Shown piece by piece: positions 1-64,000 of a stretch of DNA of 64,000 nt. The notes under the pieces are model-generated. The model saw only the letters and a list, made by a program, of their open reading frames with translations. It was not told where the DNA came from and searched no databases. How positions within the stretch are numbered: the stretch's first letter is position 1; each line of letters begins with the position of its first letter. The DNA is from an uncultured Hyphomonadaceae bacterium. GTDB taxonomy: Bacteria; Pseudomonadota; Alphaproteobacteria; Caulobacterales; Maricaulaceae. A program made the translations under genes and the position numbers. The stretch covers positions 1 to 64,000 of the forward strand of contig CAJXPX010000018.1 in the NCBI GenBank assembly GCA_913058335.1, in the 5' to 3' direction.

Positions 1-2
1 TC

Positions 3-251
3 AATCACTCCGCGCGTTATTTCCGGTCTATGATTGAGATGGTTCTCGACTACGCAACCGTCAAAGGCTGGCGGGAAGGGGACAACCCGGCAAGGGGGAA
101 GGGCAATCTTGAACACATGCTGGCGCGATAGAAGCCTCCGACGAAGCACAACGCCGCCATAGCCATTGCGGACGCGCCAAAGCTTTATCAGGCCTTGATG
201 GCCGAAAATCATTCAGGCGCGCGCTGCGCGGCCTCCATAAGTTTAGACTGA
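3..251 (+). pseudogene. Tyrosine-recombinase (phage-type integrase) remnant, cut by the window edge
   Basis: The frame starting at base 3 reads an integrase-like segment with DYATVKGWREGDNPARGKG, then a TAG at 129-131. The same frame continues with KHNAAIAIADAPKLYQALMA up to a TGA at 249-251. In intact P4/lambda-type integrases the segment 'DYA..GWREGDNPA..KG' is followed by 'KHHAALPY..VPALM..L', so both halves belong to one former protein. The in-frame stop and the missing catalytic domain make it a decayed fragment. It marks a former island or prophage edge. The remaining bases to 366 show nothing recognisable. Confidence 0.7.
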
Positions 252-366
252 TCTTTTATGAGAGATAATCACGATTTATCGACTTAAATGGTGGGGGTAG
301 ATTAAGAAATTAACTCTGGCGTTTTAGATAAAATCCTATCAACCTTGTTAAAAACAGGGCGATGCA

Positions 367-2607
367 ATGAATCGACTTAAAGGCTTTGCCGTAACTTTGA
401 CTATTTGTTGTTCGAATACATCACCGTATGCATTTGCTCAGACATCCTATGGCCTTGATGAGATTATCACTACCGCACAACGGCGGGGCGAAAACCAACA
501 AATTGTTCCAATCGCGCTAACAGTTCTGAGTAAGGAATTCATAGATTCAAATGACATCCAAACTTTAGAAGACTTGAACGGCAGCATTCCGAACTTTGTC
601 ACGACCCGTTCGGTGTCGTACGGAGCCGCTCCGCTAAGCATTCGAGGGATTGGAGGGGCTAACGGCGGCGGTAATTTTTATAATGATGAGCCAGTCGGCG
701 TTTATATCGACGGCATTTATGTGGCGCGCTTAAGTGTCTCAACGGCAGATTTAATGGACATTGAATCAATTCAGGTTCTACGCGGCCCGCAAGGTACGCT
801 GTACGGGCGAAACAGTACAGCCGGTGCCATCTTAATTACAACCAAAGATAGTACGACCAATAGCAAAGGCGAGCTACGGCTTAGCGCGACAGATTTAGGT
901 GATTATAGTTTGCGCAGCGTAATCTCCGGCCCTCTGTCAGATAATTTCGCAGGCCGCGTAGCCGTGGGGTATTCTGATCGAAACGGATTTGGTGAAAACC
1001 TTGTTGGCGGGTCGACACCGGGCGGCGCGCAAACTTTCACAGGCCGCGGTCACTTATCGTTTAGCCCTCGAGACAGCTTGCGATTTAATTTAATTGCCGA
1101 ATACCAAGACCGCGAAGCCAACCCGGCGTTGATTGCCATCACCGATGTCGGGTTAACGGGAAGCGCTTCTCCTTTCGTGGTGAGGCGTAATCTGAATGAC
1201 GTTTTAAAAAATAACGAATATTCACTCAATGATGATAACTTTGAAAATTCGACAAGCTACACGCTCACATTAAACAGCGAAATTGATCTGGGCCCAATCA
1301 AGGTGACGTCCATTTCCGGATATAGAGACTGGTCTTTGGACGGTGCTCAGGATTCTGACAGCACCGCTTTGCAACTTTTTACAAATAGCGGGCGGATTGC
1401 ATCAGAACAATTTTCTCAAGAATTAAGACTTTCGTCAAATATTGGCACGCCGCTAAAATGGGTTGTCGGGGCGTATTTCCTTAACGAGTCTACGGCTGTA
1501 GATTTTGATATTCAAAATTTTCAAGGCCTGTTCGGTTTAGGCACGGATGCCGCCTTTAGCGGTTTTCAAGACACTCATGCTTACGCCGTGTTTGCAGATG
1601 GCACATACGCGATTAATGAGTATTTGTCGCTGACTTTGGGCGGGCGTTACAGTCACGAAGACAAAGATTTCACTAATGACATGTCAGTATCCGTTCTGAA
1701 CGGCGGGACCTTGCCGTCATTTTTTCTGAATGGAGCGACTCTCCCGGCAGGGTCTACATTTAGTGATCCTCCGCAGTTCAAAGACAGCGAGAACTTTGGC
1801 GATTTTTCACCCCGGGCCGTCGTGGATTTTCAACTCAGACCGGATGTCCTCATATATAGCAGCTACAGCCAAGGTTTCAAAAGTGGCGGATTTAATTCGT
1901 TTGGTCTGACGCCGGCCTTTAAATCTGAAAATATTGAGTCTTACGAGGCCGGGTTTAAAACTGAATTTGCCGATAAAACTCTGCGAATAAATGGGTCAGC
2001 TTTTATTTATGATTATTCAAGCTTACAAATAAGATTGCCTGTACCAACAGGAGGCGTCGACATTCAAAATGTCGGGGCAGCAAAAATTCGGGGATTTGAA
2101 ATTGAAACACACGCCAAGCTCTCCCGTGGGCTCATACTTTCAGCAAATATGTCTTTGTTGGACGCTCAGATTCAGGAGGGGATGATTTCTGCTGTGTCTT
2201 CGACAGTTGGTTCCTTCCCAATCGGGGCGCCTCTGCCGATCATTACGGAAAATACGGAGGGCAACCGCTTAACACGCGCGCCTGAGTTTTCCGGGTTTTT
2301 CAACGTCCGATACGAGAAACCTATTGGCCAATTGAAGGGCGCCGTCAGCGCAACGCTCAAACATCAGTCCGGCGTCCACTTTCTTGAAACCAATCAAGAC
2401 AGTCAAACATTCAGTAATGAGGCATGGGAAGAAATTGATATTCGCGCGACAATCTCTGAACCTAAAGATAATTGGGAGCTGGCTTTGTTTGGAAAAAATA
2501 TATTGAACAATCGGCATATAACAGCCGTTACGGCGCTGGGTGGATTTCCAAATGCTGCAGTGAATGAGCCCGCGAAATGGGGTGTAGAATTTTTGGTAAG
2601 TTACTAA
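367..2607 (+). CDS. TonB-dependent outer-membrane receptor
   Basis: This 746-residue protein begins with a signal peptide (residues 1-24, ending AFAQ) followed by a TonB-box-like segment DEIITTAQRRGE. The plug (about residues 45-160) carries IRGIGG, GVYIDGIYVAR and the classic VLRGPQGTLYGRNSTAGAI motif. The rest is a beta-barrel with alternating aromatic strands such as YSSYSQGFKSGGFN and LTLGGRYSHEDKDF, ending in VEFLVSY with a C-terminal aromatic. It would import a substrate across the outer membrane using TonB/ExbBD energy; the ligand cannot be read from sequence. Its stop is only 3 bases from the stop of the convergent regulator. The promoter upstream is not obvious. Confidence 0.9.
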   Translation: MNRLKGFAVTLTICCSNTSPYAFAQTSYGLDEIITTAQRRGENQQIVPIALTVLSKEFIDSNDIQTLEDLNGSIPNFVTTRSVSYGAAPLSIRGIGGANGGGNFYNDEPVGVYIDGIYVARLSVSTADLMDIESIQVLRGPQGTLYGRNSTAGAILITTKDSTTNSKGELRLSATDLGDYSLRSVISGPLSDNFAGRVAVGYSDRNGFGENLVGGSTPGGAQTFTGRGHLSFSPRDSLRFNLIAEYQDREANPALIAITDVGLTGSASPFVVRRNLNDVLKNNEYSLNDDNFENSTSYTLTLNSEIDLGPIKVTSISGYRDWSLDGAQDSDSTALQLFTNSGRIASEQFSQELRLSSNIGTPLKWVVGAYFLNESTAVDFDIQNFQGLFGLGTDAAFSGFQDTHAYAVFADGTYAINEYLSLTLGGRYSHEDKDFTNDMSVSVLNGGTLPSFFLNGATLPAGSTFSDPPQFKDSENFGDFSPRAVVDFQLRPDVLIYSSYSQGFKSGGFNSFGLTPAFKSENIESYEAGFKTEFADKTLRINGSAFIYDYSSLQIRLPVPTGGVDIQNVGAAKIRGFEIETHAKLSRGLILSANMSLLDAQIQEGMISAVSSTVGSFPIGAPLPIITENTEGNRLTRAPEFSGFFNVRYEKPIGQLKGAVSATLKHQSGVHFLETNQDSQTFSNEAWEEIDIRATISEPKDNWELALFGKNILNNRHITAVTALGGFPNAAVNEPAKWGVEFLVSY

Positions 2608-2610
2608 AGT

Positions 2611-4245
2611 TTACAAACCTGCAAGCTGAGTAAGAACAATTCCGCAATCGACTTTATTGGGGGAATTTGCAGACCATTTTTTCATTTCGCTCACAAATTT
2701 TGTGGTGATATCCGGACTGCCGTATTTTTTAGCCTGTACAATACAGCTCCGCGCACGGTCAATCTTACCCACCCCCACATAAGCCCAAGCCAAGGATAAA
2801 TGGGGTTGATAGTAATTGGGCGTTCGGATGATTGCATCCTGACAGGCAGGGATAGCCGACTTATAATCTAGCATAAATAAATGGGCGGTCCCACGATATG
2901 TTGCCCATAATCCAAAACGTGGATGGTGAGGGGCTTGCGCTTCCGCACTTTTAATTTGCTCAATGCCGCCGATGTCCGCATGCTTCAAACATCGCTGCCA
3001 GCCCAATACAGCCCGCGCATGTGCGGCATTCGGATTAATTTTAACAGCTCTTTCGAGATAGGCGATGGCGGCATCGGGATTGTGAAACATGGTGCTAACG
3101 ATGCCCATAGCGGTAATCACGTCGAGGTCGTTGGGAGCAGCTGATAACGCCTCAGCAATCAGACGGTTGGCGCGGGCCTTCGTCGAGGCTTCGTCCTCTG
3201 CCCATTGGCTAACGACATCTTGGCTAAGCTGCACGGCAAGCTCCGCCTTAACAACTGGGTTGTCCGCTTCGATAAGTAAGGCGTCCTCTAAATGTCGTTT
3301 TATCTGCAGCGCCGTATCCGGACCATAATTCGCGCGCAAGTTTTTCCCGAGTTGCACTCTTTCATACGTGGCAATTTTAAAATGTCTGGTGCTTTGTCTC
3401 GGCGCAAAGCTTGAGTAGCTGACTTTGGTGGAAATGGCGGTTGAAATACTTAGAACGATATCGTCCTCAATTTCGTAGAATTGCCCCATTACGGCTTCGA
3501 ATTTTTCTGTCCAGACGAGGCGGGCGTCAGTGATATCTAAGAGTTCAACACTGATACGTAGGCGCTCATCGCGCTTTGTCAGAAAAGCCGAGACGAGATA
3601 TTTGACGTTCAGGGCGGCGGCGATATCCGAAGGGTTGTGTCGGTTCCGGGTCACAAATGCCACCGTACTGCTCGGCGCGACATGTAACCTGGGAGAGCGT
3701 GAGAGAAGCGCAGTGAGATCTCTTGTCATTCCGGCTTGAAGCAACTCAGTTTCATCGCATTCCCCCTGAACGGGCAGGACGGCGACTGAGAACGGCGGGA
3801 TACGGGTCGTTGGGGTCATTCCCGTTATTGAATTCGTTAGCGGGGAATCTTGGATGGCCGAGCTTATCGTATTTTCGTTACTGGCCACGGACACACCTCG
3901 CTGGATGTTAGCCTCTAATCGGTAGCCGAGCTTGGGGACCGTTTTGATAATGTTTTTTACATTATGATTTTCAGAAAATGTCTTGCGTAGCAGGTAGACC
4001 AAGCGGGTAAGGCTTTCATCGCCGCCGTCTTCATTTGGCCAAATTCGGCTAATGAGTTCATCCCGTAGCCATGTCGAATGGGGACGTTCTGATAGGATTT
4101 GCAGTAGAACCATAACTTTGGGTTCAGTGGTGGAAATACAGGCCACGCTCCGAATTGACAGGGAAGCCGGTTCAATAAAACAATCTCGGACGTTAAAGCG
4201 CTCAAAAGACAGCACTGATGAAAAACCGCTCTGGGTCACTGGCAA
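2611..4245 (-). CDS. CadC-like winged-helix regulator with TPR repeats
   Basis: A 544-residue protein. Residues about 10-112 form an OmpR/PhoB-type winged helix, with LRDELISRIWPN, SLTRLVYLLRKTF and the typical final wing KTVPKLGYRLEA. Residues about 150-270 (FSVAVLPVQGE through LTALLSRSPRLHVAP to RLVWTEKFEA) resemble the TolB/FlgO-like domain common in CadC/adenylate-cyclase-type regulators. The C-terminal half (about 290-530) has TPR-like helices, for example PDAAIAYLERAVKINPNAA. I see no transmembrane helix, unlike CadC itself. The gene is divergent from the PLAT-protein gene, and the 174-bp gap holds a direct-repeat site suited to this DNA-binding family, so it probably controls that gene and the adhesin downstream. 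Confidence 0.8.
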   Translation of the reverse strand: MPVTQSGFSSVLSFERFNVRDCFIEPASLSIRSVACISTTEPKVMVLLQILSERPHSTWLRDELISRIWPNEDGGDESLTRLVYLLRKTFSENHNVKNIIKTVPKLGYRLEANIQRGVSVASNENTISSAIQDSPLTNSITGMTPTTRIPPFSVAVLPVQGECDETELLQAGMTRDLTALLSRSPRLHVAPSSTVAFVTRNRHNPSDIAAALNVKYLVSAFLTKRDERLRISVELLDITDARLVWTEKFEAVMGQFYEIEDDIVLSISTAISTKVSYSSFAPRQSTRHFKIATYERVQLGKNLRANYGPDTALQIKRHLEDALLIEADNPVVKAELAVQLSQDVVSQWAEDEASTKARANRLIAEALSAAPNDLDVITAMGIVSTMFHNPDAAIAYLERAVKINPNAAHARAVLGWQRCLKHADIGGIEQIKSAEAQAPHHPRFGLWATYRGTAHLFMLDYKSAIPACQDAIIRTPNYYQPHLSLAWAYVGVGKIDRARSCIVQAKKYGSPDITTKFVSEMKKWSANSPNKVDCGIVLTQLAGL

Positions 4246-4313
4246 TTGTATTCTCTGTTAATTACGCGCATTTGTTTTAATAGCGTTTCATAAAAAATAA
4301 ACAATAATTCTTT

Positions 4314-4339
4314 CCGCCATCATATTTCCATCAGGACTC
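4314..4339 (+). promoter_or_regulatory. Direct-repeat element, copy 1 (candidate winged-helix operator)
   Basis: A 26-nt block containing CCATCA-N5-CCATCA (half-sites 4317-4322 and 4328-4333, 11 bp apart) lies 80 bp before the PLAT-protein start. The same 26 nt recur without change at 6058-6083 before the adhesin gene, while the flanking sequences differ. An 11-bp-spaced direct repeat is the known geometry of PhoB/OmpR-family winged-helix sites, and such a regulator is encoded next door on the opposite strand. The assignment to that regulator is inference. Confidence 0.6.
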
Positions 4340-4419
4340 AATTTTGGATTTGTGTTTCTTTACCGCCAAGAATGAATCGGGGTGATGTCCGCGCCGATTT
4401 TCAGCGTAGGGGAAACACC

Positions 4420-5829
4420 ATGAAACCACATTCACCAAACAACACTTGTACGAACGTAGCAGGGAAGACGAACAAGTTTGCTCTTGGATTTAAATCTCTT
4501 TTGACCGCTGGTGTTTTCTTTGCGTTCGCTCAGGTGGCTATGGCAGAGACTCAATATACCATCACCACTGTAACAGGGAAAAAAGGCACAAATGCCGATA
4601 TTGTGGTTAAGCTGCACGGCACTGAAGGTTCACTACAAACCTGGAGCCCTCCGCTCGACAACCCTGGTGTGGACGACATGGAACCAGGTCATACAAATAG
4701 GTTTGTCATCAGCGATCAGTTCGATATCGGTTTTATCACTGATGTAGAAATCAAGGGACTAGGTCTGGGCTTGAATGTTGACCCTTGGGACATGGAGTCC
4801 ATGACAATCAGCACGAATGGGCCAAAATCAAAGGGTAAGACGACCCGATTTACTTACTCTCGCCGTATCGATCAGGATGATATCAACAGGGATTATCCGG
4901 TGCATAAGGCACTATTACTCAGGGCGAACAACCTGGACTCTCCTCAGTTTCAGTTCAGTGAACGTGAAGTGACGGTGGGCGAAACGTGGAAGGCTTATGG
5001 CGGTCTTTCTGGACTAGGAGACAACAGAGAAATTACATTCTCACGCAACGATATTATTCAGTCAGAAGCGCAAACAAAGGATAGTCTGGGGACTAAAAAC
5101 ACGCTTGAACTTGAAGTGAGCGGAGATATTCCGTTGACGAGTGCAAGTGCAAGATCTTTGTATCGGCTTGAAGTCGAAACTCAGCATGAAAAACTTCGCA
5201 AATTTACGAGTTCGACGAGCCGAGGAAAAACCGAAAAAGTAACAATCGCTGTTCCGCCAAAGACCATGGAATTTATTAAGGTCGTTTACAAAGAGCGTCT
5301 CAAATTAGGGACGTTCGAAAACCCGATAGAAACTCACTCTCGATATGTTGTTTTAGAAGAGATCATAACCACGCCCGTTCGAGTGGTCTTTAACTATGTG
5401 GACGAAGTAAAAGACGGATATAGTTTCGTAGACCTGTATAAAAAGGCTTTTCCAAATCAGCCTGTTCCAACTGGCCCGCTTAAGAACCCAACAAGTCAAG
5501 CGGTGGCAACTGCAGTCGCTGCGGCTCCCACACCTTCGGCGCCTAGCCCCGTACCAACAGGAGAGCCTGTTTCAGGTCTGAATGCCGTTTCGGTTATGTT
5601 CAATGGCGGCAGCTTCAAACAGATTGGCGACAAGCAGTGGGCGGAATTGGATTCGTCTGGCACCGCGCGTTTCAACTTTACGGAAGCGGGGCGCGATGAT
5701 TGGACTATCTACCTCAACGAGATTGGGAGCAGTAAGAAAATCCAACTTAATTTATGGCGGAAGAAGGTTCGGTACGGGACTGATACCGTCGAGATGCAGG
5801 ACTTATATCCCATCACGGTATCCCAGTAG
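4420..5829 (+). CDS. Secreted PLAT/LH2-domain protein with a possible aerolysin-like middle region
   Basis: The ATG at 4420 is preferred because GGGGA sits 6 bases upstream and it gives a clean signal peptide (residues about 1-42, ending VAMA); an in-frame ATG at 4372 lacks this. The mature protein starts with a PLAT domain (about residues 44-135: YTITTVTGKKGTNADIVVKL, then NRFVISDQFDIG and VDPWDMESM). The middle (about 150-350) is beta-rich with Ser/Thr-laden alternating strands, then KVTIAVPPKTMEF, which loosely resembles ETX/MTX2 aerolysin-type pore formers; this is tentative. A Pro/Ala/Thr-rich linker follows, then a compact C-terminal module with FTEAGRDDWTIYLNE. No catalytic motif is visible. 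It is probably secreted and binds lipid or surface ligands. Confidence 0.6.
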   Translation: MKPHSPNNTCTNVAGKTNKFALGFKSLLTAGVFFAFAQVAMAETQYTITTVTGKKGTNADIVVKLHGTEGSLQTWSPPLDNPGVDDMEPGHTNRFVISDQFDIGFITDVEIKGLGLGLNVDPWDMESMTISTNGPKSKGKTTRFTYSRRIDQDDINRDYPVHKALLLRANNLDSPQFQFSEREVTVGETWKAYGGLSGLGDNREITFSRNDIIQSEAQTKDSLGTKNTLELEVSGDIPLTSASARSLYRLEVETQHEKLRKFTSSTSRGKTEKVTIAVPPKTMEFIKVVYKERLKLGTFENPIETHSRYVVLEEIITTPVRVVFNYVDEVKDGYSFVDLYKKAFPNQPVPTGPLKNPTSQAVATAVAAAPTPSAPSPVPTGEPVSGLNAVSVMFNGGSFKQIGDKQWAELDSSGTARFNFTEAGRDDWTIYLNEIGSSKKIQLNLWRKKVRYGTDTVEMQDLYPITVSQ

Positions 5830-6378
5830 GGACGGGAATACGACTATATACAAAACTGAACCCGAGGACAGCTTTTCCCCGGGCGTTTTGTAAAAGTTAC
5901 ACGACCATGCTGTCCAGATAAGGCATGTTCAAAATTCGCAGGCCGTGTGAAAGCACGGTCTGCATTACTGATTTCATGCCCAATATTCATCGGTCAGGAA
6001 ATCAGGAAATTCTCTTTCGCGTTGTCGTTGCACACCCGATTTTCACAAAAAAAACTGCCGCCATCATATTTCCATCAGGACTCTTTCTAAAATTTCGTCC
6101 AACCAGCTTTTGAAGATCAAAATGGAAATTCAAACGGGGGAAGCATGTTCGCAAGCTTTCATAACGTCCTTCATCCCTGAAAAACGGGGACACACACTCC
6201 GATCTGCATCGCGCACCGGCTCTGTTTGGATTCCAATTGATCTTCAATCATTGCTGACCACACAGCTTGGCTGCGTGTACAGATGGGGCGCGAGGCTCCG
6301 GCGGCGAAACCCTTCGGGTAAATCGCTCGCCGGAGCCAGCTCAAGCGGCCTCTACTTTAATAATTTTGGGAGGGCGCT
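5830..6378. other. Intergenic leader of the adhesin gene
   Basis: 549 bp without a convincing gene. It contains the second copy of the direct-repeat element at 6058-6083, about 295 bp before the adhesin start, and a strong ribosome-binding site GGGAGGG at 6368-6374. Short open frames here lack homology cues or ribosome-binding sites. The long distance from element to start codon suggests a long 5' untranslated region. Confidence 0.5.
6058..6083 (+). promoter_or_regulatory. Direct-repeat element, copy 2 (candidate winged-helix operator)
   Basis: Identical over 26 nt to 4314-4339, including CCATCA-N5-CCATCA (6061-6066 and 6072-6077). It lies upstream of the trimeric autotransporter gene. Because flanking bases differ between the copies, selection on a binding site explains the match better than a recent duplication. 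Confidence 0.6.
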
Positions 6379-9291
6379 ATGACGAACGCAACATACACAT
6401 CAAAACTGACATCTTTATTGGGTATTAGCGCGACGGCGCTCACGCTCAGCCTCGCTGCAACGGTCTTTAGCGGAGAGCAGGCCTATGCACAGGATAACTC
6501 CTGCATACTGGATACAGGTACTCTTCCGGGCTTTGCCGACGGTTTTGACGCGGATGGCGGCGCGGATGCCACAGACAGTGCAGAAAATCTTGCGTGCGGT
6601 CCTAATGCTGACGCGACCGGAACTGGAGCCTTCGGGGCTGCTAATACGGCCTTAGGAGATAGCGCAAATGCCAGCGGCAATGACAGTTTCAATACCGCAG
6701 TGGGAAGCTTTTCCAACGCGTCGGGCGAGGGTTCCGTAAATAGTGCTTTCGGCCGGAATGCGCGAGCATTCGGGGACGACAGTTTTAATGTCGCGATAGG
6801 AAGAGCCGCCATTGCCTCTGGTAATAATAGCAGCAATGCCGCTTACGGTACTTTCGCCGTTGCTGACGGCGATCTCAGTAACAACCTTGCCAGCGGAACG
6901 GGTGCCCGGGCCTCAGGCAACAATGGTCGTAATACTGCCATAGGATTTGATGCTCGCACCGAGGGTGAAAATAGCCAAAACACGGCTATCGGCGCGCAAT
7001 CTGTGGCGTTTGGCGCAAATAGCAGGAATACCGCAACAGGCGCGAATGCGGATGCAACCGGCGCGATGAGTTTCAACGTTGCCAGCGGCCATTTTTCTAT
7101 AGCCAGAGGTGACAACAGCCGTAATATCTCCAGCGGCTATTTATCTAGGGCTGACGGTGATAACTCAAGAAACATAGCAATTGGTGATGGCGCAGACGCT
7201 AGAGGTGATGAAAGCGCCAATTTGGCCAATGGATGGTCGAGTAACGCCAGCGGCGCGGTAAGTTTCAATATAGCAACGGGCGTCGCAGCTGATGCTAGCG
7301 GTAATCAGGGCGAGAATATTGCCTTAGGACGATTTGCAAATGCGAGCGGTGACAATAGCGGCAATATGGCGAATGGGTCATTTTCCAATGCGAGTGGTGC
7401 CACAAGTGCCAATCTTGCGACAGGCAATGGTAGCGATGCCAGAGGTGATTTGAGTCGCAATATCGCCTCAGGCGAAGCGTCCAATGCCAGCGGTAATGAT
7501 AGCCACAACATAGCCACCGGGCGCTTAAGTAATGCAAGCGGCGCCATGAGTAATAATATTGCGACAGGCCTTAGGGCCTTTGCCGGTGGTGATATAAGTC
7601 ACAATATTGCCTCAGGCGAAGCGTCCAATGCCAGCGGCGATGATAGTGAGAATGTCGCCATAGGGCTAGCGTCCAATGCCAGCGGTGACGACAGCAGCAA
7701 TATAGCGAATGGGCGATTTTCTAATGCGAGCGGCGCCATGAGCAGCAATATTGCGACAGGCAATGGGGCCGATGCTAGCGGTGATTTAGGTCGCAATATC
7801 GCCTTGGGCGAAGCGGCTAATGCCAGCGGCGAGGAAAGTTACAATATAGCAAATGGATCGTTTTCCAATGCGAGTGGCGCCATGAGCCAAAATATTGCGA
7901 CAGGCCTTAGGGCCGATGCCAGCGGTAATTTAAGTCGCAATATAGCCTCAGGTGAAGCGGCTAATGCCAGCGGTGATGGAAGCATAAACAATGCGAGCGG
8001 GTTTTTCTCCGATGCTAGCGGCGCAAACAGCTTCAACACTGCGGGAGGGCTCGATTCGAATGCTTCGGGTGACAACAGCGATAACTATGCACATGGGCGA
8101 GCTGCAACAGCCTTCGGTGATAATAGTGCCAATAGTGCCATTGGCCGATTTTCCAATGCTTCAGGCTCTGTCAGTTCCAATATATCATATGGTGCCGGGG
8201 CGGTATCCCAAGGCGATAACAGTTTCAATAGCGCCTTTGGTGATGGTGCAAATGCCTCTGGTGACTTTAGTGGTAATATTGCCAGCGGACGACGCAACAA
8301 TGCCTCCGGAAACGAAAGCCGCAATATTGCTTTGGGTTCATTTGCAATATCAGCCGGTAACAATAGTGATAACTACGCAACTGGTCTTGGCGCCAATGCA
8401 AGTGGGAATAATAGCCAAAATATGGCCAGCGGACGCGCGGCCAATGCTAGCGGTGATGGCAGCGCCAATATCGCCTTTGGGGCGGACTTAGATTTTGATA
8501 GCACAGGCGCGGATGCCCGCGGCCCCGGTACAATGCAAATCGCCATTGGCGCGGACAGTGCCGCAACGGGCGAGAATGCCGTGGTGATTGGCGGGCGGGC
8601 ACAAGCCACATTTGCGAATTCTGTTGCTTTGGGCATGGGGTCTATCACATACCGCGCGAATACTGTCTCTGTCGGCGCTATCGGTGCGGAACGTCAAATC
8701 ACTAATGTCGCGGCGGGCACACAGGGCACCGACGCGGTAAATTTGAACCAGTTAAATGATGTGCAATCGACTGTGACCACGAATAGTACAGCCATCGGTG
8801 CAAATACCACGGCGATTGCAGGGAATACAGCTGCAATTGGCACGAACAGCACGGCCATTGCAGGCAATACAACGGCGATAAATAGCGTCAGAGCCGACCT
8901 CACTGCGACGCAGGTTGATGTTGCCACAAACACAGTCGCTATCGGTAACAACACTACGGCCATATCCACGAACAGCACTCGGGTCGAGAGTAATACGACC
9001 AATATTGCGGCCATAGAAACAGACATTAGCGGCGTGACAACCCGCGTGACGGCAGCAGAAACTGGGGTTGCCACTAATCGCACCGCCATCGCCTCAAACT
9101 CTCAATCTATTTCTGGAAATTCTGCGCTCATTACGACGAATGCCGCGGGCATTATGGCAAATTCTGGTTTAATTGCAGCCAATAAGTCGGCCATAGATCT
9201 GAATGCAGCCGCCATCGGGAATAATGCCGAAGGCTTAGCAAGGTCAGGCACGGATCGGCCGCTTTGGCTTCTATCCCTGACCTCTATCTAG
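6379..9291 (+). CDS. Trimeric autotransporter adhesin, passenger (YadA-like head, neck and stalk)
   Basis: The 970-residue frame starts after GGGAGGGCGCT. A signal peptide ends near residue 37 (AYAQ). Residues 97-704 are 38 uninterrupted 16-residue YadA-like head repeats with core NASGxxSxNIAxG. They are followed by irregular head turns (AVVIGGRAQATFANSVALG) and the YadA neck motif (ITNVAAGTQGTDAVNLNQLN). The stalk (about 795-950) is a chain of short coiled-coil units such as NSTAIGANTTAIAGNT. Homotrimers of this family stick out from the outer membrane and mediate adhesion or autoaggregation. The frame ends at 9291 before the membrane anchor, which follows intact in another frame (9252-9482). 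So the gene is either frameshifted or contains a sequence error. Confidence 0.85.
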   Translation: MTNATYTSKLTSLLGISATALTLSLAATVFSGEQAYAQDNSCILDTGTLPGFADGFDADGGADATDSAENLACGPNADATGTGAFGAANTALGDSANASGNDSFNTAVGSFSNASGEGSVNSAFGRNARAFGDDSFNVAIGRAAIASGNNSSNAAYGTFAVADGDLSNNLASGTGARASGNNGRNTAIGFDARTEGENSQNTAIGAQSVAFGANSRNTATGANADATGAMSFNVASGHFSIARGDNSRNISSGYLSRADGDNSRNIAIGDGADARGDESANLANGWSSNASGAVSFNIATGVAADASGNQGENIALGRFANASGDNSGNMANGSFSNASGATSANLATGNGSDARGDLSRNIASGEASNASGNDSHNIATGRLSNASGAMSNNIATGLRAFAGGDISHNIASGEASNASGDDSENVAIGLASNASGDDSSNIANGRFSNASGAMSSNIATGNGADASGDLGRNIALGEAANASGEESYNIANGSFSNASGAMSQNIATGLRADASGNLSRNIASGEAANASGDGSINNASGFFSDASGANSFNTAGGLDSNASGDNSDNYAHGRAATAFGDNSANSAIGRFSNASGSVSSNISYGAGAVSQGDNSFNSAFGDGANASGDFSGNIASGRRNNASGNESRNIALGSFAISAGNNSDNYATGLGANASGNNSQNMASGRAANASGDGSANIAFGADLDFDSTGADARGPGTMQIAIGADSAATGENAVVIGGRAQATFANSVALGMGSITYRANTVSVGAIGAERQITNVAAGTQGTDAVNLNQLNDVQSTVTTNSTAIGANTTAIAGNTAAIGTNSTAIAGNTTAINSVRADLTATQVDVATNTVAIGNNTTAISTNSTRVESNTTNIAAIETDISGVTTRVTAAETGVATNRTAIASNSQSISGNSALITTNAAGIMANSGLIAANKSAIDLNAAAIGNNAEGLARSGTDRPLWLLSLTSI
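6667..8490 (+). repeat. 38 tandem 48-bp coding repeats in the adhesin head
   Basis: Bases 6667-8490 divide exactly into 38 units of 48 bp, each coding 16 residues (consensus N/D-A-S-G-x-x-S-x-N-I-A-x-G-x-x-A/S). In the middle of the array (roughly units 16-28) a higher-order period of three units (144 bp) is visible: an AMS...NIATG unit, then a DLSRNIASGEA unit, then a variable NASG unit. This indicates local expansion by recombination. Each unit is presumably one turn of a left-handed beta-roll; classic YadA turns are 14-15 residues. Confidence 0.9.
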
Positions 9292-9482
9292 GGTCCGATG
9301 AAACCTGGAGCATAGCCGGTGGATTAGCTCTGTATGATGATGGTTTTGGCGGCTCAGAGACAGGCTTTGGCGGCGGCGTTCAAATTCGCAGCAGCACGTC
9401 TGACAAATGGTCTGTAGGACTTTCCGGCGCCCTTTCCGGCGACGCCGGCGTGGTTCGGCTTCAAGGTCGTATTGGGGGATAA
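9252..9482 (+). pseudogene. Adhesin membrane anchor (YadA C-terminal domain), out of frame with its passenger
   Basis: This frame reads GSAALASIPDLYLGSDETWS through four short beta-strand-like segments (IAGGLALYDDG, TGFGGGVQIRSS, WSVGLSGAL, VVRLQGRIGG). That is the pattern and length (about 75 residues) of the YadA anchor, three copies of which form a 12-stranded barrel. It lies in the -1 frame relative to the passenger. The switch should occur near 9246-9258, where the passenger frame loses sense (SGTDRPLWLL). Deletion of one base explains it. There is no homopolymer or obvious slippery heptamer at the junction. Without this segment the adhesin could not be exported or anchored. Confidence 0.75.
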
Positions 9483-9494
9483 GCTATTGGAGTG

Positions 9495-9532
9495 GTGGAA
9501 AAGGAACACAATAAAGTCACCTTTTTCCGCCG
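9495..9532 (+). terminator. Hairpin after the adhesin gene
   Basis: GGTGGAAAAGG (9495-9505) can pair with CCTTTTTCCGCC (9521-9532) with one bulge, 13 bases after the anchor stop. There is no U-tract after it, so termination is uncertain. The following 250 bp to the GntR gene contain only the operator-like site at 9756. Confidence 0.35.
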
Positions 9533-9755
9533 CATACTTAGTTAAATTCAAAAAACATCTCCACAGTGATTTCGGCGAAGACCTAACGTCCGCTATTGGG
9601 ATGTTTGTGACTTCGCCTTAGAGGGCTTAGCGGAGGTCAGTAAGTTGGAGCCCAATTTTGAATATTACTAGTTTCGTTTGCCGAATATTTTCGAAATGTC
9701 ATTTAAGCCTTTCAAAATGAATTTCTGCGAGGCACATACGGGTAAGATTGAGCGT

Positions 9756-9766
9756 TTGTTTAACAA
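9756..9766. promoter_or_regulatory. GntR/FadR-type operator near the regulator's own start
   Basis: TTGTTTAACAA fits the TNGTNNNACNA pattern typical of FadR-subfamily GntR operators and lies 21 bp before the GntR start codon. A near copy (CTGTTAAACAA, 9 of 11 bases) sits at 10625-10635 before the next gene. This suggests autoregulation plus control of the operon; binding is inferred from pattern only. Confidence 0.45.
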
Positions 9767-9787
9767 GGCAAAGGATTTATAGGATTC

Positions 9788-10522
9788 ATGGTGAAGAAGG
9801 CTCCAAAAAGTAGTGGAGATTACGATGCCGCTTATGACGCTATAATTGACGCTATTGTTACGCAGAAATTGGCGCCAAGTCAGAAGGTCTCTGAGAACGT
9901 TTTTACGGACATGTTCGGTATTAGCCGCACGACAGCGCGGAACATAATGGAGCGCCTGACGGCGCAGCAATTTCTTGTTTCAGTCTCGCCAAGGATCACG
10001 CGTGTTGCATCTCTTACATTGCTGGATGTGAAACAAAATTTTGCTCTGCGGAAGATGTTACAGCCCAATATTATGGCGATGGCCGCTCCCTTTATCAAAG
10101 CAGACCAACTGGCGAAATTAAACGAAGCTATCCACTTTAAAGGGTCGCTGACGGGAGAGAGACAGGCGCTCACGCTTTTAAAAGCGAATAAACGCTTTAA
10201 TTTATATGTCTCTGAAAAACTGAGTTACCCACTGCTTCTGAATTGGATTGAACAACTCGAAGATACAACAATGCGTATTTACTGGTTGTATATGAAGATG
10301 ATGGACAGCCTCCCCTTTACCTGGGAGCATCAACGCGAGCTCGTTCAAGCCATAGAAAATGATCAGTCAGAAGAGATTATTCGAATAACCAATATGATCC
10401 TGACGCTGAGTGAAGAACGGGTCTTGAAGGCGGTTTTTTCTCATAATCACTTGATAACCCAAGATCTCACCGCCCCTCAAGAGGGGGGGTCAATCCCACA
10501 AACCACGGGTTTTGCCCAATAA
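9788..10522 (+). CDS. GntR-family (FadR subfamily, FCD domain) transcriptional regulator
   Basis: The 244-residue protein has an N-terminal winged helix (about residues 12-75: YDAIIDAIVTQKLAPSQKVS, then FGISRTTARNIMERLTAQQFL) and an all-helical FCD effector domain (about 85-220) with the conserved WEHQRELVQAIEN helix. Some FCD metal or ligand positions look altered: the usual FH after NKR is FN here. FadR-type regulators sense small acids or sugars and usually repress a neighbouring catabolic operon. It stands just before the TonB-receptor/D-glutamate operon and shares its direction, so it is the likely local regulator. Confidence 0.85.
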   Translation: MVKKAPKSSGDYDAAYDAIIDAIVTQKLAPSQKVSENVFTDMFGISRTTARNIMERLTAQQFLVSVSPRITRVASLTLLDVKQNFALRKMLQPNIMAMAAPFIKADQLAKLNEAIHFKGSLTGERQALTLLKANKRFNLYVSEKLSYPLLLNWIEQLEDTTMRIYWLYMKMMDSLPFTWEHQRELVQAIENDQSEEIIRITNMILTLSEERVLKAVFSHNHLITQDLTAPQEGGSIPQTTGFAQ

Positions 10523-10624
10523 GGTAGCAGTTCTGCACCTAATTTGGCGCGTAGTTCACGATATTTCAAAATAAGCCATCTTGATATAGGCGTCGGGAAT
10601 TTTCTATTTCCTTTTGTAATAATT

Positions 10625-10635
10625 CTGTTAAACAA
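10625..10635. promoter_or_regulatory. Second GntR-type operator, upstream of the TonB-receptor operon
   Basis: CTGTTAAACAA matches the site at 9756-9766 at 9 of 11 positions and lies 54 bp before the receptor start codon, in an AT-rich stretch suited to a promoter. It is the probable site through which the upstream GntR protein controls the operon. Confidence 0.4.
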
Positions 10636-10688
10636 AATAATAAGACAGCCTTAATAAAAATTACGGCTGATATTTTGGGAGGAATATT

Positions 10689-13052
10689 ATGCGCTACATT
10701 TCAAAAACTCTGCTCTTGTCAGGGGCAACAATCTTCGCTTCAGTCGTGCCCGCTATGGCACAAGACGCTGATCCGGCCCCCGAGACGAGCGCCAGAGCTT
10801 TGGACGAAATTATCGTCACGTCACGATTCCGCGAAGAGACTATTCAAGATATTGGTATTGCTGTTTCAGGCGTTACCGCAGACTCACTAGAAGACTTAGG
10901 TATCGAAAATTTCGATGACCTTACTCAAAACGTTGTCGGTATATCCAATGTCAGAACCCGCCAAAACAGTAACAATGTACAAATCCGCGGTGTTGCAAAT
11001 GATTTGAGCGCTTTTTATGCGTCCAGTAATGTCATCAGTCTTTATGTCGATGATATCGCGGTAACGGGAACGACCGGACAACGCGATTTTGGGGTTGTAG
11101 ATTTGGACCGAGTTGAGGTTCTCCGGGGGGCTCAGCCAACATTGTTCGGAGAAGGCGCCGTTGGGGGCGTAATCCGGTATTTTACCGCAGACCCGGATTT
11201 AGACGGCAAGCGGGTTAGCGGCACAATTCGCGGATCAGTCGAGTCTATAGACGGAGGCGGCGAAGCGAAACGGATTGACAACGCAACGAACTTTGTCATT
11301 GCGCCAGGAAAACTGGGGCTGCGGCTCTCTGGATTTTACTCAGAAGATGACGGATTTATCTTTAACCGCCTTGCGAATGAGAGGAATGCCAACGGGTTTG
11401 ATAGCTATGGAGGGCGCGCCGTTTTACTTGCACGGCCTATGGATGAGCTGGAGGTGCGGTTATCTGCTTTCGTGGCGAGAGATGACTATGGGTTGGATAC
11501 CCAAATTCAGGTCGGCACTGATCCCGAGGATCGAATCTATGGTCTAGCAGGATTTCCGGATGGACTATTCCCCGATTTCATCGGCTCGGGCGAGGACGAT
11601 TTTGATCTCTATTCAGGCCGCGTCACATATGACGCGGGACCGTTCGAGCTGACGTCTATCACCGGATATTACACACGAGACGTTGTCAATGATGCGCTAA
11701 GCGTTGGAAATAGCTTGGGGCTGGCGCCGTTCTTCCCGACAATTGACACGACAACTTTCGGGGCAGTGACAATTAACTCCGATATGTTCTCTCAAGAGTT
11801 TAGATTGGTTTCTAACTTCGAGGGCCCTCTGAACTTTACATCAGGTTTATATTATCGTGACCGTGATGTCCTTTTGGATGAATCCTTAGTGACGCCAGGT
11901 TTGCCGGCAGTTTCTACGCCCTCGACCGAAAATATTTTCACATCGACAAGTGCGAATGAGTCAAAACAATACTCAATATTCGGCGAGGCGACTTACGAAG
12001 TGACGGATGCTTTCAGACTTATAGGGGGGGCGCGCTATGTACACGACACCTATACTTCCGAGATAATATTTAATGAAACGGTAAATCTCATTCCGTCAAA
12101 TGGGCCTTGGACACCGTCAAACCCGATTGACTTTGTCTATCCTGCAGAAGTTCTAGACGCAGCCGGCGTTCCCGGTCCTTATGAGTTCAAACTTGAAAAA
12201 GTTCTTCCGCATTTGGCTGTGGAGTTTGATTTACAAGACAATGTCCTACTGTACGGAAATCTGGCAAAAGGCGTTCGAAATGGCGGAGTCGGGCAAGCTA
12301 TCGCCGCACTTGCCACAGCAGGCGCAGAAACCGATCCGAATTTCGGACAAAATTTTGCAGACGCACTCTTCTTTGATGACGACAGTGTTGTCACGCTGGA
12401 CGCGGGCATAAAGTCTACTTGGCTAGATGGGAACTTACTGTTCAATCTGAGCGCGTTCCACACCAGGTTCAAGGACACACAACTGACAATCGCAGCGCCC
12501 GCCAACAATGTCACAAACGGTCCAGATCAACGGCTCATGGGGCTTGAACTCGAAACGAAGTATAGCTGGACGGAAAACCTAAGCACCTTCTTCAACGCAA
12601 CACTAATGGAGACAGAGTTCCTGGATGAATTTACAATCGTAATCGGACAGGGCGTTGATATTGAAGAGGGCGATCGTGCGGTAAACGCTCCAAAATTATC
12701 TTTTGCCACCGGATATAGCTATAACCGTCCGATCGGAAATAATGGTTGGCACATTAAATCAAATGCGTCCTTCCAATACATTGGAAAGAGATTTGCGAGC
12801 AACCAGAATTTCCCATCAACAGAACTTAACTCCATAGAAAATTTGAACTTTCAATTGGGATTTGAAAATGAAGGATACTCAATCGTTGCCTTTGTCTCGA
12901 ATGCCTTGAACGATGTGGAGGCCATTTCAAAAGGGGCTGCATCCCTTTCGGCTACCCGTGACGGAAGTGGTCTCGCTTTAGACGCGCCGTTAAACTCACT
13001 GGCTATTAATCGTCCCCGCTCAATCGGCGTCAACCTTACAGTTGACTACTAG
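10689..13052 (+). CDS. TonB-dependent receptor, first gene of the D-amino-acid operon
   Basis: 787 residues, preceded by GGGAGGAATATT. The signal peptide ends near residue 24 (AMAQ), followed by the TonB-box-like DEIIVTSRFREE. The plug has the motifs VQIRGVANDLS, ISLYVDDIAVTG and VEVLRGAQPTLFGEGAVGGV; its PTLFGEGA replaces the common GTLFGRNA. A long barrel follows with IGVNLTVDY at the end. Its position ahead of a transporter and several D-amino-acid or peptide enzymes suggests it imports an oligopeptide or N-acyl-amino-acid-type substrate; the ligand itself cannot be read. A strong hairpin follows the gene. Confidence 0.88.
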   Translation: MRYISKTLLLSGATIFASVVPAMAQDADPAPETSARALDEIIVTSRFREETIQDIGIAVSGVTADSLEDLGIENFDDLTQNVVGISNVRTRQNSNNVQIRGVANDLSAFYASSNVISLYVDDIAVTGTTGQRDFGVVDLDRVEVLRGAQPTLFGEGAVGGVIRYFTADPDLDGKRVSGTIRGSVESIDGGGEAKRIDNATNFVIAPGKLGLRLSGFYSEDDGFIFNRLANERNANGFDSYGGRAVLLARPMDELEVRLSAFVARDDYGLDTQIQVGTDPEDRIYGLAGFPDGLFPDFIGSGEDDFDLYSGRVTYDAGPFELTSITGYYTRDVVNDALSVGNSLGLAPFFPTIDTTTFGAVTINSDMFSQEFRLVSNFEGPLNFTSGLYYRDRDVLLDESLVTPGLPAVSTPSTENIFTSTSANESKQYSIFGEATYEVTDAFRLIGGARYVHDTYTSEIIFNETVNLIPSNGPWTPSNPIDFVYPAEVLDAAGVPGPYEFKLEKVLPHLAVEFDLQDNVLLYGNLAKGVRNGGVGQAIAALATAGAETDPNFGQNFADALFFDDDSVVTLDAGIKSTWLDGNLLFNLSAFHTRFKDTQLTIAAPANNVTNGPDQRLMGLELETKYSWTENLSTFFNATLMETEFLDEFTIVIGQGVDIEEGDRAVNAPKLSFATGYSYNRPIGNNGWHIKSNASFQYIGKRFASNQNFPSTELNSIENLNFQLGFENEGYSIVAFVSNALNDVEAISKGAASLSATRDGSGLALDAPLNSLAINRPRSIGVNLTVDY

Positions 13053-13058
13053 GATTGG

Positions 13059-13090
13059 CATGCCTCATATTTTTCGAAAAATGAGGCATG
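13059..13090 (+). terminator. Long hairpin between receptor and transporter genes
   Basis: CATGCCTCAT (13059-13068) pairs perfectly with ATGAGGCATG (13081-13090), and the inner TTTTCGAAAA extends the stem. No U-tract follows. It may reduce read-through or protect the 3' end of the abundant receptor message rather than fully terminate, since the downstream genes have no clear separate promoter. Confidence 0.55.
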
Positions 13091-13119
13091 GTTTGTCCAA
13101 GGGAAAACTTGGTTAGCTT

Positions 13120-14217
13120 ATGATCAGCTTGATCCAAAAATATCTCATTCCGGGGATTGTCTTTCAATCCGTTGTGATAGGAGGTGGTTATGGTACAGGC
13201 CGTGAATTGGCAGAGTTTTTCCTAGGACATGGGGCGCTCGGAAGCGTTCTAGCAATGATCGTTTCCGCACTAGCGTGGAGCCTTGTCCTCGCCGTCGCTT
13301 TTGAATTTTCACGTATCACTAAAAGCTACAACTACCGGGCATTTTTTCAAGCTTTGCTTGGTAAGTTGTGGTGGTCATTTGAGGTTATTTATCTTTTAAT
13401 TGCTTTGTTGGTGCTAGCTGTTCTGGGGTCAGCCGCAGGCGAAATGGTCGCGGACATGACAGGAGCTCCAACTTATCTCGGCTCAGTTATGCTCTTACTG
13501 GCGATTAGCGCACTGGCCTATTTTGGGAGCAAAGTAATTGAACGCGCTATGACATTTTGGTCCTTGGTTTTATTTCTTGCCTATGGCGGCTTGGCTCTCT
13601 GGACCATTCTGGCATTCGGTTCTGATATTTCGCGCGTTATGAGTAGTAGTGAGGTTGTTGGAACTTGGCCGCTTAGCGGAATTCGTTATGCAGCCTATAA
13701 TCTTGTGGCGTTGGCCGCAGTATTTTTCGTTTTACCCAGACTTGAAACCCGGAAAGAAGCTGTAATGTCCGGCATATTCGCGGGATTTATCGGGATTGTT
13801 CCCGGTCTTCTGGTTCTTTTTGCCATGCTTTCCCAATACCCTGAAATTCAAAGCGCGCCCGTACCAATTACGAGCCTTCTAAAGGCCTTGAATGTTGTCT
13901 GGTTTGGAGTCGTATTTCAAATTATTCTGTTTGGGACGTTTATCGAAACAGGCGCAGGAATAATTCATTCAATTAATGAACGGGTGAAAGACAGTTTTTT
14001 AGAGAAGGGCTGGACTTTTAATCACTACTCCCGCCTGACCATTGCTGTGGTAATTTTATTCTTGGCTTTATTTTTGGCGACGACATTTGGGATTATCGCT
14101 CTGATCGCCAAAGGATATGGTCTTCTGTCTTATGCCTTTATTGCAGTTGTTATTCTGCCGCTTCTCTCGGTCGGATTATTTAAAATTTGCACAGTCCAAC
14201 AATCAACTAAGGTGTGA
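13120..14217 (+). CDS. YkvI-family inner-membrane transporter
   Basis: A 365-residue, strongly hydrophobic protein with about 10 membrane helices. It opens with PGIVFQSVVIGGGYGTGRELAEFF, the signature start of the YkvI/APC-like family; the unwound first helix with GGGYGTGRE is characteristic. Members are poorly characterised but belong to a sodium-coupled amino-acid-transporter-like fold. Placed after a TonB receptor and before D-glutamate enzymes, it is a reasonable candidate for bringing the freed amino acid or its N-acyl form across the inner membrane. The specificity is inferred from context. Confidence 0.75.
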   Translation: MISLIQKYLIPGIVFQSVVIGGGYGTGRELAEFFLGHGALGSVLAMIVSALAWSLVLAVAFEFSRITKSYNYRAFFQALLGKLWWSFEVIYLLIALLVLAVLGSAAGEMVADMTGAPTYLGSVMLLLAISALAYFGSKVIERAMTFWSLVLFLAYGGLALWTILAFGSDISRVMSSSEVVGTWPLSGIRYAAYNLVALAAVFFVLPRLETRKEAVMSGIFAGFIGIVPGLLVLFAMLSQYPEIQSAPVPITSLLKALNVVWFGVVFQIILFGTFIETGAGIIHSINERVKDSFLEKGWTFNHYSRLTIAVVILFLALFLATTFGIIALIAKGYGLLSYAFIAVVILPLLSVGLFKICTVQQSTKV

Positions 14218-14230
14218 AAAGGGGAACCTC

Positions 14231-16237
14231 ATGTATCGATTACAAAGCGCAGAACGACATAGGTCTTTATCGCAATGGATAAAATCATTTGCGGTCATGA
14301 TGGCCGTAATATTTGCGGGGTTTTCTAGTCTGGCGTTTGCTCAAACGCAGGAAGAGGTGGACGGCACCTTAACAGAAGAAGCTCCGGTCCTCCCCTCGTT
14401 ATCTACAAATTACCCGGACGATTCTTTTGAAGCATATATTGATGGTGTGGTGGATGAAGCTATGACCCAAGGACACGCTGCCGGGTTGACGTTATCAGTC
14501 GTTCGCGGTGACGCCATTCGGGTTTTAAAAGGCTACGGATATGTTGACGTAGAAAATCAAGTTTCTGTTGATCCGAGCGTTCACACTTTCCGAATTGGGT
14601 CGGTTGGAAAAACCTTTACCTATATTCTGGCGATGCAGTTGGTTGAAGAGGGCAAGCTCGATCTGGAAGCAGACGTGAATACCTACCTCACTGAATTTAA
14701 AATTCCTGAAACTTATGAAACTCCTGTGAAAATTAAAGATCTGATGAGTCATCGTTCAGGATTCGATGTTGTTTTAAATAACCTTTTTGTTGAGACCCCT
14801 GAAGATTTCATGAGTTTGGAGGCCTGGCTTAGAGATAATATCCCGGCCCGTGTAAGGCCTCCCGGCAAGGTCACGAACTATGATAATTATGGCGTGGCTC
14901 TTTTGGGATATATTACCCAGGAAGTTTCAGGGAAATTATACGAAGACTTATTGAATGAAAAAATTCTGCAGCCTTTAAAAATGACTAAGTCAACGGCGAA
15001 GCAGAAACTCAATGAGGGTGATGAGCGAAATATGAGCGCTGAAATCGCCGCTGACACGGCGACCCCATATTTTTGGCGGAACGGAAATTTTGTCTCAACA
15101 CCGTTTGAGCTCGTTCCGGCCTCGCCAGCGGGAGCCATGTCTTCCACCGCTGCTGATATGGCGCGCTATATGCTCGCCAACTTAAACGATCTGTCTCTCG
15201 AAGGCGTTCGACTCCTGTCGCCGGAAGGCGCCGTGAATATTCGCGAACGGTTATATCCCGGACGTCCAGGCGCTGATTTTGCCCACGGGTTCCGAAATGG
15301 AAAATTTGAGGGCTTCCAAACATACGAACATAGTGGCGCTACGCAGGCCTCATTCACAATGATGATACTTATTCCGGAGCTCGATATTGGTGTGTATGCC
15401 TCGACAAACGGCACCGATGGTAGCCAAGTTCAGGCGCAAGTTGTCAATCGCATACTTAAGAAAATGATTGGAAGCGACGCTGCTCCGCGACCAGAACGGT
15501 TAGACCTAGAAGATGCATCTCCTTATGTCGGAGATTATATCGGTACGCGCCGTTCGTTTAAGAATGCCATGAAGATCGCCTCACTCGGCGGAGGAACGGC
15601 CACAGTATCGGAAACCGATCGAGGCACGCTCCGCCTTTCAGCCGGCGGGCAGGCTTCTGAATATGAGCGCATTGGAGAGCATGTTTTCCAGAAGATCGAA
15701 AGTGACGACGTGATCGCGTTCGAAGTTGACGACAGCGGAACGGCAACGCGGTTCCATGTTCCCTATGGTCATATGGCAATGGAACGGGTTCCAGCGGACG
15801 TAAATGCCAATGGATTTTTCTTAATCGCAGGTCTCGCCTTTTTACTATCAATGACGCAAATCATTTCGGCATGGAAGCGTCGTAGCGATCCTAAGGCCCC
15901 TAAGAACAAATGGTCATTGAGCCTTTCAATCTTGTTGTTGGTTGCGGCTTGTCTGGTCATTCTAACACTTGCTTTTGTTGGTTTAACGCTGACGCAAATG
16001 GACGATCTCGGAAATAGGTTTATTTTTGAGTGGCCTATTAGCAATCTGATAATTCTCAATTGGATTGTTTTCTTCCTCGTTGGCGCTACCGTTTTGGTTG
16101 TCCTGGGACTCTACCCTACAATGGCCAAATCGAAGTTCTCGATATGGCGGAAAATACACTATGTTTTATTTGCAGTGATACTTGTTCTTTTGGTTCTCAA
16201 ACTGAACGACTGGAACCTGCTCGGCTTTAAATACTGA
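14231..16237 (+). CDS. Serine beta-lactamase-fold hydrolase with C-terminal membrane helices
   Basis: The ATG at 14231 follows GGGGAACCTC and opens a signal peptide (residues about 1-38, ending AFAQ), so the longer upstream frame is rejected. The 668-residue product has the class-C beta-lactamase/DD-peptidase fold: SxxK at S124-VGK, a YxN-like Y-D-N in TNYDNYGVALLGY, and EHSGAT as the HxG element. The last about 150 residues contain four hydrophobic helices, so the catalytic domain is probably held at the membrane on the periplasmic side. Family members are D-aminopeptidases, DD-peptidases and esterases. In this operon a peptidase releasing D-amino acids or cutting D-containing peptides is most plausible. 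Confidence 0.8.
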   Translation: MYRLQSAERHRSLSQWIKSFAVMMAVIFAGFSSLAFAQTQEEVDGTLTEEAPVLPSLSTNYPDDSFEAYIDGVVDEAMTQGHAAGLTLSVVRGDAIRVLKGYGYVDVENQVSVDPSVHTFRIGSVGKTFTYILAMQLVEEGKLDLEADVNTYLTEFKIPETYETPVKIKDLMSHRSGFDVVLNNLFVETPEDFMSLEAWLRDNIPARVRPPGKVTNYDNYGVALLGYITQEVSGKLYEDLLNEKILQPLKMTKSTAKQKLNEGDERNMSAEIAADTATPYFWRNGNFVSTPFELVPASPAGAMSSTAADMARYMLANLNDLSLEGVRLLSPEGAVNIRERLYPGRPGADFAHGFRNGKFEGFQTYEHSGATQASFTMMILIPELDIGVYASTNGTDGSQVQAQVVNRILKKMIGSDAAPRPERLDLEDASPYVGDYIGTRRSFKNAMKIASLGGGTATVSETDRGTLRLSAGGQASEYERIGEHVFQKIESDDVIAFEVDDSGTATRFHVPYGHMAMERVPADVNANGFFLIAGLAFLLSMTQIISAWKRRSDPKAPKNKWSLSLSILLLVAACLVILTLAFVGLTLTQMDDLGNRFIFEWPISNLIILNWIVFFLVGATVLVVLGLYPTMAKSKFSIWRKIHYVLFAVILVLLVLKLNDWNLLGFKY

Positions 16238-16248
16238 GTTTCTTGAAC

Positions 16249-17304
16249 ATGTTTGAACAGCAAAATATCCTAGATCTCAAGGCGCCGTACCTCGTCTATT
16301 TCGGCGACGTGCAAGGCCGGGGTTATGCCAAAACTGGACTTGGCCTTATCAAGTGGCGACCCAATCTATGTGCAGGACAACTCCGATTGCCTGATTGCAC
16401 AATTGATGGTGGGATCCGGGATATGCCTATAGCGGAGGCCGTTGCCACAGGCGTCAAATCCCTCGTGATCGGTGTCGCCCCAAGCGGCGGCGAAATTCCC
16501 TCTACGTGGGGCGACGACTTAGTGCACGCGGCGCAGGCTGGCCTTGATGTGGTTTCAGGCATGCATGTGAAATTGAAAGATATTCCAAACCTCGAAAACG
16601 CAGCCAAGGAGAGCGGGGCCAAGTTGATTGACGTACGCTGTCCTCCTGCAATATTACCGATTGGCACAGGCGCGCCCCGGTCCGGCATGCGCCTATTAGC
16701 GGTCGGAACAGATTGTGCGGTCGGGAAAAAATATACAGCTTTATCCATAGAACGGGAAATGCGCCGCCGCGGATGGGAAGTCGATTTTAGGGCCACAGGT
16801 CAAACAGGCATTATGATTGCCGGGAGAGGCATTCCGATAGATAGTGTAGTGGCTGATTTCCTCTCCGGCGCGGCGGAAGCGATTTCTCCCTCTGCGGCAG
16901 CCGATCATTGGGACATCATTGAGGGACAGGGAGCGTTGGCTCATCCGAGCTACGCCGGTGTAAGTTTGGGGCTTTTGCATGGCTCGCAACCGGATGCACT
17001 CGTTTTGTGTCACGAAGCCAATCGTGACATTATGCTTGGAACTGAGAACAAAGAACCGTTCAAAATTCAGTCTCTCCTAGAAACTATGGAGCTAAACCTA
17101 AAGCATGCACGCCGTGTGAACCCGCAATCTAGATTTGTTGGGTTCTCTGTAAACACTTCCGCAATTCCGGAGGGAGAAAGAAAGGCTGTGCTCGCTCACT
17201 ATGCGCGAGAGACCGGATTGCCGACAGTGGATCCTATCATAGATGGAGCCAGCGCGATTGTGGATCAAATTGCCAAGGAGTTCGGTCCATGCCGCGCCGC
17301 ATAA
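16249..17304 (+). CDS. dgcN: DUF1611 P-loop protein, DgcN-like (D-glutamate N-acetyltransferase family)
   Basis: The ATG at 16249 (12 bases after the previous stop) gives 351 residues; an alternative TTG lies two codons upstream. It has the DUF1611 layout: an N-terminal Rossmann-like half with DGGIRDMPIAEA and GVAPSGGEIP, then a P-loop GTDCAVGKKYTA at residues 153-164 and the late motif EGQGALAHPSYAGVSLGLL. In marine bacteria DgcN acetylates D-glutamate and its partner DgcA epimerises the product. The next gene overlaps by 16 bases and is a DgcA-like enolase-superfamily enzyme, which supports this reading. The exact amino-acid substrate is inferred. Confidence 0.78.
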   Translation: MFEQQNILDLKAPYLVYFGDVQGRGYAKTGLGLIKWRPNLCAGQLRLPDCTIDGGIRDMPIAEAVATGVKSLVIGVAPSGGEIPSTWGDDLVHAAQAGLDVVSGMHVKLKDIPNLENAAKESGAKLIDVRCPPAILPIGTGAPRSGMRLLAVGTDCAVGKKYTALSIEREMRRRGWEVDFRATGQTGIMIAGRGIPIDSVVADFLSGAAEAISPSAAADHWDIIEGQGALAHPSYAGVSLGLLHGSQPDALVLCHEANRDIMLGTENKEPFKIQSLLETMELNLKHARRVNPQSRFVGFSVNTSAIPEGERKAVLAHYARETGLPTVDPIIDGASAIVDQIAKEFGPCRAA

Positions 17305-18287
17305 GTGTTCATAAAACCATATGGCCGTTAAAAAGTCCGTTCCGAATAACCGGGCATATTTTCGAAAACATAGATCCGGTTTGCGTCGAGATTGCCGAAG
17401 GTGAATTAATTGGTCGAGGAGAAGGCGTCTCTGTTTATTATCTTGGGGAGACGTCTGACAGTTTGATGACTCAGATTGAGGCTATGCGCCCTGCCATTGA
17501 AGCAGGCATGACCCGGGAGGAGTTACAATCGGCAATGCCTGCGGGCGGTGCCCGAAACGCCGTCGATTGCGCTCTATGGGACTTAGAGTGTAAAATAACA
17601 GGACGAAGCATTTGGGAATTAGCAAACATCGCTCAAAAACCTATTGAGACTGTCTATACGATCAGCATCGAAAATGACGCCGCGCATATGGCCGCAAAGG
17701 CAGCAGACGCAATTTATTACCCAACGCTGAAAGTGAAACTCGACGGTGATCAGCCATTAGAACGCATGCAGGCCATTCGATCGGCCCGTCCAGATACGAA
17801 ACTGGTTGTGGACGCTAATCAGGGCTTTTCATTTGAACAGTTAGAAAAGATCCTGCCGGCCTTTGCTGATTTAGATGTGGCGATGGTTGAGCAACCTCTC
17901 CCAAGAGAAGGGGATGATTGTCTTAAAGAATTTGAATCGCCTGTACCTCTCTGCGCTGATGAAAGTTGTCTGCATCGGGGTGATCTCGCGGATGTGCTAC
18001 CGCGATATGATATGATCAATATCAAACTCGATAAGACAGGCGGGTTGACAGAAGCTCTCGCGCTTGCGTCCGAGGCTCGTAAGAACGGCAAGCGCCTCAT
18101 GGTCGGAAATATGTTGGGTTCATCCTTGTCGATGGCACCGGCTTTTGTCATCGCGCAACTTTGTGACTTCGTCGATCTGGACGGTCCACTAAGTCTTAAA
18201 TCCGATTATTTGAACGGAATGAACTATGCGGGGGCAAAAGTTTCACTTCCGCAGAGAAGCCTTTGGGGAAGTCCAAAAACCAAATAG
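17289..18287 (+). CDS. dgcA: Enolase-superfamily epimerase, DgcA / L-Ala-D/L-Glu epimerase-like
   Basis: 332 residues with every muconate-lactonizing/dipeptide-epimerase landmark: KxK at K148/K150 (TLKVKLDG), metal ligands D175 (VVDANQGF), E201 (MVEQPL) and D224 (CADES), and the second catalytic lysine K246 (NIKLDKTGG). The gene starts inside the end of the DgcN-like gene (16-base overlap), so translation is probably coupled. The family either epimerises L-Ala-D-Glu from peptidoglycan or, as DgcA, N-acetyl-D-Glu to N-acetyl-L-Glu. The DUF1611 partner favours the latter. Confidence 0.82.
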   Translation: MPRRISVHKTIWPLKSPFRITGHIFENIDPVCVEIAEGELIGRGEGVSVYYLGETSDSLMTQIEAMRPAIEAGMTREELQSAMPAGGARNAVDCALWDLECKITGRSIWELANIAQKPIETVYTISIENDAAHMAAKAADAIYYPTLKVKLDGDQPLERMQAIRSARPDTKLVVDANQGFSFEQLEKILPAFADLDVAMVEQPLPREGDDCLKEFESPVPLCADESCLHRGDLADVLPRYDMINIKLDKTGGLTEALALASEARKNGKRLMVGNMLGSSLSMAPAFVIAQLCDFVDLDGPLSLKSDYLNGMNYAGAKVSLPQRSLWGSPKTK

Positions 18288-18298
18288 CTAGGTTAGGA

Positions 18299-19894
18299 AT
18301 GAATATGAAAAACGCGAAGAGTTATATAAAGCAGTTTGTTTCAAGTTTGGGCCTGCTCGGTCTTATTTCGGGAGCGGCTGTTTCTCCAGTGTTAGCCCAG
18401 ACCCCTGAGAATCTTTATGATATGGTGATTTTAAACGGTCGGGTTGTGGATCCGGAAACCGGGCTTGATGCTGTGCGAAATGTTGGCGTATCTGAAGACA
18501 AAATTTCTATCGTCACTGAAGATTCAATTTCCGGCGACGTTGTCATTGACGCAACCGATCGGGTCGTCGCGCCGGGTTTCATTGATCTTCACGCCCATGG
18601 ACAGAGAATCCCAGCGGGACGGATGCAAGCAAAAGACGGCGTCACCACGGCCCTTGAGCTCGAGGTAGGCGTTCTGCCTGTAGGCGCTTTTTATGAAGCC
18701 GTTGCCAAAGAAGGGAGACCTATCAATTATGGGACTGCAGCAAGCTGGGCGCATGCCCGTGTCGCCGAATTTGTAGGGGAAGAACCTGAGGCTGATGTTG
18801 ATTGGTTTACTGGGCACTTTGGCAGTTCAGAGTGGCAGGAAAGTATTGCGGATGAAAAGCAGACTGATGCCATAATGAGCCGTGTCCAAGCCGGGCTGGA
18901 CGAGGGAGGATTGGGCGTGGGTGTGGCCTTGGGATACGCCCCCGGCTCGGGGCGAAAGGAATATCACGCCCTCAACGAACTTGCTGCCAAAAATGAAGTT
19001 CCGTCCTTTACCCATGCCCGTTTTTTATCTGTGACCGAGCCAGAAAGTTCCTTTGAAGGATATCAGGAAATGGTTGCTGTTGCGGTAGCGACCGGCGCTC
19101 ATATGCACATTTGTCACCTAAATAGCATTAGCATGCGCGACATTGGTTCAATTGCCCCCTTGGTAAAGTCTGCACAGGAAGCGGGCGCTAGAATTACCGT
19201 GGAGGCTTATCCATATGGTGCGGGATCAACCTCGATTGGGGCCGCGATGTTTAAGGAGCCCGGATGGCAGGAAAAACTCGGAGGGATTAAAAAGTCTGAC
19301 TTCACTGTCGATGGCAAAGCGCTGACGGATGAAGAATTTGACCGTCTGCAAAAAGAGGCTCCAAATACAGGCGTGGTGCTGCATATGATACATCCTGACA
19401 AATACCCGTCAGACCAAGAAGCATTGGATATGTCCATCCTTTATCCGGGCGGCGCTATAGCGTCTGACGGTGGCGGATGGTCGGATGAAAACGGAATGAT
19501 CAAGTCATTCGTTTGGCCCTTACCAGAGGACGCAAACTCACATCCTCGTGCGGCAGGGACATTTTCCAAATTTTTGCGGGTTTATGTACGCGAACGGGAA
19601 TCCCTTTCATTGCTGGAGGCAATTAATAAGACGAGTACAATCCCCGCAAAAATTCTTGAGAAATCAGTGCCACAAATGCGCCAAAAGGGCCGTATTCAAA
19701 CCGGAGCAGATGCCGATATTGTTGTCTTTGACCTCGCAACGGTAAGCGACCGTGCGACGTATGAAAAACCCGCTCAAACCTCTGTTGGTTTTGATTATGT
19801 TATCGTTGGCGGCACACCGCTAATTACGAACGGGGAGCTAGACACGACCGTTTTGCCCGGACAGCCGATTAGACGTTCCGCCAAGCCAGAGTAG
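18299..19894 (+). CDS. Amidohydrolase, N-acyl-D-amino-acid (D-glutamate) deacylase-like
   Basis: The start at 18299 (or the ATG at 18305, better spaced from AGGA at 18295-18298) precedes a signal peptide ending PVLAQ, so the enzyme is probably periplasmic. It has the D-aminoacylase layout: VILNGRVVDPETG, then the HxH site FIDLHAHGQ, later histidines in SFTHARF and HICHLNS, an Asp in AIASDGGGW, and a C-terminal GRIQTGADADIVVFD. D-aminoacylases normally have DxHTHDD at the first site; DLHAHGQ suggests the N-acyl-D-glutamate deacylase branch. In the operon it would free the amino acid from an N-acyl-D-amino acid. About 531 residues. Confidence 0.75.
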   Translation: MNMKNAKSYIKQFVSSLGLLGLISGAAVSPVLAQTPENLYDMVILNGRVVDPETGLDAVRNVGVSEDKISIVTEDSISGDVVIDATDRVVAPGFIDLHAHGQRIPAGRMQAKDGVTTALELEVGVLPVGAFYEAVAKEGRPINYGTAASWAHARVAEFVGEEPEADVDWFTGHFGSSEWQESIADEKQTDAIMSRVQAGLDEGGLGVGVALGYAPGSGRKEYHALNELAAKNEVPSFTHARFLSVTEPESSFEGYQEMVAVAVATGAHMHICHLNSISMRDIGSIAPLVKSAQEAGARITVEAYPYGAGSTSIGAAMFKEPGWQEKLGGIKKSDFTVDGKALTDEEFDRLQKEAPNTGVVLHMIHPDKYPSDQEALDMSILYPGGAIASDGGGWSDENGMIKSFVWPLPEDANSHPRAAGTFSKFLRVYVRERESLSLLEAINKTSTIPAKILEKSVPQMRQKGRIQTGADADIVVFDLATVSDRATYEKPAQTSVGFDYVIVGGTPLITNGELDTTVLPGQPIRRSAKPE

Positions 19895-19903
19895 GACCCT
19901 GTT

Positions 19904-21142
19904 ATGCCGTCAATAAAGTCACGACAAAACACGGGTCTCCACATTCCTGACCCAATTTGCCGTCCGGGGGACGAACCGGACTTTAGCGGTCTCATAATAC
20001 CGGAGGCAGGTTCAGTTCCCCGGCCGAATTTTGATGCAGAAGAACAAACGCTTCGTAGCCTGCCTTACGGACTCATCAGAACATTAGATGACAAAGGGGA
20101 GGCAAAAGGCGACTGGCAACCTAACGCAAGCCTGGAAAGCTTGATTATAGCCCTCAAAACTATGTTGCTGAACCGGGCTTTTGACGCCGCTATGTTCGCG
20201 GCACAGCGCCAAGGCAAAACAAGTTTTTTCATGAAGACTTCTGGCGAGGAAGCGTTAGGCGCTGTTCCCTCACTGGCACTTCGAAAAGACGATATGTGCT
20301 TTCCGACCTACCGAATGGTGGGGTGGTTGCTGGCGCGGGGATATCCGATAATAGACCTGATTAATCAGATTTATAACAATGCAGAGGATCCGCTCAAAGG
20401 TCGTCAGCTGCCCATACTCTACTCTGCCAGGGAATATGGATTTTATTCTCTCTCGGGAAATGTCGGGAGCCGGATAGGCCACGGGGTGGGTTGGGCTATG
20501 GCCAAAGCCTATCGGGGTCTAGATAGCCTTGCCATGGCCGTCATCGGTGAAGGCACAACTGCCGAAGGCGACTATCACGAAGCCCTTACTTTTGCGAGCG
20601 TGTATAAGGCGCCCGTTATTCTCTGTGTGACCAACAATCAATGGGCCATTTCGACTTTTTCCGGCATTGCAGGGGCCGAAGAAACGACCTTCGCCGCGCA
20701 GGCGTTGGGGTATGGTATTCCTGGATTAAGGGTCGACGGTAATGACACGCTCGCCGTTTGGTCTGTGCTGGAATGGGCGGCCAAGCGGGCGCGCGCCGGA
20801 CTGGGCGCCACTCTGATCGAATTCTTTACTTACCGGGCGGAGGGCCATTCGACATCAGATGACCCAACGAAATACCGTCCTAAAGATGAGCCGACGATTT
20901 GGCCGCTGGGCGACCCCGTAAATAGGCTCAAGCAATATCTGACTAATCAATCGGCGTGGGACGAAAAGCGTCATCAAGAGGCGATATCCCAAGCGAAATT
21001 AAAGGTAAAGAAAGCCGCCAAGGCGGCTGAAGATATCGGGATACTTGGGACATCGAAATCGGATATCGAAGAGATGTTCAAACATGTCTTTGAGGAACCT
21101 GACTGGCGGATAAAAGAGCAAGTAAAAGAAGTCGGGATTTAA
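19904..21142 (+). CDS. bkdA1: 2-oxoacid (branched-chain type) dehydrogenase E1 alpha subunit
   Basis: 412 residues, starting 9 bases after the previous stop. The thiamine-diphosphate site is clear at residues about 215-250: GEGTTAEGDYHEALTFASVY followed by TNNQWAIS. The PSLALRKDDMCFPTYRMVGW and YRAEGHSTSDDPTKYR regions are typical of 2-oxoisovalerate dehydrogenase E1 alpha. It pairs with E1 beta in the next gene to decarboxylate a 2-oxoacid and transfer the acyl group to an E2 lipoyl domain. E2 and E3 genes do not follow in this window. Membership in this operon suggests the imported peptide also yields branched-chain amino acids. Confidence 0.88.
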   Translation: MPSIKSRQNTGLHIPDPICRPGDEPDFSGLIIPEAGSVPRPNFDAEEQTLRSLPYGLIRTLDDKGEAKGDWQPNASLESLIIALKTMLLNRAFDAAMFAAQRQGKTSFFMKTSGEEALGAVPSLALRKDDMCFPTYRMVGWLLARGYPIIDLINQIYNNAEDPLKGRQLPILYSAREYGFYSLSGNVGSRIGHGVGWAMAKAYRGLDSLAMAVIGEGTTAEGDYHEALTFASVYKAPVILCVTNNQWAISTFSGIAGAEETTFAAQALGYGIPGLRVDGNDTLAVWSVLEWAAKRARAGLGATLIEFFTYRAEGHSTSDDPTKYRPKDEPTIWPLGDPVNRLKQYLTNQSAWDEKRHQEAISQAKLKVKKAAKAAEDIGILGTSKSDIEEMFKHVFEEPDWRIKEQVKEVGI

Positions 21143-21143
21143 T

Positions 21144-22157
21144 ATGCCCTCCATGAATATGATCCAAGCGCTCAACAGCGCGCTTGATGTGATGCTTGAA
21201 CGCGATCCGGACGTGCTGATCTTTGGGGAAGATGTTGGCTATTTTGGCGGGGTTTTTCGCGTGACTGATAAGTTGCAACAAAAACATGGACTCCACAGAT
21301 GCTTTGACGCCCCAATTTCAGAAGGGGGAATAGTTTCAACAGCGATAGGGATGGGCGCCGAAGGCCTACGACCCGTTGTAGAAATCCAGTTCGCCGATTA
21401 TATTCTTCCCGCATACGACCAATTGGTTTCCGAAGCCGCCCGCCTTCGGTATCGCTCCGGCGGTGATTTTACCGCGCCTATTACCGTTCGCTCGCCCTAT
21501 GGCGGCGGGATATATGGCGGACAAACCCACAGTCAGTCCCCTGAAGCGATCTTTGCGCATATTACCGGATTGAAAACGGTCATTCCGGCAACACCGTATG
21601 ATGCTAAAGGTCTATTGATTTCTGCAATTGAATGTAACGATCCAGTTATCTTTTTAGAGCCGAAACGAATTTATAACGGTCCCTTTGATGGACACCATGA
21701 CCGCCCACTGAAGTCGTGGAAAGAGCATCCGCAAGCCGACGTTCCCGAAGGACATTACATCGTTCCCTTGGGTAAGAGCAGAGTGGTGCGCGAAGGCAGT
21801 GACGTCACAGTTCTTGCTTATGGCACTATGGTATATGTCGCAGAAGCGGCTATCTCCGAAACCTCTATTGACGCAGAACTTATCGACTTACGTTCTATCG
21901 TTCCATTGGACATCGACGCGATTGTAACGTCTGTCAAAAAAACTGGCCGCTGCGTTATAGTCCACGAAGCGTCAAAATTCGGAGGGTTCGGAGGAGAGCT
22001 TACGGCCCTTATTGAAGAGCGATGCTTCTATTATCTCGAGGCGCCGACGCAGCGCGTAGCAGGATGGGACACACCATATCCTCACGCTTTTGAATGGGAT
22101 TATTTTCCAAAGCCCTCACGAATTGTGGATGCGCTCGAGAAGGCAATCAGAGTGTAA
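21144..22157 (+). CDS. bkdA2: 2-oxoacid (branched-chain type) dehydrogenase E1 beta subunit
   Basis: 337 residues, beginning 1 base after the E1 alpha stop, so the two are certainly co-translated. It shows the transketolase-like fold: MIQALNSALDVMLERDPDVL, FGEDVGYFGGVFRVT, RSPYGGGIYGGQTHSQSPEA and EASKFGGFGGELTALIEE. Together with the upstream gene it forms the alpha2-beta2 E1. The operon seems to end here; the next gene is on the other strand. Confidence 0.88.
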   Translation: MPSMNMIQALNSALDVMLERDPDVLIFGEDVGYFGGVFRVTDKLQQKHGLHRCFDAPISEGGIVSTAIGMGAEGLRPVVEIQFADYILPAYDQLVSEAARLRYRSGGDFTAPITVRSPYGGGIYGGQTHSQSPEAIFAHITGLKTVIPATPYDAKGLLISAIECNDPVIFLEPKRIYNGPFDGHHDRPLKSWKEHPQADVPEGHYIVPLGKSRVVREGSDVTVLAYGTMVYVAEAAISETSIDAELIDLRSIVPLDIDAIVTSVKKTGRCVIVHEASKFGGFGGELTALIEERCFYYLEAPTQRVAGWDTPYPHAFEWDYFPKPSRIVDALEKAIRV

Positions 22158-22280
22158 TCGTTCTGATGAAACACCGTGTGTATAGGCATCTGATACCACT
22201 TTAGTAACTGCCGAAAACATTCGATGATAGGGTTGCAGTTTTTTAATTTTAGGAGTTTCATTAATGTCCGCTAGGGGGAT

Positions 22281-22619
22281 TCAGGTACGATTTTTACCCA
22301 ACATCATTTGCTTGATGTCACCCTTCATTTGAAATGACAGATAAAAAAGATAGGCAGATAGAAATAGAATTCCGCCAAACACGGCAACCAACCCTAAGAC
22401 AGTACCGGTAGGAGTATAATTATTGCGCCAACTGACCCACAATCCAGACAGAAGCAGAAAGCCGAAGAAATCGAAATTGAATTGCCCCGGCCATGTCATC
22501 GCTATCACATCACCAAAAAAGATAGGCAACAAATTCCAACCGTGATTTGAGATAGTGATGATTGTGTAGATCAGCAAACTTACGAAAAGAACACATAAAA
22601 ATAAACGAAACAGGTTCAT
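22281..22619 (-). CDS. Small membrane protein of unknown function
   Basis: 112 residues with three hydrophobic stretches (residues about 4-22, 48-66 and 75-97) and the motif HGWNLLPIFFGDVIAMTWPGQFN. Similar small proteins are annotated as hypothetical in other Alphaproteobacteria. No catalytic or binding motif is visible. It is transcribed alone, opposite to its neighbours. Confidence 0.6.
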   Translation of the reverse strand: MNLFRLFLCVLFVSLLIYTIITISNHGWNLLPIFFGDVIAMTWPGQFNFDFFGFLLLSGLWVSWRNNYTPTGTVLGLVAVFGGILFLSAYLFYLSFQMKGDIKQMMLGKNRT

Positions 22620-23010
22620 GTAACAAATCTTCTACTCTGACGGCTACTTTGATCATATTGGTCCGTTAAGTCCAGAGTGGTTGTTTCGTCTGCTAAGGGG
22701 ATAAAGGTCATGTTATTTGCGACAATACTATATCGTCATTATGTTCAATAGGGGAAATGGGAGCGTGTTATGCGCTTCATTGTCGTGGTTCAGCTCGGCG
22801 ATGGGGCCAGCCTAAGACCTATCGTTGGATGCCGGAAACTTACCAAAAATGCATAGGTTCACCGTCATCGAACTTATGACAAAAGTACACTTTTGTCATA
22901 ACTGCACGTAGAATGTCTAATGGGCGCTGACGTCAGGCGGGAACACTATTTAGATAACGGGACAAAATTACACAGTGTACGCAGCTTTTATTTCGATCGT
23001 TTAAATGGCT
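22620..23010. other. Non-coding, degenerate stretch
   Basis: No convincing gene on either strand. It contains the perfect inverted repeat at 22874-22901, reported separately, and nothing else I can name. It begins a region (to about 25.0 kb) of broken or orphan frames that separates the D-amino-acid operon from the camphor-type cluster. Confidence 0.4.
22874..22901. repeat. Perfect 13-bp inverted repeat with a 2-bp centre
   Basis: The arm TTATGACAAAAGT (22874-22886) is followed by AC and then by its exact reverse complement (22889-22901). There is no T-tract on either side and no gene adjacent in terminator position. It could be an operator, a recombination site or a relic of a mobile-element end. 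Confidence 0.7.
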
Positions 23011-23537
23011 CTAGTTATTGAGTTTCATTGGACGATAATGGGTCCGATGCAAAAGTCTATTCCAGTCCCCTGAGTTAATTTCTCGATCTAATCGCTCTTT
23101 GGTCATTAGGAAACAGCTTTCGCCCCAAGCGGCATATTTGGGGGTATCTCGGTATTCGGGATTGTCCTCTTCAATATTGCCAAACTCATCGAAGTCTCGC
23201 AGGTAGGGGTCAGGCTCAGCGGAAATATTGATATTCGGCTCTCTACCGTTTCATTATACACTTTTCTCATCGCTCTAAGGAAACGAGGGGTGATTTCGAC
23301 CACTTCAAACTCTGCGACTTGGTCATCACGTTCATAATTCCAGAAGTCGAGAAACCCCGTTTTCAATAGTGTCATGGCATGAGGTAAGTTGATTATACCA
23401 TATTCTTCGTACTCATGGGTTATCATTCCAAGGAGAGACAAAACCATTTGATATTGTTCCGCGTTTTCAGCTCAGTAGGCTTTTCGAAGTCTTGCGCATT
23501 CAACACTAGACAATTCACTATCAATTCTTTTTGGCAT
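23011..23537 (-). pseudogene. Disrupted gene of unknown function (one stop, one frameshift)
   Basis: Reading leftwards, an ATG at 23537 with a good GGAGAG site starts MPKRIDSELSSVECARLRKA. It meets an in-frame TGA at 23474-23472 and continues in frame as AENAEQYQMVLSLLGMITHE. Near 23230 the sense shifts frame to DPYLRDFDEFGNIEEDNPEY and runs to a TAG at 23013-23011. The joined product of about 175 residues reads like a genuine soluble acidic protein, but I do not recognise the family. Two independent lesions argue for a decayed gene, though sequence errors cannot be excluded. Confidence 0.55.
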
Positions 23538-24026
23538 TTATTCTCTCCAGGTTGCTATTCGCCTGGTGATCGAGTAGTTTGTAAGCTGATATTAGGCTGC
23601 CGCCATGACCTTTAGCTACCTTCGAAAAGGCTGCCTGGACATACGTCATAGCCTCCCCGACCCTAGTCAAGAGAGGCATCGTTGCGGTCGATGCCAACCG
23701 TTAATATCAGGGTTACAAAGCTTTGGTCGCCATTCGGCGACGAATCAGTGATACATCGTTCCGTCGAGTTGGGAAAGTTCGTATAAACGAGCTCTTCAAG
23801 AGCTAGCCGCCGGCAAGCTCTAATTGTCATTTTGGTAGGCCCGTGGTAGGCCGATAAATTGGTGTGTAGTGCAGACGATTGATATATTTCAGAAAAAATA
23901 AAATATCACAGTCTTCTCAGCCGCACCATTTTCCTGACATTGCAAAGAGCATAAGATTTTGAAAAGTCTCGGAAAATCTCTCTTTCCTGTAATTTCCTGT
24001 ACTTTCCATACGCTAACTCGCGCGAT
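23538..24026. other. Non-coding stretch without recognisable features
   Basis: About 490 bp. I see no tRNA fold, transposase fragment or credible gene. A short palindrome AGCTCTTCAAGAGCT lies near 23800 and an imperfect repeat TTTCCTGTA / TTTCCTGTA near 23990. This could be a former attachment site or mobile-element scar, but I cannot support a specific call. Confidence 0.3.
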
Positions 24027-24257
24027 TTGCCTAACTTCTTGACTTACTGGCACGACAGGAGATGGCTACGCAGACGGCTGGAGGAGGAACTGATCCGCGA
24101 ATTAGGCTGGAAGTCCGAGCTTGAAATCCAGCAGGAGATGAAGCGCGAAGTGGGAGCAATGCGTATCACGACAGTGGATAGACATATCCCGGTGCAACAT
24201 GGCTTGACCGCTCGCAGGTCCGTTGAGGCAGAGGTGGGATGGAAGGCATCCGCTTAA
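24027..24257 (+). CDS. Hypothetical small charged protein (possible prophage relic)
   Basis: 76 residues from a TTG start, with an arginine/glutamate-rich helical segment (RRWLRRRLEEELIRELGW) suggesting a coiled coil. No family recognised. It overlaps the start of the next small frame by 19 bases, as small phage or plasmid genes often do. The start codon is uncertain and no clear ribosome-binding site is seen. It may be a fragment. Confidence 0.3.
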   Translation: MPNFLTYWHDRRWLRRRLEEELIRELGWKSELEIQQEMKREVGAMRITTVDRHIPVQHGLTARRSVEAEVGWKASA

Positions 24258-24463
24258 AGACAAGCCCGTTTGCGAAAGAGCCCGACACAGCCTTCCAGCA
24301 GCGCCGTATATGGCTGATTAAGCGAGGATATGCCGAGTTACGCCAAGGCGGACAGAAGGCCTCAATCGCAATCATTTATAAGCGCGGCTATTTGAATGCG
24401 CTAGAGGCGGAGGGGTTTTACCATCCGACCAGACATAACGAGCATTGGCTTCGTCATAAGTGA
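24239..24463 (+). CDS. Hypothetical small basic protein
   Basis: 74 residues from an ATG preceded by GAGGTGG. The sequence (RRIWLIKRGYAELRQGG, then AIIYKRGYLNALEAEGFYHP) is basic and helical and reads like a real small accessory protein, but I cannot assign a family. It overlaps the previous frame. The following 550 bp to the promoter region at 25009 contain only unsupported frames on both strands. Confidence 0.4.
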   Translation: MEGIRLKTSPFAKEPDTAFQQRRIWLIKRGYAELRQGGQKASIAIIYKRGYLNALEAEGFYHPTRHNEHWLRHK

Positions 24464-25008
24464 AGACATCTATCTCAAAACTTCCGTCCTTGCGGGCCGA
24501 CTTATCGAAGACTGGAATGTGAGGCTCAATGTCTTTCTATTCGACAAGCCATTTAAGCATGGGACCGAGCCATATAATTAACAGGTTTCTTGTGATGCGA
24601 AACGTACCGTACGTAAACATAAGCTGCGAAGTGAGCAGCGAGACATTGATTTCCAGTCTAAATTTGGCTGGAGATAAAACCTACCGATCTGATACGCATG
24701 TAATCCACTTTGACGGTAACTATCCCTTATCGATGCCGGTATGGGGCTTGAGTTGGGTGAACAGTCTCTTGAGATTACCCTTCGCGTGACTGCAAGAACA
24801 CCTGACATGTAAGAACATGTTCATAACAGCCTTGGGTAAAAAGCTGCTAATAAAAAATCTAATAAAGATTAGGTTAAAAAATTCATTATTATGATTTCTT
24901 GTTGTACAGGGGGGCTCAGTTTCGCCTCGGTAGGGTTGTATAAAATTCATTTAAAACAATGCATTATGGTTTGTTGAAGTAGTTGCTTTTGCAAATAGAT
25001 TCATAAAA

Positions 25009-25066
25009 AGGCTTGACGAGAACAAGCCTATTGACAAAAGCCTAATCGCTGTTAGGATTTTAAAAT
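25009..25066 (+). promoter_or_regulatory. Promoter and palindromic operator of the camphor-cluster TonB receptor
   Basis: TTGACA (25031-25036) and TAGGAT (25053-25058) are spaced 16 bp. They overlap an operator AGCCTAAT-CGCT-GTTAGGAT (25039-25058) that matches sites at 31491, 37398, 37611 and 42624 in the same block. A separate stem AGGCTTG / CAAGCCT (25009-25015 and 25023-25029) lies just upstream. An operator across the -10 box implies repression, probably by one of the two TetR proteins in the block. Confidence 0.6.
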
Positions 25067-25109
25067 CGATAGTGCCGAAAAGGCCGTGCGATTAAAACGG
25101 GAGAACAAG

Positions 25110-27473
25110 ATGAGTTTTAAGAAAGAATTAGCCTGCGGTTTGGCGAGCTGGGTATTTATTGTCGCTAACCCGGCTTTTGCTCAACAGGTGCCAGTTGATG
25201 ACACAGTGTCTGAAGAGGCGCCAATTTCTAATTATGACGCAGAAAAAGATCAGATAGTAGTGACGGCACAACGCCGATCACAATCTCTTTCTGAGGTGCC
25301 AGTAGCGGTTTCGGCTTTCAACGCCGAGATTCTACAAGAAAGAAATATTACCACAGAGCAGGATCTTGCCAAGCTAGTGCCCGGATTGCTTGTTAAGAGT
25401 GGTCAAAATTCCAACCAGCTAAACTTTACTATGCGCGGGCAAACACTTGATCCATTTTCCGGGTCCAGTCCGGCTGTTCTGACATATATCAATGAGGCCC
25501 CAGCTACCGAAGGAAACACATCCACGGCATTTTTTGACTTTAATTCAATTCAGGTGCTCAAAGGGCCGCAGGGCACTCTTTTTGGTCGGAATGCTACAGG
25601 CGGAGCTATACTCTATGAAACGACTAAGCCTGGAGACGTATTTGGAGGTTACCTAAATTTAAAAGGTGGTGAGCGTGATTACATTCAGGCGCAAGGTGCC
25701 TTAGATATCCCGCTTTCTGATATTATCCGTCTAAGAGTTGCGGGTGATTATAAGAAACAAGATGGTTATATACGGAATGCCAAAACAGGTAATAATTTGG
25801 GCGATGTTGATGCGCTTTCTGGTCGTGTCACGTTGGAAATTGAACCTACGTCCAACATTAAAAACTCTACTGTAGCGCAGTATAGCGATTTTGGTGGATC
25901 AGAAGGAGCCGGTGGCTTGTATTCCTATCATTCGGTGGGGGAAACCAACAATGGATATGTGCTCAACACGACTTTGGATAGCTTATACGGGTTGAATAGT
26001 CCTTTCGCGCCCATTTTAGGTGATGGTCCTATGGGAGATGGTACATGGCCTGGTGCGGTTCCCGGATACTTAGAGTGGCAGCAAGATAATCCTTATCAAG
26101 TTTGGCTGAGTTATGATTTGCCGCACAAAGCTCATACGGGTTTCGTTATAAATACGACAGAGGTTGAGCTGGGTGAAAACATCGTTTTGAAAAATATTTT
26201 TAGCTATGCTGATGCTTTTGCGCGCACGCCAGGAATTCTTTCAGGTTCTCCATTTGGCTCGTTAAATCTCTATAATAATTCTGGTCTCGGAAATGGCCCT
26301 CCTGGCGGCGAGACATTTGATAATCAACGGTTCTCTAATGAGCTCCAATTGCAGGGCTCATCCGGACCTTTAGAGTATATTGTTGGTGTATTTTATTCCG
26401 ACACGGATAAGGCTGAATACGTTCCAGTTATAGTTGGGGCAGAATTAGACCCGCCGGTTGCAGATATAGCTTACAATTATACGGTAGGCGACGAATCGAA
26501 AGCGGTATTTGCCCAGTTGAGTTACGCGCTAACCGAAAAACTCACACTTACAGCCGGTGGCCGGTATACTTGGGAAAAACTATCTCTCCGCCAAGATCCA
26601 GGGAGTCTCTTCAACCTAGATGGGACAACGCCTTTCAATCAGGAAGCTGATCTGGAAGACCCTAGCTGGACTTTCAATGTTCAGTATCAAATTAACCCAG
26701 ACCATATGGTTTATGCCGCCCAACGAGGTAGCTTTAGAGCAGGTGGATTTAATGGCGCCGTTGCCCCTTTCGACGACGTTAATTTCTTTGACAATGAAAA
26801 TGCTTACGACTTTGAATTGGGTTATAAGTTTAATGGTATCCTTGGGAATGTGCCAACTCGCGTCAATTTTGCTGCCTATCATCAAACAGTTAAAGACGCT
26901 CAACATTCTATTTTTGCTGACTTAGGGGGAGGGCCATCAGCCTTCACGGTAAATGTTCCGAAAAAACGAATTCAAGGTGTCGAGTTGGATGCTCATTTCA
27001 CCGCTACAGATTGGTTGGAATTCGGCTTTGCAGGCGCCTATACAGATGCAGAATTTACAGAAAATATCGTGGATCTGGGGCCTCTTGGTGGTCCGGTTAT
27101 CCCGTTTGATACTTATGCGGACGCGCCGGAGTGGGCCGGGTCAGTTTTCGCCGAATTGAGTATGGCTCTTGAAGGCAATGCCGGCGATGTAAAGTTCCGA
27201 ACAGATGTTTTTGGTCAAACAAGTACCTACTTCTCCAATAATGAAGGCTCAATCACGCCGCGCACTCAATTACCCGGCTATGTCACTGTTGATATGAGAT
27301 TAAGTTGGAATGAGATAATGGGGAATCAGGTATCCGCAGCCGTCTATGTGAAAAACCTGTTTGATGAATTTTATTATAATTCAGGATACGTTGAGGGTGG
27401 CTCAGGTGGTTTTAATACAGCCATTTGGGGTGAGCCTCAAACATTTGGTGCGGAACTAAGTTACCGTTTCTAA
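25110..27473 (+). CDS. TonB-dependent receptor, likely uptake gene of the camphor-type cluster
   Basis: The ATG at 25110 has GGGAGA upstream and opens a signal peptide ending AFAQ, so it is preferred over the GTG at 25086. The 787-residue product has the TonB box DQIVVTAQRRSQ, a plug with FTMRGQTLDPFSG and VLKGPQGTLFGRNATGGAIL, and a barrel ending FGAELSYRF. Its operator is shared with the monooxygenase genes downstream, so it is probably induced together with them. This would be TonB-driven uptake of a hydrophobic terpenoid-like substrate; the ligand is inferred. Confidence 0.88.
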   Translation: MSFKKELACGLASWVFIVANPAFAQQVPVDDTVSEEAPISNYDAEKDQIVVTAQRRSQSLSEVPVAVSAFNAEILQERNITTEQDLAKLVPGLLVKSGQNSNQLNFTMRGQTLDPFSGSSPAVLTYINEAPATEGNTSTAFFDFNSIQVLKGPQGTLFGRNATGGAILYETTKPGDVFGGYLNLKGGERDYIQAQGALDIPLSDIIRLRVAGDYKKQDGYIRNAKTGNNLGDVDALSGRVTLEIEPTSNIKNSTVAQYSDFGGSEGAGGLYSYHSVGETNNGYVLNTTLDSLYGLNSPFAPILGDGPMGDGTWPGAVPGYLEWQQDNPYQVWLSYDLPHKAHTGFVINTTEVELGENIVLKNIFSYADAFARTPGILSGSPFGSLNLYNNSGLGNGPPGGETFDNQRFSNELQLQGSSGPLEYIVGVFYSDTDKAEYVPVIVGAELDPPVADIAYNYTVGDESKAVFAQLSYALTEKLTLTAGGRYTWEKLSLRQDPGSLFNLDGTTPFNQEADLEDPSWTFNVQYQINPDHMVYAAQRGSFRAGGFNGAVAPFDDVNFFDNENAYDFELGYKFNGILGNVPTRVNFAAYHQTVKDAQHSIFADLGGGPSAFTVNVPKKRIQGVELDAHFTATDWLEFGFAGAYTDAEFTENIVDLGPLGGPVIPFDTYADAPEWAGSVFAELSMALEGNAGDVKFRTDVFGQTSTYFSNNEGSITPRTQLPGYVTVDMRLSWNEIMGNQVSAAVYVKNLFDEFYYNSGYVEGGSGGFNTAIWGEPQTFGAELSYRF

Positions 27474-27488
27474 GGATTGAAACAAAAG

Positions 27489-27514
27489 GGGGCAGAGTAA
27501 AAATGCTCTGCTCC
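27489..27514 (+). terminator. Hairpin after the TonB receptor gene
   Basis: GCAGAG (27492-27497) pairs with CTCTGC (27506-27511), with GG/CC extension, 18 bases after the stop codon. No U-tract follows, so it may be only a partial terminator or an mRNA 3' stabiliser. The rest of the 226-bp gap to the next gene shows nothing else. Confidence 0.4.
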
Positions 27515-27699
27515 AAAAGAACGGCAGCGGAATTTATTTTGTCGGTGTTACCGCTCTATAAAACTGCCAATTCCATACCGACTTTAGCTTTTGGCCATGC
27601 GGGCAAGCGAAACCTCGTGCGCTGGAATTAAATGAGTCTCAGTTTGAAGTTTCTTTTCGCTCCATAATTTTATGCAATTAAATCTATTGAGGCCTCACA

Positions 27700-29334
27700 A
27701 TGACAACCAAAACCAGTCCAGATTATGAAGTTGTGGTTATTGGGGCGGGTGTCACAGGGATTTATCAAACATATCTGATAGACAAAATTGGTCTGACGGT
27801 TCTCGGTATTGACGCTGCGCCTGATGTTGGCGGAACTTGGTTTTGGAATAGATACCCAGGGTGTCGACTAGATACGGAGAGTTACGCATACGGCTATTTC
27901 GCCCTTAAAGGGATTATGCCCGACTGGTCTTGGAGCGAAAGGTTTGCTGGTCAGCCCGAAATGCTCCGATATGTGAACGAAGCTGCAGATAAGATGGGCG
28001 TTCGAAAGCACTATCAATTTAAAACCAAAGTCATTTCAACTGTTTTCAATGAAGATGAAGAATTGTGGGTTGTAACTCTTGATGATGGGAAAAGTTTAAG
28101 CTGCAGATTTCTAATATCTGCTACGGGTCCGCTATCTGCATCGAATATGCCTTATTTCAAGGGGCTGAAGGATTTCAAAGGCAAAGCTTTCCATTCTTCA
28201 GATTGGCCCACAGATGAAAAAGGATTAGCAAAAAATACTGATTTCTCCGGGAAGAGAGTCGGTGTGATTGGTACTGGGGCAACCGGGGTTCAAATTATAC
28301 CTATTGTCGCGGAAACCGCTAAAGATCTTTTTGTTTTTCAACGGTCTCCTAATTGGTGTACGCCTCTCGGAAATACTCCCCTCTCCAAAGACGATATGGA
28401 ATTGATTCGAACCCGTTTCCCTACAATTTTAGAATATGTAAAGACCACTCCGACGGCTTTTCCATACCACCGGGATAAGCGAAAAGCGAGTGAAGTTACC
28501 GCAGAAGAACGGACGAAGATATTTGAGGATCTGTACAATGAGTCAGGTTATGGAATATGGCTGAGTAGTTTCAGGGATCTTCTATTGAGCCGAGAGTCAA
28601 ACCAGTTTTTGGCAAATTTTGTAGCTAAGAAAATAAGAGAGCGGGTGAAAGATCCGATAGTGGCGGAGAAGCTGATACCCGTGGATCATCCCTTTGGAGC
28701 GAAAAGGGTGCCGATGGAAACAAATTACTATGAAAGCTACAATCAAGACAATGTTCATTTGGTCGATATAAAATCAATCCCGATTAAAGAATTTACCGAA
28801 ACAGGTGTAACAATAGGTGAGGATCATTACGATCTAGACGTGATAATTTTTGCGACTGGTTTCGACGGCGTCACTGGATCTCTCGATCGAATTGACATTC
28901 GCGGTCATGACGGATTACGGTTAGTGGAGGCGTGGGAAGATGGACCTTCAACCTATCTTGGCTTGCAAGCCCGCGGCTTCCCTAACTTCTTCGCATTGGT
29001 TGGTCCTCACAATGGCTCCGCCTTTTGTAACGTAGGGGTTTGCGGCGCACTTCAGGCCGAATGGGTCACGCGTATGATCGAATACCTCAAAGATCGTGAT
29101 CTTACATATGCGCAGCCTTTGCAGTCTGCAGAAGATGAGTGGACGAAAGCTGTTTACGCAGACTTTGAACGCACACTTATGGCTGAAACAAATGCCTGGT
29201 GGGTTAAGGTGACGGAGAAACCTGACGGAACCATTGTACGAAGGACTTTAGTATATGTGGGGGGAGGGCCTGAATATCGCAAGCGATGCGAAGAAGTCGC
29301 TTACAACGATTATGAAGGTTTTGAACTTCACTAA
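27700..29334 (+). CDS. camG: Type I Baeyer-Villiger monooxygenase, OTEMO/CamG-like
   Basis: 544 residues with two Rossmann folds (GAGVTG at 15-20 for FAD, GTGATG at 191-196 for NADPH) and the Baeyer-Villiger fingerprint FKGKAFHSSDWP at 159-170. Throughout (for example GGTWFWNRYPGCRLDTESYA, HPFGAKRVPMETNYY, LVGPHNGSAFCNVGVCG) it agrees closely with what I remember of OTEMO, the 2-oxo-delta3-4,5,5-trimethylcyclopentenylacetyl-CoA monooxygenase of camphor degradation. That enzyme oxidises the CoA ester of the first ring-cleavage product of camphor to a lactone. A CoA ligase, a P450cam-like enzyme and a diketocamphane-monooxygenase-like gene nearby support the role. No alignment was run. Confidence 0.85.
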   Translation: MTTKTSPDYEVVVIGAGVTGIYQTYLIDKIGLTVLGIDAAPDVGGTWFWNRYPGCRLDTESYAYGYFALKGIMPDWSWSERFAGQPEMLRYVNEAADKMGVRKHYQFKTKVISTVFNEDEELWVVTLDDGKSLSCRFLISATGPLSASNMPYFKGLKDFKGKAFHSSDWPTDEKGLAKNTDFSGKRVGVIGTGATGVQIIPIVAETAKDLFVFQRSPNWCTPLGNTPLSKDDMELIRTRFPTILEYVKTTPTAFPYHRDKRKASEVTAEERTKIFEDLYNESGYGIWLSSFRDLLLSRESNQFLANFVAKKIRERVKDPIVAEKLIPVDHPFGAKRVPMETNYYESYNQDNVHLVDIKSIPIKEFTETGVTIGEDHYDLDVIIFATGFDGVTGSLDRIDIRGHDGLRLVEAWEDGPSTYLGLQARGFPNFFALVGPHNGSAFCNVGVCGALQAEWVTRMIEYLKDRDLTYAQPLQSAEDEWTKAVYADFERTLMAETNAWWVKVTEKPDGTIVRRTLVYVGGGPEYRKRCEEVAYNDYEGFELH

Positions 29335-29389
29335 GATCAATGGAATTTCTACGAAAGCTTTAAAATTGTAATCAATTTAAAAGTAGATA

Positions 29390-29426
29390 CCCAACCTTGC
29401 TGAATTTTTTAACTCACAAGGTTGGG
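29390..29426. terminator. Bidirectional hairpin between convergent genes
   Basis: CCCAACCTTG (29390-29399) is perfectly complementary to CAAGGTTGGG (29417-29426), lying between the stops of the monooxygenase (29334) and the leftward SDR gene (29440). A T-run lies in the loop rather than after the stem. The convergent placement supports a shared terminator. Confidence 0.55.
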
Positions 29427-29439
29427 CCTTAAACAAATT

Positions 29440-30210
29440 TTAGCGAACGGATATCAATCCGCCGTCAACGGGGATGAGCTGCCCTGTGATAAACCGCGAC
29501 CCGTCACCGGCTAAAAATACCATTACGGGCGCAAGGTCTTTATCTGCATCGCCAAATTTACCGCCTAAGGGAATTTGCTCAGCAGTCGCTTTGTCGTGTG
29601 CTGCAAGGTCTTCTTTTGAAAGGGCTTCTCTGAAGCGCGCATACATAGGAGTCACGATGTAGGGGAGTACTGCATTTAGACGAATACCCTTTTCCCCCCA
29701 TTCACGAGCGACGCTTCGTGTCCAAGCGTGAACAGCTGCTTTTGATGCTCCGTAAACAGCATTGTTTATCTCGGCCGTTAACCCGGATTCCGAGCCAAAG
29801 TTAATTATAGAGCCTCCTTCTGTCATATGACGATAGGCTGCACCATTCGTGTAGATCGTACCATTCATGTTTACCTTGAAGAGCCACTCTAAAGTTTCAT
29901 CCGGTACTTCATGCGTTGGTGCATGTCGGTGAACCCCCGCGATATTTGCTAAAACATCTAGTCCGCCCATTTGATCTGCGGCTTCGTCAAAGGCGGTATC
30001 GACTTCTTCGCGATTAGAGACATCGCACTTAAGAAAAAAGGCTGACCCCGGAGTGTCTTTATTGGCATTTTGGACCGCAGCATTGCCCATCTCTGTGTTC
30101 ACATCCATAGCGGCGACTTGAGCGCCAGCGGCAACATATGCTCGAAGCGTTGATTCCCCAATGCCTTGAGCGCACCCCGTGACAATTATTTTTTTATTCT
30201 TCAGTTCCAT
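29440..30210 (-). CDS. Short-chain dehydrogenase/reductase
   Basis: The ATG at 30210 follows AAAGGA at good spacing; the 32-residue upstream extension of the frame looks non-coding. The 256-residue product has the classic SDR motifs TGCAQGIG (cofactor glycines), NIAG (usually NNAG), a catalytic Ser in NFGSESG and YGASK. The Asp at the end of beta-2 (AMDVN) suggests NAD preference. In this block it could oxidise a hydroxy intermediate of the terpenoid pathway or a 3-hydroxyacyl-CoA; the exact step is unknown. Confidence 0.8.
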
Positions 30211-30326
30211 GAAATCGGTCCTTTCTGTGTAATCCGATATAGTTATATCTAAAGGTTCAGAGCTTAGCCGCCGAAACAGCCTTGATGGATTTATCATCTC
30301 TGCCATTTTGGAAGCCTTCAGACTTA

Positions 30327-30506
30327 CTATGCTTCAGAGGCTTCTTCTGTGTTTATAGTAATCCAGATGTCGTTGTCGGTGTTAATGCGCTCCCAAGAGT
30401 TAGCTGGGTGGTGCTCCATGTCTTGGTTAATTGCATTCAGTATGTCAGGGCGGTTTAGCCACCCTTCAGCAACATGGTTTGAGACATTTGGTGCAACACT
30501 TGGCAT
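30327..30506 (-). CDS. Possible 59-residue acidic small protein
   Basis: A short leftward frame between the two SDR genes, starting 17 bases after the upstream SDR stop. It opens [20 protein letters not shown] and ends [11 protein letters not shown]. The sequence has no low-complexity signs and the gap would otherwise be unusually long for this tightly packed operon. No family recognised and the ribosome-binding site is weak, so it may equally be non-coding or the tail of a lost gene. Confidence 0.35.
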
Positions 30507-30523
30507 GAGACCAATCAGTTCGC

Positions 30524-31270
30524 CTAATGTGCCAACATTCCAGCATCTACAAGATGTTCGGAGCCAGTAATGTATGAGGATTCATCCGACGCCAAAAATA
30601 GTACAAGATTAGAAACTTCAATCGGGTCGGCAATCCGGCCAAGTGGGATTTCCGCTAAGGCATCCCCACCTGTTTCATCTGTGGCTTCTACCATCATCGG
30701 GGTTTGAATAAAGCCTGGATGCACCGAGTTAACACGAATGTTTTTCCTGCCATACTCAATCGCTGTGGCTTTGGTCATGCCGCGGACAGCAAATTTACTC
30801 GCGACATATGCCAAGCTAGGAAAACCATAATTTGCTGCGATACCTGCTATGGAAGAGATGTTCACAATTGACCCTTTGTTAGCCTCAACCATAGTTGGCA
30901 AAACAGCCCGCATTCCGTAAAAAACTGAATGTTGATTAATTTCGCAAACTTTATCATATCCAGAATCGTCTAATGTTTCGGTGTCAGCCATCGGGCCCAG
31001 AATGCCTGCATTATTAACTAAAATGTCTATAGTTCCAAAAGCGTCCTTGGTCTTAGTCACCAATTCATTCCATGAATCTGGATTTGTAACGTCATGCTCC
31101 ACAAAGAGGCTTGAGCTCCCTATTTCTTTCGCGAGTAACTTTCCGCCCTCTACATTGATATCTGAGAGAACGACCTTGGCGCCTTCTTTCGCAAATAGTC
31201 GAGAGTGAGATTCCCCCATCCCACGCGCAGCTCCTGTTATAATTGCAACTTTTCCCGATAGGCGACCCAT
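30524..31270 (-). CDS. Short-chain dehydrogenase/reductase
   Basis: 248 residues starting at an ATG with AGGAGGTTATT upstream. SDR motifs are complete: TGAARGMG at residues 12-19, NNAG, INISS with the catalytic Ser, YVASK and the C-terminal VDAG. It is transcribed leftwards from a promoter region shared with the alcohol dehydrogenase/P450 operon. A weak form of the block's palindrome (AATCTAAT-TGGA-GTTAAGAA, 31293-31312) lies in front of it. A dehydrogenase for hydroxylated terpenoid or beta-oxidation intermediates fits the context. Confidence 0.82.
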   Translation of the reverse strand: MGRLSGKVAIITGAARGMGESHSRLFAKEGAKVVLSDINVEGGKLLAKEIGSSSLFVEHDVTNPDSWNELVTKTKDAFGTIDILVNNAGILGPMADTETLDDSGYDKVCEINQHSVFYGMRAVLPTMVEANKGSIVNISSIAGIAANYGFPSLAYVASKFAVRGMTKATAIEYGRKNIRVNSVHPGFIQTPMMVEATDETGGDALAEIPLGRIADPIEVSNLVLFLASDESSYITGSEHLVDAGMLAH

Positions 31271-31480
31271 AATAACCTCCTAATTGTAAAATAATCTAAT
31301 TGGAGTTAAGAAGATATTAGGTGGGCTTTAAAGTCAAGGTTTGATTAGGGTTATCTCGTAGTCAAATAAATAAATTAAATTAATATTTTAATATAACCTT
31401 CAAAAACAACATCTTATTGAAGTAAATATTTGAGATTGTTACAAGTCTTTTCCCTTGGGTAGGGCAGGAAAAAGTTTAAC

Positions 31481-31510
31481 TTGCGAAATTTACCTAATTT
31501 ATGTTAGGCT
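31481..31510 (+). promoter_or_regulatory. Promoter and palindromic operator of the dehydrogenase-P450 operon
   Basis: TTGCGA (31481-31486) and TAGGCT (31505-31510) are spaced 18 bp. The operator TACCTAAT-TTAT-GTTAGGCT covers 31491-31510, with the same arrangement (half-site over the -10, 10 bp from -35 start to operator) as at 37601-37630. Repression by a TetR protein of the block is inferred. The start codon is 68 bp downstream. Confidence 0.6.
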
Positions 31511-31577
31511 GTAAAAAAGATACTTTTGGCATCTTCTAAAAGAGTCGAGAGTTCTTGAAACAAAAAGGGGATGATTT

Positions 31578-32660
31578 ATGCATGGTATAGCTTCAGTACT
31601 CGTAGAGAAGAATCGTCTTGAGACTTGGGGGGTCGATATTCACCCCCCTGAGCCAGGCGGCGCGTTAGTGCGGACGGTTTTAGGGGGAGTTTGCGGAAGC
31701 GATGTCCATATTGCATCGGGCGAAGCTGGCGAGATGCCTTTCCCTATTATTCTTGGTCACGAAGGCGTGGGGGAGATTACCCAACTAGGTGAGGGGGTAA
31801 CGACTGATTATGCCGGGGTGCCCGTAAAAACAGGGGACTTGGTTATTTGGTCGCCGATTGCCCTTTGCCATCGCTGCTATTCCTGCACTATTTTACAAGA
31901 GACGCCTTGTGAGAATAGTCAATTTTTTGAAAACGCATCAAAACCCAATTGGGGCAGTTATGCTGATTACGCTTGGCTTCCAAACAACATGCCATTTTAT
32001 CGATTGCCGGACGGTGCTATACCGGAGGCTGTTGCGGCTCTTGGTTGCGGCTTGCCAACCGCCTTACGAGGGTTTGATCGCTGTGGTCCAGTGGGCTTTG
32101 GGGATACAGTCGTCGTACAGGGCGCTGGGCCAGTAGGACTGTCGGCAGTGCTCGTGGCTGCGCAAGCCGGGGCCCGTGAGGTCATTATAATCGATGGCCC
32201 ACAAGTTCGACTGGATGCCGCAAAGAGTCTGGGAGCGACAGCCACTGTTTCACTTAACTTGTCGGCTGAAGAACGTAAAAGAAAGATATATGACCTCACA
32301 GGTAAGAATGGTCCGGATCTCGTGATTGAAGCAGCTGGTGTGCTTCCGGCTTTTCCAGAAGGGGTGGACATAAGCGGAAATCATGGACGTTACATTATTC
32401 TAGGTTTGTGGGGGGCCATCGGTACCCAGCCAATTCCGCCGCGCGAGTTAAGCACTAAAAATTTGACGATTGGAGGGGCGTCATTCCCTTCTCCCAAAAA
32501 TTACTATCAAGGAATGCAGTTTGCGGCGCGTATGCAAGAGCGTGTGCCACTTGCCGAATTAGTAAGTCATCGGTTTAGCATTGCAGAGGCTGGGGAGGCC
32601 CTTAAGGTGACTAAAAATGGCGTGGCTACAAAAGCTGTAATTGATCCGACAATTAAATAG
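31578..32660 (+). CDS. camD: Zinc-dependent alcohol dehydrogenase, 5-exo-hydroxycamphor dehydrogenase-like
   Basis: 360 residues, medium-chain dehydrogenase family. The catalytic zinc site is seen as GGVCGSDVH and GHEGVGEI. A four-cysteine structural zinc lobe is present (CHRCYSCTILQETPC, spacing C-x2-C-x2-C-x7-C), and the NAD fold carries GAGPVGLS. It sits 12 bases before a P450cam-like gene, the same order as camD-camC in Pseudomonas putida, where CamD oxidises 5-exo-hydroxycamphor to 2,5-diketocamphane. The length also fits. The substrate is inferred from synteny, and the symbol should be read as putative. Confidence 0.8.
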   Translation: MHGIASVLVEKNRLETWGVDIHPPEPGGALVRTVLGGVCGSDVHIASGEAGEMPFPIILGHEGVGEITQLGEGVTTDYAGVPVKTGDLVIWSPIALCHRCYSCTILQETPCENSQFFENASKPNWGSYADYAWLPNNMPFYRLPDGAIPEAVAALGCGLPTALRGFDRCGPVGFGDTVVVQGAGPVGLSAVLVAAQAGAREVIIIDGPQVRLDAAKSLGATATVSLNLSAEERKRKIYDLTGKNGPDLVIEAAGVLPAFPEGVDISGNHGRYIILGLWGAIGTQPIPPRELSTKNLTIGGASFPSPKNYYQGMQFAARMQERVPLAELVSHRFSIAEAGEALKVTKNGVATKAVIDPTIK

Positions 32661-32672
32661 GGGGATACTGCC

Positions 32673-33923
32673 ATGACTGAATTATCCGAAACTAACACTT
32701 CCAAGCACCGTACGCCTGTGCCCGATTACATTCCAAATGAGCTTGTTAGAGAGATCGACGCTTATGCACTTGATGGAATTGAGGAGGGGGTTCATGAGGC
32801 TTGGAAACGCGTACAACAACCCGATACGCCCCCACTCGTTTGGACGCCTCTTACTGGTGGGCACTGGATTGCCACACGTGGTGCCTTGATTAACGAGATC
32901 TACCGTAGTCCGGATCGATTTTCGAGTAAAGTTATATGGGTTCCAAGAGAGGCTGGTGAGGCCTATGAGATGGTTCCGACACGTATGGATCCACCTGAAC
33001 ACACTCCCTACAGGCAGGCAATTGATAAAGGGCTTAGCTTGGCGCAAATTCGTCAGGTCGAAGAAGATATACGCAGGGTCGCGAGTGAGTTGATAGACGG
33101 TTTTGCGGCTCAAGGGCATTGCGACTTTGCACGCGATTTCGCAGGAATTTTCCCAGTTAAAGTATTTTTAGCTCTTGCTGATCTCCCTATGGAAGATGCA
33201 GAAAAGCTTAATGAGCTTGCCAAGGAAATGACGCGTCCATCAGGAAAAACGCCTGAAGAACAAGGTCGATCATTGGCGCAGGCCAATAAGGGTTTCTTTG
33301 ATTATGTTGCGCCCATTATTGCCGAAAGACGGGGGGGTGAAGGCACAGACCTAATTACTCAAATGGTTAATAGTACGATTAACGGAGAGGCTATGCCCGA
33401 AGACAAAGCCTTAGGTCTTGTCTCTTTGCTTTTATTGGGTGGCTTGGATACGGTGGTAAATTTTCTAAGTTTCATGATGATCTATTTGGCGCGGCATCCA
33501 GAAGCTGTGAAAGAGTTGCGAGAAGAGCCGAAGAAATTACACCGTAGCGTGGAAGAAATGTTCCGTCGTTTCGGTGTTGTGTCTGATGCTCGATATGTTG
33601 TTAAGGACATGGAGTATTATGGAACCAAATTGAAGGAGGGAGATTTAATTCTCTTGCCCACTGTGTTGCATGGGCTTGATGATGATCAGCATGAAGATCC
33701 TATGAAGCTGAATTTTTCTCGACGTAATGTGGCGCATTCTACTTTTGCGCAAGGCCCGCACAGATGTGCTGGTATGCATCTAGCTCGTATGGAAGTCGTG
33801 GTGATGTTGCAGGAATGGTTGAGTCGCATACCAGAATTTTCTATGAAAAAGGGCGCAGTTCCAGAGTATCACTCAGGGATTGTCGCTGCGGTAGAGAACG
33901 TTCCACTCGTCTGGAAAGTGTGA
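32673..33923 (+). CDS. camC: Cytochrome P450, P450cam (CYP101)-like
   Basis: 416 residues. Heme ligand C365 lies in [14 protein letters not shown], the I-helix acid-alcohol pair is D259-T260 ([12 protein letters not shown]), and ExxR is in VEEMFRRFG. It follows P450cam closely through GGHWIATRG and [19 protein letters not shown]98 corresponds to P450cam Tyr96, which hydrogen-bonds the camphor carbonyl; T103 matches Thr101; V303, D305 and R307 match Val295, Asp297 and Arg299. Differences at the pocket are W89 for Phe87, M100 for Phe98 and Leu for Val247. It should hydroxylate a camphor-like bicyclic ketone. It needs a 2Fe-2S ferredoxin and reductase; neither is encoded here. Confidence 0.88.
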
Positions 33924-33930
33924 AATTAGC

Positions 33931-34422
33931 ATGACAAGTACGATTGAGTCTTCGACATATAGGCAAATTTTAGGGCATTATCCGACGGGTATATGTGCAA
34001 TAACAGCCATTCAAGAAAACGGAACACCTACGGCGATGATCGTCGGTTCATTTACTTCTGTTTCTCTTGATCCGCCTTTGGTGGCTTTCCTGCCAAGTAA
34101 AACTTCTTCCAGCTGGAAAAAAATTGAAGGATGCAGTGGGTTCTGCGTGAATGTCTTGGCAGATGAGCAAGAAGACCTGTGCAGAACATTATCATCAAAA
34201 GATCCTGAGAAATTTAAAGATGTACCTCATCATCTTTCAAAGAGTGGGACGCCGATACTGGACGGCGCCTTGGCTTGGATAGATTGCAAGTTTCATGACA
34301 TCCATGAGGCCGGTGATCATTATATAGCGATTGGCGAGGTGCGGGAACTTGATATACATCATTCCGGCACGCCTTTATTATTTCATAAAGGCGCCTACGG
34401 AAAAATTTCGCCGTTGTTATAA
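33931..34422 (+). CDS. Flavin reductase (HpaC-like, FMN-binding split barrel)
   Basis: 163 residues, 7 bases after the P450 stop. The fold is marked by LGHYPTGICAITA, the flavin-contacting stretch SFTSVSLDPPLVAFLPSKTSSSW, FCVNVLADEQEDLC, and the late HYIAIGEV and PLLFHKGAYG. Such enzymes reduce free FMN or FAD with NAD(P)H and pass it to a two-component monooxygenase. The luciferase-family monooxygenases of this block (37662 and 41430) need exactly such a partner, as the diketocamphane monooxygenases do. Confidence 0.85.
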   Translation: MTSTIESSTYRQILGHYPTGICAITAIQENGTPTAMIVGSFTSVSLDPPLVAFLPSKTSSSWKKIEGCSGFCVNVLADEQEDLCRTLSSKDPEKFKDVPHHLSKSGTPILDGALAWIDCKFHDIHEAGDHYIAIGEVRELDIHHSGTPLLFHKGAYGKISPLL

Positions 34423-34439
34423 CTTTTTTCTGTTATAAC
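34416..34439. terminator. Hairpin between convergent flavin reductase and ribBA genes
   Basis: GTTATAAC at 34416-34423 (overlapping the stop codon) can pair with GTTATAAC at 34432-34439, extended by CGTT/AACGG pairing with a bulge. The T-run is in the loop. A weak convergent terminator is likely. Confidence 0.4.
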
Positions 34440-34530
34440 GGCTGGCAACAAAGCCAACCCGATTTACATATAAACTTGATTGTCTATTGAGACGGATAGA
34501 ACGATTTTACCTCGCTCGCTCGCTAAATAA

Positions 34531-35667
34531 CTAACCTACTGAAACCTGAGCGCTATTCGCGTTCGGATCGCGTATAGGAAGTCTGTTAGTCACGGTTAGG
34601 CCGAAGCCTTCAAGGGCAGCAAGTTTAGCCTTGCTTGAGGTGAGCAGAGTCATTTCTCCAACACCTAGATCTAAAAGAATTTGAGCTCCAATTCCATAAT
34701 CGCGAGTTGCATAATTCATATGGTAATTTTTTCGCCCGCCTTCAATTCGTTTAGAAATGGAATCTATACTTGGGTCACGTACAAAAACAGCTACAGCAGG
34801 CCCCTCATGTGCGGCAATCGTTTGTAGGGCTTGGGGAACATATTCCGGATGCGCCGTTGACCAACCAAGCATGTCAGCTGTTAGGTCGATTTGGTGAACA
34901 CGTACTAAAGTATTTGAGTCAGGTTTCACATCTCCTTTAAAAAGTGCAATGTGTTCTCCGTTATCAATTAAGTTGCGATAAATGTTAATAGTAAGATCTC
35001 CCCCATAGAAACTATGAAAGGGAGCCGATGCAACTAGCTTTATGAGCTTTTCTGAACGGCGGCGATAAGCGATTAAATCTGCAATTGTTCCGACCTTTAA
35101 ACCATGTTTTTTCGCAAATTCCAGCAATTGTGGCAGCCGAGCCATAGTGCCATCATCATTCATGACCTCGCAAATCACACCTGCAGGAGTGAGCCCGGCA
35201 ATTCGGGAAATATCAACGGCGGCTTCCGTGTGACCCGCTCGAACTAACACGCCTCCATCTTTTGCTGTGAGCGGGAAGACGTGGCCGGGTGAGACAATAT
35301 CTTTCGCTGTTTTTGAGGGATCAACTGCAACAGCAATTGTATGAGCGCGATCTTTTGCTGAAATACCGGTTGTGACTCCTTCTAGGGCCTCTATCGAAAT
35401 GGTGAAGGCTGTGCCATGCCCCGATTGATTGTTGGACGTCATCGGAGGCAGATTTAATTGCTCCGCCCTTGCTTTGGTCATGGAGAGGCAAATTAATCCA
35501 CGAGCGTGTTTAGCCATAAAGTTTATCTGGTGAGGTGTCGCAAATTGCGCTGGAATTATGACGTCCCCCTCATTTTCTCGGTCATCTGCATCTACAAGAA
35601 TATACGGCAAACCATTTTTTGCGTCTTGTATGATGTCTTCAATTGTTGAGATGCCCGAGTGTGTCAT
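34531..35667 (-). CDS. ribB: RibBA-type protein: DHBP synthase with a degenerate GTP-cyclohydrolase II domain
   Basis: 378 residues. The N-terminal half (about 1-200) is an intact 3,4-dihydroxy-2-butanone-4-phosphate synthase: VDADDRENEGDVI acid loop, ISAKDRA, PGHVFPL and RAGHTEAAVD. The C-terminal half (about 205-365) has the GTP-cyclohydrolase II fold (TLVRVHQIDLTADMLG, RDYGIGAQILLDLGVGEMTL) but lacks the zinc-binding cysteine cluster, so it is probably not catalytic for GTP; this is common in alphaproteobacterial RibB. It makes the four-carbon unit of riboflavin. Finding it inside a block of five flavin-dependent enzymes suggests a private flavin supply. Confidence 0.88.
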   Translation of the reverse strand: MTHSGISTIEDIIQDAKNGLPYILVDADDRENEGDVIIPAQFATPHQINFMAKHARGLICLSMTKARAEQLNLPPMTSNNQSGHGTAFTISIEALEGVTTGISAKDRAHTIAVAVDPSKTAKDIVSPGHVFPLTAKDGGVLVRAGHTEAAVDISRIAGLTPAGVICEVMNDDGTMARLPQLLEFAKKHGLKVGTIADLIAYRRRSEKLIKLVASAPFHSFYGGDLTINIYRNLIDNGEHIALFKGDVKPDSNTLVRVHQIDLTADMLGWSTAHPEYVPQALQTIAAHEGPAVAVFVRDPSIDSISKRIEGGRKNYHMNYATRDYGIGAQILLDLGVGEMTLLTSSKAKLAALEGFGLTVTNRLPIRDPNANSAQVSVG

Positions 35668-35701
35668 AAACTTTTCTCTTTGAGTTTTTTACTGCGTATA
35701 A

Positions 35702-37381
35702 TTACGACTTAACCTGCTCTATTTGAGAAAGCGCCATCTCTTTTAAAATGTTTTTCTGAACCTTGCCTGTGCCCGTTTTGGGAAGGTCTTTTTCAGAAAT
35801 AAACCATATATCACGAGGTAGTTTATACCGGGAAATCTGTGGTTTAAGCCAATTCAAGACTTCCTCTTCACTAATATCGCTTCCCTCTGCGCGAACCATC
35901 CACGCGCAGCCGCACTCTCCCCAACGGTTGTCGGGCATGCCTATAAAGAACGCTTGGACGATGCTTGGGTGGCTAGTTACTAGCTGCTCTAATTCCTTAG
36001 GGGAGACCAATTCGCCTTTACTCTTGTAGAGATCTTTTGATCGTCCTGTGAGGAAAAGATAACCATTTTCCAAAAAATGCCCTAAATCACCTGTGCGTAA
36101 CCAACCGTCAGCTAAGAAAACTTTCGATGTTTCTTCAGGCCGACGAAAGTAACCCAAACTGTTCATTGGTCCCCGTGTGCAAAGTTCGCCTGATGACCCG
36201 TAAGGTAAATCACTACCTGTTTGCGGATCAATTGTTTTAAATTCGCAAATACGACCATTCTGCTCAGCGATGCCGGCTACTCCAGCTTGTACGATACATC
36301 CTTGCGTTTCGGATACGAGATCGATTGAATCGCCAGGCTGGGTGCAAATAATAGTGGCAGTTGCCTCGGTTTGCCCGTAGCTCGTGAAAATCTCGTCGCA
36401 CCCAAATGTATCTTGGATTTCTCGCCAAACCCATTTCGGCGTAGGCGCCGCCGCGCTATGGACGGCTGTAAGTGAACTAAGATCATAACTTTTGATTTTT
36501 GCCTGTTCCATCATCGCGATTGTCATGGTTGGCACGCCCATTAAATAGGTTGCGCGATGTTTTTCGATTGCTGAAAGAATATTATCAGCATTAAAACGCA
36601 ATAAGGGTACAATTGAGCCACCAACAATCATTCCGGAAAGCAGGCCAACGACTAAGCCAAAGCCATGATAAAGCGGTAAAGAGAAAACCCCCCTCCTGCC
36701 TGTTTCGAATGCTTGGTGATACGCACCTGCATAGGCTGCTCTAAGAAGATTATCGTGTGTTTGTATGACGCCCTTGGGGGCACCAGTTGTTCCAGACGTA
36801 AACATGATGACGGCCGGATCGTGGGGGGATGTTATTTGAGTTGGCAGTTCGGTGGAGGGCATGGCCGAGAAAAATTTATCCGGATTGTCTGCGTCATAAA
36901 CCATCCCTCCACGGAGTTCTGGAAAGCTGGCGCAATCTCCATCTCGCCAACCCGGCATGTGAGAGTCTAATTCAGTATCAAACCTGCGCGAACCAAATTT
37001 CGCCATGCTAATGATAAGATTACATCCCGATTCACGCACGACATGTTCAAGCTCACTAACATTGTAGAGCGTGTTTATCGCTACAGCGACGGCACCAACT
37101 CTCCAAATGGCGAACAGCAGCGACACCGTGACGGGATAATTCGCCATAAGAAGCCCTACTCGGTCACCTTGACTAATCCCAAATCCTGTAAGCCCTTTGG
37201 CCAGACGTTCGGATTGAGAAAAAATAGATTTATAATCGAGTGAGACTTCATCCGTAATGACAAGAGGTTCATCAGAAAAGTGTAATAGTGAACGCTCAAG
37301 GTATTTGTTCAGGCACATTTCTTCCCATTCGGGATGACGGTTTGCTATCGCCTGACGTCGCTGCGAAACGGTTTTATGCAC
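35702..37381 (-). CDS. Acyl-CoA synthetase (AMP-binding family), candidate OTE-CoA ligase
   Basis: 559 residues from a GTG at 37381 preceded by AGGGGA. It carries the P-loop-like MFTSGTTGAPKGVIQTH, the A5 region SYGQTEATATI, the A7/A8 motif GWLRTGDLGHF and the C-terminal catalytic lysine in LPKTGTGKVQKNIL. It activates a carboxylic acid to the CoA thioester via an acyl-adenylate. In camphor catabolism the ring-cleaved acid must become a CoA ester before OTEMO acts, which gives a role here. RibBA follows 34 bases downstream in the same direction. Confidence 0.82.
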   Translation of the reverse strand: MHKTVSQRRQAIANRHPEWEEMCLNKYLERSLLHFSDEPLVITDEVSLDYKSIFSQSERLAKGLTGFGISQGDRVGLLMANYPVTVSLLFAIWRVGAVAVAINTLYNVSELEHVVRESGCNLIISMAKFGSRRFDTELDSHMPGWRDGDCASFPELRGGMVYDADNPDKFFSAMPSTELPTQITSPHDPAVIMFTSGTTGAPKGVIQTHDNLLRAAYAGAYHQAFETGRRGVFSLPLYHGFGLVVGLLSGMIVGGSIVPLLRFNADNILSAIEKHRATYLMGVPTMTIAMMEQAKIKSYDLSSLTAVHSAAAPTPKWVWREIQDTFGCDEIFTSYGQTEATATIICTQPGDSIDLVSETQGCIVQAGVAGIAEQNGRICEFKTIDPQTGSDLPYGSSGELCTRGPMNSLGYFRRPEETSKVFLADGWLRTGDLGHFLENGYLFLTGRSKDLYKSKGELVSPKELEQLVTSHPSIVQAFFIGMPDNRWGECGCAWMVRAEGSDISEEEVLNWLKPQISRYKLPRDIWFISEKDLPKTGTGKVQKNILKEMALSQIEQVKS

Positions 37382-37397
37382 TTAATTTATCCCCTTT

Positions 37398-37417
37398 AGC
37401 CTAATTAAAATTATGAT
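37398..37417. promoter_or_regulatory. Palindromic operator before the CoA-ligase gene
   Basis: AGCCTAAT-TAAA-ATTATGAT has the same 8-4-8 layout as the other block operators and lies 17 bp before the leftward CoA-ligase start, downstream of its likely promoter. The right arm matches the consensus at 6 of 8 bases. The 280-bp divergent gap also holds the perfect copy at 37611-37630. Confidence 0.5.
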
Positions 37418-37600
37418 GACAACTTTTCACCAAGGCGTCAACCTATCTAGGTGAGGCTTGGCTTGACATTATTTTTAAAAGTTACACGAGCTTCATTATA
37501 ACTCATTATTTAAAAAGGAAAATTTGTCAAATATAACAGGTTTTGTGGGTTAATTTCTTGCTGAATAATTATGATATATGACGCAAACACAGGAAATAGC

Positions 37601-37631
37601 TTGCCAAGGTAGCCTAATTTCTATTAGGCTA
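37601..37631 (+). promoter_or_regulatory. Promoter and perfect palindromic operator of the luciferase-family gene
   Basis: TTGCCA (37601-37606) and TAGGCT (37625-37630) are spaced 18 bp. The operator AGCCTAAT-TTCT-ATTAGGCT (37611-37630) is a perfect inverted repeat and extends to T/A on each side. It is the best copy of the block-wide motif. A strong AGGAGG site precedes the ATG at 37662. Confidence 0.7.
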
Positions 37632-37661
37632 GTATAAATGATTTTTTTGTAGGAGGCTAAC

Positions 37662-38753
37662 ATGGATGTCGGGTTGGGATTAACTTTCCAAAACATTAAA
37701 GAGGGTGTGAGCGACATAGAGGTTTATCGCCATGAATTATCGTTGGCCGCTCGGGCTGAAGATCAGGGGTTTGATTCAATTTGGACTCCGGAGCATCATT
37801 TCACGGGCTATATGATGACACCCAATGTTCCTCAATTTCTTTCGTGGGTGGCCGCTAAAACCACCCGCATGAAGCTTGGTACAACGGTGACTGTTCTGCC
37901 TTGGGCAAATCCGGTGCGCGTTGCTGAAAGCTTTCTTCTTCTAGATCACCTCTCGGAAGGGCGCGCGATATTGGGTATGGGGCGCGGATTAGGAAAAGGC
38001 GAGTTCGACGGATTTAAAGTCCCGATGGGCGAATCGCGGAGCAGATTTCGTGAAAATGCGGAGGCTGTTTTGCAAGCTCTTGAAACTGGGGTGATGGAAT
38101 ATGATGGGAAATATTTGCAACAGCCGCGGGTCGAATTAAGGCCGCGTCCATATGCAAGTTACCGCGGAAGAGTTTTTGCTTCAGCTGTTTCTCCCGAATC
38201 AGTTAAACTTATGGCCAACCTTGATGTGGGACTAATGATCATTGCCCAAAAGCCTTGGGATAGGGTGGCTGAGGATGTAAAAAATTACAGGGATCGGTTT
38301 TTTGAGATGCAGGGTCGTTCCGCGCCAAAGCCCGTTGTCGTTGCTTTTGTCGCGGTGAGTGAAGACAAGGCAAAAGCACAAGAAATGCATGACAAATACC
38401 TTGTCGAGTATGCACGTTCGACATCTGAGTTTTACCAGTTTGGGAATAAAGAATTCGCCGACATTGAGGGCTATGAATATTACGGAGCCCTTGCAAATAG
38501 CGTGGAGAAGCATGGCATAGACAAATTTAACGAGTTCTTAGCGGACCTACAAATTTGGGGTCGACCCGAAGAGGTTGTTGAAAAGTTAAAAGCCATGGTT
38601 GAGCGTTTTGATGTTGGTAGCTTTATTGTTTATACCCAATTTGGGGATATGCCTTTTGAAGTGGGTAAGGAAAACTACGAAACTTTTGCTCGCAAAGTTC
38701 TGCCTCACTTGAAAGATATTGACGTATCTGGGCCGCCAGTTGGCCCGTCGTAA
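37662..38753 (+). CDS. Luciferase-like flavin-dependent monooxygenase
   Basis: 363 residues of the bacterial-luciferase (LLM) fold: FDSIWTPEHHFTGYM, TTRMKLGTTVTVLPWANPVR and LDHLSEGRAILGMGRGLGKGEFD, ending with WGRPEEVVEKLKAM. Members use reduced FMN delivered by a reductase. It differs from the diketocamphane-monooxygenase-like protein at 41430, so it may act at another step, such as oxidation of a later lactone or ketone. It starts a rightward operon (crotonase, SMP-30 protein, TetR) under the perfect operator. Confidence 0.8.
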   Translation: MDVGLGLTFQNIKEGVSDIEVYRHELSLAARAEDQGFDSIWTPEHHFTGYMMTPNVPQFLSWVAAKTTRMKLGTTVTVLPWANPVRVAESFLLLDHLSEGRAILGMGRGLGKGEFDGFKVPMGESRSRFRENAEAVLQALETGVMEYDGKYLQQPRVELRPRPYASYRGRVFASAVSPESVKLMANLDVGLMIIAQKPWDRVAEDVKNYRDRFFEMQGRSAPKPVVVAFVAVSEDKAKAQEMHDKYLVEYARSTSEFYQFGNKEFADIEGYEYYGALANSVEKHGIDKFNEFLADLQIWGRPEEVVEKLKAMVERFDVGSFIVYTQFGDMPFEVGKENYETFARKVLPHLKDIDVSGPPVGPS

Positions 38754-38841
38754 ACTTTGGTGGGTTTTTAAAATAAAGATGAATTACTGTTTGAAATTTA
38801 TCCAAGCATAAGTTCCATCGATAATGAAAAAGGACGTGCTG

Positions 38842-39693
38842 ATGGGGAATGGCGAAGATGTTTTACTTTATGAGTTGCAGGACGGCACCGCGTGGATAAC
38901 ACTCAATCGCCCTGAAAAACGGAACGCACTGAGCGAGCCTTTGCAGGAAGAATTATGCCGTATGCTGTGGGAGGCCGACGAAGATAATCGTGTCCATTCG
39001 GTTGTGTTAAAGGCTGCCGGCCCTGATTTTTGCTCAGGTTATGATTTACAAAAATATGATCAACCTGTGCCCGACCAAGTAAACTACAAACGAGGTCGTG
39101 CAAAATTTGATGACGATAGCTGGCACCAAGAAAGAGCGCAGCGTTTGCGCATGGCGTTGTTTGACATGCACAAACCCGTGATCGCACAAGTGCATGGACG
39201 ATGCCTAGCGGGTGGTACAGATCTTGCCTTATTGTGCGACATTGTAATTTGTTCTGATGATGCCATTTTCGGCTTTCCTCCGGCGCGTTCCCAAGGCTCC
39301 CTTCCTAGCCATATGTGGCTCTACCTCGTTGGACCTCAATGGGCAAAAAGGTTACTTCTTACCGGCGATTCTATTCGCGGTGAAGATGCAGCGAAAATTG
39401 GATTAGTTCTTAAATCTGTTCCTGTCGAGAACCTGCAGAGTGAGGTTAGCGCCCTAGCAAACCGGTTGGCACTAGTCGATGCCGATTTACTCAGCGCAAA
39501 TAAGCGCATCGTAAATATTGGCTTGGAGTTAATGGGAGCGCGTACAATCCAGCGGATGGCGGCTGAAATGGATGCGCGAGGGCACCTTGCTCCTAGTCGG
39601 GACGAATTTAACGAAACCGTGCGTGTTAAGGGCTTAAAGCAAGCGGTCCGACAACGCGATGAGCCATTTGGAGACTCGGTTGTTAAACTTTAG
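38842..39693 (+). CDS. Enoyl-CoA hydratase/isomerase (crotonase) family protein
   Basis: The ATG at 38842 has AAAAAGGA at proper distance and is preferred over the ATG at 38824. About 283 residues with the crotonase core: DFCSGYDLQKY, HGRCLAGGTDLALLCDIVI and LLLTGDSIRGEDAAKIGLV. The position of the first catalytic Glu of enoyl-CoA hydratase is Asp (D127), and the second Glu position is Pro (P147 in FGFPPARSQG). So simple hydratase chemistry is doubtful; an isomerase, hydrolase or C-C lyase is possible. Context points to breakdown of the CoA-bound ring-opened terpenoid. Confidence 0.8.
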   Translation: MGNGEDVLLYELQDGTAWITLNRPEKRNALSEPLQEELCRMLWEADEDNRVHSVVLKAAGPDFCSGYDLQKYDQPVPDQVNYKRGRAKFDDDSWHQERAQRLRMALFDMHKPVIAQVHGRCLAGGTDLALLCDIVICSDDAIFGFPPARSQGSLPSHMWLYLVGPQWAKRLLLTGDSIRGEDAAKIGLVLKSVPVENLQSEVSALANRLALVDADLLSANKRIVNIGLELMGARTIQRMAAEMDARGHLAPSRDEFNETVRVKGLKQAVRQRDEPFGDSVVKL

Positions 39694-39727
39694 GCTTGAA
39701 CGATAAATTGAAGAAGAGGATAAAATT

Positions 39728-40663
39728 ATGATGGAAGGTGAAGGTTGGCGCTGTTTATGGGATGCGAAAGCAATTCTCGGAGAGAGTACGATTTGGGACG
39801 ATCGGGATGGATGTATATATTGGGTTGATATTGAGGGGCCGAGTGTAAATTGGTATAATCTCGAAACCGGTAAAAAAGGGACATGGGTTCCGCCGACTTG
39901 GATTAGCGCAATAGCGCCGCGCGCAAGTGGTGGGTTTATTGCCTCTTGTGCAGACGGTTTCGCCCATATTGACCCAAAAGGCCAGGTTTACAGTCCGATT
40001 TTACATCCCATTCCAGATCCAAAAATTGCCAGATTAAATGACGGGGTTACGGATCGTGAAGGGCGCTACTGGTCAGGTTCTTGCGATACAAGCCAGTGGG
40101 ACGAGAGTACGACTGCCGAAGATAAAGAAAGCACCTTAGGTGATTTGGATTCACGAAATACCGGCGAACTTTATCGCTTAGATGCGGACGGAAAGCTTAG
40201 CACGCAAGAGAGAGATATTGTCACTGCAAATGGCCCGGCTTTCAGTCCTGATGGCCGTACCGCTTATGTAAACGACTCAATGCCATTGGTAAGTTGGGTT
40301 TATGATGTTTCTGACGACGGAGAATTATCAAATCGTCGGGATTTCCTCAAATTTCAGCCTAAGGATGGGTATCCTGATGGGATGGCAGTTGATGTGGAAG
40401 GATGCATTTGGATGGCGTTTTACGAAAGCTGGATGTTGAGACGTTTTGCGCCGGATGCCACTTTGTTGGAGGAACGGAAACTTCCTGTAAGACGTGGTTT
40501 GCGCCCCGCTTTTGGGGGGCAGGATTACTCTCGATTGTTTCTAATTACAGGGTCACAAGGTTACACGGAGAAGAATTTCGAGCAAGAACCACTCGCGGGA
40601 GGTTTGTTTGAAATACTAAATCCGCCAGCGCCTGGGGTGCCTGTAACTCCTTATATGGGATAA
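39728..40663 (+). CDS. SMP-30/gluconolactonase-family protein, candidate lactone hydrolase
   Basis: 311 residues of the six-bladed beta-propeller SMP-30/regucalcin family. Metal-site residues are recognisable: E near the start (ILGESTIWDDRDGCIYWVDI), the central N-D (ARLNDGVTDREGRYWSG) and D in KDGYPDGMAVDVEGCIWMA. Relatives hydrolyse sugar and other lactones using Ca or Zn. Two Baeyer-Villiger-type oxidations in this cluster would produce lactones, so a lactonase role is reasonable. The gene sits between the crotonase and a TetR regulator in one transcription unit. Confidence 0.8.
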   Translation: MMEGEGWRCLWDAKAILGESTIWDDRDGCIYWVDIEGPSVNWYNLETGKKGTWVPPTWISAIAPRASGGFIASCADGFAHIDPKGQVYSPILHPIPDPKIARLNDGVTDREGRYWSGSCDTSQWDESTTAEDKESTLGDLDSRNTGELYRLDADGKLSTQERDIVTANGPAFSPDGRTAYVNDSMPLVSWVYDVSDDGELSNRRDFLKFQPKDGYPDGMAVDVEGCIWMAFYESWMLRRFAPDATLLEERKLPVRRGLRPAFGGQDYSRLFLITGSQGYTEKNFEQEPLAGGLFEILNPPAPGVPVTPYMG

Positions 40664-40708
40664 CTGAATGTTAAATTTCTAGGCTGACTTTTTAAGAATT
40701 AACTTCTA

Positions 40709-41320
40709 ATGAACCGCATGGCTAATGCAGAAAACACCAGAAAACGTATTTTAGATTCCGCGGCAGCGATCCTTCGGCATAAGGGTTTAGCAGGTGCTAA
40801 ACTTAGTGAAATAGCCGAAGGCGCTGGAATGCTTGCGCCAAGTATTTATCATCATTTTGGGTCGAAGGATATTTTGGTCGAAAAGGTGATGATGGAAGGT
40901 ATATACAATAATAGCCATCATATTGTTGCGCGGGTTGAAAGACTTGGCCCGTCAGCAACTCCTCTGGTAAGATTACGAACTGCTATAATTTCGCATATTG
41001 AATTTTTACTATCAGGTGACGACTATTCCTCTGCTGTAGCGAGGGTGTTCGATGATTTGCCGGAGGAAATGCGCAGGCGCGTATTAGCAGCATACTCTAG
41101 TTTTGATAATTACTGGCGCGATCTTATCGTTGCTGCGCAGGCCGATGGAAGTGCTAGTAAGTCTTTGGATGCTACGGTAGTGCGGAAGTTTCTTATAGCA
41201 ATGTTAGATTCTTGTTCGTCATGGTATCGCCCTGGAAAATTAGGGCCATCGGAAATCGCAGAACAAGCGGCATCACTCCTGCTTGACGGATTTGCTTCTA
41301 TTGATAGTGAAAAAACATAA
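40709..41320 (+). CDS. TetR-family transcriptional regulator
   Basis: 203 residues with an N-terminal HTH (RKRILDSAAAILRHKGLAGAK, LSEIAEGAGMLAPSIYHHFGSKDILVEKVM) and an all-helical ligand domain. It ends the operon that begins with the perfect operator at 37611, so it would be autoregulated if it binds that site. TetR dimers bind short palindromes like the block motif. Together with the second TetR at 42878 it is a candidate repressor of the cluster, analogous in role to CamR. Confidence 0.85.
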   Translation: MNRMANAENTRKRILDSAAAILRHKGLAGAKLSEIAEGAGMLAPSIYHHFGSKDILVEKVMMEGIYNNSHHIVARVERLGPSATPLVRLRTAIISHIEFLLSGDDYSSAVARVFDDLPEEMRRRVLAAYSSFDNYWRDLIVAAQADGSASKSLDATVVRKFLIAMLDSCSSWYRPGKLGPSEIAEQAASLLLDGFASIDSEKT

Positions 41321-41350
41321 CTTAGCAAAATTCAAAAGACAGACGCTCAT

Positions 41351-41384
41351 AAAAAAAGCGTGAACCGTTGAGTTCACGCTTTTC
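41351..41384. terminator. Bidirectional rho-independent terminator
   Basis: AAAGCGTGAAC (41355-41365) pairs perfectly with GTTCACGCTTT (41372-41382) around a 6-base loop, with A-runs before and T-runs after the stem. It lies between the TetR gene ending at 41320 and the leftward gene ending at 41430, serving both. Confidence 0.85.
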
Positions 41385-41429
41385 CTAATTTGCATTTAAC
41401 TATTTTTGTCTTTGAGGGGCTTAATCAAG

Positions 41430-42548
41430 TTATTTTGACTTTGGTAGTTTAATGCGGGGTGCAACCTCTTTCGAAATTAACTCAAGTGAGTTCCACCAAG
41501 GAGCAGGGTTATCGTAATAATCATGGGACTCGACTTGTAACGTACCCCAGCCTCCACACTTTTCGAACAAAGTGTTGATCTTATCGACAACTGTATCGGG
41601 CGACCCTACAACAAAAACGTGATCAACAAGGAATTCTAGGTCTGCCTTTTCCGGGTCAATGCCTGCGTCTTTTGCGAAGCCGTCCATCATGCCAAACCGA
41701 CGCCAAATCGGGATAAGGTATTTGTTGAAACAGTAACCTATCGGTCCTTCCATAACTTCTTTTTTAGCTTCAGCATCTGTATCACCAACAAATACAGTTT
41801 GGGAAACCGCGTGACGTTGTCGATCTGGTGTGAAACCTGCTTTGATATTGGCCTCAGAGTAGATTTCCCAGTGACGTTTTAAGGCTTCCAAGCCAGAATA
41901 TATAGAAACTGGTTTGAAGTTTCTTTCTCCTGCAAGGCGCATGGACGGGGAGTTTTTACTGAATCCGGTTACTGCAATCTCAGGTGCATCGCCGCCCCAT
42001 GGAGAAAAGTCAGCCAGCATATGTTGTTCATCTTCTTCTGTTACGGGAACTTCCTCTTCCGGATATCCGGCATCCCAATATTTGCCTTCGTAGAAGAACG
42101 GCTCTCGCTTCCAAATTTTTTCCATAATTGATAAGGACTCTCGAACCATATCGTTCAAACGTTCTGTGTCCTGATCATCGCCGCGTATACCGTGGATATA
42201 TGTGGCATCGGGATAGGCACCTGCGCCTATTCCTAAGAAATAGCGGCCTTCAAGGATTTGGGAGAGCCAACCAACTGTCATCGCGAGTTTGGCTGGGTGC
42301 TGATGGGGCAAAATATGGGCCATGGGTCCAAACCTAATGTTTTTGGTTTGTAGGGCCGAAGCTGCAATAATCAGTTCTGGGTTTGGGATGTTTTCCCATA
42401 TCTGCGATGCATGTTCAGAAATCATCATGGAGGTGAACCCTGCTTTGTCACAGGCTATAGAGTTTTGAACTCCCCACTCAAAAGTTTGTTTTGCCGTCCG
42501 TCCTGGGCGCATGTAAGGGTGAAATATTAGTCCGGTTTCCATTGTCAT
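41430..42548 (-). CDS. camE: Luciferase-family monooxygenase, diketocamphane 1,2-monooxygenase-like
   Basis: 372 residues, FMNH2-dependent type II Baeyer-Villiger fold. The run IWENIPNPELIIAASALQTK, the region with MAHILPHQHPAKLA, the segment GWLSQILEGRYFLGIGAG and the later SPWGGDAPEIAVTGFSKNS match what I recall of the 2,5- and 3,6-diketocamphane monooxygenases, including order and spacing. Those enzymes convert diketocamphane to a lactone that opens spontaneously. Its own promoter region carries a copy of the block operator (42624-42643). The reduced FMN would come from the reductase at 33931. The regiospecificity cannot be read from sequence. Confidence 0.83.
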   Translation of the reverse strand: MTMETGLIFHPYMRPGRTAKQTFEWGVQNSIACDKAGFTSMMISEHASQIWENIPNPELIIAASALQTKNIRFGPMAHILPHQHPAKLAMTVGWLSQILEGRYFLGIGAGAYPDATYIHGIRGDDQDTERLNDMVRESLSIMEKIWKREPFFYEGKYWDAGYPEEEVPVTEEDEQHMLADFSPWGGDAPEIAVTGFSKNSPSMRLAGERNFKPVSIYSGLEALKRHWEIYSEANIKAGFTPDRQRHAVSQTVFVGDTDAEAKKEVMEGPIGYCFNKYLIPIWRRFGMMDGFAKDAGIDPEKADLEFLVDHVFVVGSPDTVVDKINTLFEKCGGWGTLQVESHDYYDNPAPWWNSLELISKEVAPRIKLPKSK

Positions 42549-42623
42549 GACATTTTCTCCTTTAGGTTAATATATCGAACTTGTATGTTTCGCATGTAAT
42601 CGCGAAATCTCCCCGGTCCGTTC

Positions 42624-42643
42624 AGTCTAATGACAGTTAGGGT
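42624..42643. promoter_or_regulatory. Palindromic operator before the diketocamphane-monooxygenase-like gene
   Basis: AGTCTAAT-GACA-GTTAGGGT keeps the 8-4-8 layout and most consensus bases of the block motif. It lies 76 bp before the leftward gene at 42548. The 328-bp divergent gap to the TetR gene at 42878 has no other clear element and is AT-rich. Confidence 0.5.
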
Positions 42644-42877
42644 GATAACGTGGTCAAAACTTTAAGTCAAGTGTAAACAAGATTCCAGAAAGCTAAATAT
42701 CATTAGTGCAAAATCCTTATATATTTTCTAAAAAAGTCAGTTTTTTGGGATTTAAGTTGTCTTTTTTTAAAAAACTCTGTAAAAATATCTTAAAAAGCTG
42801 ACTGATCACATCTTATTGAGAAGGTAAAAGTTCTTTGTAATTTACACTTGTTTTAAAATTATGGTGCTAATCTTGTA

Positions 42878-43522
42878 ATGACTGGAATTCCTCCAAATTA
42901 TCCAAACTATGAATTGGATGGTAAAACGCGTTTAATTCTTGCCGGGGAACAGCTATTTGCTGAAAATGGTATTAATGGAGCGTCCATGCGCGAAATAGCG
43001 ACGCGCGCTGAACAGGGAAATCATGCAGCCGTTCAATATCATTTTGGTTCCCGAGAGGGTCTAGTTCGGGCAATATTTGATTTTCGCATGGAGAAAATGG
43101 AAGCTTCAAGGAGTAAAATGTTGAAGCAGGCCGAAGTTGAGGGGCGGTTAAGGGATGCTCGCACTATACTCGATATAATTTTGATTCCGCAACTTGATAT
43201 GCAAGATGCCGATGGAAACCATTCATACGCGAACTTTTTGAGTCAATACCTCTTACTTTCTTCTTCTAGAGAATTCAGTGACTTTGCTGGGCCTGAGACG
43301 CCGAGCCTGACTGAAGCTTTGCGCCTTCTAAGTGAAAGAGTGAATTATCTGCCTCAACATGTCGCACAACGCAGGCTCATTAGCGTAAGTTTGATGTTCT
43401 TGAATATTTTGATACGCCATCAAGATCAAAGCGAGAACGTGCTTGGTGAATCTATTTCCGAAGCCCTAGAAGATACCATGGAGCAAATCGTAAACGTTAT
43501 GTGTATGCCGCATCGGCGGTAG
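42878..43522 (+). CDS. TetR-family transcriptional regulator
   Basis: 214 residues. The HTH is at about residues 16-62 (KTRLILAGEQLFAENGINGAS, MREIATRAEQGNHAAVQYHFGSREGLVRAI), followed by a helical ligand-binding domain. It is divergent from the diketocamphane-monooxygenase-like gene, with an operator copy in between, the arrangement typical for TetR repressors and for camR in Pseudomonas. Its position at the outer edge of the block makes it a candidate master regulator. Confidence 0.85.
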   Translation: MTGIPPNYPNYELDGKTRLILAGEQLFAENGINGASMREIATRAEQGNHAAVQYHFGSREGLVRAIFDFRMEKMEASRSKMLKQAEVEGRLRDARTILDIILIPQLDMQDADGNHSYANFLSQYLLLSSSREFSDFAGPETPSLTEALRLLSERVNYLPQHVAQRRLISVSLMFLNILIRHQDQSENVLGESISEALEDTMEQIVNVMCMPHRR

Positions 43523-43694
43523 TCTTCTAAAGTTATCGTTATTCTGAAATTTTATTGACCGCCGGGGCTATACTCGAATTTATAGTGTCTGATTCCTACA
43601 ATGCTGTCCGTATGAGGTGATCCACCATTTAATTAGAGTTTGGTGGTTATGTTCGCCCTGATGGCTGACTGGAACGGTGTTGGCCACAACATTG

Positions 43695-43840
43695 CACACA
43701 CGGAGCCATTGATAATAACTTTGCTCAGGCACGCTAAGTTATCGACAAATTGTTCCTGTCTTCTTGCCATGAGATAATCTGACCTAAGCCTCTCGCAGCA
43801 TCGCGATAATTTATTCAGGAATGTAGTGTTTTCTAGCCAT
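43695..43840 (-). pseudogene. IS3-family (IS407-like) transposase OrfA remnant
   Basis: Reading leftwards from an ATG at 43840, the frame gives MARKHYIPE-stop-IIAMLREA-stop-VRLSHGKKTGTICR-stop-LSVPEQSYYQWLR. This is the OrfA helix-turn-helix pattern of IS3-family elements (PEEII..LREAEV.LSQGK....C..L.VSEQTYYRW) with three in-frame stops. OrfB and clear terminal repeats are missing. It is a long-dead insertion at the junction between the camphor-type block and the metal-resistance block. The rest of 43523-43977 shows nothing recognisable. Confidence 0.75.
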
Positions 43841-43977
43841 AGCGTGCTACTTCAAGCTCAAAATAGCCAAATCTCTAACTCTTAAAATGGATCACCTGTA
43901 AGGGGAGGGCCACTTTAAAATAAGTGTCTGTACTTTTTTCTTGACCCATTAGTGAAATAAAGTGGTAGAGGAGTGTA

Positions 43978-44334
43978 ATGACTATATTAAACGTCATATA
44001 TTCTTCTAAATTATGGCTGACACTTAGCTTGGCCGTAATTATGGGCATGGGAACCATCACGCCGGATATCCATCCCGAAGAAGCCGCTGAGGTTGTGTGT
44101 CAAGAGACAGGCGATTTCGTGGATGTTGATTCCAGTGAGAAACCTAATAGACCATCAAAAGCGCCTCACGATCATCATGCTCACAGCTGCGGGAGCTGTC
44201 ATTTCCACGCGACGCCGATTCAAATGACTACTTTAGAAGCGGGTTTGTACGGTCAATTTAATTACGACCCTAAATCCTATAATTCCCCTTCGGATCAAGG
44301 TCCTTACGGTCTCTTCCGGCCACCTCGTGCCTAA
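43978..44334 (+). CDS. Small His/Cys-rich exported or membrane-anchored protein ahead of the RND pump
   Basis: 118 residues with an N-terminal hydrophobic segment (about 12-26) and a metal-binding-like cluster HDHHAHSCGSCHFH near the middle. GAGGAG precedes the ATG. Small periplasmic proteins of this kind commonly precede czcCBA/cus-type operons and may bind or buffer metal before export. No enzyme motif. Its position 67 bases before the outer-membrane factor gene suggests co-transcription. Confidence 0.65.
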   Translation: MTILNVIYSSKLWLTLSLAVIMGMGTITPDIHPEEAAEVVCQETGDFVDVDSSEKPNRPSKAPHDHHAHSCGSCHFHATPIQMTTLEAGLYGQFNYDPKSYNSPSDQGPYGLFRPPRA

Positions 44335-44401
44335 TCTTTAGTCAAAAGCCTGCTGTACGCATGGCTTCAAGTCTTTAGATTTAAACGAGGAATAATTACC
44401 A

Positions 44402-45688
44402 ATGAAAAATTTCAGGAAGGGCGCCTGTGGCGTCCTGATTGCGGCTGCCTTTTCGGGCGCAGCAATCGCGGCTCCGTGCGACGGACCAATTGATATGCGC
44501 CCGCTCGACGCGGGTGCCCCTTTAACCCTTGCGGGAGCGTTTGAGCAAATACGCGCCGCTTCTCCGGAAGTGCGCCGCGCTGCGCTTGAGACAAGAGCCC
44601 GTCAGGCGGAAGCGGATCAAGCGGGGAAAAGGTTGAACCCCTCCATCGGATTGGAGATGGAAAACTTCTCTGGGTCGGGCCCCTTGAACGGGTTTGATCA
44701 GGTCGAGACGACACTAAGTCTCGAGCAAACTTTTGAGCTCGGCGGCAAACGTGCCAAACGGGAACGTGCGGCCCTTGCAGCGGCCGCTCTATCATCAGCA
44801 GAATGCAAGGCCATTCTGCGGGAAACTGAACTTCAAGCTTCGCTGTTGTTCTTTGAGCTCAAAGCGGCTCAGGAGCTCGCAGTCTACGCGCAGGAGTCTG
44901 CTGACTTGTCGGCACAACTGACAGAGACGGTTTCCAAACGAGTGGATGCTGGCGCGGCCGCGCCGCCTGAACTATCACGCGTACAAGCCGAGCAAGCTTC
45001 CGTAAAAGCAGCGGCCTTGAGGGCGCGCGCAAATGTAGACCAGACGAAATATGATCTGGCGGCGTTATGGGGAAGTGATGAACCTGTTTTCACGCCTCCG
45101 TTAGATAAGGCTATTTACACTTTAAACACACTTGGTGCGGTTGAGGATCTCAACTCACATCCGGCTTTGGCCGTGGCCCGGGCGGATACGGACGCCAGAG
45201 CGTTGCAACAGGAAGCGGCTCGATCGGTCGGAGTGCCGAACTTAACGGTCAGCGCTGGCCTGCGGAGATTTGAAGAAAGTGGCGATAATGCGCTGCTTCT
45301 AGGGTTCAGCGTTCCGCTTCCGATCTTTGACCGGAATAAAGATGCGGCACGGGCTGCCGGTTATAGAGCCGACTCTGCTCGTATAAACACCGTGGCGACA
45401 AAGGCTCGACTGCGGTCACAGCAACAGGCCGCTATGTCTCAATTACGTGTCTCGCAAGCCCGTTTAGACCTTCTGGAAAAAGAGGCTCTGCCAGCGGCCC
45501 GCTCCGCTTATGAAGCGTCATTGACCGGTTATTCGGCGGGTCGATTCAATCTTACGACCACACTTGATGCGAGGAAAAGTCTGCTTGATGCGGGCGTTTC
45601 CGTCATCGACGCTCGCCGAACATTCAATGCTGACATGATGCGCCTGAACAGCCTGATTGGCGCCGCCCCCTTTGACGGAGACTTATAG
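44402..45688 (+). CDS. czcC: CzcC-type outer-membrane efflux factor (TolC family)
   Basis: 428 residues, signal peptide ending AIAAP. The TolC-like alpha-helical hairpins are rich in Ala, Gln and Glu (for example RRAALETRARQAEADQAGKR, ETVSKRVDAGAAAPPELSRV) and the motif LGFSVPLPIFDRNKDAARAA is typical of CzcC/CusC proteins. It forms the trimeric exit channel of the RND complex. The next gene starts at the base after the stop, indicating a tightly coupled operon. Confidence 0.88.
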   Translation: MKNFRKGACGVLIAAAFSGAAIAAPCDGPIDMRPLDAGAPLTLAGAFEQIRAASPEVRRAALETRARQAEADQAGKRLNPSIGLEMENFSGSGPLNGFDQVETTLSLEQTFELGGKRAKRERAALAAAALSSAECKAILRETELQASLLFFELKAAQELAVYAQESADLSAQLTETVSKRVDAGAAAPPELSRVQAEQASVKAAALRARANVDQTKYDLAALWGSDEPVFTPPLDKAIYTLNTLGAVEDLNSHPALAVARADTDARALQQEAARSVGVPNLTVSAGLRRFEESGDNALLLGFSVPLPIFDRNKDAARAAGYRADSARINTVATKARLRSQQQAAMSQLRVSQARLDLLEKEALPAARSAYEASLTGYSAGRFNLTTTLDARKSLLDAGVSVIDARRTFNADMMRLNSLIGAAPFDGDL

Positions 45689-46954
45689 ATGAAACAGTCA
45701 CTAACACTCACAACGGCTATCCTAACGTTTGCATTCCTGCTCACGGGATGCGGAGGAGAGACCAATACGCCGGCCAAAATAAACTCTCAAATATCCGATG
45801 CTTCTCATGAAGCACACGAAGCGGATAAAGATATCGAAAACGCTTCCCACGAAGAGAATGTAGATGGCAGCAATATTCGTGGCGATATCGTCAAACTCAG
45901 CTCAAGGGCCGCGCAAGAGGCCGGAATCAAACTGTCTGAAGCAGAAAGAGGCGAAATTGGTCAGTCATTGAGCTTACCTGCCGAAATTCGGTTCGACGCC
46001 GATCGCGTAGCTAAACTGTCTCCAAAAGTCAGTGGCATTATCTCACGGCTCTATGCGAGTGAGGGAGATCAAGTGGAAAAAGGCGCGACACTCGCTTTGA
46101 TCCGCAGTCGCGAACTGGCGGGTCTCATGGCAAGCTGGCAAAAAGCCGAAACCCAATTATCTCTGACAGAACAGGCATATGCGCGAGAAGAAAGTTTATT
46201 TGCAAAAAAGATTACATCTGAAGCCGATTTGCAAACGGCTCGCGCAAACCTTCAAGCTTCTAAAGCGGCAAGAGACGCAGCTGAAAATGAGCTTCACGCA
46301 GCCGGAGTTAGTCACAGCGCTCTCAAAAACATCGCGGGGGCTGCGGACGGCGACAATGCCAATGCCTATCTTACCGCTCCGATAGCCGGAACGATTGTTC
46401 GGCGAACAGTGACGCTAGGTGAGACTGTTTCCGCTGGAGATGCCGGGGCAGACCCCTTATTTACGGTTGTAGATGATAGCGTCGTTTGGGCCGATATTGC
46501 GGTTTATAAGCAAGACATTTCTCGCATCCGCCTCGGCGCCCCTGTTGCACTTAAAACGGATGCAGGGGACACAATCGCACAATCAACTGTGGCATTTGTC
46601 CTGCCAGTTATCGATGAAACATCGCGTACGGCAACGGCGCGCGTTATCGTCGAAAATCCTCAGGGCACGTTGCGGCCCGGCCAATTTGTTACAGCAGATT
46701 TAAGCGTAGGCGCCTCTGAAGCCGTCATCCGCATACCGGATGCGGCCGTGCAACTTGTGGAAGGTAAGCCATCCGTTTTCCTTCCGGTGGAAGGAGGTTA
46801 CGCTCCGCGCGCCGTTATGACCGGGACAAAATCCGGCGGTTACATCGAAATACGCTCGGGATTGAGTGTCGGAGAGGCGTTTGTCTCCGAAGGCGCTTTC
46901 ACCCTTAAAGCTCAACTTGAAAAAGACGCCTTCGGCGATGGCCACGGCCACTAG
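45689..46954 (+). CDS. czcB: CzcB-type periplasmic adaptor (membrane fusion protein)
   Basis: 421 residues. The N-terminus ends in a lipobox-like LLTGCGG, so it is probably a lipoprotein. A His/Glu-rich stretch (ASDASHEAHEADKD-like, residues about 35-60) could bind metal. The adaptor core follows: KLSPKVSGIISRLYASEGDQ with lipoyl-type half, a coiled-coil hairpin (about 150-210), AYLTAPIAGTIVRRTVTLGE, and the beta-barrel part with LRPGQFVTADL. It links the outer-membrane channel and the RND pump. Confidence 0.88.
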   Translation: MKQSLTLTTAILTFAFLLTGCGGETNTPAKINSQISDASHEAHEADKDIENASHEENVDGSNIRGDIVKLSSRAAQEAGIKLSEAERGEIGQSLSLPAEIRFDADRVAKLSPKVSGIISRLYASEGDQVEKGATLALIRSRELAGLMASWQKAETQLSLTEQAYAREESLFAKKITSEADLQTARANLQASKAARDAAENELHAAGVSHSALKNIAGAADGDNANAYLTAPIAGTIVRRTVTLGETVSAGDAGADPLFTVVDDSVVWADIAVYKQDISRIRLGAPVALKTDAGDTIAQSTVAFVLPVIDETSRTATARVIVENPQGTLRPGQFVTADLSVGASEAVIRIPDAAVQLVEGKPSVFLPVEGGYAPRAVMTGTKSGGYIEIRSGLSVGEAFVSEGAFTLKAQLEKDAFGDGHGH

Positions 46955-46965
46955 GACAGATCATT

Positions 46966-49900
46966 ATGTTTAATTTTATGCACAGAATTGCCGGGGGGCG
47001 CTTATTGGCAGCCATTGCGGCACTCGCCATGACCCTTGGTGGAATTTGGGCGTTTCGCGCGCTCCCCGTCGATGCGTTTCCAGATGTGACGCCTTCTTTG
47101 GTTCAGGTTTTTACAGAAACTGAAGGGCTCGCTCCCGAAGAGGTCGAACGATATGTTACCTATCCAATTGAGACTGCGATGTCAGGTCTCCCCAAACTCA
47201 AAAACATGCGATCCGTTTCAAATTTTGGACTTTCCGTCGTAAATATTTATTTTGAAGATGGGACGGACGTCTATTTTGCGCGCCAGGTTGTGGGAGAACG
47301 CCTCGCCGAAGCCAGCGGAAATATCCCTGACGGTTTCGGGGATCCGAAAATGGGCCCTATTTCAACCGGACTTGGAATTATTCTTTACTTCCGATTAGAA
47401 GATGAAACCGGATCGCGCAGCCTTGTTGAAATGCGCGAAATTCAGGACTGGATAATAAAATACCAGCTTCAAACCGTTCCGGGAGTCACGGAGGTTTTGT
47501 CTCTGGGCGGATACGAAAAGCAGTATCAGGTGCGTCTCGACCCGGATGCTTTATTGTCATACAATATTCAAATCGGTGATGTTATGACCGCGCTGGAACG
47601 CGGAAATAAAACCGAAGGGGCCCAATTCATTGAACTCGGCGCAGAGCAATATACCGTGCGAGGCGTTGGCCTGGCACGCTCCGTTGAAGATTTGGCGGAA
47701 ATCGTCGTCAAAACCGCGGATGGCCGTCCGGTTCGCGTTCGTGACCTCGGAGAAGTCGTTGTCGGAGGGGGCGTGCGTCAAGGTCTTGCTACAGCAAATG
47801 GCGAAGGCGAGGTCGTCGCTGGCCTGACGCTGAAACTCTTCGGCACGAATACTTCTGATGTCATTAAACGGGTTCAAACCCGCTTTGATGAAATCAATAC
47901 CAGTCTGCCGGAAGGGGTCACGGCTGTACCTTATTATGATCAAGGCACACTCGTGAACAAAGCCTCTGCAACTGTTACAACCGCCTTATGGCAAGGGGCT
48001 GTTTTAGTTGCTCTCGTTGTTTTCGTCTTTCTTGGCGGTTGGCGGCCCAGTGTTGTCGTCGTCCTATCCATACCCTTTTCTGTCGGATTTGCCTTTATCG
48101 CGATGAATATGCTCGGCATCGGGGCGAACCTCATGTCATTAGGGGGCGTTGCAATCGCAATCGGGATGATGGTGGACGGAGCGATTGTCATTTCCGAAAA
48201 TGTGGATCGCGGCTTACGCGAAAGCAAGGCGACCGAGAATCAACGCGATGTCGTTGCGCGGTCAACAGCAGAAGTTATCGCGCCACTTATTGCCGCCGTC
48301 GCGGTTGTGATTGTGGTGTTCTTACCGCTTTTTTCTCTTCAGGGCGTTGAAGGGAAAACCTTCAGGCCACTTGCAGCTTCGGCCGCCTTGGCGATGACCG
48401 GTTCACTCTTCTATGCGGCCTTGATCGCTCCGTCCCTTGCGAATGCGCTGATGCGCAAGGATAAAAAAAGAGGGGAGGCTAAACCCGGTTGGGTTGCTCG
48501 TTATGTCAGCAAAGCCGCCTCTTTTTTCGTGCGCCGGAGATTTGCGGCAATTGGACTCGCCGTTCTTCTTCTTTTCATTGGCGGACTTGCCGGCTCACGA
48601 TTAGGATCCGAATTTACGCCTGCTCTTGAAGAAGGCGATATTTTGTTGCGCGTGACAATGGCTCCGTCAATTTCTTTGACGGAAGCTTCCAAAACAACGA
48701 CCCGTATTGAGAAAAGGCTTCTCGAGGCTTTCCCCGAGGTGAAATCAATCGTGACCCGAGTTGGTCGTGGTGAAGTCGGGGCGCATGCGGATCCGACCAA
48801 TAGTGCCGAAGCGTTCGTTGAACTTAACCCGAAATCTGAGTGGCGAGACGGTATGTCGGCAGAAGATTTAAGGACAGCAATTTCTGAAAACCTCGAAACA
48901 TTTCCGGGAATTGTTGTAAATATCGGGCAACCCATTGCCATGTCAGTTGACGAATTGCTGACGGGAACACGAGCTGAACTCGCCGTAAAAATCTTTGGCC
49001 CGGACTCCGATGTGCTCCTCGAAAAATCTCAGGAGTTGCAAGCCCTCTTACAACAGGTCGAAGGCGCTGCAGAAGTGCAGGCCGATCAAATCACGGGGGC
49101 GCCGCAGCTCGTAGTGACGATGAATCGCGCCGCCTTGGGGCGATACGGTCTGAACGTCGAGGATGCATTAGACGTTCTGCGCGCTTCGGTGGGCGGGGCT
49201 GAAGCCGGCTCCTTATTTGAAGGTGTAAGGCAATTTCCGATAGTTGTGCGTTTTCACGCCGAAAACCGTGACACGCCGGAAGCAATTAGCCGAGTCGTTC
49301 TTGAATCGCCCTCCGGCGCCCGAGTTCCGCTTGCGACTGTTGCAAATATTGAAACCGTAATTGGTCCGCGCCAGATTACACGCGAGGACGGAGAAAGGTT
49401 TATCACGGTGCAGTCAAATGTACGGGATCGCGATATCGGCTCTTTCGTGACCGAAGCCCAAGGGGTGACGGAATCCAATCTAGATTTGCCGCCTGGTTAT
49501 CGAGTCGTTTGGGGCGGCCAGTTTGAGCTTCAGCAACAAGCCAACGCCCGGTTTAAAGTGGTGATTCCGATAACTCTAGGTATTGTCTTTCTTATTTTGT
49601 TGATGACCTTCGGGCGAGTAAAGTCGGCTATTTTGATCCTGCTCAACATCCCGCTTGCCCTGACAGGCGGCGCTCTGGCGCTTTGGATAACGGGACTGCC
49701 AGTCTCTGTTCCGGCGACCGTCGGTTTCATCGCTTTATTCGGTATTGCCCTTGGAAATGGGATGGTACTGGTGAGCTTCATGGACGATTTCGCCCGGGCC
49801 GGACGGGATAAGGACCAATTAGCTATCGAAGCTGCCGGACTCAGAGCCCGCCCGGTTTTGATGACCGCCCTTACGACGGCGCTCGGTTTGGCGCCGCTGC

Positions 49901-50088
49901 TATTTGCAACCGGTGTAGGCGCTGAAGTTCAGCGGCCCCTAGCCACGGTCGTCACAGGCGGCCTCGTGTCGTCCACCCTGTTGACCTTGCTTGTTATGCC
50001 GGCCTTGCACCGCTGGTTTGCACCGAGGCCGGGAGGTCATCATTCACTAGTTGAGACGAGTCATGAGCGTGAGCAGAAAACGGCCTGA
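46966..50088 (+). CDS. czcA: Heavy-metal RND efflux pump, CzcA/CusA family
   Basis: 1040 residues with the full RND layout of 12 membrane helices and two large periplasmic loops: DAFPDVTPSLVQVFTETEGL, the TM4 region, RLGSEFTPALEEGDI, and a final ALGNGMVLVSF and PVLMTALTTALGLAPLL. In TM4 the sequence is GGVAIAIGMMVDGAIVISEN: it has the VDG and the later Glu but lacks the first Asp of the DFG motif found in Zn/Co-type CzcA. In that respect it resembles CusA-type pumps. The metal is therefore uncertain, so the czc symbol describes the family only. Confidence 0.88.
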   Translation: MFNFMHRIAGGRLLAAIAALAMTLGGIWAFRALPVDAFPDVTPSLVQVFTETEGLAPEEVERYVTYPIETAMSGLPKLKNMRSVSNFGLSVVNIYFEDGTDVYFARQVVGERLAEASGNIPDGFGDPKMGPISTGLGIILYFRLEDETGSRSLVEMREIQDWIIKYQLQTVPGVTEVLSLGGYEKQYQVRLDPDALLSYNIQIGDVMTALERGNKTEGAQFIELGAEQYTVRGVGLARSVEDLAEIVVKTADGRPVRVRDLGEVVVGGGVRQGLATANGEGEVVAGLTLKLFGTNTSDVIKRVQTRFDEINTSLPEGVTAVPYYDQGTLVNKASATVTTALWQGAVLVALVVFVFLGGWRPSVVVVLSIPFSVGFAFIAMNMLGIGANLMSLGGVAIAIGMMVDGAIVISENVDRGLRESKATENQRDVVARSTAEVIAPLIAAVAVVIVVFLPLFSLQGVEGKTFRPLAASAALAMTGSLFYAALIAPSLANALMRKDKKRGEAKPGWVARYVSKAASFFVRRRFAAIGLAVLLLFIGGLAGSRLGSEFTPALEEGDILLRVTMAPSISLTEASKTTTRIEKRLLEAFPEVKSIVTRVGRGEVGAHADPTNSAEAFVELNPKSEWRDGMSAEDLRTAISENLETFPGIVVNIGQPIAMSVDELLTGTRAELAVKIFGPDSDVLLEKSQELQALLQQVEGAAEVQADQITGAPQLVVTMNRAALGRYGLNVEDALDVLRASVGGAEAGSLFEGVRQFPIVVRFHAENRDTPEAISRVVLESPSGARVPLATVANIETVIGPRQITREDGERFITVQSNVRDRDIGSFVTEAQGVTESNLDLPPGYRVVWGGQFELQQQANARFKVVIPITLGIVFLILLMTFGRVKSAILILLNIPLALTGGALALWITGLPVSVPATVGFIALFGIALGNGMVLVSFMDDFARAGRDKDQLAIEAAGLRARPVLMTALTTALGLAPLLFATGVGAEVQRPLATVVTGGLVSSTLLTLLVMPALHRWFAPRPGGHHSLVETSHEREQKTA

Positions 50089-50099
50089 ATAGAAGCGTC

Positions 50100-50126
50100 A
50101 CACAGGCGGGAACGGCCCGCCTGTGT
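50100..50126 (+). terminator. Strong hairpin between pump and ATPase genes
   Basis: ACACAGGCGGG (50100-50110) pairs perfectly with CCCGCCTGTGT (50116-50126) around a 5-base loop. No U-run follows. It may terminate partly, or process and stabilise the czc message, so that the ATPase is expressed at a different level. Confidence 0.6.
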
Positions 50127-50141
50127 TCCAATTCTACGGAG

Positions 50142-52178
50142 ATGAAAATGATAGAAACAACACACAAAGTGAAAGATCATGGTTCTGATGGGAACGATCA
50201 TAATCATGGTGATATCGTTACAAGGATTCTAGGGTCTCGCGCGGAAGTAATTTTTGCCGTCTTGGCGGGCGTTTGTCTCTTGATTGGATGGCTTGGCCCA
50301 AAACTGAATTTGCTGTCGACGTCGATAGGATTTGTATTTTTGGTCGCAGCCTATGTCTTTGGGGGGTATTTTGCGCTGCGGGAGGCAGTAGAAAAATTAT
50401 TGAAGGGCAAATTCCAGATCGATTTTCTGATGTTGGTCGCAGCTGCCGGAGCCGCTTTTCTCGGGGAATGGGCCGAAGGGGCGTTCCTTCTATTTCTTTT
50501 TGCGATTGGCCATGCGTTAGAGCATTTTGCTATGACCCGAGCGCGAAATGCGATTTCAGCGCTCTCCGATTTGACTCCGGATGACGCGCTCGTTCGGCGT
50601 GGTGAAAAAACCGAAACAATCTCCATTCAAGACCTTGTCATTGGCGATATCGTTGTGGTGCGCTCTAATGAACGTCTGCCAGCTGATGGGTTTGTCGTCT
50701 CTGGCGCTAGTGCCGTGAACCAAGCGCCAATAACGGGTGAAAGCGCGCCCGTCGATAAGAGACCCGTGGAAGACACGGAAGCCGCCGCGGCAAAACCAGA
50801 CGATTTGAAATCTGAGACGCGCGTCTTTGCGGGTTCGATCAATGGTTCAGGCAGTCTGGATATTCAGGTTACAAAACTCGCGAGTGAAACGACGCTTGCC
50901 CGTGTCGTAACTCTAGTGAGTGAAGCGGAGACCAGACAGTCCCCCACACAGAGTTTCACAAAAAAGTTTGAACGCATATTTGTCCCTTGCGTCATTTTAC
51001 TGGCGGTTCTGTCGTCTTTGGCGTTTATTGTTTTAGATGAAACTGCCTCGGAGAGTTTCTACCGGGCAATGGCCGTGCTCGTCGCTGCTAGCCCTTGCGC
51101 TCTCGCTATCGCAACCCCGAGCGCAATCTTGTCCGGAGTGGCCCGCGCAGCACGTGGCGGCGTATTGATCAAAGGCGGCGCTCCGTTAGAATCTCTTGGC
51201 CGTCTGGACGCCATCGCCTTTGATAAAACCGGAACCTTAACAGAAGGCGAACCCCGTCTTGTTGAAATTGTTACTTATAAAGACGTAGATGAAGATACCC
51301 TGCTAACGGTCAGCGCCGCCGTTGAGGCCCTGAGTGATCACCCCTTGGCAGAAGCAGTCGTGCGTGATGGGATAGCTCGCCTCGGATCCACTCCAGACGG
51401 TGCTTCCGATTTCGCAAGTATTACGGGACGAGGCGTTTCAGCCCTGTATAAAGGACAACAGGTTCATATTGGTAAAATGGAATTGTTTGCTGAAGTGGAG
51501 GGTAATTCTGTGCCAGAGGACTTGGCGGACACCGTGGACAGAATGTCTTCGGATGGGCGCACAACCATGATAGTCCGTCGCGGCGAGCGCTATCTCGGAG
51601 TGATCGGCTTGATGGACACGCCTCGTGAGGCCGCTAAAAACGTAATTGTCCACCTTCGTGATATTGGCGTCACTCGTATGATGATGATTTCGGGTGATAA
51701 TCAAAATGTGGCGGATGCTGTCGCTAGAGAGGTTGGTCTGGATCAAGCCTTCGGAGACCTCATGCCCGAGGATAAAGTAACAAAAATAAAGTCCTTAAGA
51801 GCAAAGGGCGGTGTTGCAATGGTTGGTGACGGAGTAAACGATGCCCCCGCTATGGCCAATGCGACCGTTGGAATCGCCATGGGCGCAGCTGGATCGGACG
51901 TCGCGCTTGAAACGGCTGATATCGCCCTTATGGCGGACGACCTTGAAACACTGCCATTCGCGGTTGGTTTAAGCCGTAAAACGAGCCGCATTATCCGACA
52001 AAATCTCTGGGCGAGCCTCGGTATTGTTGCATTCTTGATACCCGCGACGTTGTTTGGCCTCGGAATTGGTCCGGCTGTCCTGATCCACGAGGGCTCCACT
52101 TTGCTTGTCGTTTTTAATGCGTTAAGACTGCTCGCCTACAAGGCACCCGGCAATATGCCGTCAAAATTTGCCCAATAG
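50142..52178 (+). CDS. P1B-4-like heavy-metal ATPase (SPC motif; Co/Zn/Cd type)
   Basis: 678 residues. The N-terminus is His-rich (DHGSDGNDHNHGD) without a CxxC domain. The transport motif in the membrane is SPCALAIATP instead of CPC, and a late helix has HEGSTLLVVFNALR; SPC plus HEG(S/G)T defines the P1B-4 subgroup known for Co, Zn or Cd export. Catalytic elements are complete: the TGES-type loop ITGESAPVDK, DKTGTLTEGE phosphorylation site, SDHPLAEAV nucleotide-site HP, and GDGVNDAPAMA. It exports metal from cytoplasm to periplasm, where the RND system could take over. Confidence 0.9.
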   Translation: MKMIETTHKVKDHGSDGNDHNHGDIVTRILGSRAEVIFAVLAGVCLLIGWLGPKLNLLSTSIGFVFLVAAYVFGGYFALREAVEKLLKGKFQIDFLMLVAAAGAAFLGEWAEGAFLLFLFAIGHALEHFAMTRARNAISALSDLTPDDALVRRGEKTETISIQDLVIGDIVVVRSNERLPADGFVVSGASAVNQAPITGESAPVDKRPVEDTEAAAAKPDDLKSETRVFAGSINGSGSLDIQVTKLASETTLARVVTLVSEAETRQSPTQSFTKKFERIFVPCVILLAVLSSLAFIVLDETASESFYRAMAVLVAASPCALAIATPSAILSGVARAARGGVLIKGGAPLESLGRLDAIAFDKTGTLTEGEPRLVEIVTYKDVDEDTLLTVSAAVEALSDHPLAEAVVRDGIARLGSTPDGASDFASITGRGVSALYKGQQVHIGKMELFAEVEGNSVPEDLADTVDRMSSDGRTTMIVRRGERYLGVIGLMDTPREAAKNVIVHLRDIGVTRMMMISGDNQNVADAVAREVGLDQAFGDLMPEDKVTKIKSLRAKGGVAMVGDGVNDAPAMANATVGIAMGAAGSDVALETADIALMADDLETLPFAVGLSRKTSRIIRQNLWASLGIVAFLIPATLFGLGIGPAVLIHEGSTLLVVFNALRLLAYKAPGNMPSKFAQ

Positions 52179-52192
52179 GGAGGAGACAGAAT

Positions 52193-52420
52193 ATGAAGAC
52201 GATGACGATCGAAGTGCTTGAGATGACCTTGGCTATAACCGGATGCGCTCTGACCGGTCAGTAGGCTCAGACCAAGGCCATGGCGGCCATACGGGACGCC
52301 TTCGGCTCGATTCCTGCGCGCTCGCGGTTGAAATCCGGAGGTGATTTCAGGTTGCGCGCCTATCGGGCCTGGAAGACGCAAATACTTCAGACGCAAAAGA
52401 AGGGGGCAGGCGATATTTGA
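52193..52420 (+). pseudogene. Possible broken small gene after the ATPase
   Basis: An ATG at 52193 with an ideal GGAGGAGACAGAAT leader starts MKTMTIEVLEMTLAITGCAL and hits a TAG after 23 codons (52262-52264). The same frame stays open with AMAAIRDAFGSIPARSRLKS to a TGA at 52418-52420. The strong ribosome site and the long open tail suggest a former protein of about 75 residues cut by one nonsense mutation. No family recognised. Confidence 0.35.
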
Positions 52421-52601
52421 GATTCAAAATAATATGGACTGCTCGCGTGAGATTGCGGTGAACCCTTTCCGAGCCACAAACTACTGAGTCAAGTCTGATT
52501 TGCGATCAGATATTGATATTTTAAATCATTAGATTCCAGCTTGCCGAAATAGAGCCTGCAAGTGACTGAATTTATAACAAGTGCATAAATAAAGAAAAGC
52601 C

Positions 52602-52632
52602 TTGAATCTATAGTTGCTGTAGATGTTAAGCT
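52602..52632 (+). promoter_or_regulatory. MerR-type promoter before the small membrane protein/multicopper oxidase genes
   Basis: TTGAAT (52602-52607), a 19-bp spacer containing CTATAG-TTG-CTGTAG-AT dyad, then TAAGCT (52627-52632). A 19-bp spacer with a central dyad is the hallmark of MerR-family activated promoters. The first 18 bases agree with the CDF promoter at 55770-55800 except for two pyrimidine changes. The MerR protein at 55811 is the likely activator. Other bases of 52421-52710 show no gene. Confidence 0.6.
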
Positions 52633-52710
52633 TATCGTACTCACAGCGGAAAGTAAAAAACAGTCAGATTATCCCACCGGATAAATCTGGATAATTGGAA
52701 GCATAAAAAT

Positions 52711-52851
52711 ATGAATTCAAACGATATGATGATGCGGGATGAGTGGACGATGATGCCTTTTGGTGGTTTGTTCGGCATTCTACTCTTTGTGTTTCTTATT
52801 CTGGGGATCGCTGCATTCGTGAAATATCTGTTTTCTAATCGGAAACGATAA
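52711..52851 (+). CDS. 46-residue single-helix membrane protein upstream of the multicopper oxidase
   Basis: ATG at 52711 to TAA at 52851 encodes a Met-rich start (MNSNDMMMRDEWTMMPFGG), one hydrophobic helix (GLFGILLFVFLILGIAAFVK) and a basic tail (FSNRKR). Tiny membrane proteins of this type often accompany copper or heavy-metal genes. It is placed between the MerR-type promoter and the multicopper oxidase, so it is probably co-expressed with it. The ribosome site is weak. Function unknown. Confidence 0.6.
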   Translation: MNSNDMMMRDEWTMMPFGGLFGILLFVFLILGIAAFVKYLFSNRKR

Positions 52852-52909
52852 TCCCTATGATGCGCGAGAGGTGCCGGGCAGAATTATTTTCAGCAAAGAG
52901 TCTCATCCT

Positions 52910-54448
52910 ATGTTAAATCGAAGAAACACATTATTGGGAATTGGAGGCCTACCGCTTACGTTAGGGGGGTGTGGCCAGACTCAGCCAGCCCTTGGTCAAT
53001 CTCCGTCGAAAAGAAACCTTCTTAAAATACCTACACTGCTTAGCGGAGAGAAAACCGCTGCGTTGACAGAATATAATTTGACGGTCCAAACTGGAACTTC
53101 GACATTTCTGGAAGGGCGTTCCACGTCAACTATGGGGATCAATCAAGCCTATTTGGGCCCGACGTTGAAAATGGATATTGGATCCACTGTAAGGATCAAT
53201 GTTAAAAATACGCTTCAAGAAGACACGACGCTTCACTGGCATGGGTTTCACGTTCCGGCCAAATATGATGGGACGCCGCACCAAACCATCGCGCCCGGAA
53301 AGACCTGGACGGCGCAGTTCGAGGTTCGCCAGAAACCATCGCTCTTTTGGTATCATTCCCATGCCCACAAACAGGCCGGCCCCCAAGTTTATCGCGGACT
53401 TGCGGGACCCATAATTGTACAAGAGCCCGATAACACCGGCTCTGGGCTGCCCATCGACTATGGTGTTGATGATGTTCCCTTGATTGTTCAGGACAGGCTG
53501 TTTGGGAAAAACGGAGAGTTCATCTACGCTCGCTCCATGCATGACATTATGATGGGAGTGCAGGGAGATACGCTTCTTGTGAACGGTGTCGTTGATCCCG
53601 TATTCGAATGTAAATCCGATCTGATGCGTCTGCGATTACTTAACGGATCTAACGCCCGTATTTATGATTTTGAGTTCGAGACCCAACAAAGCTTTTTAAT
53701 GATTGCATCTGATGGTGGCCCGTTGGAAGAACCTATAAAAATGTCCAAGCTTAGACTTTCGCCCGGGGAACGCGCAGAACTACTGGTCGATATGAGCCAT
53801 GGTCAGCCCCAGCAGTTGATGGCCGCGCCCACATCCAATGGTATGGGTATGATGGACGAAGGCATGATGGGTCGGGATATGATGGGCCGTGACAAGATGG
53901 GGGAGCGATGGTGGCGCGGCAATAATGGCAGAGATGGACAGATGTCCGCTTTTAATGTCCTGCTTATAGTCCCTAATGAGACTCTTAATCCATCTCCATC
54001 TGTTCCTGCAACACTCATGAGGCACGCTTCAATCAATCCTGCAGCAGCTGTAAAAACGCGGCAATTCGTACTGCAGATGGGAATGGGCATGGGTATGCGG
54101 GCAGGAAATGGCTTTACAATCAATGGACGTTCAATGGATATGGGACGAATTGATGAACGTGTGAAGCTGAACACCACGGAGCTATGGGACGTTCAAAACG
54201 CATCATGGATGCCTCACCCGTTTCACGTGCATGATGTCCAATTCAGAATTTTGGATCGCAATGGCAAGCCTCCGGCGGCGCATGAGTCGGGTCTGAAAGA
54301 TACCGTATTGTTGTCCCCGCGCGAGCGCGTGCGCTTGTTGCTCTCATTTAAAGATTATGCCGATCCTGATACGCCTTATATGTATCACTGCCATATACTC
54401 GAACATGAGGATGCCGGTATGATGGGGCAATTTGTTGTTCAATCCTGA
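52910..54448 (+). CDS. Multicopper oxidase (CueO/CopA-like)
   Basis: The ATG at 52910 is chosen over an upstream GTG because it begins a Tat-like leader MLNRRNTLLGIGGLPLTLGG. All four copper-binding segments are present: HWHGFHVP, WYHSHAHK, HPFHVHDV and YHCHILEHEDAGMMGQF (type 1 Cys, His, axial Met). A methionine-rich loop (MGMMDEGMMGRDMMGRDKMG, about residues 305-330) resembles that of CueO, which binds extra Cu(I). It would oxidise Cu(I) or other metals in the periplasm. About 512 residues. Confidence 0.88.
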   Translation: MLNRRNTLLGIGGLPLTLGGCGQTQPALGQSPSKRNLLKIPTLLSGEKTAALTEYNLTVQTGTSTFLEGRSTSTMGINQAYLGPTLKMDIGSTVRINVKNTLQEDTTLHWHGFHVPAKYDGTPHQTIAPGKTWTAQFEVRQKPSLFWYHSHAHKQAGPQVYRGLAGPIIVQEPDNTGSGLPIDYGVDDVPLIVQDRLFGKNGEFIYARSMHDIMMGVQGDTLLVNGVVDPVFECKSDLMRLRLLNGSNARIYDFEFETQQSFLMIASDGGPLEEPIKMSKLRLSPGERAELLVDMSHGQPQQLMAAPTSNGMGMMDEGMMGRDMMGRDKMGERWWRGNNGRDGQMSAFNVLLIVPNETLNPSPSVPATLMRHASINPAAAVKTRQFVLQMGMGMGMRAGNGFTINGRSMDMGRIDERVKLNTTELWDVQNASWMPHPFHVHDVQFRILDRNGKPPAAHESGLKDTVLLSPRERVRLLLSFKDYADPDTPYMYHCHILEHEDAGMMGQFVVQS

Positions 54449-54554
54449 CAGTAATTTCACCTGGAGCAGCTCTATAACGGCTATCTTGGCTTTGATGGCG
54501 ATCTTAATTTATATCCACTCGGCTATTCAGCTCTGAAATCTCTTATGAGCTTAT

Positions 54555-55028
54555 TCATAAGCGTGCAGTCCTGACGTTTTGTATGAGAACAATCGCTACA
54601 CCGAGAACGATAGCGACATCGGCTAAATTAAAGGTTGGCCAGTGATATCCGAAACCGTGAACATCAATAAAATCAGTGACAACTCCGTCGAGCAGCCGAT
54701 CAACCCCATTACCCAATGCGCCCCCGATAATTAGTCCAATCCAGATGGCGTCTATTTTGGTCTCGCTACGCCGCAAGCGCGACATTAAATAGACCGACAC
54801 AGCGAAGGCGAAAAAGGCCAATACACACGGCATCCATGAGTTTTGTGAACTCAACAACCCGAAACTGACACCGCGGTTATATCCCAATCTGAAGTCGAGA
54901 AATGGAAGTATGTCCAGCATTCCACCTGTATTGGTGAGCATGTCTGCCATAAAGCTTTTAGTTGATAAATCGACGATCAAAATCGTGACTGCTAACCCCA
55001 AGCCAAGCCATCGGATATCTTGAGTCAT
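54555..55028 (-). CDS. lspA: Lipoprotein signal peptidase
   Basis: 157 residues with four membrane helices and the two catalytic aspartates in GNGVDRLLDGVVTDFID and FNLADVAIV; the NRGVSFGLL motif is also typical (usually NxGxAFG). It removes signal peptides from prolipoproteins. Its start overlaps the CDF stop by 4 bases (ATGA), so both are expressed from the metal-responsive promoter. This is a recurrent arrangement in metal-resistance islands. It is probably an extra copy rather than the housekeeping gene. Confidence 0.88.
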   Translation of the reverse strand: MTQDIRWLGLGLAVTILIVDLSTKSFMADMLTNTGGMLDILPFLDFRLGYNRGVSFGLLSSQNSWMPCVLAFFAFAVSVYLMSRLRRSETKIDAIWIGLIIGGALGNGVDRLLDGVVTDFIDVHGFGYHWPTFNLADVAIVLGVAIVLIQNVRTARL

Positions 55029-55684
55029 TCTGTTTTTGTCTTTTTGGACACGATACTGTTTTTACCTGCCTCTGCATTATGCAAATCCCGTCTTGCGTCT
55101 CGGACAATGTTCCAGGCTGAATGTAGGAACAGTGCTGCAATTAGGAAAGCCACAATAAGGTCGGGCCACCGCGTTGACGTCAAAGCCACAAGACCTGCAG
55201 CAATTATTACAAGTACGTTGCCAATCGCATCATTGCGCGAAAAAAGCCAGACGGCCCGCATGTTTGCGTCCCCTTCACGATATGACAACAAGGGTAAGAC
55301 GGCGATCACATTCACAATGAGCGCGATAAACGCAAACATGCCCATAAGACCTGCTTCGACAGGCGTATCCGTCAAAGTTTTAAGCAGGGTTGAAGCAAAT
55401 ACCCAAAGGCCAAGGAGGCCGAGGAAAACACCTTGGATAAGCGCCGAGCGGGCTCGCCAGACTATCGACCACCCGATTGCGAGAAGGGCCAAGAGTGTAA
55501 TTGAACCATCGCCTAAAAAGTCGAGGGCATCAGCTTTTAGCGATTGGGAATTGGCTAAAAACCCACCAAAGAGCTCGAAAATTCCGTATCCAACATTTAG
55601 AATGACAACAATCCATAAAGCACGCCGATAGCCCGGCGAGTGTATTTGTTCTTTGTCGACCCCACAGCACTCATCATCCGCCAT
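55025..55684 (-). CDS. Cation diffusion facilitator, short form without C-terminal domain
   Basis: 219 residues with six membrane helices. The first metal-site helix has LKADALDFLGD (D-x3-D type); the second, in helix 5, is RNDAIGNVLVI, where many family members have HxxxD. An N-terminal DDECCGVD could bind metal. The usual cytoplasmic C-terminal domain is almost absent. These proteins export Zn, Co, Cd or similar by proton antiport. It is transcribed from the MerR-type promoter at 55770-55800. Confidence 0.85.
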   Translation of the reverse strand: MADDECCGVDKEQIHSPGYRRALWIVVILNVGYGIFELFGGFLANSQSLKADALDFLGDGSITLLALLAIGWSIVWRARSALIQGVFLGLLGLWVFASTLLKTLTDTPVEAGLMGMFAFIALIVNVIAVLPLLSYREGDANMRAVWLFSRNDAIGNVLVIIAAGLVALTSTRWPDLIVAFLIAALFLHSAWNIVRDARRDLHNAEAGKNSIVSKKTKTE

Positions 55685-55769
55685 AAATCCATCCCGTTCA
55701 TATCAACACCCCCACTGGAGGTTGTGCAAAATACGTGTCATTTTCTGACTTTGTTTACTATACATTATT

Positions 55770-55800
55770 ATTATAACCCCTCTAGCGACTATAGGTTCAA
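55770..55800 (-). promoter_or_regulatory. MerR-type promoter of the CDF-lspA operon
   Basis: On the minus strand: TTGAAC (55800-55795), a 19-bp spacer with dyad CTATAG-TCG-CTAGAG, then a perfect TATAAT (55775-55770). The over-long spacer is the mark of promoters that MerR-family activators untwist on metal binding. The MerR gene starts 11 bp away on the other strand, as is standard for CadR/ZntR/PbrR systems. Confidence 0.85.
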
Positions 55801-55810
55801 GGTTATATTT

Positions 55811-56215
55811 ATGGCTACACAAAGACGCACAATCGGGAAGGTCTCGAAAGAATCTGGAGTAAAGATCACAACCATACGCTATTATGAATCTATTGGACTT
55901 TTGCCGGATCCTGGACGTACAATTGGCGGACAGCGCATTTATGACAAGCGAACTGTGGAACTCCTATTATTCATTCGACATTCCCGAAATTTGGGTTTTC
56001 CAATTGAAACCATTCGTGAGCTAATTACGTTGCAGAGAAAGCCGAACGGAAATTGCGAGAAAGTAGGTGAGGTCGCGAGACACCATTTGGCAGAGATTGA
56101 ACTGCGACTTAAAAAACTCCGCGCATTAAAACGTGAACTGGCCGAAATGATCCTGTCTTGCGGAGGGGGAGAAGTGGCGGATTGCGCAATATTGGAAAGT
56201 ATTGTTAGCCGTTGA
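55811..56215 (+). CDS. MerR-family metal-responsive activator (CadR/ZntR/PbrR-like)
   Basis: 134 residues from the ATG at 55811; the longer upstream frame runs through the promoter. It has a MerR HTH (IGKVSKESGVKITTIRYYES, IGLLPDPGRT) and a dimer helix. Metal cysteines are C82, C117 and C125. C82, the position where copper sensors have Ser, points to a divalent ion such as Zn, Cd, Pb or Co, while C117-x7-C125 is spaced as in CueR. It is divergent from the CDF gene and probably also activates the multicopper-oxidase promoter. Confidence 0.88.
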   Translation: MATQRRTIGKVSKESGVKITTIRYYESIGLLPDPGRTIGGQRIYDKRTVELLLFIRHSRNLGFPIETIRELITLQRKPNGNCEKVGEVARHHLAEIELRLKKLRALKRELAEMILSCGGGEVADCAILESIVSR

Positions 56216-56482
56216 CTAACACAAAGCGATTAAATTTCCTGGCTAGCCTAGATGAGGCCGAAGAGAAATAACTTGAACGCCTTTTGCGGATTAGCAATTT
56301 ATTGGGGCTAACAAATAGTTCTTGTTTATTAATAGTATCCAGCATGCCAATACATTTTAAAAGATATCTACGTTGAGATATTTAAAACATAAAAGGGGCA
56401 TTTGTCGATCAGAATTCAGATACCTACTGACTATTTGTTTCGGAGAAAAATACGCAACGCAGAACCAAAGTATTGGTGAAAT

Positions 56483-57286
56483 TTAGTCAGCAGGTAAAGC
56501 CAGTTGAACGGCAGAGGCCTTCGCGATCACTTGAGCAACGGACGTTGGTGACGGCGAGGGGATTGGCGCCTCAGGCCAGAATGAAATCAACTCATTAATT
56601 TCCTCTAATACCGCAGTTTTGTAATGTACGTTAAGCTGTTCTGCGTGAGCTCTGGCAACAACAGCGAAGCCAAAGGCGTCTTGGTATTCGCCTGGTTCAG
56701 AAATAACACCATCATTTAGAGCTACGGAATACTCCTCAACTACTTTGTCCATGAGAAAACGGATAATATCGGCATGGCTTCCCCCAGCCTTTTTGGCCAC
56801 AGAATTAAGATTGGCTTCGGCCGCTATGAGTTCAGCTTGAATTTCACTAGCAGGGCGACCTTGACTAAGCGCTTCTGAAACTGACTTAAATAGAGAAGCT
56901 TCAAACCCTAAAGCATCAAGCCCTTGTCGCTCAGACTGATGAGTTTCCGAAACGGGGTGTAGCAAATGCGGTGCGGCTTGTTCTAGTTTTCCCGCTCTGT
57001 ATAAAGCTAATCCCGCCTCCACATGCCCGGTCATAAAAGCAAGTCGGTTTTCTATGGGTAAAACTTCCATAGAGCCTCCAGATGTTCCGCTTTCGCCGCT
57101 TTCGCCGCCTTCGCCATATTCTATGCTTTTAACTTTCTGTGCGGGTTCAGACACATCTGTTGTCATAGAAACTTCAGCATTCTCCTCTTGAATTTGGTCG
57201 GAGGGGCTGCTGCAAGCGACAAGTGAAGTGCCTAAAAGAACAGTCCCTAAACCGAGTCCTGTCCAAACTTTCAATTTCAAAGTCAT
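56483..57286 (-). CDS. Lipoprotein of unknown function, iron-regulated context
   Basis: The ATG at 57286 (GGAAAA upstream) starts a lipoprotein signal with lipobox LVAC at about residue 25. The mature part has a Gly/Ser/Glu linker (YGEGGESGESGTSGGSME) and then a helical domain with GHVEAGLALYRAGKLEQAAP, suggesting TPR-like hairpins. I do not recognise a named family. It is divergent from the PiuC gene across a Fur-like box, so it likely takes part in iron uptake or storage at the envelope. Confidence 0.65.
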   Translation of the reverse strand: MTLKLKVWTGLGLGTVLLGTSLVACSSPSDQIQEENAEVSMTTDVSEPAQKVKSIEYGEGGESGESGTSGGSMEVLPIENRLAFMTGHVEAGLALYRAGKLEQAAPHLLHPVSETHQSERQGLDALGFEASLFKSVSEALSQGRPASEIQAELIAAEANLNSVAKKAGGSHADIIRFLMDKVVEEYSVALNDGVISEPGEYQDAFGFAVVARAHAEQLNVHYKTAVLEEINELISFWPEAPIPSPSPTSVAQVIAKASAVQLALPAD

Positions 57287-57331
57287 AGTTTTTCCATAGT
57301 TTACTTTAATGATCTTTTTGCATAAATACTC

Positions 57332-57350
57332 GCAAATGTAAATCATTATC
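57332..57350. promoter_or_regulatory. Fur-like box between lipoprotein and PiuC genes
   Basis: The 19 bases GCAAATGTAAATCATTATC agree with the classic Fur consensus GATAATGATAATCATTATC at 15 positions. The site lies 46 bp and 11 bp before the two divergent start codons, so binding would block both genes when iron is plentiful. Confidence 0.6.
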
Positions 57351-57360
57351 AAAGAGTATT

Positions 57361-58038
57361 ATGCTAATCACAATATCAAATATCATAAGGAAAGAAGAGT
57401 TAGAAAGCATTCGAGCAACTTTGAATAAACTGTCTTGGAGAGACGGCGCTTCAACTGCTGGTGTAGACGCCAAGTCCGTAAAAAAGAATCAGCAAGCTGA
57501 CCTGTCGAGTGAAATAGGTAAAATATTACATAAGCAGATTTTAGAAATTCTTCAGGTGCATCCTGTTTTATTGTCTGCAGCTCGTCCCAAAAGGTTCAGT
57601 AGGTTGATAGTCAGCCAGACGAGAGGGGAAGGACATTACGGTCCTCACATAGATAACGCATTGATGGAAACCGGTGGCAGACTATTGCGGACTGATTTAT
57701 CCTTCACGCTTTTTCTCTCGAATCCAGATGAATATGAAGGTGGAGAACTATCCATTCAATATCCTGGATTCACACAACGTCACAAACCGAGTGCGGGAGA
57801 CTTGGTTCTTTATCCCTCTACACAAATCCATGAAGTTGCTCCTGTGACTCAAGGAAGCAGGTTGGCTTGCGTCGGATGGATTGAAAGCACCATACGCGAT
57901 CAAATGAGGCGCGAAGTGTTATTTGACCTAACAAACTTAAAAGTCTCTATGAGTAATAAGTACACGCCACAGAGCGTTGAAATGCTGACATTAAATAAAA
58001 ATATATCAAATCTTTTAAGACATTGGTCGGAAACTTAG
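57361..58038 (+). CDS. piuC: Fe(II)/2-oxoglutarate dioxygenase, PiuC/YbiX family
   Basis: 225 residues, PKHD-type hydroxylase. The facial triad is visible as HIDNAL (H and D of HxD) and the distal His in TQIHEVAPVTQGSRLACVGW; the Arg in GSRLAC would bind 2-oxoglutarate. The motif GHYGPHIDNALM and the region YEGGELSI are standard for PiuC. These enzymes accompany TonB-dependent iron-siderophore systems. A Fur-like box covers its start region. Confidence 0.88.
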   Translation: MLITISNIIRKEELESIRATLNKLSWRDGASTAGVDAKSVKKNQQADLSSEIGKILHKQILEILQVHPVLLSAARPKRFSRLIVSQTRGEGHYGPHIDNALMETGGRLLRTDLSFTLFLSNPDEYEGGELSIQYPGFTQRHKPSAGDLVLYPSTQIHEVAPVTQGSRLACVGWIESTIRDQMRREVLFDLTNLKVSMSNKYTPQSVEMLTLNKNISNLLRHWSET

Positions 58039-58092
58039 TGGCCTCGCCAAGATAAAGCGCTGGTTCAACCGAATGAAAAGGTTTAGGAAAGA

Positions 58093-59160
58093 TCAATACC
58101 AACCGTCACGGTCAAACGTTTTTATAGCTTCTTCTTGGTTTTCTCCCAGGACTGAAACATTTAAATTGTCTTCTTTAAATGTTCCAAGTCTTTGCACTGC
58201 TGAGGACGGTTTAGCTTCTTTAAGTACGGGGTATTCGTTATTACCCATGGCAAAATAACTCTGTGCGTTTTGACTTGTCAGATATTCTAAAAACTTAATG
58301 GCATTCTCGCGATTCGGTGCGTGGGTTGTTAAGCCGGCACCACTGATATTAACATGTGTTCCGCGCCCATTTTGATTGGGAAAGATAACACCAATAGAAT
58401 CAAAAATTTTTTTCATAACAGGATCAGTGGAGCGGGCATATCTCGCTAGATAATAAGTGTTCACAATAGATATTTCGCATTGCCCCGAAGCGACGGCTTC
58501 AATTTGACCTGTGTCATTACTCATTGGTTTTCTAGCGAAATTATTCACGACTCCCTTGACCCAATTATCGGCAGCTTCGCTTCCGTCATTGGCTATAATA
58601 GAAGCTAAGAGGGATATGTTATACATACTTCCGGAAGAACGCATACATATTTTGCCTTTATGGACAGGATTGGCCAAATCTTCATAAGATTCGAGATTGT
58701 CAGGCTTGCCAGCTGCTTTATTGTAAATTATTATTCGTGCGCGCTTGGTTAAACCAAACCAATAGCCATCTGGGTGCCTAAAATGTGATGGAATGCGTTG
58801 TTCTAAAAGCTTTGAAGTAACTGGCGCGAGTATGCCGGCATTCTCGGCTCTCCATAAAACACCCGCATCAACGGTTATAAGAAGGTCTGCAGGACTGAAC
58901 TCACCTTCGCTTTTTATTCTTTCTATCAGGGCGTCCGCACCAGCTTCGATGCGATTGACCTTAATGCCAGTTTGCTTTGTAAAGTTAGTGTAAAGCCTTA
59001 GGTCAGTATCATAATGTCGTGAGGAGTAAATATTTACTGCTCCCGTTACAGGCAGTGAGGCCTGATCATTAGTTAAGGTTTTGTTAGAAGCGGCCCCCTC
59101 AGGTGAACATGCTGATAAGATAAACGCGAATACAATAAGTATAAGTAATTTAAAGCGCAT
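58093..59160 (-). CDS. fbpA: Ferric-iron ABC transporter substrate-binding lipoprotein (FbpA/FutA type)
   Basis: 355 residues, with lipobox LSAC at about residue 18 (FILSACSPEG). The mature protein begins NIYSSRHYDTDLRLY, the diagnostic start of FbpA/FutA/IdiA, and has ISIVNTYYLARY with the paired tyrosines that bind Fe(III), plus RARIIIYNK and GVIFPNQNGRGTHVNISG. It captures periplasmic ferric iron and hands it to the permease. The ATPase gene follows upstream on the same strand and a Fur-like site precedes this gene. Confidence 0.9.
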   Translation of the reverse strand: MRFKLLILIVFAFILSACSPEGAASNKTLTNDQASLPVTGAVNIYSSRHYDTDLRLYTNFTKQTGIKVNRIEAGADALIERIKSEGEFSPADLLITVDAGVLWRAENAGILAPVTSKLLEQRIPSHFRHPDGYWFGLTKRARIIIYNKAAGKPDNLESYEDLANPVHKGKICMRSSGSMYNISLLASIIANDGSEAADNWVKGVVNNFARKPMSNDTGQIEAVASGQCEISIVNTYYLARYARSTDPVMKKIFDSIGVIFPNQNGRGTHVNISGAGLTTHAPNRENAIKFLEYLTSQNAQSYFAMGNNEYPVLKEAKPSSAVQRLGTFKEDNLNVSVLGENQEEAIKTFDRDGWY

Positions 59161-59180
59161 TAATCATCCTTTGAGAAACT

Positions 59181-59199
59181 TCAATTGAATTTCATTCTC
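59181..59199. promoter_or_regulatory. Weak Fur-like box before fbpA
   Basis: On the minus strand GAGAATGAAATTCAATTGA matches the 19-bp Fur consensus at about 12 positions, with the AATGA...TTCA core. It lies 21-39 bp before the fbpA start. It could also be a site for another alphaproteobacterial iron regulator such as Irr or RirA. Confidence 0.35.
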
Positions 59200-59237
59200 A
59201 GTTTATATTCTGTGGTTAGTGAGGAAACAACAAGACA

Positions 59238-60272
59238 TTAAGTCGCAAATGCAAATAAGCTTTGTTTCTTTGGAACAAGACTAACCGATTGCCCAACAGA
59301 CCACATTGATTGCGCATCGATCTCAACAGTTATGCTTTGCCCACATGATGCCCGCAAAGTCACTAATTGACTATGGCCTGTCGATCTGAGGTCGCTGACA
59401 ACACTGTCCCGTCCTGCGGCTGTTAATGAAACTGCATATGGTCGAATTACAACATCTGCAAAAACCGTGTCATCTCTGAAATCATTCAGCTTTAAGCAAT
59501 CAATAGGCCACTTTCCGAAGGGCGTCTTCAGTTCTTCTTGATTTCGGCTTGCTTTGAGAATAGCCCCATCCCCAGTCAACAAAGCGGATGTCAACGATAC
59601 GGGTGAATTGTATAATTCCTCAGCTGTACCGTATTGGATTATTCTCCCCTGATCCATAATTGCAATTTTATCACTTATCTCAATTGCTTCTTCTGGATCA
59701 TGTGTGACCAAAATTGTTACACAATCTCTTGCTTTTAACATACGGCGCGTCTCTTCGCGCAGATGTCTTCTCAGCATTATATCAATATTCGCAAAAGGTT
59801 CGTCCATTAATAAAACTTCAGGCTTTGGCGCTAGAGCTCGTGCTACAGCCACTCTTTGTCGTTGCCCTCCAGAGAGCGTGTGTGGATATCTTTGACCGTA
59901 ATCTGACAATCCTATCTGATCCAGTAACGTAGTCACAATTAGTCTAGTGTTTGACGCGCCGCGAACACCAAAAGCGATATTCTGAGCAACCGTTAAATGT
60001 GGAAATAACGCACCTTCTTGAAATACTAAACCAACAGGCCTTTTTTCCGGCGGGGGTTGATTTAAGGGTGATGCAAGGAGCTTATCATTTAGTCGTATTT
60101 TGCCGCTTTGTAATGGCAATATGCCTGCTGCCAGATTAAGCAAAGTTGTTTTCCCACACCCAGATTGTCCTAGTAGACAAACAATTTCTCCGGCGGCAGC
60201 AGTCAGGTTGACCTCTGTCAGTGCAGGCTGGCCGTTATACGAATGATGAATATTTTCAAATACTAGGCTCAT
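59238..60272 (-). CDS. fbpC: Ferric-iron ABC transporter ATPase (FbpC type)
   Basis: 344 residues. Walker A GQSGCGKTTLLN (residues about 34-45), signature LSGGQRQRVAVARAL, Walker B VLLMDEPFANID, and switch His in VTHDPEEA are all present. A C-terminal regulatory TOBE-like part (about 250-340) is typical of the FbpC/CysA group. It energises the permease encoded divergently at 60392. It lies 77 bases before fbpA on the same strand. Confidence 0.9.
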   Translation of the reverse strand: MSLVFENIHHSYNGQPALTEVNLTAAAGEIVCLLGQSGCGKTTLLNLAAGILPLQSGKIRLNDKLLASPLNQPPPEKRPVGLVFQEGALFPHLTVAQNIAFGVRGASNTRLIVTTLLDQIGLSDYGQRYPHTLSGGQRQRVAVARALAPKPEVLLMDEPFANIDIMLRRHLREETRRMLKARDCVTILVTHDPEEAIEISDKIAIMDQGRIIQYGTAEELYNSPVSLTSALLTGDGAILKASRNQEELKTPFGKWPIDCLKLNDFRDDTVFADVVIRPYAVSLTAAGRDSVVSDLRSTGHSQLVTLRASCGQSITVEIDAQSMWSVGQSVSLVPKKQSLFAFAT

Positions 60273-60320
60273 TAGAATTAAAAGCCTCCAAGGACCTGTT
60301 GTTTACAGTCTCCCCTATAT

Positions 60321-60342
60321 GATAATGGCTTGCAAATGCAAT
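60321..60342. promoter_or_regulatory. Possible iron-regulator site between fbpC and fbpB
   Basis: The divergent 119-bp gap holds GATAATGGCTTGCAAATGCAAT, with a left half like a Fur half-site and an inner palindrome TTGCA-AA-TGCAA. Match to the Fur consensus is only partial. Its central position between two iron-transport genes is the main argument. Confidence 0.35.
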
Positions 60343-60391
60343 AAGGTTGTTACAGTGACTGTGTGATAATTCTTAGGAAAATACAGCGTAA

Positions 60392-62026
60392 ATGTTTAAT
60401 CTTGGGTCAAAAAAATCTTGGGCAATTTTGCCAATAACATTACTGGCTATGGTGCCTATATTTGCTGTCTTAAATTCTCTTTTTTTTGGTGATTTTGAAA
60501 TTTGGGCGCAACTCTGGCAAACAACTCTACCAGATTACTTGACCAATACAGGGTTGCTCATGATAATGGTCGGATCCTTATCAGCGCTTATTGGTATTTC
60601 AGCAGCATGGTTTGTTACATGTTATGACTTTCCAGGGAGAAAAACACTCTCCTGGATGCTGATCCTCCCGCTCGCAGCACCTGCGTATATTGTCGCCTAT
60701 CTCTATACAGATCTATTAGAATACTATGGACCCATTCAATCGGGTCTGCGGGTTTTATTTGGCTGGGAGGCAAATGAATATTGGTTTCCTAACATCCGAA
60801 CCCTCCCTGGGGCCGCTATCATGTTGAGCCTTGTTTTATACCCTTATGTCTATCTGTTAACTCGAGCTGCGTTTTCCTCTCAGAGTCGCGGACAATGGCA
60901 TGCGGCTCGAAGTCTCGGTCTAGGGCCTAATGCGGCTTTCTGGCGTGTTGTCTTACCTGCAGCGCGACCTGCAATTGCGGGAGGGCTTTCTCTCGTTTTA
61001 ATGGAAACACTTGCAGATTTTGGCGTCGCAGACTTTTTTGCTATACCAACGTTCAGCACTGGCATCTTTCGAAACTGGCTTGCACTTGGAGATAAAGCCG
61101 TCGCCATGAAATTGGCGAGTCTTATGTTATTAGTCGTATTTATTTTGGTGCTCATTGAATCAATGAGCCGTCGAGGGAACTTTGCAACACAAGGCAAAAC
61201 TACCGCTCAATCTAACCGTATCAAACTCCCTCCGGTAAAGTCTGCCATCATATTGATTGCTTGCAGCATTCCCGTGCTTTTTGGTTTCTTAATCCCTTTG
61301 TTTGTTTTGGCGCGGTACGCTTTCATATATGGTGATAGTCAAGGGGGGGCAGAATTTATTGGATATATTTCAAATAGCTTTTCTGTAGCAGCGATCGTTG
61401 CATTTATTGCAATGGTTACCGCTATATTCTTTGCCTATGCACAGCGCGCCAACACAAATAAATTCTTTAGGCTAAATATTAGAATAGCAACGCTTGGGTA
61501 TGCTTTGCCTGGTGCCTTGCTAGCTGTCGGGCTTCTGGCGCCGATTGGAGTATTAGATCAATCTATATCTAGGTTTTTGAGAGATAGCTTTGGCTGGACT
61601 GGAGGTTTGGTTCTAACTGGAACGACAACTGCACTCATCTACGCCCTTACAATTCGATTCTTAACTATCTCTTTCAACAGTGTGAGCGGAGGGTTCGGGA
61701 AAATACCAAATTCTTTAGATCATGCGGCGCGGTCCCTAGGTGCGAAGCCGTCAAATCTCATTAGGAGAATACATATTCCGCTACTACGCTCAAGCATAGT
61801 AGGGGGTTCGGTGCTCGTGTTTATTGATGTTATGCGTGAACTTCCAGCGACCTTAATTCTTCGCCCGTTTAATTTTGAAACACTTGCAACTCGAGTATAT
61901 TGGCTAGCCAATGATGAACGTTTAAGGGAAGCATCAACTGCTGCGCTCGTAATTATACTTATGGGGGCGATTCCCGTGTTGTTCTTGAATCTTTTCTTTG
62001 AAAGAAACGATAATCAAAATGCTTAA
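60392..62026 (+). CDS. fbpB: Ferric-iron ABC transporter permease (FbpB type)
   Basis: 544 residues with about 12 membrane helices. It contains the duplicated EAA loop of binding-protein-dependent permeases: AARSLGLGPNAAFWRVVLPA in the first half and AARSLGAKPSNLIRRIHIPL in the second. This fused two-domain form is standard for FbpB/AfuB. Together with FbpA and FbpC it imports Fe(III) from the periplasm. Confidence 0.9.
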   Translation: MFNLGSKKSWAILPITLLAMVPIFAVLNSLFFGDFEIWAQLWQTTLPDYLTNTGLLMIMVGSLSALIGISAAWFVTCYDFPGRKTLSWMLILPLAAPAYIVAYLYTDLLEYYGPIQSGLRVLFGWEANEYWFPNIRTLPGAAIMLSLVLYPYVYLLTRAAFSSQSRGQWHAARSLGLGPNAAFWRVVLPAARPAIAGGLSLVLMETLADFGVADFFAIPTFSTGIFRNWLALGDKAVAMKLASLMLLVVFILVLIESMSRRGNFATQGKTTAQSNRIKLPPVKSAIILIACSIPVLFGFLIPLFVLARYAFIYGDSQGGAEFIGYISNSFSVAAIVAFIAMVTAIFFAYAQRANTNKFFRLNIRIATLGYALPGALLAVGLLAPIGVLDQSISRFLRDSFGWTGGLVLTGTTTALIYALTIRFLTISFNSVSGGFGKIPNSLDHAARSLGAKPSNLIRRIHIPLLRSSIVGGSVLVFIDVMRELPATLILRPFNFETLATRVYWLANDERLREASTAALVIILMGAIPVLFLNLFFERNDNQNA

Positions 62027-62112
62027 AATATGAACTTATAAGGTTCAGTTTTCCGAACTTTTCTTGTTCAATAAGCTAGTGAAAAAAACTTAATTTTATT
62101 CGAGTTCCGTCT

Positions 62113-62424
62113 ATGAAAAACAGTTATCTTCTAGAAAGGCTACGAATTAGGAATATTGTATTATTCGTCGTATGTTACGGTCAAATATTTATTGTATCTT
62201 TCCTCCCTGAACTTTTCGATCAATCACACACATCAAATGAGACGGACTCTGAAGGTGTCACTATATATATGATTATTTTAAATCTATGTATTTTTATAAC
62301 TCTGGCCTTATATCTTATCCTTAATCCCTACCGAAGGTCAAAAGAGATACCTCCAATTGGAGAGAGTTACGTCAAAGTTTTGGCTATAATTTCGTTATTA
62401 GGAATGTTTATTTTAAGGCCCTGA
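62113..62424 (+). CDS. Small hypothetical membrane protein
   Basis: 103 residues with three hydrophobic helices (about 13-30, 50-70 and 86-101) separated by short polar loops. No motif or family recognised and no clear ribosome-binding site. It follows the permease by 86 bases in the same direction and may be read through from it. Confidence 0.45.
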   Translation: MKNSYLLERLRIRNIVLFVVCYGQIFIVSFLPELFDQSHTSNETDSEGVTIYMIILNLCIFITLALYLILNPYRRSKEIPPIGESYVKVLAIISLLGMFILRP

Positions 62425-62891
62425 CGCTCTCTTTATTTATACTTTTTCTTGATCAGTATATTTTGTCAACGCCGTATAATATTAGGAAAACTTAAGCCAG
62501 AGGGCTCGACATTTTGTTCTCCATTACTTTCAATGAACTGGGCAATGGTAAAACCATGACAGTCCCACTATGGATTTAGAGCTGTGACTAAAGGGCTTGG
62601 GCGGACAACGCTCCACAAGTTGCGTAGTATCATTTGCTCTGATCGTAAGGTTAAGCGCACAGAATAGCGCGTCGGCGGCATTATTCATGATGACGGCTCT
62701 TTGCGGCTTTAATTAGCTTGCGACCTCTAAAAACCCCAGAGATGGCGTGTATGAGCTTATTATGTGCCTGATCAGAAGACCACAATTTATGATGATTGGC
62801 GGTGGGGTACTCTTTCAATATTCAAAAAGCGGGTGGTCGCATAAAATGTCCACGCTTGATTTGCCGTAAGACAGGTTGTGATGACTAACAA
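62425..62891. other. Non-coding or decayed stretch
   Basis: 467 bp with only short interrupted frames. The forward frame from about 62534 (MNWAMVKP, stop, then QSHYGFRAVTKGLGRTTLHK) and a short reverse frame opposite it both look vaguely protein-like, but I cannot tie either to a family. A mobile-element relic is possible. Confidence 0.3.
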
Positions 62892-63473
62892 TCACAATGA
62901 ACTCCCAAACTCATGTGAAATGAAGATTAGTAAGCCTATGGCAATAAGCACGACGCCCCCCATGAGCTCAGCGCGCTTCCCAAAGCGCGTGCCCAGTGAG
63001 GGACCGATATAAAACCCCAATGCGCTGGCCGCAAAGGAGACAAAGCCAATTATGGGCGCGGCAATCCAAATTGAAACGCTGGTGAGAGCGAAGGCAACGC
63101 CAATGGCGGCCGAGTCTATGCTTGTCCCCAGAGCTGTAAGCCCCCAAAGCAGTCGCGAGGTCGGTTTGGGCGAATGACCTAAGCTGATATCATCGTCTTC
63201 GTCATGAAGAACATCAAATATCATTTTTGCTCCGACGCCGCCTAAAAGGATTAATGCAATCCAATGGTCAAACGATCTTATGACCTCAGCAAAAAGGGAC
63301 GCGAGGCTCCACCCCAAAGCACACATGCCGCCTTCAAAAATGCCAAACACGGCTCCAATTCTAATCGCCTCCGGCACGGATCGCGTGCGGGCGCGCGTTC
63401 CCTTGGCAACGGCCACGGCAAAAGCATCTGTGGACAAAGCAAGGGATATTGGAAGAATGATCTTGAGTGACAT
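62892..63473 (-). CDS. mntP: Manganese efflux pump MntP
   Basis: 193 residues with six membrane helices. The two conserved acidic motifs of the family are seen: ALSTDAFAVAVAKGTRAR in helix 1 and GTSIDSAAIGVAFALT in helix 4; GGVGAKMIFDVLHDED lies between. AAGG stands 7 bases before the ATG. MntP exports excess Mn(II). I looked for a yybP-ykoY manganese riboswitch in the 228-bp leader and did not see its conserved core. Confidence 0.88.
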   Translation of the reverse strand: MSLKIILPISLALSTDAFAVAVAKGTRARTRSVPEAIRIGAVFGIFEGGMCALGWSLASLFAEVIRSFDHWIALILLGGVGAKMIFDVLHDEDDDISLGHSPKPTSRLLWGLTALGTSIDSAAIGVAFALTSVSIWIAAPIIGFVSFAASALGFYIGPSLGTRFGKRAELMGGVVLIAIGLLIFISHEFGSSL

Positions 63474-63701
63474 TTTAGAACCTTATCGTGGGTGATTAGC
63501 CAAAAATTGGTTATCGCTCAACATGAGCCGTGATAGTTCCATGGCAATAGATTGTCGAGTTCTGTCATCTTAGTGTTTTGAATGATTTTGATTGCCTAGG
63601 CCATTTAGCACAATACGGATATTCTCCTCGGTAGAATGCTGCACAGTAAACGCTCGGCACACCTCGCCAAATGCTAAAATATCGCTTCATATGCGGAAGA
63701 G

Positions 63702-64000
63702 TTATTCTTCCAGTTCAACCTCAACAGTCACATGCGACAGACCGTGAATATGACTTAATTTTTCTTTGTAAAAGGATGGTGGTCGGGGTGTCTTTGTTTT
63801 TAAGGATAATATAAGCCCCTGGTGACCGGGCCCTAATTCCCAGAGGTGTAAATCCGTAATCTGATTATCAGCCTCGTCGATAGCCTTCCGAACCTTAGTT
63901 TCAAAATGGTCGGCCTCATCCCGATAGTTAAGAAGCGTGGCGGCAGTGTCGCGTATCAATCCCCACGACCAGCGTGCAATCACAAGAGCGCCGACAATAC
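63702..64000 (-). CDS. Cation diffusion facilitator (DmeF-like), C-terminal part only
   Basis: The frame is open to the right edge and ends with a TAA at 63704-63702. It reads ALVIARWSWGLIRDTAATLL (end of the last membrane helix), then a cytoplasmic domain with KAIDEADNQITDLHLWELGP and HIHGLSHVTVEVE. This is the end of a DmeF/CzcD-type protein. The membrane domain lies outside the window. Unlike the short CDF at 55025, it keeps the C-terminal domain. Confidence 0.8.
   Translation of the reverse strand, partial: IVGALVIARWSWGLIRDTAATLLNYRDEADHFETKVRKAIDEADNQITDLHLWELGPGHQGLILSLKTKTPRPPSFYKEKLSHIHGLSHVTVEVELEE

Follow-up and report, generated by a model that had tools for sequence, protein, structure and literature searches.

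The question raised by this locus is whether a block of 15 genes, lying at about positions 25110..43522 of a 64,000-nt stretch (hereafter, the window) of contig CAJXPX010000018.1 from an uncultured Hyphomonadaceae bacterium, encodes the degradation of camphor or of some related compound, and how it came to be there. The host is alphaproteobacterial, as the first-pass annotation had proposed; indeed, its RpoB matches alphaproteobacteria at 68-73% (long matches) vs. 58-59% for beta/gammaproteobacteria. All 15 genes are intact as open reading frames; those listed in that annotation, which had read the block as camphor-type, were recovered at the coordinates it gave and match the Pfam families it claimed, but the inventory was incomplete, since a second luciferase-family monooxygenase (LLM1, 37662..38753, +) had been overlooked. 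The homologies, the gene order, the operator distribution and the signs of acquisition, all established at the level of sequence, lead us to regard the block with considerable confidence as an acquired sphingomonad-type camphor/borneol catabolic cluster, whose reactions, inducer, repressor binding and uptake are predicted ones. It would very probably allow the cell to grow on borneol and camphor, both of them plant products.

The camphor-type reading draws its support from the 72-78% identity of three key enzymes to characterized camphor enzymes and from their placement in trees. The P450 (32673..33923, +) is of the CYP101D type: its best PDB match is CYP101D1 of Novosphingobium aromaticivorans (724 bits, vs. 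404 bits for P450cam), its identity is 74.5% to CYP101D1 and 67.3% to CYP101D2, and the alignment with CYP101D1 runs without gaps over residues 5-415. It carries Asp259-Thr260 and the haem Cys365, and its pocket residues Trp89, Tyr98 and Met100 are the same, with the same numbering, as those that in CYP101D1 make up, according to a passage of PMC9655578, a bulky pocket including the camphor-binding Tyr. CYP101D1 is listed among the camphor hydroxylases in a section of PMC8197338, and we infer that 5-exo hydroxylation of camphor is the probable activity of the block P450. The type I Baeyer-Villiger monooxygenase (27700..29334, +) is an OTEMO (CamG) homologue, 72.3% identical to PDB 3uov over 538 residues, full-length and ungapped; in the PDB, OTEMO scores 950.6 bits, the next enzyme 473 and steroid monooxygenase 441, and OTEMO is the sole match at E<=1e-200. 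The enzyme at 41430..42548 (-) is a homologue of 3,6-diketocamphane 1,6-monooxygenase (3,6-DKCMO, CamE36), with 78.3% identity to PDB 4uwm (691 bits, the next PDB match reaching 44) vs. 46.3% to a Pseudomonas E25 homologue. In a clade check set beforehand, based on quick trees without bootstrap from which segments shorter than 300 (DKCMO), 400 (OTEMO) and 330 (P450) residues had been removed, the P450 falls among CYP101D sequences, together with CYP101D1 and D2, the type I enzyme lies in the OTEMO group, its clade adjoining that of CamG, and the luciferase-family enzyme groups with the E36 and not with the E25 sequences (a tree of 108 rows, in which many genes were entered twice, from two queries and with different ends). 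A second OTEMO of this genome, on contig C1, is nearer to CamG (77.6%) than the block copy is. A second DKCMO was sought in the genome and none was found, 2,5-DKCMO being absent; since only the 3,6-DKCMO homologue is present, the (-)-camphor series appears the more likely substrate.

The proposed pathway would begin with the conversion of borneol into camphor by SDR1 (29440..30306, likely start 30210, -). The assignment of two proteins to the SDR family holds, and SDR1 is more precisely a borneol dehydrogenase homologue: PDB 6m5n is its best match (350.7 bits, the next 150.3), its identity to the Pseudomonas sp. MYb185 homologue is 64% (256 residues), and it carries GxxxGxG and the catalytic Ser-Tyr-Lys, this triad being common to the Pseudomonas protein. 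Five of the six borneol dehydrogenase pocket positions named in a part of PMC8053192 are also common to the two, Q96 being His instead. The other short-chain dehydrogenase, SDR2 (30524..31270, -), was assigned by Pfam. Camphor would then be hydroxylated to 5-exo-hydroxycamphor by the P450, with ferredoxin and ferredoxin reductase supplied from elsewhere in the genome, where candidates for both are found (none is in the block; the ferredoxin candidates lie at C1:242937-243260 and on C10), and the product would be oxidized to diketocamphane by the zinc alcohol dehydrogenase (ADH; 31578..32660, +; Pfam), a candidate counterpart of CamD in view of its family and of its place directly before the P450, which, as first described, follows it directly; the two are 12 bp apart. 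The first ring opening, yielding OTE, would be catalyzed by the 3,6-DKCMO homologue, with FMNH2 provided by an HsaB-like flavin reductase (33931..34422, +; Pfam), whose gene begins 7 bp after the end of the P450 gene and whose score against NF045630 (182.9 bits) is under the cut-off of 230. The product of the gene at 34531..35667 (-) might support the flavin supply for this step. In RibBA proteins the RibA active site contains the zinc cysteines of GTP cyclohydrolase II. No Cys is present after residue 205 in the cyclohydrolase half of either the block copy or the second copy of the genome, and therefore only the RibB half looks active; thus, of the private RibBA initially proposed, the RibB part is retained (Pfam) and the second domain is degenerate, and the counterpart gene on plasmid p2 of Novosphingobium sp. 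ES2-1 is annotated ribB. OTE would be activated to OTE-CoA by the acyl-CoA ligase (35702..37381, -), the single AMP-binding ligase of the block and, from this domain and its conserved place, the candidate OTE-CoA ligase. OTEMO would perform the second ring opening, the lactone might be hydrolyzed by a candidate lactonase of the SMP-30/gluconolactonase family (39728..40663, +; Pfam SGL 218.8 bits, PDB 7plb 157 bits), and beta-oxidation with the crotonase/enoyl-CoA hydratase (ECH; 38824..39693, +; NF006128, 310.7 bits, above the cut-off of 257) would represent the final phase. Uptake may occur through the TonB-dependent receptor (25086..27473, +, starting from GTG 25086 or ATG 25110; Pfam Plug and beta-barrel), as suggested by the gene position and by one operator site; this gene occupies the same place in 6/16 fetched blocks. 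Just upstream of the block, at 22.2-25.0 kb, there are gene fragments; Pfam applied to seven frames of this gap returned two of them, one weak.

As for the regulation of these genes, a palindrome, CCTAA-N6-TTAGG, newly described here, precedes the operons of the block. Eight sites occur in the window vs. 1.52 expected, a number reached by none of 100 shuffles, and six of the eight precede block genes. Perfect copies are found at 31493..31508 (70 bp before the ADH gene), at 37613..37628 (34 bp before LLM1) and, before the TonB gene, at 25041-25056, inside a promoter-like TTGACA-16-TAGGAT (25031..25058, +), even though in a general sigma-70 scan of the region promoter-like sites were not enriched (32 vs. 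30.6 in shuffles). Sites with one mismatch lie at 37400..37415 (19 bp before the CoA ligase gene), at 42626..42641 (78 bp before the DKCMO gene) and at 24858..24873, a weak palindrome distal to TonB. A site is located 31-39 bp before LLM1 in all 14 fetched blocks holding this gene and before the DKCMO gene in 12 of the 16 fetched blocks. Among six relatives with the same gene order, allowing at most one mismatch, sites precede TonB in none, ADH in one and the CoA ligase in one, so that the control of these three units is less well supported.

The most probable reader of the palindrome is TetR1 (40709..41320, +). Among the fetched stretches searched by tblastn for TetR1 and TetR2 (E<=1e-15), the operator occurs in 17/17 loci with TetR1 and in 2/25 without it, counts that include related genomes and are hence not independent events. 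Both exceptions (L007 and L034), the only loci for which the search was widened to the genome (L159, L151), carry TetR1 elsewhere, which brings the figures to 19/19 and 0/23; in the remaining 23 loci, where unlike in these two the absence of TetR1 was judged from the fetched stretches, no site was found in 413,640 bp. The operator distribution thus follows TetR1, which is therefore the probable repressor, with predicted binding at CCTAA-N6-TTAGG near or over the promoters. Repression by TetR1 would probably extend to the units LLM1-ECH-SMP30-TetR1 and DKCMO; in this genome the TonB, ADH-P450-reductase and CoA-ligase-RibB units might also come under its control. The second regulator, TetR2 (42878..43522, +), is linked to CamE36, homologues being found beside it also in operator-less loci; as the operator reader it is disfavored, given that, L007 and L034 apart, sites are lacking from loci that have a TetR2 homologue but whose stretch does not contain TetR1. 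A CamR operator was not recognized in the block: its 15-base core, at up to three mismatches, occurs four times in the window vs. 1.54 expected (8/100 shuffles reach four), and both matches within the block fall inside the DKCMO gene.

LLM1 belongs to the luciferase family (Pfam Bac_luciferase) and stands outside the DKCMO family; its similarity to DKCMOs, 27% over about 100 residues, rules out that it is a member of that family or a 2,5-DKCMO orthologue. The structure model (pLDDT 79.9) has a luciferase as its best fold match, the first DKCMO appearing at rank 29 (5aec), and such a luciferase-type barrel does not by itself tell the substrate. LLM1 and 2,5-DKCMO alternate from cluster to cluster. 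With presence called at a minimum of 70% identity for LLM1 and 63% for E25, in a set of 42 related and hence not independent genomes (loci L007-L048 of 46; L049-L052, two distant homologues and two contig-end fragments, were excluded), 12 carry only LLM1, 23 only E25, five both and two neither. As a genome-wide substitute for E25, LLM1 is therefore not a strict one; in the five genomes with both, which are draft assemblies, the genes lie about 100 kb apart or on different contigs. OTEMO shows no significant association with LLM1, E25 or BDH across the genomes. The Fisher values computed for these co-occurrences, like those for TetR1 and the operator, take no account of relatedness. It is tempting to speculate, though we find it rather unlikely, that in blocks of this type a camphor machinery evolved separately for a second time; LLM1 would then add a third class to the type II Baeyer-Villiger monooxygenases, doing the job of 2,5-DKCMO or an additional ring opening, the SMP-30 protein would be a dedicated lactonase for a supposedly spontaneous step, and TetR1 with its palindrome a terpenoid-responsive switch whose operator is unrelated to that of CamR.

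Concerning the origin of the block, OTEMO at E<=1e-200 was found in none of the 99 relatives searched, 17 congeners included, and the block proteins are closer to those of sphingomonads than RpoB is; for instance, CamE36 is 85-86% identical to its counterparts in two genomes (G105 and G101), whereas RpoB is at 71% to both (in this search 23 of 46 loci were submitted and 20 matched, two of these through short fragments with 61% and 66% identity). These two findings indicate that the block is a horizontally acquired cluster of sphingomonad type. Its GC content (45.5%) is near that of the host, the sphingomonad loci measured having 58-64%, and the transfer was therefore not recent or the donor had a low GC. 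A related block sits on the conjugative plasmid p2. CamE36 and OTEMO are not strictly linked: of 42 genomes bearing the former, only 16 have the latter at E<=1e-200, this threshold also missing genes truncated at a contig end.

Other readings have to be weighed against that of an acquired camphor/borneol cluster. The target of the block might be another terpenoid ketone akin to camphor, with one ring or two, for example fenchone, a relative of bornane or a norisoprenoid of the ionone type, and the tested homologues would then accept camphor fortuitously. The block OTEMO forms a clade apart from that of CamG, CYP101D5, of the same subfamily as the P450, uses ionones and not camphor according to a passage of PMC9655578, and no camphor step given in the relevant sections of PMC6027186 and PMC8706424 corresponds to LLM1 or to the SMP-30 protein; however, the P450 has kept the bulky residues that form the camphor pocket in CYP101D1, the DKCMO is at 78% to 3,6-DKCMO and a borneol dehydrogenase homologue is present, which makes this alternative improbable. 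The same CYP101D and borneol dehydrogenase homologues point to monoterpenoids rather than to a steroid side-chain or ring-D cluster comparable to pdc, the progesterone gene cluster of Caenibius tardaugens. There, as reported in part of PMC12239570, a type I Baeyer-Villiger monooxygenase and a luciferase-family enzyme act on progesterone, and Croceicoccus estronivorus (L010), which carries the block, is termed steroid-degrading in the same source. The flavin reductase of the block is, moreover, HsaB-like. Nevertheless, the block enzyme matches OTEMO at 951 bits and the PDB steroid monooxygenase at 441, and at 1e-50 LLM1 matches only the cluster orthologue in C. estronivorus, despite the pdc luciferase-family enzyme assigned to it in that part of PMC12239570; these scores, and the fact that LLM1 has no further match in that genome, lead us to reject a pdc-like cluster, whose probability we judge very low. 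Hardly any probability, finally, is left to a non-functional remnant, an idea in line with the gene-fragment stretch just upstream and contradicted by 15/15 intact genes, the operator sites and the host-like composition.

An acquired camphor/borneol cluster of this kind would imply that a pathway with its own architecture moves between alphaproteobacteria, and it gives the CYP101D1-type P450s a genomic context including a candidate repressor and its operator. It also offers parts that lend themselves to testing: besides a candidate lactonase and a new oxygenase of the luciferase family, a TetR switch that likely responds to camphor or OTE.

The chemistry is already known; what differs from the textbook Pseudomonas version is the gene layout, as first noted, the probable switch and one extra enzyme. 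The block has in common with the P. putida system the ADH-then-CYP101 order (camD-camC), 3,6-DKCMO, CoA activation, OTEMO and TetR control, and a borneol dehydrogenase is also known from the Pseudomonas camphor strain, as stated in a passage of PMC8053192. Unlike P. putida, this genome has no 2,5-DKCMO, and the block lacks putidaredoxin and its reductase. Here a flavin reductase gene follows that of the P450, and RibB neighbors the CoA ligase, whereas in P. putida Fred is encoded on the chromosome (PMC6027186); LLM1, SMP-30 and TonB genes are not named in the relevant published sections on that system. The operator differs from the CamR operator published in PMC4592980, as given in an excerpt of that paper. 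In the tree, the rows nearest to CYP101D1 of N. aromaticivorans (L157, L158) belong to blocks that lack LLM1. The p2 plasmid shares OTEMO, SDR2, ADH, P450, flavin reductase, TetR1, SMP-30, CoA ligase, ribB, TetR2, CamE36, TonB and operator sites, but its block is rearranged, has a ferredoxin gene behind OTEMO and, within the stretch, lacks homologues of both LLM1 and BDH. The layout is not, however, private to this genome: the search for the same synteny elsewhere revealed it in 6/16 fetched relatives, all sphingomonads (Sphingobium cupriresistens, Sphingobium sp. AP50, S. soli, S. psychrophilum, S. boeckii and Novosphingobium lentum). These differ in host lineage, in GC content (58-63% vs. 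45%) and in having no site before TonB and one before ADH in N. lentum only, and yet they harbor 15/15 genes in identical order and orientation, with 73-89% protein identity and with operator sites before LLM1 and DKCMO as here.

All genes that the first-pass annotation had listed for the block proved to have intact reading frames with the expected Pfam domains (25086-43522), as does a second luciferase-family gene, LLM1 (37662-38753); the one enzyme of this family that had been named, the diketocamphane monooxygenase (DKCMO), is present, and the second had been overlooked. The 15 genes code for a TonB receptor, OTEMO (the CamG-type Baeyer-Villiger enzyme, 27700-29334), two SDRs (SDR1 and SDR2), an alcohol dehydrogenase (ADH), a P450 (32673-33923), a flavin reductase, RibB, a CoA ligase, LLM1, a crotonase, an SMP-30 protein, the regulator TetR1 (40709-41320), DKCMO and the regulator TetR2 (42878-43522); we infer the activities of all these proteins. 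The camphor catabolism that had been read into the block is supported by the comparison with all PDB chains, in which the OTEMO-type enzyme scored 950.6 bits against OTEMO (72.3% identity; runner-up phenylacetone monooxygenase, 473), the P450 724 bits against CYP101D1 (74.5%), followed by CYP101D2 (619), CYP101D5 (519) and P450cam (404), and DKCMO 691 bits against 3,6-DKCMO (78.3%; runner-up 44), and by quick trees placing the P450 with CYP101D1/D2, DKCMO on the side of 3,6-DKCMO (E36) and OTEMO in an 11-row clade (98% SH-aLRT) adjoining the CamG-holding group. The alignment with CYP101D1 is gap-free, and Trp89, Tyr98 and Met100, which line the camphor pocket according to the accessible text of PMC9655578, are present.

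SDR1 (29440-30306) is a homologue of borneol dehydrogenase, with 350.7 bits against PDB entry 6m5n (runner-up 150.3) and 64% identity to a homologue from Pseudomonas sp. MYb185. The two have the catalytic residues Ser, Tyr and Lys in common, as well as five of the six pocket positions studied in the part of PMC8053192 consulted. The available text of PMC7336358 has this enzyme converting borneol to camphor, with its gene in the Pseudomonas TCU-HL1 camphor cluster. In Sphingobium boeckii, the sequence matched by borneol dehydrogenase (G139:C10:44568-45335) is flagged with an internal TAA. The GTP cyclohydrolase II half of RibBA proteins needs zinc cysteines. Since the second domain of the block copy has no cysteine, nor has that of the other copy in the genome, the block protein should supply the RibB reaction alone.

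The layout of the block had been described as unlike that of the CAM plasmid, and this is borne out. One scan of genome contigs with DKCMO as query gave 46 loci, and the order and orientation of all 15 genes are kept in six of the 16 blocks fetched (S. cupriresistens, Sphingobium sp. AP50, S. soli, S. psychrophilum, N. lentum and S. boeckii), the remaining 10 being rearranged, lacking some genes or truncated by the end of the fetched stretch. A related block is carried by p2, a conjugative plasmid found in Novosphingobium sp. ES2-1. LLM1-type blocks (LLM1 85%) were also seen in MAGs labelled Azoarcus and Hydrocarboniphaga (L021, L030), which reflect either a spread past alphaproteobacteria or binning errors. 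Plasmid pSH1 of Sphingobium xenophagum (L161) carries a compact cluster of OTEMO, a DKCMO homologue (44%), a P450 (48%) and a ferredoxin, with a second OTEMO (73%) 9 kb further on. At E<=1e-200 OTEMO is absent from 26 of the 42 genomes bearing 3,6-DKCMO (CamE36), including the six of Pseudomonas/Halopseudomonas; these genomes might use a different way on from OTE, their OTEMO might have diverged, or contig ends might have truncated the genes.

The palindrome CCTAA-N6-TTAGG (<=1 mismatch) occurs eight times in the window against 1.52 expected, a count reached in none of 100 shuffles, and six of these sites precede block genes, namely TonB (two, one within the promoter-like pair TTGACA-16-TAGGAT), ADH, CoA ligase, LLM1 and DKCMO. 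A site lies 31-39 bp upstream of LLM1 in all 14 LLM1-bearing blocks among the 16 fetched, and upstream of DKCMO in 12/16; rearranged blocks have sites upstream of TonB, SDR1, OTEMO, SMP-30 or CoA ligase as well. A reading of five operator-controlled units is weakened, because in the six same-order blocks the TonB, ADH and CoA ligase sites recur in 0, 1 and 1, respectively; all six have one more site, 55-56 bp upstream of TetR1 and close to where the SMP-30 gene ends.

As for the regulator, TetR1 is encoded in the fetched stretch of 17 of the 42 CamE36 loci, each with a site somewhere in the stretch; of the 25 stretches without TetR1, 23 are free of sites (0 in 413,640 bp) and two (L007, L034) have them. 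A wider search of these two genomes, the other 23 being judged on the fetched stretch alone, recovered TetR1 in both, on a different contig in the first (L159) and on the same one in the second (L151), which brings the sites to 19/19 with TetR1 vs 0/23 without. Plasmid p2, with TetR1, has four sites; pSH1, with no TetR1 match, has none. The candidate operator is TetR1-linked on this co-occurrence. Around a second OTEMO of the same genome (contig C1:234420-236036, L070:12381-14042; 71% to the window copy, 77.6% to CamG), stretch L070 holds no site and L071 one; this gene is preceded by another TonB receptor, and crotonase, CoA-ligase, ferredoxin, P450 and, judging from sequence, thiolase-like genes lie within ~27 kb.

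LLM1 was rejected as a DKCMO, with only 27% identity over about 100 residues; its predicted barrel (pLDDT 79.9) finds its closest fold matches among luciferases. The 2,5-DKCMO (E25) orthologue is present in 28 of the 42 genomes and LLM1 in 17, both in five, where they lie on separate contigs or about 100 kb apart, and neither in two; thus, the two enzymes mark two cluster types. The genome of the window has LLM1, and no second DKCMO was found in it. Because P. putida uses E25 for the (+) series and E36 for the (-) series (PMC6027186, accessible portion), we can speculate that the block might serve (-)-camphor, or that LLM1 might handle the other series. The genome of Pseudomonas sp. MYb185 has no LLM1 match at 1e-50; a different protein of luciferase-like look, judged from its start, directly precedes E25 there (L038:4520-5671).

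Among 100 genomes searched for OTEMO at E<=1e-200, only that of the window had it (0/99 others, 17 of the same genus). RpoB identity is 73% for a Hirschia MAG, 68-72% for sphingomonads (long matches) and 58-59% for beta-/gammaproteobacteria, while CamE36 identity to most sphingomonads is 82-89% (77-89% across full-length matches). Both results indicate that the block was acquired horizontally. The block is host-like in composition, since its GC content is 45.5%, within the 44-50% of other host stretches, vs 58-64% in the sphingomonad loci measured; the Hirschia locus has 52%. At the 5' edge, a stretch of some 2.9 kb that is poor in long frames (22160-25080) might be the scar of a mobile element; Pfam finds a DUF6791 fragment and a weak DUF3363 protein fragment at 22.2-25.0 kb. 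Directly downstream lies a metal-efflux island (43978-56215, GC 50-57% in part) with OEP/HlyD/AcrB-type efflux, P-type ATPase, multicopper oxidase, cation efflux and MerR regulator genes, and 6379-9291 encodes stalk and head repeats of a YadA-type trimeric autotransporter.

The block contains no gene for a ferredoxin or ferredoxin reductase. Outside it, the genome encodes two putidaredoxin-like [2Fe-2S] ferredoxins (contigs C1 and C10), 37-44% identical to those adjoining OTEMO or P450 on plasmids p2 and pSH1, along with two reductases that carry the C-terminal domain of this class. The flavin reductase lies directly behind the P450, whereas Fred of P. putida is chromosomal, as stated in the portion of PMC6027186 consulted. 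The CamR operator, as given in the available text of PMC4592980, differs from CCTAA-N6-TTAGG, and its core shows no clear enrichment in the window. Under camphor, borneol and sphingomonad topics, judged mostly by titles and abstract starts and with subscription papers mostly outside the scope, no publication on the sphingomonad block or its operator was found. The chemistry is already known; what is new with respect to the known systems is the conserved alternative architecture, the putative TetR1-linked operator and LLM1.
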